Positions 1 to 64,000 of a DNA stretch of 64,000 nucleotides are shown piece after piece. The position numbers and the translations under genes are program-made. Position 1 is the first letter of the stretch, and each line of letters starts with the position of its first letter. Under the pieces are notes generated by a model. That model saw only the letters and a program-made list of their open reading frames with translations. It was not told where the DNA came from and did no database searches. The DNA is from Inonotus obliquus (Eukaryota; Basidiomycota; Agaricomycetes; Hymenochaetales; Hymenochaetaceae), in NCBI GenBank assembly GCA_032164295.1, contig JAJHTX010000007.1:2268501-2332500 (forward strand). The letters are read 5' to 3'.

Positions 1-1720
1 ATTAGTGAACGTATCGGGATAATCTGATTGGAATTCTCGACTGCTGGCGAAGCTGGACTGGATTCCTCATTCGGAACTGGCTCTGAACCTGATGCCGTGT
101 CTGTTGGGATTGCGAGATGCGCTTTGACGAGTCGTGCTAGGGGGCCAGCTCTGAGATTTGATGACAGAGATAGGTTTAGTTCTTGCAATCTCGGACAAGG
201 AATCGATCGCGACGCTCCATTTTCACCGTCAGATGGCCATTCGGTTAACGCGTTAACTATCAAATTTATGTCGCCCGATAAAAACGAGCTAGACTTTATA
301 ATCAATGACTCCAGCTTGCTCGCGCTGAGAAGAAATGAGATCAGAAGCGGGGCTGATACGTGATGACAATGAGGCACGCCAAAATCCTTCAGATGGGATA
401 GGTTCCGCGACCGAATTTCTTCTATGCAAGAATTGACAACGTCGCCCGTGGCCCGCATCAGTTGAAATGACTGAAGATTGGGAAATTGCATCTTCCGCAG
501 GCACACGTCCGGTGCACACGTATCAGATAGCATGAGGTACTTGAGATTGGGAAGATCGATGCAGTTGGGGATTTCAGGTACGGTTCGGAAATCTCCAGCA
601 CCCGTCAAAATGACACGTAGAACTTCGAGTGATGGATTGCGTTCCACCAATGCGAGGAGAGCATGATAGGTAAACGTTCCGGTCAATTCGAGGGTTGTCA
701 AGGCCGAGAACGGAAACTTCTCCAAGCTGATGATATACCTCTCCGCAGTTGTCAGACCAAGTTTTTGCAACCGTGAAGCCTCTACGTTACGAAGAAACTC
801 CACCAAGGCAGGAGAAGGTTCCGCACTCGTGAGAGTGATGCTTCGCGGTCGAAGCTGGTGTAATATTTCAATGGGGATTATCGAATCGAGGTCCTTGTTG
901 TAAGTTGTCATCTCCAACTCGTCAAGCTTCGACCATAGGCTGCTTGAACCATTCCTGAATACTTTCGGTTTCTTAGCGACCGTAAACCCGGCCTCGAAGC
1001 ACAGACGAGAGAGGACACCATTGGCACGCTCTAACCATGCATCTGCCTTCTTTAGGGTCGTATTCGGCGTCAAGACGAGATGGCGCCAAAACTTTGGATT
1101 ATGTATGATGATCTCTCTCCAAGTTCGACAGATCAGAGTGAGCGCGAGCATCTTTCTGTTACTTCCGTCGACAACAAGAGTGAAGATTTCGGTCTGCAGT
1201 TCTACGGGAAGCTTCGAGAAATGGCATGGAGGTGGCTCCGATGCCGCGGCTGCTTTCTCGCGCAGTGCTTCCAGTTCGGCGCGTCGCTTTACGTCTGTGG
1301 GCTTCAAACGCTCCAATGCGAGGTCTACCATCTTCAACGATGCCGTGTTTCTCCCTAGATGGTGGAAGATACGTGCAGATCGAGCATATCCCTACGGCAA
1401 TGCACTCGTGAATAACTAATGATGAACGTTGAGAATTGGAAAGATAAACCTGCCACATCTGAGGTGCGAGATCAATGACCTTCTTGGAGTCCTTCAGCGC
1501 GTCAAGAGGTCGGTTCAGTTTTTCGAAAACAGCGGCCCTTGAGTCATAGAGCGTCTTGTTTTTGGAGTTTTCCCGGATCGCCTCAAAACAATTGTCAAAC
1601 TCGCGGAACAAGCCAGATGTTGAGCTGGACACAAACCTGGTTGAAAGACTCCAGTGCTTCCTCATATCGATTGCTCTTGAAGTGCTGAGCGCCCAGCTTG
1701 AAGGCCTTATCACAGGTCAT
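1..1720 (-). CDS. Dia2/Pof3-like TPR, F-box and LRR protein (3' part outside the window)
   Basis: Substrate-receptor type F-box protein, expected to bind Skp1 in an SCF ubiquitin ligase. The start at 1720 opens a TPR region (MTCDKAFKLGAQHF..., then a second repeat with WQGYARSARIFHHLGRN across an intron). An F-box core follows (LPVELQTEIF...LICRTWREIIIHNP), then a long leucine-rich region that stays open to base 1. Two introns are clear: one after FNQ near 1636 and one after PQMWQ, each restoring the TPR frame. The TPR / F-box / LRR order is that of yeast Dia2 and fission yeast Pof3, which act at replication forks and in genome stability; that function is inferred from architecture. It is divergent from the GluRS gene, with 190 bp between the two starts. 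The stop lies outside the window. Confidence 0.8.
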
Positions 1721-1910
1721 CTCTTGATATCGTAGGTCAGATAGTGTGGCTGAGGAACAAAGCACTGGCAGGACGCGACCGTGAGTCTGTGACGTTACGC
1801 GAAAGTCACGATCTCACCGTCGATCTTCCCATTTCCTAAGTTGGCAACCATGCCAAAACTTTACGAAAACATCTCGAGACCTTTGACTCGATTCATACTC
1901 AATCTCCGCC

Positions 1911-4664
1911 ATGTTCAACCTTTCTATTTCTCCGTCGAGTGACCCATTTCCGTTCGCCGCTCTTGCGATCTCTTCATATCTCAAGGATCGGGTCAACGTG
2001 ACTATCTCCTACGATCGTGGCGAGTCTGGCGTAACCCTTACACGGATAACTGATGGTACGCAAGTCGAGGATGGAGAGAACATCGTTGCGACCCTTGCTA
2101 AGGAAGCAGGTGCGGAGAGCAATAGCACTCATGTATGGTACTCCTATCATGTAAAACTTAACGATTCTAAAGCACTTGCTTCAAGGGAGAGGCGCTCGTT
2201 GCTCTTGCCAAGATGTTACCCACAACGAAGGACTTTAACGCGGTTGTATCTTCTCTGGATTCTTTAGACGATCGCCTCGCATTGCGCACATTCTTGGATG
2301 GGCACGAGTTAACAATTGCCGACTGGCTAGTATGGGGCGCAATCAAAGGCTTGTCTCGCAACGTGATCTACTTAATGTATGCATATATCTGACATTGGAA
2401 ATAGGTTCTTTGAAACCCCTCGGCGTTATGAAGGGAGGAAAGCATACGCATCTACTCCGATGGTTTACGTATATCGAGACGCTTCCTACTACGCAAACAG
2501 CCCTAGCTGAGTTGGCCGAAGCCAAGTCGCGTGGCGTGAGTTTCCGTCGTGTTTTGTTGTATTTTACGTATTTATCCCCGTGTAGGCGAAGGCAGATAAG
2601 GGCAAGGCTGCGTCATCATTCGCATTGGGTCTCGAGAACGCCGAGATGGGGAAGGTTGTTACGCGCTTCCCGCCGGAGCCTAGCGGGTATTTGCACATTG
2701 GTCATCTGAAGGCTGCCATCCTCAACCAGTACTTCGCGGAGATGTACAAGGGGAAGCTTATCGTCCGCTTTGATGATACAAATCCTAGCAAAGAGAAAGA
2801 GGAGTTCGAGGATGCCATTTTGGAGGACCTTGCAGAATTGAACATTCATGGCGACAAGATATCCCATACTTCGGATTACTTTGATGAACTTTACGAGTAT
2901 GCCATCCAGATGATCAAAGGGGGTACTGCGTATGTTGACGATACTGATCGTGAGACTGTGAGTCAACCTCACCTTTAACGTCACCCCTCATCCTTTCCTA
3001 AGATTGGAATTAGATGCAACACGAGCGCATGCACGGCATCGAGTCTCGTAATCGCAACCTATCGATTGAGGATAACCTTGAGAAATTCCAGTGGATGAAG
3101 GACGGTACCGAGGAGGGACTCAAGAATTGTTTACGTGCAAAGATCAGTTGGACCGATCCTAACAAGGCCATGCGCGATCCGGTCCTCTATCGCTGTAATC
3201 CCCAGCCTCATCATCGCACTGGGCAAGTCCGTCACTCTTTTTAATACTGGCAAAGTCTAACTTTTCGTGCAGGTCCCGATGGAAGATTTATCCCACTTAT
3301 GACTTCGCATGTCCTGTCATCGACTCGCACGAAGGTGTCACTCACGCACTGAGAACAAACGAATATCGCGACCGTAATCCACAATACCAATGGGTTCTCG
3401 ACGCTCTTAAACTGCGCAAAGTCTACATCTGGGACTTCAGTCGCATCAATTTCGTCTACACCTTCCTCTCAAAGCGCAAGCTGCGTGATTGCCTTGCGTA
3501 TGGATTTGCTCAAAGCTGGGACGATCCGCGTTTTCCTACTTTCCGTGGTATGCGGAGGAGAGGTATGACGTGTGAGGCGTTGAGACAGTTCATGCTCTCC
3601 CAGGGACCGTCCCAAAATCAGGTCTTGCTTGAGTGGGATTCAATATGGACGTTAAATAAGAAGATAATTGATCCGATTGCACCGAGGTTCTGTGCTATTG
3701 CTACAGATAAGATGTGCGTTCATTCCGTGCTATCACTGGTAATTTGCTGAAGCATTGATTCAGGGTAGAGGTTTCGGTGAAAGGAGGTCCGGAGCAACCT
3801 GAATCAAAAGACTTACCCAGACACAAGAAAAACCCGGATGTCGGGATGAAGAAAACCGTGTACTCCAATACCATCCTCATTGAGCAAGAGGATGCAAAGA
3901 CGTTCGCTGAGAACGAAGAGGTTCGATTATATCTCCATTACGTCTTCCCTATAAGATTGATGAAAACATCTCGCTAGATAACACTTATGGACTGGGGAAA
4001 TGCCATCGTCCGTAACATTTCCCGCTCATCTCCAGGAGGGGATGTCACACACATCGAAGTCGATCTTCACCTCTCAGGAGATTTCAAATCCACCTCCAAA
4101 AAAATCACCTGGCTCGCCAAGCCCTCAACACCTTCTTCCCGTACCCAACATTCACTCATCCCAGTAACCCTCCTCGACTACGACTACATCGTGACCAAAC
4201 GTAAACTCGAAAAGGACGACGACATCCTAAGCGTAGCCAATTCAAACACTCTCCTATCTCTCCCCGCTCTCTCCGATCAAAATATTCTCTCTTTAAAAGT
4301 AAGAGATATAATTCAATTCGAGAGAAAGGGATATTATGTGTTGGATAAGATTGTTGAGGAAGCTGAAGGTGTTGGGAGAGGGAGTAGGAGGAGGTTGGAG
4401 TTTGTTAGGATTCCGGATGGAAGAGCTGCTGGGATTGCTTTGAAGGCTCCGACTCCTGGAACGGCCAACACAGCTATCCCAACTCCACCTGCGACAGAGA
4501 CGAAATCGAAATCGGCTGGGAAGAAGGTGGACACCAATGCGATCAAGAGTGAAGAGTCATCGATCAAGATGTATGAAGTCGATCCGATTAACAAGGTTGA
4601 TAACATCGAGTACCCGTCGTCTATGTACAAGGTGAAAAGTGTCTATGAGGATGATGATTATTAG
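1911..4664 (+). CDS. GUS1: Cytosolic glutamyl-tRNA synthetase
   Basis: Charges tRNA-Glu with glutamate in the cytosol. The N-terminal part (from 1911) is a GST-like domain with the typical WGAIK...[15 protein letters not shown] segment. The class I catalytic core follows, with [17 protein letters not shown] carrying the HIGH signature. The eukaryotic KMSKS equivalent is FLSKRKL (about 3460-3480), followed by [11 protein letters not shown] and [15 protein letters not shown] beta-barrel anticodon-binding region ends in [13 protein letters not shown]. About eight exons join cleanly (for example [12 protein letters not shown] at 3714/3767 and [14 protein letters not shown] at 3919/3978). The intron after WGAIK appears to use a GC donor (see findings). 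The stretch between LSKRKL and WDDPR ([11 protein letters not shown]) differs from the form I remember for this family. Length and domain order fit a complete enzyme. Confidence 0.95.
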
Positions 4665-5145
4665 ACGTGTAGTTTGACAAGTAAAGCCGTAGTTGAATTG
4701 CAAGAAATAGGTCATTTGCTTAGAATAAATAGAAATATGTTCTTGATCCATGCCATCAATATCCATGTATGTACACGTACCAGGTGATGATCCGATCTCA
4801 TATTGTCCAGCCAATCATTCGTGTCTCATACATAGATGTTATTGTACCACTGTACTGGATGCTACAAAGGAAGAAGATTGATAGGATACACGTCTGCTCT
4901 TGATGTAGAATACCCATAGGCGGAAGGACAGTCAAATCATGGTCGAGATACAGTGCATAGGTTCCGAATGTGTGGACAAGAAAAACTGAAATAGAGAAAT
5001 GCAGAATGTGGCATAGAGCTAGAAAATAGGAACAGGGGGATGACGAGTGACTCGCGTGTGATAACAGAGAAAGGTATATAAAGTGCGCGATGTGTGAAGG
5101 ATGAAAGGAATGGATATTGTAGCTTAAACCTTAGAGTCATGTCGG
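4665..5145. other. Convergent 3' intergenic region (GUS1 / RAD52)
   Basis: Lies between two converging stops and should hold both 3' UTRs and polyadenylation signals. It is A/T-rich with no supported ORF or RNA gene. Confidence 0.6.
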
Positions 5146-7584
5146 TCATCTTCTTACACGTTTAGCGTCCCCGCCTTCTGGAATGTCATCCAACCGCGCA
5201 AACGGCTGTCTCACACCAGAATGAGCTTGTACATCAGCGTACGAAATACCCGCACTCGAGAATCCGCCCCCGCCTGCTGGAGAAACATTCCTAATTTTAT
5301 CGCTTGTCAGTTCACAGGGAAGGTGTCGAATATTCAGGTACTCACTTCATCGTTCCATCAGCACTCCTTTTCACCCCTGCTTGCACACTCACAGCCTGAC
5401 TCTGGCGGAAAGCTGAGGATAGAGGCGGCGCACCTGGACCGCTAGGATTCTAAATCAAAGAAATTGATAATTACTCAATACTTTACACTACACAGGAAGA
5501 AACGAAGACTTACCATACCCGGAGGGAAGTTGAACCCACCCATCGAAGGCGTCCGAGGTTTGCTAATGCTACTTGGAGGAGGAGGTATTGCAGCCCGACT
5601 GGGCTTCGACAAACCAATGTTATTTTCATTGGGCGCCACTCTTGATGCATTCAAGCTCGTCGTTGTCGTTGTCGCGGAAGCCCTCCTTTGCTGACGCAAT
5701 GCGATGATTTGTCTTGCGATCTCATCCTCAGCGTCGGTCCTCTGTGTCGGTCGCGGTACAGTCTGAACTGTTGTAGCGCCACGAGGCTGCATCATATCAT
5801 GGAGAGCAGTGGAAGCTTCTAATTTGCGTCCTTGTGATGATGGCGCGCGTTGAGAAAGAGGTTTTCCAGTAGCATATCCGACGTTCGTATTCTTCTTGAG
5901 ATGGTTGGACGGGCTTGACTTCCGACCAGTCGCATCCACGAGCGTCTTCTCGTCGGAACTAGACGTGTCCCCGCACAAGTCAATGATCTCCGGTCCGTCT
6001 TTCGTTTCATCGAGGATAATAACACCACCAATCCCTTCATCTTCACCGATTGGTCGCCCCAGATCCGCGGCCAGGTCATTGCAAATAGCGTCTCCTTCGG
6101 CTTTCTCCAGTGCTGCTAGGAATTCGGGATCGTCATCATCGTCAGATTCAAAAGAGTATGTATCAGTCCTTTCGAGTTCTTGTCGTGTTGGCTTCTTCTG
6201 TTGTACTACGCCTGCGTTGAAGAGTGAGTCTCGGCAGGGAAACGTCTGAATATTCTAAACGGAGTAGAGAACTCACTTCTACCGACTTTCAATGCCTGAC
6301 TGGAAGTACCAATTACCATCGCAGAGCTTGTACTCCCGATAGTTGATAGCTGCGCGGCAGTGATGTTTATAGATGATTGAGGCTTCTGCTGAGGCACAAC
6401 GATGTTTTTGGTGATGTTCGCCTGTGACGATCCGGGAGTCGTTACGACGCGCAAGGGAGTACTCATCGCACTTGGACGAGTACCGACAAGTACAGCACTC
6501 CCTGGTCTGATGGGTGTGCCGTTGTTTGCGTTTACTCCGATCGCCTTAGGTATGACAATCGGCATAGCTGGTCTCGAAGGAGCATTGGCAGTAGGTAGTC
6601 TTGATGTAGAAGCTACAGCTGCGCTTGGACCTGCCGCTGTGGATGAACTGCCTTCTTGATACTCTGGACGACGATGAAGTGCATTCTTGTCGAATTTTGT
6701 CTGTAGATGAGAGTAGTTGATTATATATTTGTCAGAGTATTAAAATGTGATCTAAGCTCACCGGAGGAATCTTCATCTTGACAATCTCCTGTGTATACTG
6801 CTTATCGTACAGACAATTCCCCAGAAGGTTCCCAAAATTTCTTAAAGCACGTTTTATCCCGTCCGTCACAGCTTCCTTCTTACACTAATGAAACGACCCA
6901 TCAGTCAGGGATAAATCCTTAAAACTGGCAAGAACACACCTTATCCAAAGCCGCCCCTTTACTTTTCGAATTCTCCAGCATCCCATATCCGACGTCCTCG
7001 TGGAATACCCCATCCCTAAGCGTAACCCTCACAACAGCCGAAACGCCAACATTCCACCTCCTCGACTCGGCGCAATAATCCATAAAATCCGTATTAATAT
7101 TAACAACACTCGAACTCCATCCATTAAACCCAAACACTTCATTAGCGAGGTTTATAATCTTCCAGCCCTCCGCATACGTGAGTTTGAGTCCCGACCCGCC
7201 TGGACCAGGCCGCTGAGAGATGTACTCGGGACCAAGCTTCTTGTCGAGTTTGGCTTGAAGGGAGGCGAGCTTTTGAGCGGTGGATTCTGATGGGTCTGCA
7301 TAGAATGAAGACGTATCCCCTGGACCCAACGCTGAGCCAGATTGCGATGCCGAAGGGAATCCTGAGGCAGCGGCTGCAGGAATCATGATATGATCAACAA
7401 ATGGTTGCTGGAAAGTAAAAGGCGCAAGCCCATGGGCTTGCGGAGCATATGACATTGGTCCACTTATTACGAGGCTTTCTCCCCGGGAATCCGTGTTATT
7501 AGGCGCAGGTTGACCGAATGGTGTACGCGCAGCGCAGGAGGAGTAGTACTGTTTAAGAAGATGGGTGCTTAACGAGGTAGACAT
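5146..7584 (-). CDS. RAD52: Rad52 homologous-recombination mediator
   Basis: Binds single-stranded DNA, anneals complementary strands and loads Rad51. After a disordered N-terminal lead of about 100 residues comes the conserved Rad52 annealing fold: [81 protein letters not shown]. Across an intron it continues as [25 protein letters not shown]. The C-terminal half is low complexity with acidic patches ([22 protein letters not shown]), typical of the Rad51/RPA-binding tails. The last exon reads [10 protein letters not shown]...AKRVRR and stops at 5146-5148. Start 7584 is the first Met of the open N-terminal exon. At least five introns. Faces GUS1 tail to tail. Confidence 0.93.
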
Positions 7585-8154
7585 CCAGCTCGCAGTCTAG
7601 TTTCCTTCAAGATATATCGATTCCATATGAGCTCTTGCAAGATATGCTGATTCTTCAGAGGCAAAGCGTATGTAGCGAGAGACAGAGAGAAATGGGGAGA
7701 AGGCGAGCAGCTGAGAACTGACCCTCCAGCCACTCTGCGATCACGTGTTCCAGTCGCGTCTGGTCGAGAACGTTGTTTACGCATGTGAGTCACATTTTTC
7801 CACGCAAAACACAACCACACTTGGGTGCTTGTCATCATACTGGTTGGACGTAGGTCATCACGAACGGCTGAGTTGTTCAATAATCGTACATGGACGATAG
7901 GTAGGTAAACCACACAATAATAATGGCAAACAGTCGATAGTAAAAGTGTCAAAAAGGAACGTTAAGTGGAAACAAAAGAGAGCAACTTCAATAAAAGAGG
8001 ATAGGAAATATGAAGTAAGGTATGAAACATGCGATGCGAAGATATCGTCGATGATGTCCAGCCAGCACCGGGTTGGGTAGGTGTAAAGAAAAAACTAAAT
8101 GAATGCAACGTGAATACCAGGTCAAGCCCTCCCAAATCAAGAAGACCATCAAGT
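7585..8154. other. RAD52 promoter and NOT2 3' region
   Basis: A 570-bp spacer between the RAD52 start and the NOT2 stop, both on the minus strand. It should contain the RAD52 promoter and 5' UTR and the NOT2 3' UTR. No convincing ORF; the long minus-strand reading frame here has no recognisable family. Confidence 0.5.
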
Positions 8155-10152
8155 TCACATTGCCGCGGCCGCCATACTAAGTCCCGGATAATTCCCGCGT
8201 ACTACTTGCGACCGCTGAGCAAGCTGAGCCACAGGACTTACAGATGGTGGTGCCGCACCTGCCTGAAGCTGCTGTCCTTGTGCCGTAGGTTGCAGCGTTG
8301 GCCCAGCAAACGCTGGTGTCTCCTTATTCTCCAAGTCCGCGTACATCACAGTTAGTTCTTTTGTGTTTTTCTCCCATACATCCGGATCCCAGTAGGTGAA
8401 GACACCGTGTTCCCCAGCGCCGTTGTCGATTGTCTTGGAAGAACGTGGTCGTGTCGTCTCTTTTGTAAGCCATAATCGAAGTTCTTTGTTGAAACGCCAG
8501 TTTCTTTGATACCTAGCGGAAAACCCAAATTTCAGAGCGAGAATGGAAGCAATATCAATTATACTCACAGCTCCTGCGCAGCCACTTCTTGTAAGGCGTC
8601 TCTTGGATGTGCGTAGAACATGTAGAACAAGGTTTCTTCACTAAATCCTTGCGCTTTCGCTGGGCCTGGCGGAGGTGCATTCACATTATAACATGGTGGG
8701 AGGTGGAAATCAGGTTCGACGGTATGCGCCGCTGACGAATCCGACCATGGAGTAATGAACGTTGAGAACAGTGACCTTAAGAAGCACATTCAGCACCGGT
8801 ACAGAACCGCAACAAATCAGATAACGTGGAAACGTACCCTTGGGTTTGCATATCCAACCCCATTGTCCCAAGATCTGTCCCTATCGAAAGCAGATTTTGA
8901 TCCGCATCTGCATTTTTTATCGCGTTTAATAGCCCTAACAGCCCCCAACGATCAGCAGCAGATATTAAAATCTGTTGCGCCGGAGTCTGAGGTGCCGCTC
9001 CCGGTGCTACAGCCGCTGACGCACCCGCATTCGGAGCGGCTGTCGACCCTAACGCGCCATCAGTAACTGCACCATACGACGCCTGTTGCTGAGCCTGTGG
9101 TTGTGTTGCAAACGTCGGAGGTACACCTGGAGGGGCACCTAATTGTTGCGCTCCAGGTTGTAACGATCCATTTTGCTGTACCGAAGGAGCTGCATTCGTC
9201 GTCCCATTCCACGTGTTATTCACCTTCGCGTTCCCCGCCCTCTTATCAGCGTCCGAGGCTAACCCGCGCTGAGCCACACTGAGGTTCAATAACCCTGGAG
9301 GCATCGTCTGACGTGTCTCAAACCCATTTAACCCAGGTGGATGACTCGTATCCTGACCCGTCGTTTGATTCTGTGATGATTGCGCGGTCGAATTCGGTTG
9401 TCCTCCAAGAGCAGGGAAATCATCGGCTGTGAATTCTCTCGGTTGACTACTTCCACCTGTACCACCCTGCCCATTCGTCCCAGATCCCGGAGTGAGCCCT
9501 GTCCCTGCCTGACTAGCATAACTCGATGCCAACGTTGTCGCAGGACTATTTGCTGAATTTAACGTCGCTGTCCCCGACCCAAGCGCAGGAAAATCATTCG
9601 GATCCAACCCCGCTTCACTTGGCGCCTGATTCCCTTGCCCAGTCCCTAAACTCGCACTCGATAAATGAGGTGGCCCACCGACCGCTGATGAGGCGCTCTG
9701 TTGTTGTTGGGATTGTTGCTGCTGCTGTTGAAGCTGCTGCCCGAGTAATGACGTCGCCTGACCTTGAAGATGTTGCGTATGTTGCCCTTGTCCCTGTGTA
9801 GGCTGTTGCTGTTGCTGCGGCAGCGCGCCAAATGGAAACCCTGCAGCAGTGGCTTGCCCACGCGGTTGTAAGAAACTCGGCGAAGGGAGGACCATACTCT
9901 GACCAGCAGCAGCACGCGCACTCGGCATACCAGGAAAGCCCTGCTGTTGTAGTGGATTTCGAGACGGTAGTCCAAATGCAGATGCCGGTGGAAATGGAGC
10001 CCTAAGTGGCCCTCCGAAAGCTTGTGTCGGACCGAGATTTGGGGGGCGTTGTGGAGGTTGACCTACGTACAGAAGAGAATGGCGTTAGTTTAAGAGAAAC
10101 AATTCAACAAAAATCAGAATAAAATCAAGAGGAATATACCTGGTCTGTTCAT
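8155..10152 (-). CDS. NOT2: NOT2/CNOT2 subunit of the CCR4-NOT complex
   Basis: Core subunit of the CCR4-NOT deadenylase and transcription regulator; its C-terminal NOT box binds NOT1 and NOT3/5. Start MNRP at 10152 is joined by an intron to GQPPQRPPNLGPTQAFGG. The N-terminal half is glutamine/proline-rich (Q-runs around 9700-9830) with two FPALG motifs (DPNDFPALG, TADDFPALG). The conserved part begins RWGLLGLLNAIKNADADQNLLSIGTDLGTMGLD (about 8870-8960). It continues with EPDFHLPPCYNV, FSEETLFYMFYAHPRDALQ, YQRNWRFNKELRLWLTK and GEHGVFTYWDPDVWEK, which is the NOT2/3/5 C-terminal domain. Stop at 8155-8157. It shares a 238-bp divergent spacer with the HIT gene. Confidence 0.93.
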
Positions 10153-10390
10153 GATATTCTCAATCTTTTAAGGTGTAGATTTACAGCTGGTTATGCGGTT
10201 GTTTGTTGGCTAGTGATAGCACTGGGCTGAAATGAGGATGGGAGGATGAGTTGTCTGTTTAGCTTCAAGTTGGAGGAGTAGTGGCACGGTTATGACGGTG
10301 ACGGATGAGAACAAGTTACCATATTAGATAATCAGCTTATCCAATCCCGAATGAATCCATTTCACTTCAACTCTACCTTTTACTACAACC
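10153..10390. promoter_or_regulatory. Bidirectional promoter between NOT2 and HNT1
   Basis: Only 238 bp separate the two divergent start codons, so regulatory sequences are probably shared. I see no named motif that I can assign safely. Confidence 0.5.
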
Positions 10391-11190
10391 ATGGCAGCAA
10401 GGTATTCTCTAACCTATCTAGTCGATTCAACAGATAACTTGAAATTCATTTGGATGACTAGGTCACTCGCTTCTTGCCTTTTCTGCAAAATAATAAAAGG
10501 TGTATAAAGTCACTTCTGCGTTGTGCATGCATGTCAAGTACCAATACTTTCTTGGCAGGCGAAATCCCTAGCTTCAAGCTCATCGAGACGGATTTCTCGT
10601 GGGTCCTTTTCTTCGATACCATGTCCAACAAACAGCTAACGTTGCTTGACATAGATACTCATTCCTGGACATCGGCCCTCTCTCGCGCGGACATGCCCTG
10701 GTTATACCCAAGGGTACGACTATCTGTCATATCACGCTATCTAATTCCGATAATTTCGGTCACCTAGATCACGGCGAGAAACTCGTCGACGTTGACGATG
10801 CGTACCTCTCCGATACACTTCTTGTAGCAAAGAGGATTGCGAAAGCACTTGGGAGCGAGAATTATAATGTCCTTCAGGTATATCAACCTTATTCTGATTC
10901 TTTATCTTTATGAACGTCTTGGGTCTGATACTTGTTTTACCATATCCTAGAATAACGGCAAACTCGCACATCAGGTTCGTATTCCAATTCTCCGATCATT
11001 CCCCTCAAACTCGCACATCGCATACCGAATACTCAATCATACTAAACTTTCGTAGGTCGTTGACCATGTACACTTTCACGTCATCCCCAAGCCCAACGAA
11101 GAACAAGGCCTCGTCATCGGCTGGCCAACCCAGAACGCCACTATGGATGAGTTGAAAGCTCTACATGAGGAACTCAAGTCGAAGCTCTAG
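10391..11190 (+). CDS. HNT1: HIT-domain nucleotide hydrolase (HINT/Hnt1 type)
   Basis: A purine-nucleotide phosphoramidase-type histidine-triad protein of about 140 residues. Spliced reading: MAARSLASCLFCKIIKG / EIPSFKLIETDFS / YSFLDIGPLSRGHALVIPK / DHGEKLVDVDDAYLSDTLL...NVLQ / NNGKLAHQ / VVDHVHFHVIPKPNEEQG. The CLFCKII start, the GPLSRGHALVIPK strand and the HVHFHVIP triad define the family. Six introns, all with clean GT-AG ends. The last residues ALHEELKSKL end at 11190. Complete and of normal length. Confidence 0.93.
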
Positions 11191-11530
11191 TTCACGCGAT
11201 CTCTAAGTTTGACTCAGCCGCGATGCAACGGATATACAAAAATGTTTATGATATGCAGTATTCCGGATCACAAGGGGTGCAATGTTGTCAATGGAATGTT
11301 ATCGAGCATGTAGTGTATAGTACAGTAGGCAACCAAATAGTATGATAGGTAGTTGGAAAGCAAGTAGAACTGTATAAATAACCATGCGTATTTGTCGTGC
11401 AATTTGTTTCTTCTGGTGCTTCAGCTGGAAGTTTCGTAGCACTTAAGAGAACCAAGATGAAAGGATGGAAGTACAATACACTTTAACACCTCATTCGATT
11501 GAGCGCTGCCTTGAACCAGTCTGCGCGAAA
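11191..11530. other. Convergent 3' intergenic region (HNT1 / RNH1)
   Basis: 340 bp between two converging stops. A/T-rich; nothing recognised beyond probable 3' UTRs. Confidence 0.5.
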
Positions 11531-13119
11531 CTAGCTCTTCAAAGCCTCGGCTACCTCTACGTCGAGTTCCTCGGGACTTAGCAAATCCTCAATGCACTGT
11601 ATTGACCCAATAAAGGGAAAATTAACATCAGAACTCGAACATTTAGTTGAAAGGTCCAAGAAATGTAGTGTACGCACGAAACCGGAGCAATATATCGTTA
11701 CATCATCCTGAGTGGCTTGCTTGGCTTGATGCTCAGATATATTCTTATCTTCCGGCGGTGACAGCTTTGATTTCGATTCAGGGGCATCGCCACCAGACGT
11801 TCCGACTTCGCGGGGCTTGAGATCAGGCTCGTCTTCCGCATCCTCGATCTCGATTAGAGAGCACTGGATGCACTGTAGAATCACAAAAACCCCAAACACA
11901 TCATTCAGCCATGGCATCACACTTTCACTGAAAGCTGAACAAACCTTGTCAATAAGCTCCGGTCCTTCCTCGTCTTCCTCGCCCTCTGCAACCTCTTTCA
12001 TCGATTGCTCCACTTCCTTCCGCTCCTCATCCCAATCTCTCTCCGGACATTCCGGCATCATTGCGCCTCTATTCGCTTGTGCGTCTGCACCTTCATTCCC
12101 TTCAATCCCAGCATGACCCTTGACATAAACGAATTTCACCGGAAACCCTTGACTTTCGCGTCTCCGAATGAGAGAAAGGATATATTGGATCAGAGGGGCG
12201 TTGCGCACGGGTTTCCCGGCAGAATTCTTCCAACCACGGTGTTCCCAGTCTTGGTGCCACAGCTGCAGACCTTTACGGAGAGTGTGGATGTTAGGAAATT
12301 CTTAGACAGGATGGTGAATGAGGACTAACATTGGATAGAATACTTCGAATCTGTCTTGATCATGAGGGGATACGTGAGGGGCGCTGTCTCAAGAACGCGC
12401 GCTATTGCCTGAAATTATGTTAACCAAACGTTATGACCCCCAGTATTACCAGGACGTACGATAAGTTCCGCTCTGTTATTTGTTTGGTCACCAGGACACC
12501 GCTCTGCCAGGTTCCTTCGGAGCATAAGTGGCTGGTTGCATGTACAAGGGAGCCAACACACCTCTTATCATTACGACCCCACCATACTCCGATACCCGCG
12601 ATGCTACCAACCTGTCCATTACCCTTGCAAGCGCCATCGGCGTACACAACATTGTACCCTTCCTCATCCTCTCTGCCTTCCTTTGTCTTTCCATCTTTAT
12701 CCTTCTTCATATTGCTCGTTCTCTGTAGAGGGACAGGGAGGAAGCTTCTCTGACTACTGGAAGGAACAAGCTCAGTAGAAGTGGAAGTCGAAACGGTGAT
12801 CGAAGTGGCAGGTAAAGTGGCAGAGGGAGACCCAACAAAATTTTGAGCTTCCCTCAGCGTCTTGAACTTTTTATATCTGGCGCCTGTGTAACCCTTCACA
12901 TGTGGTTCACAGTCTCCCCTGAGCGCCAATGATCGGGGCGGAAGCTGCGGTCAGCTTCATTACTAATGCCTCAAGATGAAAGAGGGAAAGAAGAAGAGGG
13001 ATTGTATTGCTCGAGAAGGGGATGCTAGGATCAAGATACTAGTAGATGAGTACTAACCAGGTAGAATAGATTCCTGGGACACGTCCCCTTGCGACGGCGT
13101 AGAAGCCTGCTTTCGCCAT
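11531..13119 (-). CDS. RNH1: Ribonuclease H1 with N-terminal hybrid-binding domain
   Basis: Degrades the RNA strand of RNA/DNA hybrids. The start at 13119 gives MAKAGFYAVARGRVPGIYSTW, which splices to GDCEPHVKGYTGARYKKFKTLREAQNFV. Together these form the hybrid-binding (viroplasmin-like) domain. After a serine-rich linker the catalytic domain shows YADGACKGNGQVGSIAGIGVWW (first Asp), NNRAEL (Glu), KTDSKY (Asp) and VKGHAGIEGNEGADAQAN (last Asp region), so all four acidic residues are present. A long acidic C-terminal extension (EEDEEGPELIDK..., ending EVAEALKS) is not part of the usual enzyme. A 69-bp in-frame segment there (starting VCSAFSES) may be an intron. Diverges from BUB2 across about 206 bp. 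Confidence 0.92.
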
Positions 13120-13325
13120 TGTCACAGACGGAGTGAATAGCACAGCTCGAGATGATATTGCAGCGGCATGTAAAGGGCGCAAGACTGTATTTATGATTGC
13201 TAACGGAGAATAGAATATGGTAGAGCGCAGACAAGGACGGAAGTTATTCTCACGTGCAACTCACGTCGCGCCCACCATCTTGTTTGGTTCACTCGAAAGT
13301 CTATACGTCCTCAGACATAGTATCA

Positions 13326-14679
13326 ATGTCTCTAACGGAGCAATCACCCGAGGACTCCCAAAGAGCCGCAAAGACCTTCAACAGAATCCTCAATCAACCA
13401 AAACTTACAGGGTCGGCTCAGCCACAAAGAACCGACAAGCAGATCCAGGAAGGCATCCGGAAGCTTCGTCGTCTCATCCTCGTGGATGGCATCCCTCACT
13501 CGGTTGTGAGTCCCCTTTCTACAAATTACGTCTCCATTCCGTTGAAGAGTCCGTGTAAACAGGATCCGTCTCTTCGTCCACGTGTATGGAAAATCCTACT
13601 CGGTGTGAATAACATATCGGCGGATAAGTATCTGCGATATGTCAGGAAAGGCCCTTGTGAATTTAAAGAGAAAATAAGGAACGATACTTTCAGGCAAGTT
13701 CATTTTCCTCTATCCCATCTCCTTAATTCTCACTGTCATTCTCAGAACGCTAGCAACAGACCGAGGCTTCAAGGAACGCGTCCGAGAAGACATGCTTGTC
13801 CGTCTTCTTGACGCTTTCGTTTGGAGGAATTACGAACGTCAAGAACGCGCTGAGGCTCAGCGTATTCATCATACTCCAATGACGTTTACGTATGTTCAAG
13901 GCATGAATGTCCTTGCTGCACCATTTTTGTACACTATGCCTTCGGAGCTGGATGCGTTCTTCTGCTTTGCGAGGTTTATTGAGTATTCGTGTCCGCTGTA
14001 TGTGCAACAGACGCTGGAGGGAGTACATCGGGGATTGAAGGTGAGTGTGTTACCTCGATTTGGTATATTATGCAGTAGGAATTGAAAGTGATCCCGTGTA
14101 GCTGCTAGATCGATGTTTGAAAATCGTTGATCCTGAACTCTTCGATCACCTCCGCTCAAAACGTCTCTCTGCAGAGATCTATGCATTTCCGTGTATGTTT
14201 TCTCCTTCTATCAGTACTAGAATATGAGTCCTATATCTAACGTTGGTTCGTTCGCTGTCCGTCTGTGCTCAGCGGTAATGACCCTCTGCGCGTGTACGCC
14301 ACCCTTAGACCAAGTCCTTCAATTATGGGATTTCCTCCTCGCGTTCGGCGTACATCTAAACGTCCTATGCGTCATTGCACAGTTACTATTAATCCGGGAT
14401 GAGCTGATGGCAAGTAAGAGGTACGCGTGTTCCTTCCTAGTTTCTCAGCTTCCGTTCCGACGTGATTAATGACCTATTCTATTCTACACCGCTTGTTCGA
14501 TCTGGCATCCTCTACATTTACTCTTTTCCACGTTGCATGTGTGCAGTCCAATGAAGCTCCTGCGAATGCTCCCTCCTCTCGAAGCACAACCCGTCATTGG
14601 TATTGCTGTAACGCTTGTCCGGGACATTCCACCAGATCTGTACGACGAACTCGCAAGACACCCTTATGAAGTTCGATAA
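13326..14679 (+). CDS. BUB2: Bub2/Cdc16-type TBC-domain Rab/Ran GAP of the mitotic exit checkpoint
   Basis: GTPase-activating protein of the two-component Bub2-Byr4/Bfa1 type that restrains the mitotic exit or septation GTPase. Spliced protein: MSLTEQSPED...RKLRRLILVDGIPHSV / DPSLRPRVWKILLGV...IRNDTFR / TLATDRGFKERV...YVQGMNVLAAPFLYTMPSELDAFFCF...GLK / LLDRCLKIVDPELFDHL...YAFP / SVMTLCACTPPLDQVLQLWDFLLAFGVHLNVL. Both TBC catalytic fingers are visible: IRNDTFR (IxxDxxR) and YVQ (YxQ). The block from VMTLCA to LWDFLLAFG matches the Bub2/Cdc16 branch rather than other TBC proteins. The upstream Met at 13254 is an alternative start, but MSLTEQ is more likely. Ends HPYEVR at 14679. Confidence 0.9.
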
Positions 14680-15196
14680 ACCGCTGGTAGTGGACACCTT
14701 GAAATTGCGAGAGCGCATAAGAACGAATGAACACCGTTTCTTACGACTTGAGACGCCTATTTATTGCATTGCCTCCTGGATTCGGGTCCGTTCCTGTTCA
14801 ATTTCGTTATCATCCTAGTTTGTAATATTGGGTTTGCAACATTTTCCCCGTTTCTTCCTCTTTCCGCTCTTCAAACTGCACGCTTACAATGATGTAGAAT
14901 AGCATACTCCTGTAATGGACGAAAAATAGTCGATGAAGACCACAAGAACACTCTTTTCTGATACTCGTAAACAAATCAAAGCTAGCTGAACTCTGGTGTA
15001 TTATAGTTGTAACGTTTGTTTGTCTGAATCGTCCTTGAAGAAAAGAGCGAACAAGAATGGATGTACATAAGGCTGTATGTGTTGTATGAGCAGCAGATGG
15101 TTGCAGATCACACCGATTGAGCCTTGACGTTTACAGTAATATATTCACATAGGCTTCTTGCCATTTACCCGCCTTCAGACAGACTCTCTTGCTGCC
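14680..15196. other. Spacer between BUB2 and RPC17
   Basis: 517 bp on the shared strand, holding the BUB2 3' UTR and the RPC17 promoter. No ORF or RNA gene recognised. Confidence 0.5.
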
Positions 15197-16063
15197 ATGG
15201 AGGTATGCTCGACTCAGCTTCATTTCGGAAAAGATACAACGCAGTTGACGCGAGAACAATAGGTCCTTTCTAAACGCTCAGCACTTCTCTCAAACTACGA
15301 AGTTCTTTCCCTCCTCAAGGAACTCGAATCCGAACAGCTTGCTCGTCAGAAAACGGCAATTCGAATAAAGAAGGAAGAGGAGGAGAGGTTGGCATTGGGA
15401 GGGATAACTGATGTTGCACCAGCGAGTTTGGCGGGTACATTCGTGCAGGATGAGGTATGCGAGAATCTTAGAACGGTTGAGTTCGAGGTACGTCTCTCTT
15501 TAACCACCTCCTGGGTTAGTTTTTGCTCTAGCTGAGAGGAAGATGATGTGAAGGCAATACAATATTTAACATCAGATCATCAACCTACGAAACAGCAATC
15601 GACGGAATCCATCACACAACTGGTTCGGAACTTGAACAAGTTCGACTTGACAAAAGCGGAGAAACTCCAGATCGTGAACCTCGCTCCTACAGAACCTGTT
15701 GAGCTTTATGTTGTAAGTTAGTTATTCCTCTTTGGTCCCCCATCATAATCCACAATCTTATTATATTCTTCGTAGATTGTCGAAGAAATAGAAGACAGGT
15801 TTGGTGGTAGTATGGATGAAATCCTCGACGTCGTTCGTTCTTCTCTTACCGAATCCGAACCACTCTTCCTAGCTGTCGAAGAAGACACCAGTCAGACTCG
15901 CACTAGAGACGATTTCTCACAGGACGCCTCAGGCCACGAGGCCCGACTGGGTTGGGACGAGGGTGAAGCTGATGGCGAACGGTTTGATGACCTATTTGAT
16001 GACCTGGGTGCCGGTGCCGGTGTGGAGGGTGACCTCGAGATGGGGGATGGGAATGAAGACTGA
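15197..16063 (+). CDS. RPC17: RNA polymerase III subunit Rpc17 / CRCP (Rpb4-like)
   Basis: Subunit of the Pol III stalk that pairs with Rpc25. The start codon sits on a two-codon exon (ATG GAG) and splices to VLSKRSALLSNYEVLSLLKELE, the characteristic N-terminus. It continues as TVEFE / AIQYLTSDHQP...LVRNLNKFDLTKAEKLQIVNLAPTEPVELYV / IVEEIEDRFGGSMDEILDVV, the HRDC-like Rpb4 fold. The C-terminal 60-70 residues are acidic and unusually long (GWDEGEADGERFDDLFDDLG...). Stop at 16061-16063. Confidence 0.9.
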
Positions 16064-16854
16064 TAGAACTACTGGTGTTTGAGGTGATTAGTCCATCATC
16101 AATATCTACTTTGTCCGTGTTGGTACTTCCCTGTTTCTGGCTCACTGGGTATCTTATTCTTATCAGCGTACTTTTGTAGGTCTCTGGGACATATCGCATG
16201 ACTTTAACAATAGCACGTAAATTTGACTTAACGTCCAAACGATCAAAGTGTGATGTACTCAAGAGAACACCCTGAGCTTGTGACATGTGCGTATCAGTCA
16301 ACTTCCCCAGGAATACTCAGCAGGTTCGCAGTGGCCTGGACTAGCACTATACCATTTGTGTTTTGCTTTCATTCTTGCCGAATGATATGAAGTGTTGAGA
16401 CTGTAGGTATTGGGTCGTTCGATTATGGAATCGAGGCTATACGTGTTGAAATTCGTATACAGGTAGTAAATGCAAATAGTATTCAGAGGAGGAGGCTCCT
16501 GATGGGAGGTACCAATGCATGCGTGACCCCCCTCCTCCTCCAATGCGCTGTGTGACGAGAAACCATCACGAGCAAAGTATGATAATCCTTTCTCCTTTCC
16601 CCATTCATCTGTTGCAATGTTTTTCTCGCCAGTCACATGCGCAAACCATTTCGCTTGGCGCAGCAGTCCCAGCAAGCTTTGGTGGTGCGTCGCTTCGTAT
16701 TGCAAAAAAGTTGCTTTGCACCTTGGCGCGTCGCAAACCTCAATGACGTACAAGAGTGGGATTTGGGGCTCTTACTGAACATCTCACAACTCTCGGTGTA
16801 CTCCGCAGCGTCTATTGCATAGAAGAAGATTGACTCTTCTACTATACAAGCGAC
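16064..16854. promoter_or_regulatory. Upstream region of duplicated gene copy A
   Basis: About 790 bp of 5' flank. From about 16168 onward it is repeated, with scattered changes, at 18816-19750 upstream of copy B. Shared blocks include the stretch around 16168-16260, the AAATGCAAATAGTATTCAGAGGAGG block near 16470, and the last 150 bp up to the ATG (ending CAAGCGAC before both start codons). It contains no supported ORF. Confidence 0.7.
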
Positions 16855-18480
16855 ATGTCCGAGTCAGATTTCTCGAGTGATGAACCAGGTGTCGTGGTAA
16901 AGAAATTCGAGCCGGAGACAACGGGGGTCTTGTATACAGCTGGACGGGCTCGGAAGGAAAATGGCGAATGGGTGATTAGTAGAAATGACATTCAAAAGGC
17001 TCAGTTACTTGACGAAAGGATTAAGGCGGCGAAAAAAGGGGACAGGGGAAGCAAAAGAGGAAGTGAATATAACACAGGGAGGTCACGCAGGCGATCTCCG
17101 AGTCCTGAACAGCGTGGCAGAAGTCCTTCGAGTCCTCCCCCTCGTTCTCCCGCCGAACAACCCGAAAGACCTCAGCGGCCACACCGTAATCGGCAAGATC
17201 CATTTAGAGAAAATGACGACTCGAATGGAGTAGTCCGGAATGAAGGAGGGAATGACCCAAGACAAGATAGGGGTACGGAACGGTATCCAAGAGCAAGACA
17301 GCCTTCTATTCCTCCTCCCACCGAACGACAGTTACAGAGTCGATTTCCAGGAGTTCACTTAAGCCAGTATGGGCCACCGCAGTTCGGCCAGTTCAACCAG
17401 TTTCCCCCAGGTGCGGAGGTGGGTGAATTCTACACTGGGGATTCCACACCTCCTCCTCGTGGTCGATGTAACACTGGCCCTCAAGAACAACGTCCTACCG
17501 AGACAGGGGGTAGAAATGATCCGGTTACTCAACGTGCTCCGTCCAACACTCGTTCACGATCCAAGGCATCTGTGCGGACTGGCCATGGAAATGCTGCACC
17601 GGAAAGCACTCCTCTGCCAGCGCCAGCGCCAGCAGCACCATTGCCCCCTGTTGTACCAGATGGCGGTGTTCAACCCGAGACCGCTCCTCCGCGTTCACAA
17701 TCCAAGGCATCTGTGCGGACTACAGGTTCTCAACACGGCAAAGGGAAAAATGTAGTCCCGGAAAGCGCTCCTCCTCCTGTACCAGCACAGGTAGGTAAAG
17801 ATGCCGGCGAACCTGTAAGCGTAGAAAGGGAGCCTCCTAGGGCACCCTCCAATGCGCCGTCACGCAGGAGCAATCATGAATACGAAGATAAGAAGGATGA
17901 TAAGGGTAAGGCTAGAGCAAGTTCTCCTCCTTCTCCTTCTCCAGGAAAGCGTGGCGAAGACAACGGTAAGAGCGGAAAGGCTCCAAGTAGAGAAGTGTCC
18001 AGGGACTCTGTTCGGACTACGGTACCGGACAGCACTCCTCTGCCAGCACCAGATGGTGATGTTGAACTGAAGACCGCTCCTTCGCGTTCACATTCCAAGG
18101 CGGCATCTGTGCGGACTACTCGTTCTAAACAAGACGAAGGGGGAAATGTAATCCCACAAAGCGCTCCTCCTGCTCAGGCGCAGGGAGGTAAAGATGCTAG
18201 TGACACTGCAAGCGTAGACGAAGAACCAGACGAGTCGAAGGAGGGGAGGGGACCTCAAAGCGTCACGGGTGTGAAAGAACCTGGTAGTAAACAACCTTCG
18301 AGGGCATCTTCCAAGACGCCGTCACACAGGAGAAGAAGAAAAAATCTAGCAAATGAGTTAATGCAAGAAAGACCCCGAAGTCAAATCAGTATGCATACTG
18401 CCCCGGGTGGAACGTCGGCTCCAAATAAAAAGGCGGAAAGAACGAGGTGGAATTATTATTATGTGAGACCCCATCGTTAG
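16855..18480 (+). CDS. Unrecognised disordered Ser/Pro/Arg-rich protein, copy A
   Basis: Single-exon ORF of 541 codons with no recognisable fold. The start is fixed by the conserved CAAGCGAC-ATG context shared with copy B at 19751. Residues 1-65 are moderately ordered (MSESDFSSDEPGVVVKK..., KENGEWVISRNDIQKAQLLDERI). The rest is an SR/P-rich disordered tail with imperfect internal repeats of the form SRSKASVRT...PESTPLPAPAP, recurring near codons 230, 280, 365 and 400 with spacers of 40-60 residues. No signal peptide or membrane segment. It may bind RNA or chromatin given its SR and basic content, but that is only composition. Probably lineage-specific. Confidence 0.7.
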   Translation: MSESDFSSDEPGVVVKKFEPETTGVLYTAGRARKENGEWVISRNDIQKAQLLDERIKAAKKGDRGSKRGSEYNTGRSRRRSPSPEQRGRSPSSPPPRSPAEQPERPQRPHRNRQDPFRENDDSNGVVRNEGGNDPRQDRGTERYPRARQPSIPPPTERQLQSRFPGVHLSQYGPPQFGQFNQFPPGAEVGEFYTGDSTPPPRGRCNTGPQEQRPTETGGRNDPVTQRAPSNTRSRSKASVRTGHGNAAPESTPLPAPAPAAPLPPVVPDGGVQPETAPPRSQSKASVRTTGSQHGKGKNVVPESAPPPVPAQVGKDAGEPVSVEREPPRAPSNAPSRRSNHEYEDKKDDKGKARASSPPSPSPGKRGEDNGKSGKAPSREVSRDSVRTTVPDSTPLPAPDGDVELKTAPSRSHSKAASVRTTRSKQDEGGNVIPQSAPPAQAQGGKDASDTASVDEEPDESKEGRGPQSVTGVKEPGSKQPSRASSKTPSHRRRRKNLANELMQERPRSQISMHTAPGGTSAPNKKAERTRWNYYYVRPHR

Positions 18481-19750
18481 TGGTAGTCGCTGAGAGAAGA
18501 ACCAAGCGGAAGTAAATTTGTAAAATCAATGGTATTAGTATTGGTATTTTCTGGCCGGTGGCTTGGAATGGAATGACGCTATTTCTACTTTATTGAAAGA
18601 GGACAAGAAACACTTGAAAGAAGAACGGACTATCATGATTCATGATTTGGTAGATTAAAGCACATTAATAAAAAGTTGATTGTGATGTTTGAGGTTTGAT
18701 AGATACTGTGAACAAATAGCAGTAGTATCCGATAACACATTCATTCAAATTTCGGGAGTCGTTCAAGTCAAGCATTGACTATGAAAATATGACCGTACTA
18801 TGAACTTCAGTTGCAGTACTTCTGTAGGTCTCTGAGATATGTCTCGAGTAAGGATCATATGATTCATCAATATGACATGGAAAACTTGATTTCACGACCA
18901 ACCGATCAAAGTGTGATAGTCGAAAAAAGTCTCGGCGAGCGCCTTGCACAGCGGGCAAGTCTGAATTTATAAATTAATATATTATAATATATATTCTCTC
19001 GCCCACAAATAGTCACGTGTCTAAGTGCTTGACGATCTCTAAAAACGAAAGAATCAAAGATACCGACTCCACCTCCATCCTGTCTGTGTTGTCACTGTTG
19101 TGACCTTCCCCGGAAATGGTAGCATCTGTCGTGGCCTGGACCAGCACTATGTTTACTTTCATTCGTGCCGGGTGATATGGAGATGCTGAGACTGTAGGTA
19201 TTAAATCGTTCAACTTATAGACCCGAGGTTTGACATGTTAAGATCTGTATACAGGTAGCAAATGCAAATAGTATTCAGAGGAGGCTCCCTGATGGGAGGT
19301 ACCGATACATTTCCTCCTGTTCGCTGCGCGAGGAGAGCCATCACTGGCAGGTAGGGTGTATTGCAATGCCCCTTGCCCCATTCAACTGCGCAAATCAGTT
19401 TGCTTTCAGTCACAGAAAAATAGGTCACAACCGTATTTCCCCCTCCCATTTCGGGTGCTTTGTTAAGCAATGCGATGGTACAGTGCTACAAAGTACACCC
19501 CCGTGTGACTCATTTGCTTACTAGTACATAGCAAACTAGTCCTGATAACGGGCGCGATTGTGAACGAGCTTCCCTCCCTTGGTAGTGCGTCACATTATGT
19601 TGCAAAATATTGCTTTGCTCTTTAGCTCGTCGCAAATAAAGATTCATAAGACTGGAACTTGGACCCTTACCGAACATCTCACGACTCCCGGAGTGTTCTC
19701 CGCAGCGTCCATTGCGTTGAAGAAGATTTCCCTTCCACTATCCAAGCGAC
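18481..19750. promoter_or_regulatory. Spacer between copies A and B: 3' flank of A and 5' flank of B
   Basis: The first about 320 bp (to 18802) resemble the 3' flank of copy B near 20830-21160, including a GATGTTTGAG...TGTGAAC block. From 18816 the region matches the 5' flank of copy A. An AT-only run around 18970-19000 is likely not coding. No ORF supported. Confidence 0.65.
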
Positions 19751-20704
19751 ATGCCACGTCGAGAACAAAGTCCACCAAATGAACCTCTAAAATTTCAATA
19801 TAGTCGGTATGGGCCAGTGACGTACGGCCCGGTTCTTCCCCGCCCTCTGAAATACAAGCTAACGGGGCATCAAGTTGATGACGGCTCGCGAAATGTCTCT
19901 GATCAAGACAAGCGAACGGGGCATCAAGATGATAATGACGGCTCGCGAGACGACTCTGATGGGGATCCAGATGATGATGACGGCTCGCGAGACGACTCTG
20001 ATAAGGATCCCTCGCAATACGACTCTGGTGATTATGATGATTACGACTCGTGCTCCGACACCGGGACTTGTACATCTCTTCAGGAGCCGCGTAACGCTGG
20101 CACTCGAAAGCTTGGAGCACCACCTTCTACGCGCCTTCTGAAACCACCACCTCCGAGACCCGAGAAAGGATCGAGAAATAAGAGAGAACTTGGGTCACCA
20201 CCTACTATGCGCCTTCTGGGACCACCACCTCGGAGGCCTAAAGGATCGAACAATAACCCGAATCCTCATGATGATTTGGCTCTAGTAATTCGGCCACGAC
20301 CCGGAGGACCGGATGATTCCACCACTACTGACCAGCCTCCTCCTCCGAGTCGCTTGCTTCTTTTAACAGACGGCGGTAAACAGCCCGGAACGCGTTCACA
20401 CTCCAGGGCATCTACGGTAGATGAGAGAAGTACTCTTGTACTGTACAAAGGTGGTCGAGTAAAAGCCAAGAAGGATCCAAGTTCACAATCCAAGGCATTG
20501 GTGAGGAGTACGCAATCTGGACACGAAGATGGGGAAAAATCACTCGCTAGTGTGAAAAAACATAGAAAGGCGCCGACTCAAGCAAGATCCGCGAGTCAAA
20601 TGAGTAGACTTAGTGTACAGACCGAACCGGGAAGTGCTCGAAGTAAAGTAGTGAAACCACCGAGTAGGAGTTCTCTTTTGAACTCCACTGGTAGAAGTCG
20701 TTGA
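19751..20704 (+). CDS. Unrecognised disordered protein, copy B
   Basis: Single-exon ORF of 317 codons, paralogous in position to copy A. It opens MPRREQSPPNEPLKFQYSRYGPV and then has a short acidic tandem repeat (HQxDDxGSRDDSD-like units, about residues 38-85). Two proline-rich repeats follow (LGAPPSTRLLKPPPPRP and LGSPPTMRLLGPPPRRP), then a basic Ser-rich tail with SHSRAST, SQSKALVRSTQS and RSASQMSR. It lacks copy A's N-terminal 65 residues. No fold, signal peptide or known motif is visible. Start chosen by identity of the flanking context with copy A. Confidence 0.65.
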   Translation: MPRREQSPPNEPLKFQYSRYGPVTYGPVLPRPLKYKLTGHQVDDGSRNVSDQDKRTGHQDDNDGSRDDSDGDPDDDDGSRDDSDKDPSQYDSGDYDDYDSCSDTGTCTSLQEPRNAGTRKLGAPPSTRLLKPPPPRPEKGSRNKRELGSPPTMRLLGPPPRRPKGSNNNPNPHDDLALVIRPRPGGPDDSTTTDQPPPPSRLLLLTDGGKQPGTRSHSRASTVDERSTLVLYKGGRVKAKKDPSSQSKALVRSTQSGHEDGEKSLASVKKHRKAPTQARSASQMSRLSVQTEPGSARSKVVKPPSRSSLLNSTGRSR

Positions 20705-20741
20705 GAGAAGAAACCAGCTTGAAAACTTGGAAAATGAATTC

Positions 20742-20815
20742 GGTAATGGTAACGGTAACGGCAATAATGGTAATGGTAATGGTAACGGCAATGGTAACGG
20801 CAATGGTAATGGTAT
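20742..20815. repeat. GGTAAY/GGCAAT hexanucleotide repeat
   Basis: About twelve imperfect units of GGTAAT, GGTAAC and GGCAAT just 3' of copy B. The equivalent place after copy A (18530-18555) has only two or three units of the same kind before the shared TTTTCTGGC, so the repeat expanded after duplication. Confidence 0.9.
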
Positions 20816-21634
20816 TTTCTGGCTGGCTATCTGGCTCGGAAAAGGAAGATTAATGATTTGAATGATCAATCATTTTGTTATATAGGATATCTCTACTTTA
20901 TCTGCTGTCTCTCATTGAAGGAAAATTTTAAAAAACAAAAAAACTAGTACTTGATTGGAAAAAAAGGGGCTATATATGTTACTACCGTTAGAATATGAAT
21001 GCATAGATTTATTTATTTATGATGAAAGTGATTGATTGAGATGTTTGAGATCGATGTTGTGAACGTGAACAAGAATTCAGTATCCAATTGCAATGATCTA
21101 ATGATTCATTCATTCAATTTGAGGTGAGTCATTCAAGCAAGGAGCATTGTACGACCATAAGAAATTTGCATGAAGCTAAGGAAAGTCGCCGACCTAGTAT
21201 CAAGTAATACCAGTGTTATTAGAAGGTCAGAAGAAACGACGAAGACTGTAGTAATGCTCCTTATATCCCTAAATCCCTAAGAACAACGATCGGAAGAATA
21301 GATTATGGGGGTACAATATGTAGCGCCTATTCAGGTTGGTGAATAGTTTGGAGGAAGAAAGAGACAAGGAGGTTAATCGTGCCGGCACGATCCCCCTCCT
21401 CGTCAGAAGTGAAGTGAAGATTTCCTTCCAAAGATTACAATGATAGATATGGAAAGGGGAAGGTCGGATAGGTAGATAGCAAAAGGATAGACGAACAGAA
21501 GAAAGCAGAAAACAAGTAACGGATTATCGAAAACAACAAACAACATAGCATGAAACGCGATACCGAAACAGTAAAAAAATATGGATGGTAGGTCGCTCGC
21601 CTTTGCCAAAAAAAACAAGATTAGATATAAGAGA
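20816..21634. other. Copy B 3' flank and F-box gene 3' region
   Basis: The first about 340 bp match the copy A 3' flank. The remainder is A/T-rich and gene-free up to the F-box-like gene stop. Confidence 0.5.
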
Positions 21635-23428
21635 TTACAAAACCTCCTTTCTCAAAACGAAATTGACACCTCTTGCTTTACACGTTTCTTCAATCAGGCC
21701 CCACGAGAACGAACGATCAGATCGAGTCATTGGAACAGTAATTTCCATCTCTTCCAAATTTCTTCTCCTCATCTCCCCTGTCCCTGTCCCCGTTTCTGTA
21801 ATCCCATCATCACCGATATCATGACGAAGGACGAAACGAACGAGTTCATTCTGTTGTAACATCCATGATGGTTTACGTAAACGTGCGAGATGGGGAAGTT
21901 CGAGATGGATGTGACGTATGGTGGTTGGGATCTGTAAAAGCGTTGAAGATTTAAGAAATGATCGAGGGACTCGGTTTTGGTCTGTGGGTTCCGTGTGAAT
22001 TGGGGAAGGTTCGCATGATAGATGGAGTGTATGTAGATTAGTTGGTGTATCGGCAGGTGGCTCAGGAGACGACGACGAGGGAGAGGGATGGAAAATGCGA
22101 GAGAAGAAAGTTTCGTCTGGTGCTTGTGTAAGCTTCAAACTGAGTGTACCAAGGCTGGTGAGAAGGGAAGGAGAGGATGCGAATAGGGACTTGAGAGCGT
22201 CTGAGGAGGAGTTAAGTCTGAGAGTTAACGACTTGAGGGTTGAACAACTCGAGCTATTCAAGAGCCAAGATAGGCAGGTCCCTTCGAGTGGTCCTGCAGG
22301 ACAACAGAGGTCCATAAGCGATAGCTCCTCCAATTGCGTATGCGTCGAAATCCCTTCTCCCATAGCAATATCGATATCACCGGCATCAACACTCGGAGCG
22401 TCATTAAAACCTTCCACCCATCCACACTGAACATTCTGAACAACCAGGCTCTTCAAGCTTCGTAATCCACGAGTCGCACGTAGGATTTCCTCGAGGTCCA
22501 CACGAGCATAACGTGAAGCGTTCTTGGGTACGATCCACCATAACGTTTCAAGTTTCTCCGTAAAGTTCGATCCAATCACTTTGAGTAATCGAATTAGATA
22601 CTCTGTGCTGCCTTGTTCGAGATACGCTGGGGTACGGATTCTTAAGAACTTCAATTCCTTCAAAAGGGGGTTTTGAAGAATGTCGGTAGCGGATTGTATG
22701 ATATCTTCCCATCCAGTGAAACCGGGGAGTCCTCTCCCCGTTCCCACGGTGGCATATCCATAACCCGAACCCGTGCTGAAACCGGAAGGAAAATGTAAAT
22801 TGAGTAAGAGTTCGGTTGTCCACGGACCGAGAAGTGGAGAGCGCATCAACGCTCGCAAGTCTCGTGCATTCTGGACTATTAATCGTTGACCGAGCGATCG
22901 TTGGGCGAGTGGTGTGAGTGTTCGGTGTGTGAGTGCAAGGGATTTCAGACGGGATGCGATTCTTTGGTTTAGTTGTCGGGAGCCTGGGGAAGGTTTACCG
23001 AAGATGGAGGAGGAAGAGGAGGAGGAAGGGTCGTTTGTACGGAGAGGGAGACGTTCGGATGTTATGGATTCGATTACGAGTGCGAGGATGTCGAAAGGGA
23101 GTCGTGCTGGTGCTGGTGCTGGGGGAACTATAACCGTTCTCGCTCCTGAAGCTGATGCGCGGTCCAGTGCTCGCACACGTCTGTACACTGCAACGCTTCT
23201 ATCGATATCCGCACATCGCTGGAACGACAACTCCTTCAGGTTGAAATGCGGGTTGGTCAGAACGGATAGGAAAGCGTTAATGTAAGGAGAAGGAATATGA
23301 GCTTCGAGGTGTAGCTTTGCTATTAGAGCGTCTGTAGGCGAGGTGTAACGAATCCATTCGGAACCTTCGTCGTCGTAGACGCGTTGGGAAGAGTAAGCAA
23401 TGTCGACATTGTGAGTGAATTCGGACAT
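21635..23428 (-). CDS. F-box-like leucine-rich protein
   Basis: Intronless 597-codon ORF. An N-terminal segment of about 100 residues precedes an F-box-like stretch (PARLPFDILALVIESITSE...RIASRLKSLALTHRTLTPLAQRSLGQRLIV). This is the pattern of the large F-box-like families of Agaricomycetes, followed by leucine-rich strand-helix repeats. It probably acts as an SCF substrate receptor, but the F-box is weak and split by a Ser-rich loop (SSSSSSIFGKPS). No close family can be named. Diverges from the ENTH gene across 648 bp. Confidence 0.75.
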   Translation of the reverse strand: MSEFTHNVDIAYSSQRVYDDEGSEWIRYTSPTDALIAKLHLEAHIPSPYINAFLSVLTNPHFNLKELSFQRCADIDRSVAVYRRVRALDRASASGARTVIVPPAPAPARLPFDILALVIESITSERLPLRTNDPSSSSSSSIFGKPSPGSRQLNQRIASRLKSLALTHRTLTPLAQRSLGQRLIVQNARDLRALMRSPLLGPWTTELLLNLHFPSGFSTGSGYGYATVGTGRGLPGFTGWEDIIQSATDILQNPLLKELKFLRIRTPAYLEQGSTEYLIRLLKVIGSNFTEKLETLWWIVPKNASRYARVDLEEILRATRGLRSLKSLVVQNVQCGWVEGFNDAPSVDAGDIDIAMGEGISTHTQLEELSLMDLCCPAGPLEGTCLSWLLNSSSCSTLKSLTLRLNSSSDALKSLFASSPSLLTSLGTLSLKLTQAPDETFFSRIFHPSPSSSSPEPPADTPTNLHTLHLSCEPSPIHTEPTDQNRVPRSFLKSSTLLQIPTTIRHIHLELPHLARLRKPSWMLQQNELVRFVLRHDIGDDGITETGTGTGEMRRRNLEEMEITVPMTRSDRSFSWGLIEETCKARGVNFVLRKEVL

Positions 23429-24076
23429 GTATAGACAGGGAGAAGAGGAAGATGATTATTAGAGATTAAAGAGAGTGTAGAGAATAGAGAGGGCGTGTAA
23501 ATACCCGACACGACCGACTGTCCGCACGTTGTGGACGTGGTAAAAATGAAAGTAGGGCGAGCCTGCTGGATATTGATTCTCTCCGTGCTTATGATGGATC
23601 AATTGCCGTGTGAGCCGAGGAATGCTGGGCGCCTCACCAGATCAGAGTGTACAAAAGTACGGAAGAAACGAGAATGCGGAAGGTAAGTCTTGCGGTGTAT
23701 GTATGTGGTGGTCTCCGTCCGTGTGTGATCAGACTATTCAAATTAGAGAAAGACAATTAGGCGGCGTTATGGAGTCTGTGAAGGTGAGGATTCGTCCACC
23801 GTGGTAGGGAGTTGATGATGGTGATGATGAACGTGAACTGAACTCGCAAGTAGCCAAAGGGTTCAACAACAGACGACGATGACCACCAATTAATATTATT
23901 ATTAATGCCTGAATTTTGGAACCTGCACATGACGTCGATCATCGTCGATCACTTGCCATATTTGTTATTTCCACCTCACAACTAACCGCGTCTCATCTTC
24001 CTCCTCATCTTCCACCCCGCACCCCACTTCGTCTTTCTTTATTTAACAGGAGGAGAACTAGAAGAGACTGCCGGGG
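23429..24076. promoter_or_regulatory. Divergent promoter region (F-box-like gene / ENTH gene)
   Basis: 648 bp between two start codons. It contains a CT-rich tract just upstream of the ENTH start (about 23995-24050), common in fungal promoters. No further site assigned. Confidence 0.45.
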
Positions 24077-26211
24077 ATGGATAAGATTGAGCAACTGAGT
24101 ACTGCCTTGTCCAGCGTCACCATGTACGACATAAAATCCATGTATAACCAGGTCAGTATCCTTGTTCTTGACCCATCCATGTCCTTTTGCTCCTCTTCGT
24201 TTCCTTATCCGCTTTGCATTGGTGTAACTGGATGCTGACGAAGCTCTGATTGGCTTTCCGCTGATCGCAGGCAAGAAACATGGTGCTGAATGTGTCCGAG
24301 ATGGAGGCAAAAGTACGGGAAGCAACGAATGATGAGCCTTGGTGCGTTGTGTTTATCCAGGAAGGATCCATTCTAAAGCCTTCATCTGCGCGTAGGGGTG
24401 CAAGCTCGACTCTGATGCAGGAGATCGCTGCTGGGTGAGTTTCCGTCGGCAGCTGTCTTTACTTTGCCTATATCTAACCGATATTTCTGGGGTCGTTAGG
24501 ACACATAACTTGTGAGCATTTTCAGTTTTGGTATAGAGGAAGATAGCTGATACGAAACGCGGGAATAGCCAGCAGTTCAATGAAATTATGCCTTGCATCT
24601 ATTCGCGTTTCATGGACAAGGAAGCCCGCCAGTGGCGCGAAATCTACAAGGTGGGCCATTACTTTGTGTGTTATCGTCAACGTTCCTCATTGCGTTTACA
24701 GGCACTACAACTGCTCGAATACATCATCAAACATGGAAGCGAGCGTGTCGTTGATGACGCTCGTTCACATCTTTCTACAATCAAAATGCTGCGAAACTTT
24801 CATTATATAGATGACAAGGGGAAGGACCAAGGGATCAACGGTGCGTCAAAGTTTTTTCGCTGGACATTGCTTTATGCCTGATGGGGATATGCACATAGTC
24901 CGAAATCGCACGAAAGAGCTTTCAACACTTTTGTTGGACGTGGACATGATCCGAACTGAACGAAGGAAGGCCAAGGCGAACCGGAACAAGTATGTCGGGA
25001 CTGGGAATGATGCGACGAGTTTTGGAGGTGGGCGGTACGGCGGATTGGGGAGTGATACTTTTGCGAGTGGGAGAGGATACGGCGGTGGAACCTACGACTC
25101 AGGTATTGTTTGTTGATGATAAGTCCTGGCATTCAAGTGACTTTTTGTGAAAAGGCTACGGAGGCTATGGAGGAAGCTCAAGCAGCGGCAGTGGATTCCG
25201 CGATGACCGACGCGGCTTTGACGAATACAATGCGGGTGATGACGAGATATCCGCACCACGTCGCTCGAACTCTGTTACAGTCTCTGGCAGTGCTGGAGGT
25301 AGCCGTGCATCCGCGTCGGCGAACAACGCGACGACCGCGACGACGAAAAGTCAAACCAAGCAACAAGAGAAAGTGGTTGACTTGCTTGGGTTTGATGATG
25401 ATGATTACGCGAATCCCCCGGCGACTGCTCCGCCAACTATTGCCTCACCACCAACTGGTACTGCAGCGGGCAAGGCACCCGAAAAAGCGCTTCCCTCTAA
25501 CCCACTGGATGGTGAGTTGTCACGCTTGCCCATTGTATGTACATTGCATTCTAATCTACCGGGAAAGATGGAGACGACGACTTTGCAGACTTCCAGACTG
25601 CGCCCGCTTCAGCGCCTGTTTCGCCAGCTCCGACTGCGAATAATAACAAGAACATCTTTGCTGCCTTGGCACTGGCGCAAACACCTTCTGTGCCGCAACA
25701 GAGACCGATTCAGTCCATTGGAGGGTTCGGAGTTGCTAACGCTGGTGGTGCGGCGAGACCTGCATCTGTAACGGGTGGTGCTGCAACAGTGCCGTTGTCG
25801 CCACTCTCTGCGAATGCGAGTGGAAATCGGACCGGGTTTGGAGTTACGAGTCCGTCCTTGCAAGCTTCTTCGGGCGTGTTATCTCCGATCTCACCTACAA
25901 GTATAGGAGCGGGAGCAGGACCGAGAGCCGGGGTTCAAACGTTCTCTTCTGTGAAGAGCGCTGGAAGTGGAAGTGTTCCTGCGAGACCTTCGTCTGTCGG
26001 GTTTGATGATTTATGGAATCTGTCGCTCGGCTCTTCCAAGGCGGCTAATACACCGGCTGGAGGAGGAGGGACCAAGTCGATGAAGGATATAGAAAAGGAG
26101 AAGGTGCAAGCGAGTATTTGGGGTGCAGGTGGATCCAAGACGCATACAAATACCAATTCGCTTGGCTTTGGAGGTGGATCAAGTGGTGGAGGGGATGATT
26201 TGCTTTTGTGA
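24077..26211 (+). CDS. ENT3: ENTH-domain clathrin adaptor (Ent3 / epsinR type)
   Basis: Phosphoinositide-binding adaptor for clathrin-coated carriers at the trans-Golgi and endosomes. The ENTH domain spans about residues 20-165: YDIKSMYNQ / ARNMVLNVSEMEAKVREATNDEPW / GASSTLMQEIAAG / THN / FQQFNEIMPCIYSRF...WREIYK / ALQLLEYIIKHGSERVVDDAR...RNFHYID, then VRNRTKELSTLLLDVDMIRTERRKA. A Gly/Ser-rich region follows, then VVDLLGFDDDDY and GDDDFADFQ (acidic Phe motifs suited to gamma-ear binding). The C-terminal FDDLWNLSLG is typical of the epsinR/Ent3 branch. One exon is only 12 nt (24500-24511). The end GGGDDLLL at 26211 could serve as a clathrin-box-like or dileucine signal. Confidence 0.9.
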
Positions 26212-26528
26212 TTAGCGAGATTTGCGGTGAGAGTGAAGTGATATGTTTTCTGTTCTATTAGGGACATGAGAGAGAATGATATGAATTATTTACGGAGGAG
26301 TTGACCCGAGGGTATAACAAATACAAGATGATGTTAGTTCTAATAATACGGTAAGTACCATATGCTACGGACGGAGAGGGGCTACTTGGCTATTGCCAGC
26401 GATGTACTTTGCTAATAAGTTAATTGCCGACGGAATCGCATGAGCGCGGATTTCTCGCGTATCATGAGAATATAAAGCCAGTAAGCTACTCAGAGAGGGC
26501 GAAGGGAGCTCTCTCCTTGCTAACTAAC
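26212..26528. other. Spacer between ENT3 and the GH20 gene
   Basis: 317 bp. It should carry the ENT3 3' UTR and GH20 promoter. An in-frame upstream Met at 26424 would place 35 residues before the signal peptide and is not used in this model. Confidence 0.45.
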
Positions 26529-28512
26529 ATGATTTCTACGTTCACGTGCTTCACTCTCTCCCTCCTCCTCTTACCATCATACGCACTATGGCCAATCCCT
26601 CGTCAACTATCCCCAGGTCATTCCCTCCTCCGTCTCTCAAACTCTTTCTCCATCTCTACAGACCGTCTTGGTGAACACAACGTACCGAATGATTTGTCAG
26701 ACGCTATCGCGCGTACAGAGAAGTATCTCAAAGAGGATCAATTAGAACCTCTTACTATCGATCGTGGTCTTGCGTTTCTCGACGATGCTCGTAACGCTTC
26801 TGAACTCTCTTCCCTACTCCTCCTCCTCCCTCAACACCGTGCGGGCACTCTGAAAAGTATATCAGAAGAAAGCACACTTCCTCTTGAAGAACGTGATGAG
26901 AGTTATATTCTTAGTATTAGTATTGGAGGGGAAGGGAGGATTGAAGCGAATACGAGTTTGGGGTTGTTCAGGGGGTTGACGACGTTTAGTCAGCTTTGGT
27001 ATACCGTTGATGATGTTACGTTTGGGACGGGGTTTCCTTTGCAAGTCGTGGATAGTCCGGCTTTCGTGAGTGCATTTTCGTCTGGTAATCATGGGGGTTT
27101 GGTGCTGAAGTCAGATATGTGTTGGTAGCCGTATCGAGGTTTCATGCTTGATACTGCTCGTAACTAGTACGTTCCTCAGTCTTTTTGTGAACTATCACTA
27201 TTGTTTATTTTCGTGAAAGCTTCCCCGTCTCGGATATCAAACGCACGTTGGACGCGATGTCCTGGGTGAAATTGAACCAATTCCATTGGCACATCGTCGA
27301 TTCCCAGTCCTTCCCTCTCCAACTCCCTTCATTCCCCGAACTATCCTCAACAGCAGCCTACTCCCCTTCCTCAATCTACACTCAACAAGATATATCCGAT
27401 ATCCTCTCATACGCATCCGAACGAGGTATAGACGTATTAGTCGAAGTGGATACACCAGGTCATACATCAGCCATCGCTGCTTCACATCCCGAACATATAG
27501 CATGTGCAGAAAAAACACCCTGGGCCACGTATGCTAACGAGCCACCTGCGGGGCAACTACGAATTGCTTCGAATGAGACGACGGAGTTTGCTGTTGAGTT
27601 GTTGAAGGATGTTGCAAGGCTGTTTCCTGGGAAGTTGTTTAGTACGGGTGGGGATGAGGTTAATGCGGCTTGTTATAGAGATGATGAGGAGACGCAGAGG
27701 GTGTTGAATGAGACGGGGAGGACGATTGAGGAAGCGCTGGATGGGTTTACGGTGAAGACTCATGATGCTATCAGAGAACTCGGGAAAACTCCTGTTGTTT
27801 GGCAGGGTACGTCTCGTTTCTCTTTCTGATTGAATATTGATTATAACTAAGTCTTCTATCTCCACAGAGATGGTGTTGGATCATAATGTGACACTCGGGA
27901 ACGATACCGTTATCATGGTTTGGATATCATCGGAAGACGTTTTGGGTGTAGTAGAGAAAGGGTTCCGAGTCGTTCACGCCGCGTCAGACTTTTTCTACCT
28001 CGATTGTGGAGGAGGTGGATGGGTAGGGGCGAATATCGAGGGGTAAGTAGACTCTTCAATCCTCTCGAGATAAAAAGTAAACTGACCAACTCTTCCTCTT
28101 CCTCTATGCAACGCGAAATAGAAACTCCTGGTGCGACCCCTTCAAAACATGGCAAAAATCCTACTCCTTCGATCCATACACGAATCTAACAACACCATCC
28201 GAACAATCCCTCATCTTAGGCGGCGAATCACTTTTATGGACTGAACAATCCTCACCCGAGAACCTCGATCCAATAATCTGGCCTCGCGCAGCTTCTGTCG
28301 CCGAGATTTATTGGACTGGTGGGGTGTTACCGAGTTTGGGTTTGAGTGAGGATGGGGAGGGAATTGGAAGGAATAGCGTTGAGGGAGTGAGAAGTGCTTT
28401 GCCGAGGTTACATGATGTTGCTTATAGGATGAGGAAGAGAGGGGTTAGGAGTATTAGTCTTCAACCTGAGTGGTGTGCTAGGAGACCTGGGGATTGTGAT
28501 TTGGATGCGTAG
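26529..28512 (+). CDS. Secreted GH20 beta-N-acetylhexosaminidase
   Basis: Releases terminal GlcNAc from chitin oligomers and glycans outside the cell or in the wall. Start MISTFTCFTLSLLLLPSYA is a clear signal peptide. An N-terminal GH20b-like domain (SYILSISIGG, LGLFRGLTTFSQL) is followed by the catalytic barrel: [67 protein letters not shown] (catalytic Asp-Glu pair), HAASDFFYLDCGGGGW, WPRAASVAEIYW. Splices join DSPAF/[23 protein letters not shown] and ANIEG/NSWCDPF. Ends with a Cys-containing tail (WCARRPGDCDLDA). Complete. Confidence 0.94.
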
Positions 28513-28760
28513 GGCGTAGGCATAGGCGGTTTTGGTAGTTTGGTTCTTGTTTGTTTGTTGTTGGACGCTGTCGCCGTAATAATATTGTCTCAGAACACCG
28601 TTCTCATTTACATCAAGCCAAGAATATTGTATATGCCGAAAAAATATGATTTATTACGGGACCATAAATATGATACGCTGTATATATATGCACGTATCCG
28701 TATGAGAGGTTGAATGAACCAATATATAGGCCGTAGTCTGACCGTATGCGTATCCGAGCC

Positions 28761-29254
28761 TTAGTATGATCCGGCTTGGCAATGAAGACGGACTATCGTC
28801 GGGCGTGTTAAATACCAATGGTTGGCGGAGATAATAATCCCTTTAGTGATCATACGGACTGCATATCGTTTGTTCCGTGTCATTACTTCACCTTCAAACC
28901 ATCTATAATCTTCATTGCCACGCTGTATAACTGCAAACCCGAGCATGATGAGCACTAGTTCGTTAATCTATTATTCAAAGTAACATACTCCAATATCTGT
29001 ATTTGCGTTCCTCCTCGTCCCATCCCCCTCTGGCTTCAAGTTTATTATCTCTGAGGTAGCGTTTAACATACTTCTTTTCTGCAATAGAAGGAGGGTCTAG
29101 AATATGTCAAAACCGAGGAAGGAGCGGGAGGACATACTTGTGTTCCCATATTCTTTTTTCATAATATCCCAAAACATGTCCTCCGCTTCCGGGTCTTCAA
29201 ATAAAGGGGCCTTTCGCTTTTTGAACCGGAACTTGAACTGCTCTGAGAACCCCA
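28761..29254 (-). CDS. Tentative small spliced protein of unknown function
   Basis: From ATG at 29254 the reading is MGFSEQFKFRFKKRKAPLF, an acidic helix (EDPEAEDMFWDIMKKEYGNT), a good GT-AG intron, then PSIAEKKYVKRYLRDNKLE and GWDEEERKYRYW. It can stop after MLL (about 80 residues). Alternatively, through a 34-nt GT-AG intron, it continues as MLIMLGFAVIQRGNEDYRWF and ends at 28761. The charged, Trp/Tyr-rich composition looks coding, but I recognise no family and the second intron is shorter than its neighbours. Treat the gene as plausible and the 3' end as open. Confidence 0.4.
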
Positions 29255-29797
29255 TGATCTTTCCCGGAAAGTTTGTCTATTGAGGCTAGTCGATGTACGT
29301 GTAGGACGGAGAGCAGAGGACCAAGTCCCCTTTATCTATATTCTATTCTCCTTGTCGCTTTGCTTCTTTGCTAGATTGGCAGATTGCACCCCTCCAAGCA
29401 CGATTCAATAGTACACCATGAGAAAATCTCCCCTCCCCGGTCCAGAATCTCAGCATGACTACTTCGGTGATGGATAAGAAGCTGACCCGGGAGTTAGACT
29501 TGGACTAATGTCAGATTGTCTGGATGCCTAACGTTCATCGTAGTCACGTATCCCAATGGTGACACCTGCATTGCACTGATAACACCAAAATCAGCAAACT
29601 TGGCTTGCAGAGAGAAGGTCAGTGAAATCGTCGAACGAAGTGGGATCGTAACGGTAAGCATATTCTTTAGACGAACCCAGACTCCAAGCCTACTGCATCA
29701 CAGATGGCATGGATATTTGTTTGAATTTGTTTGAATAAGAGTGACGTGACCATGTGTTACAGACACAGTATGCCAACATCTACGCCACCGAGCGATC
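29255..29797. other. Gene-poor left flank of the copia insertion
   Basis: 543 bp without a supported gene. It ends in the CGATC target site (29793-29797); the sequence interrupted here resumes at 37997. Confidence 0.5.
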
Positions 29798-30052
29798 TCT
29801 TAAGATAATGACTACCTAGTACGTAACAATAGAATGAGAACAATAACAACGAAGGACAATAAGAAGGAACCACATGTGATCACAACAGACAATAGAACAT
29901 GTATTATTAGATTCAAACGGAGCTCAAATCATACTGTACTTTAGTATATAAGAACGGCCTCTGGCAGGCATAAAATATAACGATTTTGCGAACGTTCTAC
30001 GCCTCCTGTCTGAGTTCATCTCATTCTCTCTGAGGATTCACTGTGTCTAAAA
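29798..30052 (+). repeat. Copia 5' LTR
   Basis: 255 bp from TCTTAAGATAATG to GTGTCTAAAA. Its limits are set by the target duplication outside and the primer site inside, and by identity with the 3' copy. TATATAA near 29944 is the likely promoter. The ends are not TG...CA. It contains the uninterrupted CTGGCAGGC site (29961-29969) into which an element inserted in the 3' LTR. Confidence 0.93.
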
Positions 30053-30070
30053 GGTTATGAGCCTTGCTTG
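30053..30070 (+). other. Primer-binding site for half initiator tRNA-Met
   Basis: GGTTATGAGCC directly after the 5' LTR is the complement of the anticodon stem-loop of eukaryotic initiator tRNA-Met (GGCUCAUAACC). This is the internal-fragment priming known for Drosophila copia and yeast Ty5, not the 3'-CCA-end priming of most elements. Confidence 0.8.
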
Positions 30071-33000
30071 ACACTGCACGCACCCTCGATCTACGCTCAA
30101 CATCTTTATGTCTGCTGGCTCAACATCGAACGTTCCTGTAACATGCTCTCGAGCATCTGCTGCTGCTGCCGTTAACCCCATTCAACCAACTCCACCTATG
30201 ACCCAGGTCATAATACCTGCTACCCCTCAACCACCACCACCATCTCCATCCAACGCATCATCCAACACATCATCTAACACATCTACCCCTTCACCCATTC
30301 CTCCAACGAACCCAATGGCAACGTATACGCCAGTCTTTACTGTTACGAACATAGACATCAGCGATGTTAGCCGGACTTTCGATAAAATCGAAAAGTTATC
30401 GGGCATTGCAAACTACCAAACGTGGAAATTCCGGATTATGACTGGGCTAGCGGGCCTAGGCTTATCTGATCATCTAAAGTATGAACCAAACCCAAATGAC
30501 ACTGACAAATTTCGAATGAATATGTGCATTTATCATGCCATAATAAGTTCAATCCCAAATCATTTACTCGGAAACTTGCTGACGAAGCAGACAGTCAAAA
30601 CTATCTGGACAGCTTTAGCTGAAAGATACGACATTCAAACGATGGTTATGGACTCTGCTGACATCTCGAAACTATTTACGATATGCGGACACGTTACGGA
30701 ATTTGACAAGACACTCGATAAAGTTCAAGAAAGTTACGCTCAACTCTGCGCACATGGTCATCAACCGGACGATAAAACGTACATTAGCGCTATTAACCTC
30801 GCAACGCCACCTCCTTACAAACAAATTGCACTTATGCTGGAAGATCAAATCAAGTATTTCAATGATACGATAGCTCAAAACTCCGCGCAACATAAAACGT
30901 TATCACCTGAAACGCTCATTGTACAACTATGTGCGGCTTTCACATCTTGGAAGTCGCAATACAGACCTTACCACCCCTCTCCTGGACGAGGACGAGGATA
31001 CATTAATAGAGGCAGAGGAACCCCTTACAAACGAGGATGCAGACGTGGTTACAAAGGATCGAACTTTAACCTGTGTCATACTCCCTATCACAACAATGAC
31101 CATTCAAATGCTACACAGCAAAAAGACATGACGAAGGTCAAGTGCTTCAATTGCAACAGGTTCGGCCACTACTCGAAGGATTGCTGATTCTCTCCAACCA
31201 ACATTACGAAAAATGCATGCACGAATCGAATTGAAAGCAGAAAGTTGACGTTTAACTCGCCTCAAGAAGTTATTAATTTTGTAAATCAACAAAACAAAAA
31301 CAAGAAACAGAAACAACCAATTCCTTCGACATCTACTGCTCGTATTGAAGAGGTTAATGTTGCCTCAGTCGAAGAAGTCGACATTGCGATGAAGAAATAC
31401 AATTTCAGTAGTTTTATTGACGAACACTACAAGGAATTGGAAAACAACATCGACGTAAGTAAAGTTTACGCTATACTTGACTCAGGAGCATCAATCCACT
31501 CATCACCACATTTATTCTTAATGCGAAATATTAACAAAAACGCAGTTCCTATAGTAATATCAATGGCAAACAGATCTTTATTATTTACGAATACGACTGG
31601 AGACTTATTTATTCCAATACTGAAAAATGAAAATACAAAAACAGTAAGCATTATACGACTACAAAATGTTTACTATCACCCACGATTAACTTTTATGCTA
31701 GTCTCCCAATCTCAATTATGTAAATGTGGATATATATGTATCTTTGAAAATGAACATTGTACTATTTATGATTCAAAAAATCGATACTGCGGAAAAATTA
31801 AGAAAAATCAGTCAAACCTATATCCAATACGAATGCAAATTATAAGAACTCCTGAGAAACAACAAATAAATTCAATCATGCTAGAAGAATTACATAAAAA
31901 ACTAGGACACGTAAGCTACGATTACATAAGAAAATTATTACATGATTCACCAGATATTATCAACACATGCGTTATTGACAATAAAGAAAAACAATGCGAA
32001 GATTGTTTGAAGGCGAACATAAAAAGAATAATAATACCAAAAGCAAGACAAAGTTCATTATCTGAAAAATACGGAGATATATTGCATATGGACATATGGG
32101 GACCTGCACCAGTAAAAGGATACGGAAATATTGAATATTTATTAACAATAGTAGACGACGCTACACGATGGGCAGAAATGATAATGTTAAAACACAAATC
32201 AGATGGTTATATAAAATATGTAATGTTTACTACGAAATTATTTACGCAATACGGAATAAAAATAAAAGTATTACAAAGTGACAACGACACAGTATTCTTA
32301 TCAAAAGATTTTACAAACTACTTAGAATCACAAGGAACAATATAAAGATTAACAGTACACGATATGCCACAACAAAATGGTGTCGCAGAAAGATTACATC
32401 AAACAATATTAAATCATACGAGAGCAATGATAACTGCGAAACAGATACCAAAACACTTATGGGCATACGTAGCTCAACATGCAGTAGTCATTTACAACAG
32501 AACACTGAGAGTAGCGATAGAATATAAAACACCTTTTTTTAAACGATACAATGAAAACTTCAAAATAGACAACTTATACGAAATAGGAAGAAAAATAATA
32601 ATATGGAAAGAAAATACAAATAAATTACAAAACAAAGGAATTGAAGGAATATTTATGGGTTACGACAAAGAAACTAAAGATGGAATATTAACATATCATG
32701 ATGGAAAAATAACTATGGAACGAAATATCCAATCCATCGATTCTAAAGAATCTAAAATTGAAGGGGAGAAAAATACGAGCAGCACAAAAACAAATCAACA
32801 AAATAAAGAACAAAAAGACAACAAAGAAAATATAATTAGAAAATCAGAACGAGAATGAAAACCTACAAAACGATCACTAGGAATAAACTTTACAAAAGAT
32901 GAAGACATATCAATACACTTAACAGAATTTGCCTTCACAAATAATTACAACGACGTACCACAAACATATCAAGAGGCAATAAAAAGTCCAGATAAAAACA

Positions 33001-34123
33001 AATGGATTGAGGCAATGAATACTGAGATACAATCATTAATAAAACATAATACATGGGAATACACTTATCCACCACGAAATATACAAAACATTGTTGGATG
33101 CAGATTTGTTTACGCAATAAAATACTTATCAGATGGATCAATAGACAAATACAAAGCACAACTAGTAGCACAAGGATTTAGTCAAAAAGACGGGATAGAT
33201 TTTTATTCAGACGATTTATTTGCACCAGTAACTAGATTATCAACGGCACGATTATTACTAAGCTGGGCAGCAACAAACGACTACGAGATACATCAAATTG
33301 ATGTGAAATCTGCATACCTATACGGAGAATTAAATTCAAACGAAGAAATATACATGAAACCACCACCTGGAAACTTACTAAGTGATATTAAACCAGGACA
33401 AGTATTACGACTAAAGAAAGCATTATACGGATTAAAACAAGCAGGAAGACGATGGTATAAGAAAATACAAGAAATATTAGAAAAATTAGGATTAATAAGA
33501 TCATACTACAATTATGCTGTTTTCTTTCATAAAAAGAGAATAAACAATAAACCTGCATTAATAACGTTCATGCACGTTGATGACATTACAATTATAGGAT
33601 TAGACAATATCATAATACGTGAACTTAAGAAAGAACTAGCTAAATCTGTTGAATTTACAGATGGAAACGAAATCAACTGGTTATTAGGTGTCGAAATAAA
33701 AAGGAACAGAGAAGAAAGAACAATCACGTTACGACAAAAATCATACATTGAAACAATTCTAAAAAGATTCAATATAGAACCATGAGCTTACAAAACTCCG
33801 ATGACACCAGGGTTAAAATTATTATCAAACAATAACGAAGACGAAATAATAGATCAAGAAAAATTTATGAGAATGATAGGAAGTCTAAGATACGCTGCAG
33901 ATGCAACACAACCAGATATATTATTTGTTGCCAGACAGTTAGCTAAACATTTACAAAAACCAACGATATTACATCATCAAATGGCTATTCACGCAATTCA
34001 ATACTTATATAACACAAAAGAATATTACTTAACATTAGGCGGCAAAAATGAAATAAACATCAGAGGATTCTGCGACGCAGACGGTGCAAACACTGAAGGA
34101 TACCGGTCAATAAACGGTTACGT

Positions 34124-35841
34124 TGTCAGGCCAGGATATTGCCTGGACATAAACAATCGTAATATTGGCACGCTTTACACTATCGGAAGCAAGAACATAG
34201 TAGGACATCAGAAAGGATAAACAAGAAATATCGGACGTCGCAGTAACTCGTAATTCTGCACACAAGTTAGCAAATCGAAAGCCGATGGAAAGTGCCAAGC
34301 TTACTATCAAGCGTTGAGCACAACTCGTCTAGTAACAAGCACCGGTACCCACTCGACCCACTCCTCCTCGATCATGATAGTCGTCTCCACAAATACTCTT
34401 CGTGCTATTAAGCATAAAGATCGCAAAGTGTCGAGAAAGTAACTCACTGAATCGGGTTAGAGGAAGCGCGACGATACACAAAAGTCAGCCTGAGAAGTTC
34501 AGAAGCGTGGCAGAGCAGATGGTGAAGTCGTGCACGAAGTCGTGAAGGTGGCATTAGAACAAAGAATTGCAGAAAAGGAACTCGAGCGGCGATAGATAAA
34601 CAAACCATTCTTTATATGGTCACGCTCTAGAAGCAGAAATGAAGGTTCAAGAACCACCGGTTGCACCATTCATTTGGTCTTATCTGAGAAGCCATCCGAT
34701 ACATCGCTCTGGAAAAACCAAAGACCACAGTCCAGATACCAAAAACCAAATAAGCCCAAACTAGGTAATCGATTATATCATCCATCAGGTCATCGATTAT
34801 ATCATCCATCAAGTAATCGATTATATCATTTATTAGGTCATTTATCAAGTCATCGATTAGATCATCGATCAGGTCATCACCTTGAACCATATTCTGGACT
34901 CATCAATTGATTCATTGATGGCACATCATTCATCAAGTAACTCATTGATGCGCATCATTCATCAAATAACTCATTGATGCACAGCATCTATCAAGTAATT
35001 CATTGATGCACAGCATTCATCAAATCATGCATTGATGCACATCACTCATCAATTAATTCATTGATGCGCATCATTCATCAAATAACTCATTGATACATTG
35101 ATACATATCACTTGATTTGGAGTATTTGATGCATAGCTTTGGAAGGAGATATCAAATTTTGATGATGTGGTTGATGCAGATCTATTTTTAGCTTATGCTG
35201 TGGATTATGTAAATTGGTCTTGGAATTAGTATTTAAGGACCAGCATGTAGCCCCCCAGAGCGGAGCATAGAATTAACTCCCCATAGAATAACTCACCAGA
35301 GTTCTCTCCCAGAACAAGACAAGCTCACATCACTTTGTGACCTCTTGTCACACCATTTGCAAGTCAAGTCAAGGTTTCGTCGCATACAGTTGACCACAGC
35401 TTAAGACTGGGTAACTGCATTGCTCAAGGACTAGTTTGGTACTAGTCAAAGGTATTGTATCACCTCTGTTCCAATTGGACATTGGTGATAAACTCCCTCT
35501 CAAAGTCGATATCTAATAACTCGAGACTTCGAGTGTGTGTGTCCCTCTAGACATTGACATCTATTCTGCATAGCTTGTCATTGCCTACCTCGGTGTGGAC
35601 AATTTAATTGCTTCTCACCCACGGTGACCTATCACTCACTTTCAAGAGAATTGGATAAAGACTCATCTCTCACTCACTCTACATCTCTACTTGATCTCGA
35701 ATCCCTCAACCCTCCAACTACAACAAGTTGCCCATAGCTTCAATGAACAACTGGGAAGACTACCCGCCTAGATAATTAGACCGGTTGACTCAGTGGGAGT
35801 GTACTTGGTTATTTAACAGCCAATACCATCCCAGCACGACA
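34124..35841 (+). mobile_element. Nested LTR-like insertion of 1.72 kb in copia RNase H
   Basis: Removing it restores the RNase H reading GGT TAC GTA TTT CAA ATA. It begins TGTCAGG, ends CACGACA (TG...CA, with TGTC/GACA inverted ends), and is flanked by ACGT (34120-34123 and 35842-35845). A TATTTAAGG promoter-like box lies near 35230, followed by a probable R/U5 of about 600 bp, so it reads as a solo LTR of another family. It has no long ORF. Its U3 holds a minisatellite (34763-35105). Confidence 0.8.
34763..35105. repeat. Minisatellite of ATCA/TGATG-rich units
   Basis: Two adjoining arrays: about 27-bp units of GTCATCGATTATATCATCCA type (34763-34885), then about 33-bp units of TCATTGATGCACATCATTCA type (34895-35105). 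Both are rich in short inverted TGAT/ATCA words and could form hairpins. Confidence 0.85.
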
Positions 35842-36249
35842 ACGTATTTCAAATAAAAGATGCATCAATATCATGGTCAAGCAAATGACAAGATCTAGTA
35901 CCATTATCAGTATACGAAGGAGAAATCCAAGCTTTAGCACATGCAACGAAAGAAGCTATTTGGATAAAACATTTTTATAACGAAGTACTTGAAGGATACG
36001 ATAAAGAGATTATACTTTATAGTGACAATCAAGCAGCCATAAAGACTGTGAAAATGGAAGAAATCACTTATAATATACGAATGAAACATCTCGATAAACG
36101 AAAAGAATTTGTAAGATGTTACATCGAAAACAAAATAATTGACATACAATACATACAAACTGAAAACCAACGAGCTGACATATTCACGAAAGCGCTAAAT
36201 GTTAAACAAGTCAAACATCTCTCAGACTTATTAAGTCTATCATGAGTTT

Positions 36250-36258
36250 GAAGGGGAG
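36250..36258 (+). other. Copia polypurine tract
   Basis: GAAGGGGAG immediately before the 3' LTR, the plus-strand primer position. It fixes the LTR start at TCTTAAG. Confidence 0.85.
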
Positions 36259-36469
36259 TCTTAAGATAATGACTACCTAGTACATAACAATAGAATGAGA
36301 ACAATAACAACGAAGGACAATAAGAAGGAACCACATGTGATCACAACAGACAATAGAACATGTATTATTAGATTCAAACGGAGCTCAAATCATACTGTAC
36401 TTTAGTATATAAGAACGGCCTCTGGCTGTTAGAAAGATAGTATTATCCATCATTAATAAGCCAATAACT

Positions 36470-37255
36470 ATGAGCGTCCTACGTTGGATACAAGAGCGAC
36501 TAGCGGCAGTAATACAAGTACTAGAACAGCCCATCGTTCCCCCGACACCGCGAAGCAATATATTACGATGTTGCAACACGTGCTGCCCAGCTAAAGAACT
36601 AGCTGGAGGACTAATGCGAGAATTAATCAGAGAGATCACGTACGGAGACATAATAAACGGACAAGCCGACATAATGATACGACGTCGATTTGTAGAACTA
36701 AACTACGACCCTAACCAACAAATGCAAAAGGCTTACGAAAGGGAAATACGAGTATTGTCCTACGACGCCGGACACTTTATAATGATGATCGGAATACGAA
36801 ACGTAGCACAGGAAGGAAGACACGAACGATGCGATGCAGCTATAGTAGATGTCGACATTGCCTACAAGCGAGACCAAGCCGGAACGAACGAGAGAACTGC
36901 ATATGCTTGGGGGCATTGGATAATGAATTACATAAGCTGAGGATTACCATATGGGTATACCATAATGGAAATAAAGGTAGAACAGTACGGCGGAGTAATA
37001 CACCTACAAGGAGTACAAGGAATAACCCTACAACGCGCAAGGACAACGCCAGGATATACACGAGTACAAACTATTCGAAACTGGCTAACTATACCACGAC
37101 CGATCCTACCAATACAAACAGGAACCGAAATACAAGCAAGGGAAAGACAAGAACAGATGACTCAGCAATTACCTAGAATAGCTGAATTGGATCAAGTGCC
37201 GTTACCAACACAGGAATCAAACCTGTCTACGAGATGGTACCGCCCACTACACTAA
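36470..37255 (+). pseudogene. LTR-encoded CxxC-H-C protein, element 1 (one in-frame TGA)
   Basis: Frame of 262 codons including one TGA at 36938-36940, which probably arose from CGA (Arg). It starts 43 bp inside the LTR end. The N-terminal helix MSVLRWIQERLAAVIQVLEQ is followed by CCNTCC (Cys35/Cys38), an amphipathic helix (ELAGGLMRELIREITYGDII), GHFIMMIGI (His102) and ERCDAAIVDVDI (Cys121). Then come AYAWGHWIMN and a beta-rich tail (YTIMEIKVEQYGGVIHL). The same C-x2-C, H and C spacing appears in the two related LTR proteins in this window. No known family recognised. Confidence 0.65.
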
Positions 37256-37403
37256 ACTAATCGAGGAGAGGCTAGTAACACAGAGGTAGTGAAATGAGGA
37301 AGGAAGTAAAGAGAAAGCACGGACCAGGTATCATAGGAGGAAGAAACAGATAAATACTATAAACAGTAAGTAACAAGGTAGTAACGTCACACATGTAAAT
37401 TAG

Positions 37404-37411
37404 TATATAAG
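37404..37411 (+). promoter_or_regulatory. TATA box of solo-LTR-like element 1
   Basis: TATATAAG about 150 bp after the ORF end, marking the probable U3/R junction region. Confidence 0.6.
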
Positions 37412-37996
37412 GAGGCCATTGTAGAGCCGACCTAGCAGTTTAATCCAAGTCAAGGGACCCTACCATAAGTCCCTAAGTTAAATCGTAACATCAATTACTT
37501 GCGAGCCAGTAAATTACTAGTAGCGACACGGCTAAACTAAACCGATTGTGTGAAATCGAAGTAAAGCTAAATACGGATTGCAACTAGATTGTTCTCCCTA
37601 TTGTCTGCACGGTACGAGCTACTCACAACGTAGTGCGATTCCCGATATTCCCTTATCGTGAATAACAATCAGTATAACAATCGCGTCTGCACGCCGACTT
37701 AATACTGTACGATTATAATATCAGGTTCAACTGCAATATCAGTTAGTTGCTAGTTGTTTCAGATCGGATCAGCTACACAGTCCACTAAGGTGATTAGCAA
37801 TTCCATAACCAGTATTGTAGAATTTGGATTAACCCCTCAAACCGAGGAATTAGCCAGATTGGTCCGTCGATCAAGAATCAACGAACCCTCCACGGAGATA
37901 AACACTGGCAGGCATAAAATATAACGATTTTGCGAACGTTCTACGCCTCCTGTCTGAGTTCATCTCATTCTCTCTGAGGATTCACTGTGTCTAAAA

Positions 37997-39017
37997 CGAT
38001 CGTAGGTCAAGTGGGGGTGTAGTAGATGGTCGCGGTAAGGGTGAAGTGCCCGAACAAATCCGGACTGGGATCCCTTCGACAATGAGGTTATGCTCGACTA
38101 GACTGCAGAAGACCTGATGAGTAGCACTCATGAATGAGCGTACGAGGAAACCATTACTCTTGGCCATATAATTTGCGGGACCGGAAGGCTTGTACGCGAG
38201 TCTAAAGGCGTGAAAGGTTGGGTTCCCGTGAGATGCTTGGATGTCGCCATCAGATCAGACACAGGATGGATGTTTGCAAAGAGACGCCTGAGATCAAAGT
38301 CGCTAGCAGATGCGAAGAGATGGAAGTGGGACGCCTATGAGAGCCCGAAGAGCCATAAGAATGTGTTGGTATGCGCAGGGTCACGCCGCGATGCACGACC
38401 GCCCGTTGGATAGGCATCGTTGGTTGTACTCAGCACTCTCCCATGGAATTCCGCCGATGAGAAGATAACTTTGGAGACTTGTGCTATAAACCCTTGTCTT
38501 CTCTTTCTTCTTCACCGTTGTCCGCACTCGCCGCCCATTCTTGTCGAAAGGTGTGGAGCTTCAACAGGCGCTCTCCGTCTCTTTCGAGCAGCGAGTTTCC
38601 ATGAAGACGACTTACTTCAAACGTCGTCCACAACAGCGCACTTGATTCTGTCAAGTTCCCTGCTTCGTGCTTTTCAGGAGCCGTCGTCGGTATCTTGGGT
38701 CTGCAGAACTGGCATGTTATTGCTTTCCTGCTCTTTTTGCTGTGTACTGATGTCCCCCTCTCCTCACTTCATGGACTTGGTCATAGAAAGGATGACCAAG
38801 ATTTTAGATTTACATAATAAGTCTTAATCTCGTGATAATTTATTACCATAAACAGATGACTTAAAGCCATTCCCATTGAGCTCCATTTAGTTTGCAATTC
38901 CAGTCCAAAGGCCTTTACCATGATCTCACCACCACAGTCAAGCTATCTACTAATTTCGACACGACCCCGGCCGTGCTCTGATCTTTTATCGTCACCATCA
39001 TCGACGACACTGTAACA
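37997..39017. other. Right flank of copia and upstream region of the hydrolase gene
   Basis: Starts with the second CGATC target copy. About 1 kb without a gene I can support. A 135-codon plus-strand frame (38420-38827) has no recognisable features. The last about 200 bp should hold the hydrolase promoter. Confidence 0.5.
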
Positions 39018-40545
39018 ATGTCGACCTGGGATAGCTTGAAGGATGTTGCCATTGGCGATAGGTCGAAGGACATACTTGTCCGTGAAACTAGGGGAACTGT
39101 TGGTACCGATGACAATACTGGTCCTGTAGATCTCGAGCTTGACCTCGATATGCCGAATCATCGTCCGAAATTGGAACAGCTACGCGTATTAGCTTGTGCG
39201 TTTTCGGCTGTCATTTCCTCTACCAACCGACTCTGACTGCTTTTTAATACCACGCTCAATCGGACATTGAACGAACGTACGAATACCTATCTTCATCTTA
39301 CCGAACAAAGTAGGCACTGTTCTTAGGCTTCTTGTTGATATCGCCAGTCTTCCGTTTCTTCTTTCGTATGACAAGTACAGATTCAAGAAGACTATCGATA
39401 CCGGTCGGACGGGTAAATGCTGTTTATGCATCTACGTTCCAAAGACGGTGACAGATAGGAGCAAACCTCGAGGGGTGGTTATGCATCTCAACGGTGGTGG
39501 ATGGACAATGTACGCCTCTCGATTTTCATAGTATACACAATACGCATACGAGTCATGATCCCCGAGTAGAAGTCGACCGGAGACCGAAGCTCCTCTATGT
39601 CGATACATAGCGGACACCGTAAATGTTGTCGTTGTCGCTCCAGACTACCGAAAAGCTCCAAGTACGTTCGTGTTCTCACACTTCGCTCCAATGCCTAATC
39701 TTATCGACATATAATCGCAATGCTATGTAGAGTATCCATACCCACACGCGTTGGAGCAGGCTTTTCAAGTTGCTTCTTGGATAGCTAAGTACGTACTTTA
39801 TACATCTCATTTTTTTCTTCTATTCTTGAGCTGTCCCATATCCTAATGTTCCAGCGGCAACCTTACCAAAGCCCTACAAGCGTCCAAAACTCCAAATGCG
39901 TCCCTCATCTCCACTTGTATCGACTCAACACGCATAGGTTTATCTGGAGGCAGCGCAGGCTCCAACCTCGCTTGTGCACTCTCCACCCTCTGTGTTTCGC
40001 GTCCTTTACCCAACAGCGCAAAGATCTGTGAACAGAGTCTCCTTTACCCAGCATTGGACTTGGCAGTACCGTATGAAGAGAAATTGGCTAGAGTGGATCC
40101 GGAGAGGGTGTTACCGCAGTGGATGAGTCGGTTCTTCTTGGTTCGTTCGTTCGCAATGATCTCATGTCGGATGAACTGACACTAATCTCGTCGCATCGCC
40201 AATGGCCAATGGTCAATGCCCATACAGCGCGCGTATCTTCCTCCACCTCGTACACCCACCCACCCTCTAATCTCCCCAGCACTCTCCCCCAACTCAATCG
40301 CTTCCAACCTCCCACCCACCCTAATCCTCACAGCCGCACACGACTACCTCGCACACGAAGCCGATCACTTCGCTTCACGGCTCTCCGAATTAGGTGTAAA
40401 GGTTAGACATAGGAGATTTGAGGATGTTGGACATGGGTTTGATGGGATACCGACGTGGGATAGGAAGCAGAGGGTGTTGAATTGGAAGGCTAGGGATGAG
40501 GCGTGGGGGTTGATCGCTGAGGTTTTGGAGGAGATGTTGTTTTGA
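39018..40545 (+). CDS. Alpha/beta hydrolase of the hormone-sensitive-lipase family
   Basis: Probable esterase or deacetylase. The spliced protein contains HLNGGGW (oxyanion-hole HGGG-type motif), PLCRYIADTVNVVVVAPDYRKAP, YPYPHALEQAFQVASWIA, GLSGGSAGSNLACAL (nucleophile Ser in GGSAG), LLYPALDLAVPYEEK, ILTAAHDYLAHEADHFASRL (acid Asp) and FEDVGHGFDGIP (His). All catalytic positions are therefore present. At least five introns; the one after GGGWT skips about 60 nt (ending GAGTAG) to reach SRPETEAPLCRY. Substrate cannot be told. Ends EEMLF at 40545. Confidence 0.88.
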
Positions 40546-40988
40546 GTTTTGTAGTTGGTGGAATTGGAGGATTACTTGTCTGACACTCTTTTTCATGGCT
40601 TTGTTGCGTGCTACATTCTGCCTTTAAAAGAAGCGCGGAGCGGTGTTTTATTTTTCGGAGTGCTGGATATCCTTGATACACGACTTCACTCTGCCGAAGC
40701 GCAGTGCTTCCTTTTCATGTCTATTATGTCGGTAAAACCATCACCCTGTCCCCACAACATCCGAAATCCTTTCTCACTATCATAAACGGATTGACTTCTA
40801 TAGGCATCCAGCTAGCCGTGATTGATCTATGTAGGTGGCCCAGTCCAATCACCTTCAATGATTGAAGATTGAGAAAAAACGAACAAGAAACTATATTTTT
40901 ACACCGCACTACTATAGCATACACGACATTGATTTTTCATTCTTTCCTGGCCCTCTCGCCAACAAGATGAAACAACCACCACCTCCGT
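40546..40988. other. Convergent 3' intergenic region (hydrolase / SDR)
   Basis: 443 bp between converging stops; no ORF supported. Confidence 0.5.
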
Positions 40989-42318
40989 CTAAATGTTCGC
41001 CAAATTCTCACGCATGTACTCCTCGAAAAGAGGTTTGTACTGCGGATGCCAGCGACTCAGAGCCGGGCGTCCCTCTGTAACATCTCCCGCGGCCCACAGC
41101 ACTCTGAGAGCATCAACAGCAGGACGCGTCTCGTTATCGGGACAAATGATGTAAAAGTCCCCTGCGCGGACTTTATCTAGCATGTACAAAACCGTCTCTT
41201 CCGGTGTCCACGCTCCTGCAGGCTTCTCCTTCACCAAGGCCGCGCCGCCGATGTTGGTGAACGTCCATCCGGGGACGAAAAGATGGGCAGTAAGCTTGAC
41301 ATTTGGGATCTCGCGTAATTCGTAGGCGAGTTGTTCGGTAAGCGCTTTCACTGCGGCTTTAGAAGCGTTGTATGCCGAGTTCCCAGGAGGATTCGTTATC
41401 CCTTGTTTGGAGCCTGTGTTAATAATAACGGAGCTAATAAAAGAGCGGAGTGAAAGTATGAGCTTTTGAATAATACGAGTTTGGTGTGTGGAGTGGATAT
41501 GATGAGGCGAAAAGGACGCACGGGTTTTCCTGCGCTAACATTGCCTAAAGTAACGGCCCTTTCTTAGTAAGGATGGCTTATGGCTGGGAAGATGTTTGAT
41601 GCTCACCGGAACGAATGCCTGTTGAACGTTTACGATACTAATAGCACCGAAGAGATATCCAAATCAGTTCAAGGCCTCGGATTAGGTGAAACGGCATACG
41701 AACCCGTGGAGGTTGACATCAAAGATTTTCTTCCAGTTATCAAGCCCGTCCCAAGACGTACCCCGAAGTCCAATGCCGGCGTTATTAAGAAGCACAGCAA
41801 CCTGTGGTAGAGACGGAGTGGATGTGTCAGACACAATCATTGCCGTCCGTCTGCCCACACCGTCCCAGCTCCGAGAGAGAGACGGGACGGACGGCACTTT
41901 ATCTGTCTGGTTCTCACTCGGAGAGAAGGAAGGCTAGGCTAGGCAGAGGCTCCGAAGCCGCGCCCGTGCCTGTGCTCACCTCTCCCCATGTATCGAGCAC
42001 TTTATCTTTCAACCTTACGACGTCTTCGTTATGGCTCACGTCCGTAGGTACGACGAGCACGTTCCCTTCGCCTACAATCGCTGCAACTTCCTTACCCGCT
42101 TCCTTGAGTTGTTCTTCGTTGACGTCGGCGAGTGCAATGCGTAAACCCTGTCTGCCAAATCCACGTTATGTGAAGAGTAGTTGAATCCCCCCAGATTGAG
42201 CAACTCACTTTGCCAATTCGATAGCAGCAGCACGCCCAATGCCGGAAGCTGCGCCGGTGACGACCGCAACGCGTCCAGCGCAGAAGACTGGATGAAGCGT
42301 CCTGTCAATTGGACTCAT
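40989..42318 (-). CDS. Short-chain dehydrogenase/reductase
   Basis: NAD(P)-dependent oxidoreductase with a Rossmann fold. Start MSPIDRTLHPVF at 42318 leads to RVAVVTGAASGIGRAAAIELA (TGxxxGIG cofactor loop). Next are RIALADVNEEQLKEAGKEVA (the Asp after beta-2 suggests an NAD preference), NVLVVPTDVSHNEDV, VAVLLNNAGIGLRG (NNAG) and the active-site NSAYNASKAAVKALTEQLAYEL (YxxxK). The C-terminal part (VPGWTFTNIGG, FYIICPDNETRPAVD) closes at 40989. Four or so introns. An upstream in-frame Met at 42387 is possible. The substrate is unknown. Confidence 0.88.
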
Positions 42319-42418
42319 AGCTTCCTGCTTATAAGGTGTTACAGGGGGCCTAAGGGGGGATATGCCTCGTCCATCCATGAATACCATTCCGTTAAATTGC
42401 AGAGAGTGAGAGAAGGAA

Positions 42419-42460
<42 letters not shown>

Positions 42461-43100
42461 GTAGCAGTTGTGAAGAAAGAAGGGTATATATATGCGGGTT
42501 CGTTGAGTGCGAGTGCGATTGCTACAAATGACGCAGATCACGTGAATTGAAACTACAGAACATACCCTTTTTTTCCTCGACTTTTTTCTACTAAAATCGG
42601 GAATAATTTACCAAAATATACAGCGCCCTCGTCAGAGAAAGAGTTTGAGGGTCCTTCTTCATGTCATAATACATCACGTGAAGCACATCACTCTCTTCAC
42701 GTGATTCGGAGAAATCGGCCGATCGTAAAGTTTGAGAAAAAGAATATAATAATATAGACGTGGTATCAATGTATGTACGCCCACAAGCATCCTACAAATG
42801 CATACAAATATAAAGCAGGCCAAATGCCTTGCTCTTGCCTTGGGTGTAGAGGTTCCGAGTCAAGTGTGATTAAGATATGTCAGAGAGCACAGTACTGGGT
42901 CGTCCGAGTTGGAGGAGACAAAGAAAGGAGAAAGAAAGAAACAAATAATTAAAGAACATTCAGCTGGGAGACATTCCGTTCGTACCATAGCTAGTCCTGC
43001 GATTCTTCATTGCGTATAGAGTCGCAGGTCCACAGAAAAACCAAAGATCCGTATCCAGATCGTTTATTCAAATAAATTCCCTAGGTCTCTTCTTCATGCC
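42319..43100. other. SDR 5' region and VTS1 3' region
   Basis: About 780 bp. Contains a (GA)18 tract and A/T-rich sequence. It also holds a CACGTGA-containing stretch near 42676-42703 with two close ATCACGTGA / TTCACGTGA boxes (E-box-like) that could be bHLH or bZIP sites. No gene. Confidence 0.5.
42422..42458. repeat. (GA)n microsatellite
   Basis: About eighteen uninterrupted GA units in the SDR 5' flank. Confidence 0.95.
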
Positions 43101-45302
43101 TCATTCTTCCGCGGCGTGCTCTTTTGCATCAGCATCACCGCCTGCACCTGGATCGTTCGGCATCTCAATACCCATCTTGCTCCTCACTCCCGCGAAGGTC
43201 TTCATCATCTTCCTCCTCGCTCCAAGAGCGGCGACGCCCTTCGCCTCTAGAGCCGCCTCGTCCATGACTACCATGTCGCGCCACGCCATGCCCTCAAAGT
43301 TCGGTGTGTACTTGTGCAGTCTCAGGCTCCTCAACCACGCAGGAACATCGTTCAGCAGCGCAGGGTCGACGTCATCCTCCTTATCCTTTCCATCGCGTCC
43401 ATTGTTGCTACGGGTGCCACTGCCGACTGTGCTACCACCCATGCGCGACGATCCACGGGTATTGTTGCGTCCGTTCATGTTGTTGAGAAGTGCAGCCTGA
43501 GCGCCAAAGCCTAGTCCTGGTTGCATGAACCCACCGGCCGCCATCTGAGCCTGAAGCAGGGCCTGCATCTGAACGTCCTGCATGCCCATATTCAGACCCA
43601 TCATGTTCATGTTCATGTTCAGTTGCTGCATCTGCATCGGGGACAACTGGCCCATCTGCGCGGCAGCCATCAATTGCTGCATCGTCGCCATATTGCCCAA
43701 ACCTCCCATGTTGGGAAGTCCAGGGGACGGGATCCCGAGGCCGAAAGCATTGTTCATGCTCATCGCCGCCATTCCACCGTCATCGCTGCCTCCGAATCGA
43801 TTGGAGGAAACATTCGAAAGTGCCGGGCTTCGCAACGAAGAGTTGCCAGCCCATCCTTGACGCCCACTGCGGTGCGGGCCAGAATTAATAACATTCCCGT
43901 CGTCACCATAGATAGCATGGCCCGCGTTGTTCGCAGAGGGTCCGTTCTGCATGGCGTTCGCGCCATTTTCGTGTCCAGTGCCCTTTGAGGGACGCCTGAA
44001 TTTTTTCGCATCATCCAAACTGAAACGACCCCCGGAGTTGCCGACTTGCCACGACGCTAGTTTTACTGCTGCGGCGTCCAGATTCTGGCCGTTGCTGTTC
44101 TGCTTTTCCACGTTGAACATCAAATCATGCGGGGTATTCACCATGCTCGCCCAGTTACCGCCCACCATGGGAGAAAGCTGTGCCTCGAGACTATCGCCCT
44201 CAGCAGTTTCCCTGTTCAGCCGCGGGGATCGCAGAAGACCGCTAAAGTCTGTACTTTTCGGGCGTGCGCTATTCACTGTTGTTGAAGTTGGTGCCGGAAT
44301 TGTAATCTCCTGGGCTCCATCATCTGCCATGCGCTCTGCGACTTGGCCGAGGGAATTCGCTCCAGAACCACCCCAAACGTTGCCGCCTGCAGCACCAGCG
44401 AGAGCTGGAGCCGAGATACGATGTGCAGCGTTCGCCTTGAGCTTCGCACGTTGTTGAGCTAAAGTTGCAGCGGCATCATTATTGCCGGAGTTTGCCGCAG
44501 AGTCGGGAGACAGGAAGGAGCTGGAGCTGGGCTCGACTGCCAAGGACTGACGATTTGCCGACAAATTACCACTGAAGTTACGAGCAGATGGCGAAGACGG
44601 CATGTTTGGTTTCAGTCCAGGTGACTTCAAACCCATTTGCGCGAGTTTCGCCTCCATTTGGCTCTGCATCGAACCTCCCGCGTTAGGACTGAGGAGAGCA
44701 GTCATAGGATCCGCCCTAGCCATCTGCTGCAAGACGGTAATGAAGAAGCGGATTTGCACCTGCGTCGAGTGTTGCAGAAGACTGTATAAAGCAGCTGTAC
44801 GCTCAGCCTCGGAGAGAACACGGAACCCTAGGAATTGGATCAGAAACTAGTCAGTAATATCAACGAGCCACATACATTGTTCGATTGCACTGAGTTCCTC
44901 TTTGAAGTTCACATCGAGTGAGGCAGCCGCCATATCTTCCTGAAGGAACGTGAGATACAACATGGAGCAACAGGTTCCGAAATTACATACCAGAGTCGCT
45001 TCGTAGTTCTGCAAGTTTTCAAACCATTGGTCGATAGCCTCGGCTTTACAATCTTCACTAAGTCTATTTCTAATTTAGGAGGGTAAAAATGACAAACCTT
45101 CAGGAGTCTGGAACATGCCCGAGTTACCGAGCAGCTCGCTGGTGGGACGACCTGTACCAGGACGAGGCGACGCTGGTGGATTGAGATTTATTGGAGTGGG
45201 ACGATTCGACGAAGGGCCCATCGATGCTCTTGCATTAGCCTTGGCAGCACCGTTTGGAGCTGGGGAAGGACTGGGGCTGGTCGATGGTGGTCGGAGAGAC
45301 AT
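43101..45302 (-). CDS. VTS1: Vts1/Smaug-type SAM-domain RNA-binding protein
   Basis: Post-transcriptional regulator that binds stem-loop RNA through its SAM domain and promotes mRNA decay. The N-terminus is Pro/Ser-rich (MSLRPPSTSPSPSPAP). The conserved fungal Vts1 region spans three introns: DCKAEAIDQWFENLQNYEATL / EDMAAASLDVNFKEELSAIEQ / WFRVLSEAERTAALYSLLQH...QVQIRFFITVLQQMARADP. A long Asn/Met/Gln-rich middle follows (MSPMQMQQLNMNMNMMGLNM). The C-terminal SAM domain reads DVPAWLRSLRLHKYTPNFEGMAWRDMVVMDEAALEAKGVAALGARRKM. Stop at 43101. Domain order and composition match the family. Confidence 0.92.
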
Positions 45303-46396
45303 TATACGCGTTCCAGTGAAATTCGTCTCAGATGTTAATAAAGAAAGAGAGAAGCGATCTGGCGCGAAGAGAAGAAGTGTTTCTAGGCTGTGCTGAGTAT
45401 ATAGGCTATGACCGACGTCGAGTCGGCGTTGGCTACTTTGCAGAAAGGATGTGAGTGATGATGCCTGCCGCTAAGATTGCGGGCTCCTACGTCGTCTGCT
45501 CGACGAAAGACGTAGGACGAAGCTGGTGCCTAGACAAGACCAGCGGGCCTGCCGGACTAGTGAAAGACAAAGACGAATAGAGGGTGGCCGCAAAGGAGGA
45601 GAAGGACGAGGAGAATGAGGAGGACGGACGGGAAACGAGAAAGAGATGGAAGATGGATTGTCAGTCACAAGGGCTGGCAGCCTCATTTCGCCTATGAGAA
45701 AAACCTGCCTGTTTAGGATAACCGCCACCGAACCTGGATATTTTGATGCTCACCAGTTATCCATCATGATTTCTCTTCCTATTCTTGCTCTACATCCCAT
45801 CTTTCCTCCCAGTTGGCGGTGATCGCCCTCAGGAACATCATTCAACTCTGAAACATAAACATCAACTTATTTTTCAAAGTATGTCTTTCTCTTTTCAAAG
45901 TGCTCTTGTTTTTCGATCCAAGATAGCAAAGGATTGAATTCTCAGCGCATGCGACGGAAAGGTCGCGCCGGTCTTTCAATGGTGCTGCGCATGTCTGCAA
46001 TGAGTAGCATTGGATTCTATCTTCACGAGTCCTGGTTTCGTGGCATCTTTCATCACGGAGCGACACCTGTTCCCCGTTGGACTTATTTCCGGCAGCATAA
46101 TCACCGCCAGGAATGGTTTCCCTCAAGGCCATATGCACATGTCTACCACAACTATTGCTCCAGAGGATGGCTGGCCTACTAAACAATCAAATACTGTCTA
46201 GCCATGTCACTGTCGTCATGGTTGTAGCACTCTTATCAAGCTTTCTACTTAGGAAAAGGTTTTGCGACAAACAGAGATTTTATTGAACACGATGTGGTCG
46301 GACTATCAGCATAATGGACGGAGGTAAATGGAGAAAGCATGTTTTCATGTTATGAGATTCTACTAGGCATATACACGCGCACCGTCTACGCAAGAA
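45303..46396. other. VTS1 promoter region and gene-free spacer
   Basis: About 1.1 kb. The first 200-300 bp should be the VTS1 5' UTR and promoter. The remaining reading frames on both strands (longest 114 codons) show no recognisable features. Confidence 0.5.
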
Positions 46397-47872
46397 CTAT
46401 CGAATATGATCCTCCGTCTCTACCGCTAGCTCCACATTCGTACTGATTTTAGCCTCCCATATCGTCTCCCGTAACCACTGTGCCAATTCAGCAGGTTCGT
46501 ACTGCATATCTTCTGAGTTTCGCGTATATTCGAGGAACACCAATTTCTTCATCGCGGGATATTTGGTAATTTTTTCTAATTCCAACTCATCTTCACTTTC
46601 AGAGGCAGGTCGTTCATCTTGATGATATTGATTATCATGTGAATGTCCAAGAAAAGGACTGATGTGTTTCAGGATTTTATCCCATTGCTGGTCTCTTGAC
46701 AATCTCTGGTTGTTGAAGAGGGACCGAAGAGCAATGACAGGATGCGAGACGTGGACTTTAACAATTTCCAAACATGAATGCTGTACACCAAGCCAGGTCA
46801 CACGATCCCACTCCCCCAAATAAAAGTATTCAAGTAACCTCAGTCCTTGAGCACTTCGAAGCATCTTGTGCGCAAGGGCAGGAGAGATGTTTGCGCCTTC
46901 ACCGAGGTGTAAGCAACGAAGCGCGGGTTTGGGTGTGTCCCAGAAGGAGAATGCTAGTTCACGATGGTCGAAGTATGCCCAGATACTACCGAAACTAAGG
47001 CAGGTAAGGTTAGAAGAGATGTTCCATTGGGATATGAAGAGGAGATCATCACGAAAGGCACGTCTAGTTTTGAGATGTGTGAGTTGAGGGAAGAAACTGT
47101 TTGTGTCGTTGGTGCCTCCTCCCGACTCTTGTGCTTGAATCTGGGATTGAGCCGGTGCAGGTATTGGTATCTCGGCTAGAGGGAGGTATCCAGTTAACTT
47201 GAGTACACGTAACGTGGTTCTTGAAGAGATGAGAAGTCTATAAAACGGATGATCCTGCTGTCTCTCAAACCCCCCGCCTGTACAATTCCATTCAAAGTGT
47301 TTCATCTCCGCACTCGGAACTGCTCCAATAATTGATTGTTCTCTCTCGCGAAACTCTCTTGTCGTCGCATTCCATGAAAGATGGAACGACGACAAATGTA
47401 GCGTTCGAGTTAATATACGTACTGCAGCCTCGGCTAACTCGTCGCTAGCTGGTGGATAAGTGAAGAACACCCCGACAATAGTAATGTGGCGTGTCCATTT
47501 TCCTGGATTCTCGTACACCTCCGAATGGTCGAGAGTATCGGCAAGTCGTTGTGCGGATCTAGGAACAGAAATGTAGAGCTTTTCAAAGAGAAATTCACCA
47601 ACGAGTTGGGTGAATGCCCGACAGACGAGAGCCAAGGTTCGTTTTCTGTCTACTTGAGTGAATGCTTGAATAGCTGACTGTCCGTGTCCAGACTTGCGAT
47701 GGTATTGTACTGGAGTTAAGGGAGCGGCATCCTTCAAGCACGGTGTGGTTCCTGAGATATCGGAGTCAGGAAAAGGATTATCCTCGTGTTCGGATATTGG
47801 TCCGCTTGTGGATGTGGCGTAACGGATGATCATCCTCCATACTTCTGGAGGTAGCCGAGAAACGCCCGACAT
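46397..47872 (-). CDS. F-box-like protein of unknown target
   Basis: Intronless 491-codon ORF. The N-terminal MSGVSRLPPEVWRMIIRYATS followed later by RTLALVCRAFTQLVGEFLFEKLYIS is the split F-box pattern common in Agaricomycetes. The rest has leucine-rich alternation (TLRVLKLTGYLPL, NLTCLSFGSIW, ALRCLHLGEG, LRLLEYFYLGEW). Probably an SCF receptor; substrate unknown. Confidence 0.75.
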   Translation of the reverse strand: MSGVSRLPPEVWRMIIRYATSTSGPISEHEDNPFPDSDISGTTPCLKDAAPLTPVQYHRKSGHGQSAIQAFTQVDRKRTLALVCRAFTQLVGEFLFEKLYISVPRSAQRLADTLDHSEVYENPGKWTRHITIVGVFFTYPPASDELAEAAVRILTRTLHLSSFHLSWNATTREFREREQSIIGAVPSAEMKHFEWNCTGGGFERQQDHPFYRLLISSRTTLRVLKLTGYLPLAEIPIPAPAQSQIQAQESGGGTNDTNSFFPQLTHLKTRRAFRDDLLFISQWNISSNLTCLSFGSIWAYFDHRELAFSFWDTPKPALRCLHLGEGANISPALAHKMLRSAQGLRLLEYFYLGEWDRVTWLGVQHSCLEIVKVHVSHPVIALRSLFNNQRLSRDQQWDKILKHISPFLGHSHDNQYHQDERPASESEDELELEKITKYPAMKKLVFLEYTRNSEDMQYEPAELAQWLRETIWEAKISTNVELAVETEDHIR

Positions 47873-48196
47873 AACCTTGACGAGGAGAGCTCTGCACGCT
47901 TGTTATCTTGCAAAATGCGAGATGCAAGGAACGCAGTTGACAGACATTGCGTTTCGTACACAACCATTCTGTCCTTTGCACCCCTGTAGCGTGCGCAGTA
48001 TTTATATTGCGTAATGTCGGACTCAGTTCGGAGTGTTGCATTTGGTAAGGTCACCTTACACCGTAATTCAGGTGAGGCTTTCAGCGAGAGATTCAAGATG
48101 GCATGGTTTGAGGATTGTATTGTTAGTACACAACAGCACGGTTGAATTCTAGTAACAGAACGAATAATGTTTTACCAAGACACGAAGACGCTATCA
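47873..48196. other. Spacer between the F-box-like gene start and the calpain A stop
   Basis: 324 bp, the F-box-like gene promoter and the calpain A 3' UTR. No ORF supported. Confidence 0.45.
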
Positions 48197-51100
48197 TCAA
48201 TACCCACGATTTCTACCCAAATGCTTTAGTTGGCCACGACGGAGTTGCCCGGATATTGTCACCTTAACGTCTCTTTTCGTGTAAACACGAAGGCCAAGGA
48301 GAACACTGTCCACTTCGTCCTCAAACATCTGGAGATTCCACGTTCAATCAGAGTGAGCAGAACGAAATACAGATGATGCAATCTTTCAACATACCCTCTG
48401 TTCGACTTTCTTAAAGTCATCCGGATGTTCAATCCTCATCATGTCATGTTCGTGGGCCTCGGGAATGCTACGACATTTATCACAGAGATCATAGTCGTCG
48501 CACGTCACACATTTCCATCTTACGCCTACTATATCATTCTAAAAAGTGCATGAATGAGATATTTTAAAGAACAGGATAGAGCTGATTGGAATGTACCTTG
48601 CACAAATTGCAAGTAACACCTTCATGCCTGGGTTCAGGTGGGGTTGCCGTATCCATCGGGCTACTCGGATTCTGCGGCGGGCTCGGATCTTTAATGTCAA
48701 TCGTGGCATTTTCATTCCCGGTATTTACGTTCGGATCTTCGACTGCAGGAGTAGAAGTGACTCCGTTTGTGTTAGATGACTCAATCGTCAATGATGCTAT
48801 AGCCGCGGAGACGATAACAGCGCTTTCGGGTGACGCTGACCCATCAGCCTTCTCGACCGGCGTGGAAACTGAGCTACTCATCAAAGTATCGACGCGAGGC
48901 AAGTCAGCTACTGAACTGAACTTGGCATGAAGATTCCGCCTTTTCTCGGCCTTCGATCTCAGTTGCTCTGTTTGTATTTCGTGAAGATCACGAGCGCCCA
49001 GATCTTCAAGCGGGAGTACGAGACAGTTGGACCATTTCCTGTGAATAGATTACGGTTCAAATAACTCAACGAATGCAAAAAATGATAAGATTGGACGAAC
49101 TTCTCATCGAAGTTTGCGGCAATGCTCTTACTTCGGGCGAGCTCGCTCAATATTCTCGACGCTTTTCGTACATCCCAAGTTCCTATGTTCTCGCCTACGT
49201 TCTTCAAAGTGGGAGCATCAGCGATGCCGCAACATCTACAGTCTGTCTAGCGGTGTTTCTCACCTTAGAAGGATTGAAGGACCTATTGAGTCGGACGTGT
49301 ACAATGTATTCGCCAGAATTTAGGTTGACGCGAAGCTTGCTGCTTCTTCGTAGCACATATGAGTATTCCGAGCTGGCCATCGGCCTATCCTCTCCTTTCT
49401 TGTATAACATGAAATCAAACGACCAGGTCGACGCGCTCGTAATTGGCTTATAGAATCGATCATCCGACTGGGAGAGGACGATGATGGTTTCGGACGCTTT
49501 CGGTAAAGTAAAACTGACTTGAGATAACTATGTCAGTTTATGAGTGTCATTGAGTTATGCGAGAGTTCCACACACAAGAAACATCACCAAACTGCCATGC
49601 GGATGGAATGGGGCGACTTTCTACGTTCAACCAGTGGCTGCTTTGCGTCCAGGTTTCGTCGAATAACTGCGTGCGTTCGACGACCGTCCAAGTCGTCAAG
49701 AAATCGGAGTATTCCATGATGAAAACGCCATCTCCACCAAATCGATGGTCGAGCGGCTTCAGCGCTTCGAGCCAGTCATCTTTCGTCCACTCATCAGAAC
49801 CGTCAGACCAGCGGCCCTTCCATTCTGATTCGCCCCACGGATCACGAATTTTTAGGAAACATTTGCCCCGGAACTCTATAGCCTTCAACACTGTGTAGGC
49901 ATGTCCTATGATGCGAGTCAGCTACCATACGAAGACTAATGCATTCGTAACATGCCTGTTCGAAGGCCTGTCGGGATAAACGTGAGACATCCGGAAGACT
50001 GGTGTGATGTAACGGAGCATACCTTTGATATCGTTAAGATTCATGCCAAGCGGAGTGTCGATTGCGCAGCTGAAAAGCAGGTCTTCGTTTGCTCGACGGA
50101 GGTCTTTAGCCCAGAACTCATCGATATCCAATATATCCTACTCGTCGTCAATTGGACTGAAGGAGAGGTAGAATTGAGTACAAACTTTCGTGTAGATCGC
50201 CTTTGATACACCACTATAGAACGGATGGTATTAAAAATGGGAAGTTCGACTACAAAGAGAAAATCCAACATACCCGGTAAGATCTTCAATCCCTTCGTTC
50301 GTGTTGCCTCCATCGATCGAGGCATAATCACCATGCAGCTTGGCATATGCTTTCTCCAGTAACGGGCTGGCAGGAATAATGAACACCAACATGAATCTGA
50401 TGGATGAGATAACTCACACCCAGGTCTCATTTTCTTGAGCAGAACGTGAGAAATAGAGTGTCTTCCCACCCCTCCGAGCAACTCTCTCGTACGCGTCCCG
50501 GTCTAGATGATAGATAATTCGTGTCTAGTCGTGCCGTCAGATACTTCCGGATCTGTTTTAAATTACGTTTCCATACCTCCGGTTGGACACATTCCCAGGG
50601 AGGCACCTGGGTAGGGAGTTCACTAAAAGTGGACATAAGAGGAGTGAATAGATACATGGAACGCTGAAGCACGTACTCATCAATAATCACGTCGACCCAT
50701 TCACCATCCCTACAAAATATATAGCCATATACACCGACTTTCTCATCATACTGAGCTTGTGGTGAGCTTCGTAGGACTGAAGAATACATGTACTTCGTAC
50801 CTCTACACAAAGTTTCTTGATGAGCTCCGGCTTTGTGGCGATAGCAGACATGGCACTCAGAAACCAGCAGTCTCCAAGACGACCTGAGAAATTGCGGATA
50901 GTCAATGGTCGGCGCTACAAAGACAAAGACAAAAGCATACCTTGGACGATGTCGGTGGCACTGACATCTAAATGTGAAGTCAGCAATCGGGGAACTACAG
51001 TAGAAGTCAAGACCCGCCATCGATATAAAGCTTCGGATCTTCAAATATCTGAGTTACTCGTAGGATATCACTTGGTATGCGTTCAATCCTAAAGAGAGAA

Positions 51101-51469
51101 TGAGCGGGTATAAATGGCAGAGCCATAAATCAACCCACGTCGATATAGGACTATCCAAGCACAACGTGAAGTCTGTCTCGAGATTCCACTCGATATCCCT
51201 ATGCAAAATAGTTAGCAAAATGAAAACGAGTCATAATGCACATCTGACCTGAACCTGCGGTTTCTCATCCTACATTCCTTCGCAATTTGTAGGACCTTGT
51301 CCCTGCATCTCCGCGTGGCTTTCTCAAACTCTTCCGTCACGAGAAGACCCGCGCGATTTGCCGGTTGCTCAAATACAATCTTCGGAGGGGGCAAGGTGGC
51401 AGACCTTCTTGGTTCATGGCCTGTCGTGGATTTGAATCTCGCAGCGACAGCGTCAAAGACCGCGTTCAT
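48197..51469 (-). CDS. Calpain-type protease with ZZ zinc finger, copy A (catalytic Asn replaced by Asp)
   Basis: C2-family cysteine protease homologue. Start [14 protein letters not shown] at 51469. The protease core shows [27 protein letters not shown] (nucleophile Cys), [38 protein letters not shown] (His) and [19 protein letters not shown]. There the usual Asn of RNPWG is Asp (codon 49841-49843). A C2-like domain III follows ([14 protein letters not shown]), then a Ser/Thr/Pro-rich linker. A C-terminal ZZ finger reads CNLCKN / [32 protein letters not shown], and the tail ends [22 protein letters not shown]. More than ten introns. It is a tandem paralogue of copy B and may be weakened or regulatory. 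Confidence 0.87.
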
Positions 51470-52004
51470 GGTACACTTTTGTCGTCGATGATGGGGGCGA
51501 GGTATCAGGTTACTAGTCCTGATATATGCCAACTTCATGCATCTGATATCCGCGGATAATCAAAGAGAGACGAGGGCGCTCCGGCGCGCTCGAAGGTTGA
51601 GCCACGCCTAGTCTGGTCCATCCATCCATGCGTGACGGGCGAGGCAAGCCGTCGTCCTGGTTTCATGATTGACGCTGCCATTATCCAATACTCCTAAGAT
51701 ATCTAAGGGAAGATGAGCGTCAATGCAAAGTTTTGTATCAGCTCGGCGCGATGAATCTGAATCTTTTGTCGAGGACGTAATTATAGCTTCAACAATCAAA
51801 ATACGTCCCTGCGATCAATCATGTGACGTCCATCATTAACAAACAAAAGCACAGAAGTGAGCAGCCAGGTGGCGAAAGCTTATAAAAGATGGTGTTGAAC
51901 CAAAATCATTGGAAATGTGTATTCAAGTAGAAGGGCTATCATAGAATCTCTAGATTACCTTAAAGATCCGCCCACCATCGGACCTCGCTTACCCAACTCT
52001 AACA
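51470..52004. other. Spacer between calpain copies A and B
   Basis: 535 bp with the calpain A promoter and calpain B 3' UTR. No supported ORF. Confidence 0.45.
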
Positions 52005-55000
52005 TCAGGGTGCGTTCTTCTTCCATCGCAGCAGCTGTCCATGCCGCAGTTGACCGGAGATTGAGACAGGCACCTCCTTTGTGTACACGCGCAAACCCAA
52101 GAGAACTGTATCAGCTTCATCTTCGATCATCTGTGTAACGCGCGGCGGGCATCATATTAGCCGAGGTCAGAATCAAGACGATGTGCCACATACCCTCGTC
52201 TCAACACTCTTGAAGAAGTCATCTGGATGCTCAACCGCTACCATGCTGTGTTCATGGTCCGCAATACTATGACATTTGTCGCAGAGGTTGTAGTCCACGC
52301 AGGTCAAGCAATACCATCTTGGCCCAACAATTTCAGATGCCTGTAGACAAACTTGTGAGTGATTAAAGACTAGGTGCCAATACTCTCACATTGCAACCAT
52401 TACAAGTCACGTAGTGGACGGGAAGAGGTGGCTTAGGCGCTGACTCCTTGATGGGAGATTTTACGATAGTTCCTAGTTTCGTCTCGATGGGTGACTCTGG
52501 CGGAGTCCCATACTTCGTCTGCTTGATTTGATCTGTCTTATGATCCTGCTTCTCGCCCAAGGAATCCGAAGGCTTTACATCTACAACTTCTGCTTTAGCG
52601 TTCTCTTCTTTGGAACCATCCTCGCCGTTGGTATTTTCGTTATGTTCGCGACCCTTGTCGTCGCCGGATTTATTAGCAGGAGCAGGAGAGTCTGCGGTTT
52701 CTATATGAAGAGACGCCATGGTTGCAGTGACAGAAATATATTCTTTCTCCGTGCTGGACGGAGGAATGTCGCCGGCCTCACTTGAAGCTGAACTGTGAGA
52801 AGATGACGATGCGGAAGATGTACACGAGCAAGCGCTGGTCGCAGGATCAGGGACCGAGCCGAATTTCGCTTGAAGTGTTTTCCTGCGCTCAGCCTGTTGG
52901 CGGATGTCCTCCAGTTGTACTTCATGGAGGTCACGCCCCGCAAGAACTTCAATCGGAACCTCCAAATGATTCCTCCACTGCCTGGAATACGGGAAGCGCG
53001 CGCTTAATCGTTGATAGTGAGGCTAAGATACTAGAACTTACTCTTCATCAAAGTTGGCGGCTATCGACTTGCTTCGAGCGTATTCAGTCCAAACTCTGGA
53101 AGCCTTTTGCTCGTCGTACGAAGCCACTTTGTCGGCATAGTTCGATTTCTACGGTCTTCACTTCAGCATCAGTGTTACTAGTGCCAAGTACATACGCACC
53201 TTGTCCTTATCAGTAATCCTATTGAGGCGAACATGGACAATGTAGTCTCCTTCATCGAGGCTGATATGTAGTTTGCTGCTCCTGGCGAACACTCGCATAT
53301 ACTCAGAGTTAGCTACTTCGTCTTCTTCCCCCTTCTTGAAAAGTTTAAAGTCGAATGTCCAGATCGATGATCCGGCGAGAGGCGCGTAGAAGCGTTTATC
53401 AGACTGCGAGAGTACGAGGATCGCTTCGGAGGGCTTGGGAAGAGAAAACGTGACTAGAAACATACGAAGTTCGATAAACCATTAACAGACGGGCGAAGAG
53501 TATGACGTACACGAAACATCTCCGAACTGCCATGCACTGGGGAGAGATCGACTCTCTACTAATAACCAATGGCTGCTTACGACCCATGACGGATCAAATA
53601 GCTGGGTTCGTTCGACATAGGTCCAAGTGTCCAAGAAGTCACTGTACTCCATGATGAATACCCCGTCATCGCCGAATTGGTGCTCTAGAGCTTGCAAGGC
53701 TTCTAGCCACTCCGTTGTCCATTCTTTAGATCCATCTGACCAGCGGCCTGTCCATTCTGAGGAACCCCATGGGTTGCGAATCTTGAGGAAACGCTTCCCG
53801 CGGAACTCCACAGCTTTGATAACAGTATAGGCATGTCCTACATTGCAAACTGTTAGAAAAGGCAGTACTGAGTGTAAGAATTGCACCTCACTTGTAAAAA
53901 GGCCTTTGGGAAGTCAGAAAATTAAAGCAAGGGTCTTATGTAAATTTGGTCGGAGACAGACCTTTTGCTACTTCAATGCTCATGCCTCTGGGCTCGGCGA
54001 GGGAACAGCTGAATAGGAGGTCCTCGTTCGCTCTAGAAAGGTCGTTCTTCCAGAATTCATCTGGATCCATTATGTCCTGAACGAAGATATCGGTGAGTCT
54101 CAAATAACAGGGATACGTTCCTGGACACGAACATTAATGTAGATGCAATTAGAAACGCCTCTGTAATAGATGAATCGGTTAGAAGTGGAATGTGATACTA
54201 CGTATGAAGCATGCCAACCCAGTTAGATCCTCAATCCCTTCGTGGGTGAAGCCTCCTTCGGTCGCAGAATAGTCTCCGTGCAGTTTCGCGTATGCTTTCT
54301 CCATAAGAGGGCTATGGAAATTATTAACTCTGAGTATTCACCATTATGAGCAAGCCTACACCCATGTCTCGTTCTCTTGAGATGAACGAGAGAAGTATAG
54401 AGTCTTCCCTCCCTTTCGTGCAATCCGATCGTACAAGTCACTGTCATCGTGGTAAACTTGCTTTGTCTAAAGGGACAATTAGCATGCGAGTAGGCTAGAG
54501 AACGATGAGCAGGGCAAACTTCGGAGCTGAGGCATTCCCATTTTGGGACTTTGGTGAATAGTTGGCTACATTCGCAGTAGAAAGACAAAGTCAGTACGAA
54601 AGAATCAGAAAGTTGCAGAAAGACGTACTCGTCAATGATAACGTCAACCCACTCACCGTCCCGACAAAATACAAACCCGTAGACTCCAACTACGGGGTCA
54701 TACTGACGATTTGTTTGTTCAGGTGATAGAGAACCATGTAGAAAGAAAAGCATTACCTCGACGAAGAGCTTTTCAATTAGCGATGGCTTTGTAGCAATAG
54801 CAGCCATAGCACTCAGGAGCCAGCAATCCCCGAGCCCACCTATACCGCATCACCAATCAGCAATACATCCTTTCTCCGGGAGCATAGGCACGAACCCTGG
54901 CATATATCTGAAGACGATGGTCCTGAAAAGTGGATGATACATATGAAACGAAGGAAGGGAGGTACGAGTTACTTACCATCAATGAACAGGCTGGGATTCT

Positions 55001-55445
55001 CAAATATTTGATTTACGCGAAGGACGTCGGCCGGGTCGAATCGATCAGTATCCCTATAATAATTCCCGGAAATTAATATGGAATAAATATCTGCATGACG
55101 GTTGCTTACGGGTCAGGACTGTGTAGAAGATAATATTCCCTGCCACCAAAATCGAATTCGATATCTCTGATGTAGGTAGAGTGAGTATGGGATGGGATAG
55201 TCGAGTGTGGGAAATTCACACCTGAACTTCCGATTCCTTCGGCGACAGTCTCGCGCAATTTTTTGGACCTTGTTTCTGCAACGCTCGGTCGCTTTCTCCA
55301 GTTCTTTATTCACGAAGAGGCCAGCACGATGCTCCTGTTGCTCGAAGACGGACCTTTTCTTTGATACCCTTCGCGCCTGTGCGTCATCTTTCCAGGAAGT
55401 TGCGCGAACGAGCCTTGACGCGATGGAGTTCAGGACGGTGTTCAT
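52005..55445 (-). CDS. Calpain-type protease with ZZ zinc finger, copy B
   Basis: Same architecture as copy A. Start [15 protein letters not shown] at 55445. The core has [27 protein letters not shown] (Cys), [38 protein letters not shown] (His) and [19 protein letters not shown] (intact Asn, codon 53773-53775), so the C-H-N triad is complete. Domain III ([15 protein letters not shown]) and an acidic Ser-rich linker follow. The ZZ finger reads CNGCNVR / [23 protein letters not shown]...HEHSM, ending [16 protein letters not shown]. Introns fall at matching places to copy A. The cellular role is unknown; calpain-ZZ fusions are a fungal arrangement as far as I know. Confidence 0.88.
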
Positions 55446-56069
55446 GGGGATACTCAGATGGCGGTTACGACGAAAGACGAGTTGTCTGCACTTCTAGTCT
55501 CTTAATAAATGGGTAGATCATCCTCCGCTGATGGAACTTAAGTCCTGAGCGCTCATGTAAGTTCGGCGCCTCGCCCATGTTACGAAGACAAATATAGATA
55601 AAACCATCAATCAAGACCAAGGCAACGCTGGTATACGTTTGATCCGCGGTGAGTTACCCATAAACGTCCATAAATCAGTACAACAGTTTTCAGGCTCGAC
55701 GAAAACGAGATGAAGAAATTAGCAATCCAAGCATCAAAAATGAAATAAGAAGGATGGAACGATGAAACGCTGCTGGTACCCGCGAAAACACACTGGCTCG
55801 ACTCGTTGAGGATATTTGGATTTCCAGCACGGACATGACACGGAGCACCGCCGGTTGTGAAACTATTGATGGTGCACTGAACACTAAGTATCTTCATCTT
55901 GCATGGAAACCTTGCCGTGGGGTGCAAACAAAAAAGGAAGAAAACTTGCATTTTTAGCACGATCCATGGACTCTACAGTATAGATTTTCCGCCTCTATCG
56001 CACGCAGCATTTTCTAGCGATCTAAATGTTGCGGCCAAGAATTGCGCAGTTGTAGAATCAGAACGGTGT
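55446..56069. other. Calpain B promoter and ATP17 3' region
   Basis: About 620 bp. The ORFs here are short and without features. Confidence 0.45.
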
Positions 56070-56715
56070 TTAGTGGGCATGGTTCTTGTGATGTTCTGGT
56101 AAAGACAACAAACTCGGGTCAGAGACGATAAGTTCCACTAGACAAGACGGACAAACGTACTTAGATGCACTGTGTCGGGCAAAAACAGCAAAGAGCAACG
56201 AGGGCAATCAGCAACAAGGGGAGAGAAAGAGTTGGATAGATACGGACTGTTGTAGTCGATTGTATAACCAAGCCCAAAGATCGCAAGGATGGTGAATACG
56301 AGTGGCTTTCCAGAAGCTTTTGCACCCTCGAAATAGCGCGCGCGAAGACCTGATGGTCGTGGTGCAGGACCCTTGGGAAGCTTGGAGTAGAAATCTACTA
56401 GGGGTCCAAGTCCTTCGGTCGAACCGGGGCCGCCCGACTGAACGATCACACGCGATTAACACGAATGCAATGTAAGTCAAAGGAACGCATCCAACGTTCG
56501 GAAGTGATTTCGTCCGTCGATGAATGTGCCATGATAGCGGTAGGGACACATTACCAGTGACGGTTGACGAAATGCCAACATGCGAGACGACGGAGACGAA
56601 CAATTCAGAAAAATAAAACATTCACGGTAGCAAAGAAGCTTACCAGGAGCTTTGGAGTTGCGATCTTTGGTGGGACCAAGTTTCCGAGCGCGCGACGCAC
56701 AAGTGAGGGATGCAT
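56070..56715 (-). CDS. ATP17: Mitochondrial F1Fo-ATP synthase subunit f
   Basis: Small single-pass subunit of the membrane Fo part. Four exons: MHPSLVRRALGNLVPPKIATPKLL / SGGPGSTEGLGPLVDFYSKLPKGPAPRPSGLRARYFEGAKASGKPLVFTILAIFGLGYTIDYN / MHLK / HHKNHAH. The FYSKLPKGPAP block, the transmembrane helix (LVFTILAIFGLGYTIDY) and the basic HLKHHKNH tail define the family. The last exon is only about 23 nt. The first intron is about 200 nt, long for this locus. The start codon is only 145 bp from the ORF1 start of the neighbouring retroelement. Confidence 0.9.
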
Positions 56716-59101
56716 CGTGAGCTGTAGACACGAAGAAGGATAGCGAGGACGTTGGTGACGATGAGCTGGGATGAGATGATATTACGTCAGGATATCTGTC
56801 ACAAGCTCATCACGTGTTCCAGTATGTCACAGAGATGCACACCTTTCTCTTTTACCGCCATGAGTGATAAGGGAGAAACACGTAGTTTGCGATCAGTGAC
56901 CTGTGGAGGGGTACAGCGTTTACAGGCAGCACTCCAGGGCAAACAGGCCTCTGCTGTGCCGTCGAAACCCGCCATCGGGCGGGCCAGTGGGTCTGGAAGG
57001 GCGTCGTCGTATATTTCTGACGTCAACCCAGAATCTGTCGCGTCGTCCGGTTGGGACGTCCCATCTGACCAGCGGGTGGACACCCCAGTCGCAGAGGCCG
57101 TTAGTAAGGTGCTGGGTAAACGCCCAGCAGGTTCAGACGTGGAATCGGTGAAGAAGAAGACTTGGGATGAGCAGATGGAGGTGGAGAGTGTTTTTGACGC
57201 CCAGGCTGCCTACGCCCGCACGTACGACTTTGTGGGAGACACGTTGTCTAGGGTCCAGTCGGAGTTGAAAGACCCAGAGCTAGTCGACCCGGCTGACTCA
57301 TTCGGATTGCAGCCCGGCTCGCTGGAACACAATTATGTACAGTTAGGCTTCTCGATGGGGAAAGTCACGGCTATGATGTTTTCGGCGCTTACTCAAACCC
57401 AAGAGGATGGACCATTTGCGACGGGCGATTGTATGGATCTGTACATGTCGGCTTTCCAACAGGGTTACAGGAAGGAGGCCCTGCACCCAGGAGCGTTCGA
57501 AGATGGTCTACGTCATCTGGCGTCCGACTGTGCAATCATGCCGGAGGTTTATCCGGCACAGGGCAAGGATGTGGACCCCCACCTCTACACCATTCTCGAT
57601 CGCCTCAACCAGATAGGCTCGGAGCAGATGGCGGCAGGTCGTCGCACAGAAGAGACGGCGAATGCAGCGAAGAAACAGTTGACCGTTAAAGAGAACTACG
57701 TGCAGCTGAGCTCGGTATCAAGCTCGGTATCAAGCCCGGTATCCCATTCTATGCTTACCCCATGCTACGGTACAGTCCCATCTACACCTTCCAGTATCCA
57801 CCAGCACACCTAGAGAAACCGTCGGTCCTATTTCTCAAGATACCGAATGCCGAGAGTACCGGTACCGAGCGCCAAGAAACCCGGTACCGAGAATACCGAG
57901 AGTACCGAGTGCCAAGAAACCCGGTATCGAGACAATTTGACAATTCGACATGCTCTCATGACATGGATCAGACGTCTTCCTCTCTGGTATTCATTCCTGA
58001 TGGTTGGACTATGCATGCCAGTTCTTTGGGGAAGCTCAGGGTCAGTATCTGTTAAGGTTTTCAGGTCCGGTACCACCAGAAACGTGTCGGTATCAATCAG
58101 CAGGGGTGCAGATCTCTTGTCCTAAGGACTTTTCATCCAGGGGTACTATATGCTACGTTTTCATTGGTATCTTGTCCTCCCTAACCCTTTCTTGTTGTCC
58201 CCCTGATGGCGCTGCAATGTTCACTTTTCTTGTTACATTTTTCTTCAGACTTTTCTTTGTTTTGATCTTCCTTTCTACTTTCTCCTTTTGGATTTATGAG
58301 CTAACTACAGTACAGTAGTATAAATATCTCCTCCTGTATGTAGTAGCTCTCCAGGTAATCTTAGGAGCTAGCCTCTAATGTGAGGGCTCGGGTTTCCTCA
58401 CCCCCTTCCCAGTTCCATCTCAGTCTCATCTCAAGCTTCGTCCCAGTCCCATCCCAGTTCCGTCTCAAGTGAACCTTCAGAGTTAGCCTCCCGTGTGAGG
58501 GCTCAGGTTTGCTTCCCAGTCCAGTCAACACCTTCATCCACCAGTCTCTCCCATTCAGTTTCTCGCTATACCACCCCGTGCTAGCTGTTTCCTTGCAGTA
58601 CCGACCTGTACCGACGTTTTTCCCACGGTACCGACGTTTTGTTATCCTTCATATTCTGCACGTCATCCTTTTGTTTCTGTACTGATCTTCTTGTTTGACA
58701 ACTGTTAGAAAACGCTCGCCCTAAAGGGACTATGCAGTAACCACAATAGGACGGTCCGCAGTGTTACGGGTTCGGCGATGCTTTTCTAAGAGTTTCCGGA
58801 GCCTACTCGGCTTTCACAAGCAGGGCAGATTCCCAAGTATACTAAGCGTTGCCTCAGACGCTCTCGTTTACTAATCAAGTCAGGCCTCAACCTCGTTGAC
58901 AGGCTTGTAGGACAGGTAACAGTAACTCCTGCCGTTCGCAAGCTTCTCTAGTCGGTGGGCGACTAATCAATCGTTCCACGCCGTAGAGTAAGAGAGGTTA
59001 AGCAGATTAGGTGGTCTTCAGATTAGAAGCTAGATGCCTAAGAGGACTCAATGTACAAGACGATCGAAAGAAAGATGGGGAGCTACGGTCTAAGTCTACA
59101 A

Positions 59102-59110
59102 CTATTTATA
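59102..59110 (-). promoter_or_regulatory. TATA box of solo-LTR-like element 2
   Basis: TATAAATAG on the minus strand, about 330 bp past the ORF stop. Confidence 0.6.
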
Positions 59111-59440
59111 CCTTTTCCTCATGTTGTGGACGGACCACTTCCTATGCTCCGTAGTTCCTACCCTCGATCTGATTCGTTGTTCTAGCTTCCAATCTCGTCT
59201 GGTATTCCTATTGTTCTGCTGCGGATTGACTCATCGACTGCGCCCTGTGCAAGGCGATGACTCGGCGTTGACTCATCTTGACTTGAACTGAATTGAAACC
59301 TATGCTCGGGGTCGGCCTTGTGCTGCGCCCTGTGCATAGAGTGAGTCAGTGAGTGAGTCATTGAATGCGTGTTCGTATGCCATTGGTTTTGCATGGCTGC
59401 GCCGTAGTTAAAGTTCGCTCGTCCGCAGTTGCTCGTGCAT

Positions 59441-60217
59441 TTAAGGAATTCCGTCGGGGTTCCGTTGTATAGCATCTGGGGCTATGAAGGCTGTGATTTG
59501 CTTGTCGCCTCGGGACTCTTGTTCGGGGCCGTCAAGTGTGATTCGACATCGGATATCATCGTGGGGAAACCAAGGTGGTTTAACGTAGGTGCCTATGGTG
59601 ATGAGTAGCCGTACACTTCGTCGAGTATCGTTCGAAGGTATTCTCCAGCCTAGGTATAGGTCTCCTTGTAGTCGAATAGCTTTGCAGTGTGCCCATAGTT
59701 CCCTGAGTGTGTTTGCAACCCATGCCACTGTTATCGGTGAGCGGCGGTTCGTAACATAGTCTGCACTGATCTCCACGAATGTGCTTGGGCACTCGAGTGC
59801 TAGTATGTCGTGGATTCCTACTATTGTCCAGTGTGTCTTTGGTTGCATGCCTATTGCCGTATCCATTGCTATTGTTGACCTCGTGTGATTTCGAACGACC
59901 TCCGGGGGATTGTGGTATTCTCGATAAGCTGTTGCTCGTTCGCTGGACACATGATACGTCAACATGCCCGTTGCCTCCCGTAGTATTATCTTGTGTAGGT
60001 CTTCGATGATCTGTCGCACTCTTCTGCATTTATAGCAAACCGTTGGAGGTTGCTGTACTTGCTGCATCGTTTGCGAAGGTTTAGTGTGATCGTCGGGATT
60101 AGCGTTGCTAGCCGATGCTTCTTGATCGTCGGCTTCGGATTGTATTAGATTCGCGTGTTCTCCGCTTCTCGCTGTCGATCCTGATCGTCTCCGGCTAGTG
60201 AAATTAACCAGTCCCAT
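59441..60217 (-). CDS. LTR-encoded CxxC-H-C protein, element 2
   Basis: Intact 258-codon ORF starting 58 bp inside the LTR end. Residues 1-60 are disordered (MGLVNFTSRRRSGSTARSG...). Then CYKCRR (Cys61/Cys64) and the helix QIIEDLHKIILREATGML, followed by THWTIVGIHDIL (His129) and ECPSTFVEISADY (Cys143). VAWVANTLRELWAHC and a beta-rich tail (GWRIPSNDTRRSVRLLITIGTYV) close it. No membrane segment or known domain recognised. The C-x2-C, H and C order and the spacing of 64-67 residues from second Cys to His match the proteins of elements 1 and 3. Confidence 0.65.
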   Translation of the reverse strand: MGLVNFTSRRRSGSTARSGEHANLIQSEADDQEASASNANPDDHTKPSQTMQQVQQPPTVCYKCRRVRQIIEDLHKIILREATGMLTYHVSSERATAYREYHNPPEVVRNHTRSTIAMDTAIGMQPKTHWTIVGIHDILALECPSTFVEISADYVTNRRSPITVAWVANTLRELWAHCKAIRLQGDLYLGWRIPSNDTRRSVRLLITIGTYVKPPWFPHDDIRCRITLDGPEQESRGDKQITAFIAPDAIQRNPDGIP

Positions 60218-61090
60218 CCGGGGTAGTTTCGATCGGCATTCCTAATCGAATCAAAATTTCAGCACAATCCTTTCAACAACATACCTTCACGTACCGACCC
60301 CTTTCTTTCTGTACCGACCTGTACCGAGGTTTTTCCCACAGTATTAGACTCTTGTTTTGCTATGTTCTCTCTCATACCGACCTGTACCGAAGTTTTTCCC
60401 ACGTTCTAAACTGTCCTTTTCATACCAGAATTACATACTCTTCGCTTCTGGCCCATCCATTCACTCCCCCATTTCATAGACAACAAGTACTGTGAGTGTA
60501 CTGGTTAAGTACCGGCACGTATTAGCCCTCCCCCACTTAAAACCATACACCCCTCGTCTCGGTACCTCCGGTACCAGACGCGATCTCGCACATTTATCGT
60601 GTTGGAGGAGAGGTTGAAGAAGGTAGAACAGGGACGTTTGCCGAGTCCTGCCCACCAGACGGCCCAAGGGCTCCAGGCGTCTAGGTGGGCACAACCCCCC
60701 GCTGAGCAGGGAGCTGCCCCGGGTGGTGGAATGCATAAAGCTCCCCAGGATGTGACCCCTAGTCGACGACCGGGTGTGCAGGTAGCGGCCCCCGGTGCGC
60801 AGGTCACGCATAACACTACCCCCCAACAGGTTGTCCCACCCAAGCCGATCAATAAAGGCAAGGGCAGGCAGACCCCACGAGGCGAGGCGGTCGAGATCAT
60901 TGATGTAGACGCGATCAACTTGTCTAACAAAGCCAAAGGCATCCCGGACCGGTACGTTCGTTACGTCTCAGCTCCGGCCCCACAGGCTTTCGTTCAAGTC
61001 ACAAAGAAGAATGCTGTCAGAAGAAATTGACTTATTTGGCATGCAGATCCAGAGACGCTACAACCCGATAAATTCCCACAATCATCAGGC

Positions 61091-61900
61091 ATGGAAAGAC
61101 AATTCAATCGAACATATTATACACGCACATGCTATTGTCCCTGGGGCTCGACATTACCAGGACAAATCAATACACCAATATGCAGGTTCTGTGAATGGGC
61201 ACATGAGGAAGCATGGATACTGCAGACATGGATACTCGAGGACGCAGTCAACTATATGCTTCGACATGAACCTTACTTAATTCGAACCAACCACCATTGG
61301 TCAACGGTTGCAGAAACAACTCAACCATTGTTCACACCTACACTAAATGCATACTTGCACGAAGTTACGGTTTGGTCAGGAAGGAGGTTACACTACATTG
61401 CGAATGCAGGTGTAATAGCATGGACAAGAAGATCGATACATTCCCAGCTATGCCGACGAGTGGCAATACAACTTGACTGGCCAATACATGCGGAAGCTAC
61501 AAGAGAACATCAAGCACTACGCAATAATCTATTTGGCAACATAGTGGCACGATGGAAATCGGAGCAGAATCAACTACTGGGGATGATAGCATTGGAAATC
61601 TCTCAACCGAGGGAACGGGTCAACGGGGCGATCTTAACCTTCGTCATGGAAGGAATCAATGGCGATCAGGTGCAAGGAACGGAGATACGGATACCCGACA
61701 GATATCGCCGAGCGACGATCTGGCAGACTGGGTTACCTGCCATAGTACAGGCAGAACCATATAGGCCCGCCGCTCCGGTGATTGATAATCAAGCTAATCC
61801 TATTGAGGGAGGAAGCCCGAGTCAACCGAGACAGCCGAATAGCCCAGCAGCACCTGCAGAAGATGAAGACATGGCAGACTGTTCGAGTTGCTGTGCATGA
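61091..61900 (+). CDS. LTR-encoded CxxC-H-C protein, element 3
   Basis: Intact 269-codon ORF starting 76 bp inside the LTR end. MERQFNRTYYTRTCYCPWG leads to CRFCEW (Cys31/Cys34), the helix AHEEAWILQTWILEDAVNYML, LHYIANAGVIAWT (His101), LCRRVAIQLDWP (Cys121) and LFGNIVARW. A beta-rich segment (GMIALEISQPRERVNGAILT, FVMEGINGDQVQG) follows, then a Pro-rich acidic tail ending CSSCCA. The additional CYC near residue 14 and the terminal CSSCC are specific to this copy. Function unknown. Confidence 0.65.
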   Translation: MERQFNRTYYTRTCYCPWGSTLPGQINTPICRFCEWAHEEAWILQTWILEDAVNYMLRHEPYLIRTNHHWSTVAETTQPLFTPTLNAYLHEVTVWSGRRLHYIANAGVIAWTRRSIHSQLCRRVAIQLDWPIHAEATREHQALRNNLFGNIVARWKSEQNQLLGMIALEISQPRERVNGAILTFVMEGINGDQVQGTEIRIPDRYRRATIWQTGLPAIVQAEPYRPAAPVIDNQANPIEGGSPSQPRQPNSPAAPAEDEDMADCSSCCA

Positions 61901-62175
61901 CATCATAAGGAACATTCAAGAAGGACTGACGTAGCAGTGCGGAAGGCACGGAGCTCTGCACAGCCACAGGATTGGCCGGTGATGGCGTGCTTGCCGTACA
62001 CTGACCAGGTATGAAGTCATATCGAAGGATCTTGAAGATTGCAGGAGGAAATCGGAAGTGCACCGCCACCCGATTGGAGATTGTGGGGTATCGGACAAGA
62101 TAGGGGCTATGCTCGGAAAGATCAGGAGGCTGTGCCCGAGGGAGCCTGGGTAACTCAATAGATAGAAGCTTTGGG

Positions 62176-62183
62176 TATAAATA
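62176..62183 (+). promoter_or_regulatory. TATA box of solo-LTR-like element 3
   Basis: TATAAATA about 275 bp after the ORF end, followed by GGCC. Confidence 0.6.
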
Positions 62184-63461
62184 GGCCAAGCGAGGATGGC
62201 TATGTCCCTCAGCAAAATTCTTCTGTACTAGTGAATACAAAGAAGCCCCACCAAGCTTCTCTTCTTCGCTACCACTCTTATCCTCGGTACTAGTGTCCGG
62301 CCGGTCCCTTGACCCCGACTAAGTACTGTTGCTACCCTGCTCTACAAAGCACCGTCTCGCACTTCCCATCGCTTATCAAGACGGATTGCGAATATTGCCG
62401 GAGTGAGTGGACTTGTTCTGGTGCGTCGATCGTGTTGATCAGTCGATCAATGTCGGTCTGCTGATCCGATCCGCACTGGTCCTAACAAACGCTTCCTCTC
62501 ACTCATATGCTCAGGCGGCGAAGGCTCCTGCGGGCAAGAAAGCACCCCAAAAGAAGAAGCCCATCACCATTAATCAGGCTCGCCAGAACAAGGCAAAGGT
62601 CACGACTATGCTAGGTTTCTCCATCAAACCACGCCCGACACTTTCGAGGGAGGAGATGTACATCGTGGCGAGGTCAGCCAAACCTACGCCAAATAAAGGC
62701 GGGGCTATTGTGCTCCGCAAAGGGCAATGGAATATGAAGGGCGACTTCGTCATAGAGGTGGACGTGCGTCCTGACGCCGCGGAATACGGGCCGGTGTGGG
62801 CGGAGGAGTTGCAGAAAAAACTGAGGATTACATCAGACACGATGACATCAGTGGAGTTTGTCCCATTCGTGGAAAACTTCCAGTTCATTGTCCCGGGGTT
62901 CCCAATTATAAACCCCTCGACCCGAAAGATGCACACTCCGCTGGAGATAGCGGAGGAACTCCGGCTATCTAACCCAGTCTTCATCGAGTTTCCTTTTACA
63001 GAGGCTCCGCGATTTTCGGGCAAAGACGAGGTTCTCCGAAGCCTGGTTACGAAGAACCCTAAGGCAACGGCGTCGGTGATAGTTGCAGTGTCCCACCCGC
63101 TCAAAGCTAGGGAGGCAATTTTCCATAATAATGGAATTGTCAAGCGCGCGATCCGGTACTACGGACATTACCAGTACGCAGTGGAACAGAGGGTGCGATC
63201 GGGCCCCATGCAATGTCGTAAGTGTTGGTGCTTCCGCCACAGTGATCAGGACTGCATTGAGTCGTACCGGTGTGCGCGTTGTGCGGAACCGCATCAAATG
63301 GAGTTGTGCAAGAAGAAGTGCGAAACGTGCTCCGACGCGAACGTGTGTAAACACGTCATCAAATGTGCGAACTGTCAAGGCCCACACAGGGCGGATGCCC
63401 AGCACTGCCCAAGACGCCCTCCGAGTAACGCGCCGCGTTCAGGTTCTCCGCCCGCATACTA

Positions 63462-64000
63462 ATGAAGGGTGAACTCAAGTTTATATCTTATAACGCTGGT
63501 CGTTCGCGCATGGCTTTATTTATGGCCCAACACAAGTTGCAACAGCAGGCTCTGTCAGCCTGGGATCTGGATGTCTGGAGCATCCAGGAGGTTCCGTTCT
63601 CTACAGTGGGCGTGGCACGAAGTACAGGTGAATGCGAGGTCGCAGACGAGGGAGCGCCGCTCTTTAGCGGTCATAGAATTATAACAGCTGGGGGAAGGGA
63701 CCCATAGGTAGCCATCGTGGTTCCTAATGGTGTCCGATGGTCCCAGCACACAGACGTCCCGCCGTCTACGATGGTCCACGTCGAACTCCATCTAGACGAA
63801 GGTAATATCCATGTTTTTTCGGTGTATTGCCCCCACTCTTCGCACCACGCTACATGGAATGCTACAGTTAGGTGCTTCCAACAGGGTTTCCCGGCACGTA
63901 CGGTTATTGGAGCAGACGTTAACGCAGCGTGCAGGTGGACGGATCTCCCTACAGCAAGAAACCCAGACTACTATGAGCGCTCAGAATTTTTCGAGGCATG
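63462..64000 (+). pseudogene. LINE ORF2 start: AP-like endonuclease domain, in-frame stop, cut by the window edge
   Basis: MKGELKFISYNAGRS opens an endonuclease/exonuclease/phosphatase fold (SYNAGR = first Asn; DVWSIQEVPF = metal-binding Glu). An in-frame TAG at 63705-63707 interrupts it. The frame then continues VAIVVPNG..., HVFSVYCPHSS and VIGADVNAACRWTD (the usual D-x-N). The ATG overlaps the ORF1 stop (TAATGA), suggesting coupled translation in the parent element. RT not in view. Confidence 0.8.

Follow-up and report, generated by a model that had tools for sequence, protein, structure and literature searches.

Probable accessory genes under purifying selection in the long terminal repeats of Ty3/Gypsy elements of Inonotus obliquus

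We analysed a 64,000-nucleotide stretch of an Inonotus obliquus contig (the window), in which a first-pass annotation had described three LTR-like elements with TG...CA ends, 5-bp target duplications and lengths of 1473-1573 bp. This description was borne out, with one mismatch in the TSD of the third element. E1 (family 1; 36427..37904, plus strand; 1478 bp) is a solo LTR with TG...CA ends and the TSD CTGGC/CTGGC, and lies in the 3′ LTR of a Ty1/copia element. E2 (family 2; 58703..60275, minus strand; 1573 bp) and E3 (family 3; 61015..62487, plus strand; 1473 bp) are likewise TG...CA solo LTRs, flanked by ACAAC/ACAAC and AATGC/AACGC, respectively. The insertion site of E1 is proven, because the left LTR of the host copia element, which represents the empty site, is intact and matches the right one after removal of E1: minus E1 and one TSD copy, the copia LTRs are alike over 255 bp with one mismatch. 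The flanks of E3, rejoined without E3, give an open reading frame that may be read as LINE ORF1-like. At least 41 DNA matches to E1 were present in the genome for family 1, and TSDs were exact in 25 of the 34 LTR copies tested.

Each LTR contains a long ORF, starting 43 (E1), 58 (E2) and 76 bp (E3) from the LTR start: O1 (36470..37255, plus strand; 261 codons), O2 (59441..60217, minus strand; 258 codons) and O3 (61091..61900, plus strand; 269 codons). The start distances of 43-76 bp noted in the first pass stood for all three, as did the frames of 258-269 codons for O2 and O3, which are intact; the frame of O1 is broken by an in-frame TGA at 36938-36940, which leaves a product of 156 aa in the window copy. 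Mononucleotide shuffling, run 1000 times on each LTR, never yielded a plus-strand ORF of at least 250 codons, and 150 codons were reached in 1 (E1), 6 (E2) and 4 (E3) shuffles, ruling out chance ORFs. A TATA box was confirmed downstream of the ORF in each element, at 37404..37410 (plus strand; LTR position 978) in E1, 59104..59110 (minus strand; LTR position 1166) in E2 and 62176..62182 (plus strand; LTR position 1162) in E3. A second TATA-like hexamer was observed at LTR position 932 of E1, and E2 has a TATA-like hexamer within the ORF, at LTR position 242.

A search for additional ORF-bearing copies, which had been set as a test in the first pass, found them for all three ORFs: fragments included, the genome matches numbered 125 for O1, at least 147 for O2 and 92 for O3. 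The family-1 ORF was intact in 25 of 36 distinct copies, and the stops were mostly CGA>TGA changes. All deletion types relative to the window copy lay outside the ORF in family 2 (10/10) and family 3 (6/6). The main deletion in family 1 was 15 bp long, in-frame and within the ORF, and a frame-shifting indel was found in one copy.

Full-length parents with paired LTRs were found for families 1 and 2, ruling out the possibility that these sequences are not LTRs. The full elements are ~11.3 kb in family 1 (examples with the LTR pair L027/L028) and ~13.9 kb in family 2 (examples with L025/L026). In both, Pfam identified a Ty3 capsid, CCHC knuckle, RT, RNase H, integrase and chromodomain, and gag-pol in the order RT-RNase H-integrase-chromodomain was accompanied by paired LTRs with TSDs. 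These results show that families 1 and 2 are LTRs of chromodomain Ty3/Gypsy elements. The full-length parents have the PPTs GGAGGGGGGCGAG and AGAAGGGGGAG and 5-bp TSDs, and both families carry further ORFs before gag and after pol. Of nine same-strand LTR pairs projected on the window copy, four were identical (L025/L026, L031/L032, L033/L034 and L045/L046) and five were not; the identical pairs indicate that some insertions are recent. Family 3 probably has one degraded full-length parent, at C12:681-700 kb, placed by location and by an RT match (C12:684431-685642) between two U3-ORF copies; GGGGAG stands ahead of its 3′ LTR.

In full elements of families 1 and 2, the PBS lies exactly 2 nt past the LTR, and the LTR stretch complementary to it was found 33-36 nt downstream of the TATA motif. 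In the window, this stretch comprises 11 nt in E1 (37437..37447, plus strand), a likely transcript start (U3/R boundary), and 16 nt in E2 (59061..59076, minus strand). PBS shuffles matched the observed complementarity in 2, 0, 0 and 0 of 1000 trials for the four elements tested. This arrangement suggests Tf1-like self-priming in families 1 and 2, the complementary stretch being the presumed transcript 5′ end; a pattern search for a self-priming PBS in family 3 found none. The ORF stops at LTR position 829/835 (script coordinates) in families 1 and 2, and in the window copies the first position of the self-priming stretch is 1011/1200. The PBS complementarity after the TATA motif predicts a transcript start ~180 bp (family 1) and ~365 bp (family 2) beyond the ORF, which places the ORF wholly in U3. 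For these two families, the complementarity upholds the earlier proposal that the ORF is upstream of the start site in the 5′ LTR.

The U3 ORF protein was found to be under purifying selection in all three families. Pairwise dN/dS was ~0.16 between subfamilies of family 1 (dS ~0.5), and it was 0.20-0.36 and 0.19-0.23 in the six most divergent pairs of families 2 and 3; the median pairwise values were 0.16, 0.27 and 0.33 for families 1, 2 and 3. Against an expected ratio near 2.6, variants common to at least two copies had N/S of 61/109, 7/17 and 46/46, whereas the ratios of singleton variants (2.1, 2.0 and 1.5) were nearer expectation than those of shared ones; in family 3, this contrast alone was not significant (p 0.24). 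N/S was depressed in only two of six frames, namely the true frame and the antisense frame sharing its wobble position. The dN/dS test proposed in the first pass thus gave a ratio well below 1 that is frame-specific, and an absence of coding constraint is ruled out. On this codon-level evidence, the ORF is a real protein-coding gene. In one family-1 element pair, the ratio was 0.20 for the U3 ORF versus 0.35 for gag, 0.11 for protease, 0.15 for pol and 0.16 for the pre-gag ORF. In one family-2 pair, it was 0.50 for the U3 ORF (5 changes), 0.06-0.07 for gag and the longer pol alignment and 0.42 for the shorter pol alignment. The protein diverges fast relative to RT: between family 1 and its sister at C6:2446618-2457304, RT is 82% alike and the U3 ORF ~44%. 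Such rapid divergence makes it a candidate for element-host conflict and would also fit relaxed constraint or recombination.

A motif recurs in the proteins: Cx2C, a third Cys separated from it by 78, 82 or 86 residues in the three window proteins, and a His of variable position near that Cys (1-6 residues between). Of the Cx2C-His-Cys pattern described earlier, the Cx2C and third Cys were kept, but the His followed by an aromatic residue and I/T was not conserved. L065 and L050 have Tyr in place of that His, and in L071/L072 it is displaced by one position, which rules it out as a metal ligand. From the conserved Cys residues, we infer that the U3 ORF proteins may bind zinc. At E up to 10, neither the O1 fragment nor O2 or O3 matched a Pfam family, and P0001, P0002 and O3b likewise had none. 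L071 gave one Pfam match below the cut-off (Dark_CARD, E 0.054).

The best explanation overall, which we consider probable, is that these ORFs are accessory genes in the U3 of Ty3/Gypsy chromovirus LTRs that act via the 3′ LTR copy. By general retroelement biology, the 3′ U3 of the RNA would be the source of the U3 in progeny, so that the ORF copy transcribed and inherited would be that of the 3′ LTR; copies in 5′ and solo LTRs would be silent duplicates unless a neighbouring promoter reads in. A subgenomic RNA may serve to express the 3′ copy. Downstream of pol, families 1 and 2 both have a TATA-like motif immediately before a gene whose product has a hydrophobic segment at its N-terminus, suggesting as a first guess a foamy-virus-like internal promoter, from which splicing or downstream initiation would reach the U3 ORF. 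Directly ahead of the U3 ORF, inspection by eye in families 1 and 2 revealed no clear promoter or splice site. The weakest part of the proposal concerns the product, which would be a small alpha/beta protein that binds zinc (Cx2C plus H-x(1-6)-C) and acts in trans on a rapidly changing target, either of the host or in a promoter; most likely, it would counteract the element's silencing or regulate its LTR. As to function, the 3′ LTR copy would most likely yield an accessory protein that evolves fast, faces the host and putatively binds zinc.

Alternatively, the protein could be not a host-facing regulator but a cis-preferring structural or replication helper, for instance in particle formation or RNA packaging; we regard this as unlikely, though worth keeping in view. 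Its constraint is similar to that of gag and pol in the family-1 pair compared. Moreover, all RTs checked were flanked by two same-strand U3-ORF copies, consistent with an essential role in the life cycle: 16/16 in family 1 (those covering at least 297 residues, from 18 rows with at least 80% identity among the best 103 matches listed for the family-1 query) and 17/17 in family 2 (rows with at least 98% identity among the best 104 matches listed for the family-2 query). However, helper parts of retroelements are usually located in gag-pol, the ORF has diverged far more than RT between the sister families, and other Gypsy RT groups are abundant in the genome (rows of at most 46% identity, judged by RT alone).

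It is rather improbable that the protein is instead a self-regulator, that is, a repressor or copy-number controller binding its own LTR or a superinfection-exclusion factor, for which solo LTRs could provide expression from neighbouring promoters. Solo LTRs can indeed retain the ORF, as E2 and E3 do in the window, and 115 of the best 147 family-2 matches, counted by eye, were without a stop. Nevertheless, the singleton N/S ratios give no sign of single-copy selection in any family, and no DNA-binding fold was recognised for the U3 ORF proteins.

We think it doubtful that the families acquired unrelated ORFs independently, with the Cx2C likeness a product of convergence. Pairwise BLASTP among O1, O2 and O3 was not significant, and hhalign between families gave E values of 0.0017-0.019 with probabilities of 2-15%. 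Several profile scores were matched by many of 4000 shuffles (family 1 against O3, 143; family 2 against O1c, 331, O3, 456, and O1, 1391; family 3 against O1, 564). A large protein search found no relatives of O2 and O3; family 1 has 8 protein relatives outside the genome (93-269 aa, several of them fragments; E 2e-76 to 6e-38). Other cross-family scores, however, were rare among the shuffles (family 1 against O3b, 2, and O2, 7; family 2 against O3b, 10; family 3 against O1c, 26, and O2, 27), and the alignments coincide at the Cx2C, that of O1 and O3 spanning 158 columns. Position in the LTR and length also agree, as does the order of core helices and strands in the folds predicted for an O1 relative and for O3 (low-confidence models, the O3 alignment including O1-family rows). 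By RT, the other two families were the closest among the matches listed, both from family 1 (57% and 52%, next 46%) and from family 2 (53% and 47%, next 46%, a small last gap). Sequence homology among O1, O2 and O3 appears marginal, and their common ancestry is likely.

That the frame is kept open by constraint on regulatory U3 DNA (enhancer or silencer) rather than on a protein is very hard to credit, because, although U3 is regulatory in LTR elements, 104/170 shared family-1 variants fall at the third codon position, the N/S depression is frame-specific, the 15-bp deletion is in-frame, and the protein is conserved at 44% identity in sister subfamilies and also outside the genome.

It is routine to regard LTRs as non-coding, to date insertions with them as neutral clocks and to mask them ahead of gene prediction. 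For these elements, a gene under selection in U3 means that the neutral-clock and non-coding assumptions fail, and it gives fungal retrotransposons a layer of accessory genes, which is a hallmark of complex retroviruses. In the portions of the open-access literature covered, no ORF inside the LTR of a fungal retrotransposon was recognised, which is weak evidence of novelty; gene placement inside an LTR is otherwise familiar from retroviruses, as in HIV nef and mouse mammary tumour virus (MMTV) sag. As a tentative but plausible extension, fungal chromoviruses may have evolved, in several lineages and in other species, their own, hitherto unrecognised superfamily of U3-encoded, fast-evolving zinc-binding proteins that counter silencing or regulate the element, independently of nef, sag and bet.

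nef lies partly and MMTV sag wholly within the LTR. Both resemble the present case in being accessory genes in U3 that are duplicated in the 5′ LTR, and a coding ORF inside U3 is likewise present in families 1 and 2. The sag and nef coding sequences are transcribed only through the 3′ LTR, as would apply to the fungal elements. In contrast, the fungal host element is a chromodomain Ty3/Gypsy retrotransposon, and the lack of a Pfam match means that there is no detectable homology to Nef or the MMTV superantigen. Tf1-type self-priming fungal chromoviruses share the chromodomain gag-pol and a PBS that is the complement of the presumed 5′ end of the transcript, whereas families 1 and 2 have LTRs of ~1.5 kb with a conserved U3 gene, plus the pre-gag and post-pol ORFs. 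The foamy virus bel ORFs (tas/bet) are accessory ORFs between envelope and LTR, with an internal promoter ahead of the 3′ genes, as partly described in PMC7828637. In families 1 and 2, the TATA-like motif downstream of pol recalls this layout, but the fungal ORF is completely inside U3 and the sequences are unmatched. The crapaud element of Podospora anserina is also a fungal chromodomain Gypsy element, with an unusually variable U3 upstream of the TATA box; its divergent U3 is shorter than 200 bp, and the passages covered describe ORFs for gag and pol only (PMC10787394). According to excerpts of PMC3485330, rice Retrosat2 is likewise large, has long LTRs and carries an additional, rapidly evolving ORF of unassigned function, ORF0, which, unlike the fungal U3 ORF, is located upstream of the gag-pol ORF and not in the LTR.

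The LTRs E1 (36427-37904, + strand), E2 (58703-60275, - strand) and E3 (61015-62487, + strand) lie in the window at C7:2268501-2332500 of the 36-Mb genome and represent families 1, 2 and 3. Their coordinates, TG...CA ends and 5-bp target duplications in the first-pass annotation were reproduced, except that one duplication contained a mismatch. The ORFs of 258-269 codons claimed for these LTRs (encoding the proteins O1, O2 and O3) were open in E2 (258 codons) and E3 (269 codons), whereas the 261-codon frame of E1 was interrupted by an in-frame TGA. Each LTR was also shuffled 1000 times (mononucleotide shuffling); a + strand ORF of 150 codons was obtained in 1, 6, and 4 trials (E1, E2, and E3) and one of 250 codons in none.

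A Ty1/copia element carried E1 within its 3' LTR, and with E1 and one target copy removed, the LTR pair of this element aligned over 255 bp with one mismatch. This recent Ty1/copia element (29798-38002; LTRs 99.6% identical over 255 bp) contained RVT_2 and integrase domains, and repeats with 12-bp and 29-bp spacing were present within its span (34741-35097). E3 was inserted within an ORF that was open once the flanks were rejoined. The interrupted frame (60540-63462) had a cysteine/histidine-rich end, and we interpret it as LINE ORF1-like, although its downstream part matched no Pfam family at E ≤ 0.001. A TACCGACCTGTACCGA...TTTTTCCCAC motif was repeated on the flanks of E2 (58568-60406) in three copies of 63 nt.

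Further copies of the ORF were detected throughout the genome, with 125 protein matches for O1, at least 147 for O2, and 92 for O3, in addition to at least 41 DNA matches for E1 (all counts including fragments). Open sister subfamilies at 44-48% identity were found among the O1 matches. Among distinct copies with ≥90% of the ORF present, 25 of 36 (family 1), 11 of 14 (family 2), and 11 of 20 (family 3) were free of stops and frame changes by a strict test; L011, one of the three family-2 copies rejected, was still open across 258 codons. CGA>TGA accounted for 8 of 13, 3 of 3, and 6 of 10 stop-making changes in families 1, 2, and 3. Close to the beginning of contig C9, two LTRs with U3 ORFs, one family-3-like and the other family-1-like, were near neighbours (L035 3792-7336 and L036), and both recurred within ~10 kb, the family-3-like one inverted.

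The interpretation of the elements as LTRs held for families 1 and 2, for which full parent elements with paired LTRs and a polypurine tract directly before the 3' LTR were found (family 1, L027/L028, ~11.3 kb, target duplication CAGAG; family 2, L025/L026, ~13.9 kb, CTCAT). The gag-pol of both parents contained a Ty3 capsid, zinc knuckle, reverse transcriptase (RT), RNase H, integrase, and chromodomain. Among the matches listed, RTs lay between two same-strand U3-ORF matches in 16 of 16 cases for family 1 (18 matches at ≥80% identity, of which the 16 covering ≥297 residues were used and two partial ones on C4 excluded) and in 17 of 17 for family 2 (≥98% identity); these included a degraded family-1 case on C13, bracketed by partial matches, and one at 24-kb spacing. 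At C12:390421-415968, two RTs lay in the intervals between three family-2 U3-ORF copies spaced 12,387 bp apart, and these are probably two elements with a common middle LTR. The family-3 copies in L029 and L030, with their own target duplications, were solo LTRs. The candidate at C12:681-700 kb, where GGGGAG adjoins the LTR, is likely a family-3 parent; the RT inside its 18.3-kb span was 57% identical to that of family 1, although it might in principle belong to a nested element.

The full elements of families 1 and 2 carried additional ORFs upstream of gag and downstream of pol (- strand, L025 2527-3318 and 3716-4786, L026 3516-4418; + strand, L027 2473-4083, L028 1747-2256), with no Pfam family above the cut-off. 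By eye, some had coiled-coil-like, hydrophobic N-terminal, or acidic stretches, and the dN/dS values of three compared between two elements were 0.16, 0.25, and 0.07.

In line with the proposed selection on the U3 protein, the median Nei-Gojobori dN/dS was 0.16, 0.27, and 0.33 in families 1, 2, and 3 (the heavily decayed L041 excluded from the selection counts), and ~0.16 between family-1 subfamilies at dS ~0.5. Variants in two or more copies reflect active lineages. Their N/S counts were 61/109, 7/17, and 46/46, compared with 72/35, 34/17, and 54/37 for singletons (families 1, 2, and 3; random expectation ~2.6); the contrast was significant in families 1 (p 4e-7) and 2 (p 0.003) but not in family 3 (p 0.24). 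When six frames were compared, only the coding frame and the antisense frame with the same wobble position were depressed. In one family-1 element pair, the U3 ORF (0.20) was constrained like gag (0.35), protease (0.11), and pol (0.15). In one family-2 pair, the values were 0.50 for the U3 ORF (five changes), 0.06 for gag, 0.07 for pol, and 0.42 for a shorter pol alignment.

The conserved core comprised, in order, Cx2C, approximately YERE-RVLSYD, a pair of strands, and a Cys leading into a DIDI-Y-like sequence. Of the conserved Cys/His spacing described previously, Cx2C and the third Cys recurred, whereas the His was found in each family at a variable place, 1-6 residues N-terminal to the third Cys. 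Low-confidence AlphaFold models of P0001, an O1-family relative (mean pLDDT 60, pTM 0.58), and O3 (pLDDT 51, pTM 0.48) had a common core of a helix, four strands, a helix, and two strands, but since O1-family rows were part of the O3 alignment, the agreement is not independent. Uneven cross-family profile tests suggest that the three families may be related. Eight family-1 relatives were found outside the Inonotus obliquus genome; their E values ranged from 2e-76 to 6e-38, and several were fragments.

The U3 ORF (~44% identity) diverged much faster than the RT (82%) when family 1 was compared with its sister on C6. Such rapid divergence is consistent with a U3 protein that faces the host, though relaxed constraint could also explain it. 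The function therefore stays a tentative hypothesis, which we consider possible rather than probable. Selection would have to act on the ORF copy in the 3' LTR, because the 3' end of the RNA serves as the template for the U3 of the progeny, and this copy may be carried on a 3' subgenomic RNA. Immediately past pol, family 1 contained TATATAAAG and family 2 contained CATAAATAG, the latter upstream of the last internal ORF; downstream of these, each family had a gene encoding a hydrophobic segment at the N terminus. In our reading, a 49-nt intron would link the family-1 exons.

In two full elements of family 1 and two of family 2, the primer-binding site began exactly 2 nt past the 5' LTR and was complementary over 11 nt (family 1) or 16 nt (family 2) to an LTR stretch 33 or 36 nt downstream of the TATA motif start; shuffled sites matched this complementarity in 2, 0, 0, and 0 of 1000 trials. 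Across the 68-bp block around the TATA motif and self-priming stretch, E1 shared 87% identity with a distant relative (L035:6802-6869). The self-priming arrangement implies predicted transcript starts at LTR positions 1011 (E1) and 1200 (E2), beyond the ORF ends at 829 and 835, and therefore the ORF is placed in U3, as had been claimed. In Tf1, reverse transcription is self-primed by the 5' end of the RNA, and families 1 and 2 resemble Tf1 in having the geometry of self-primed reverse transcription.
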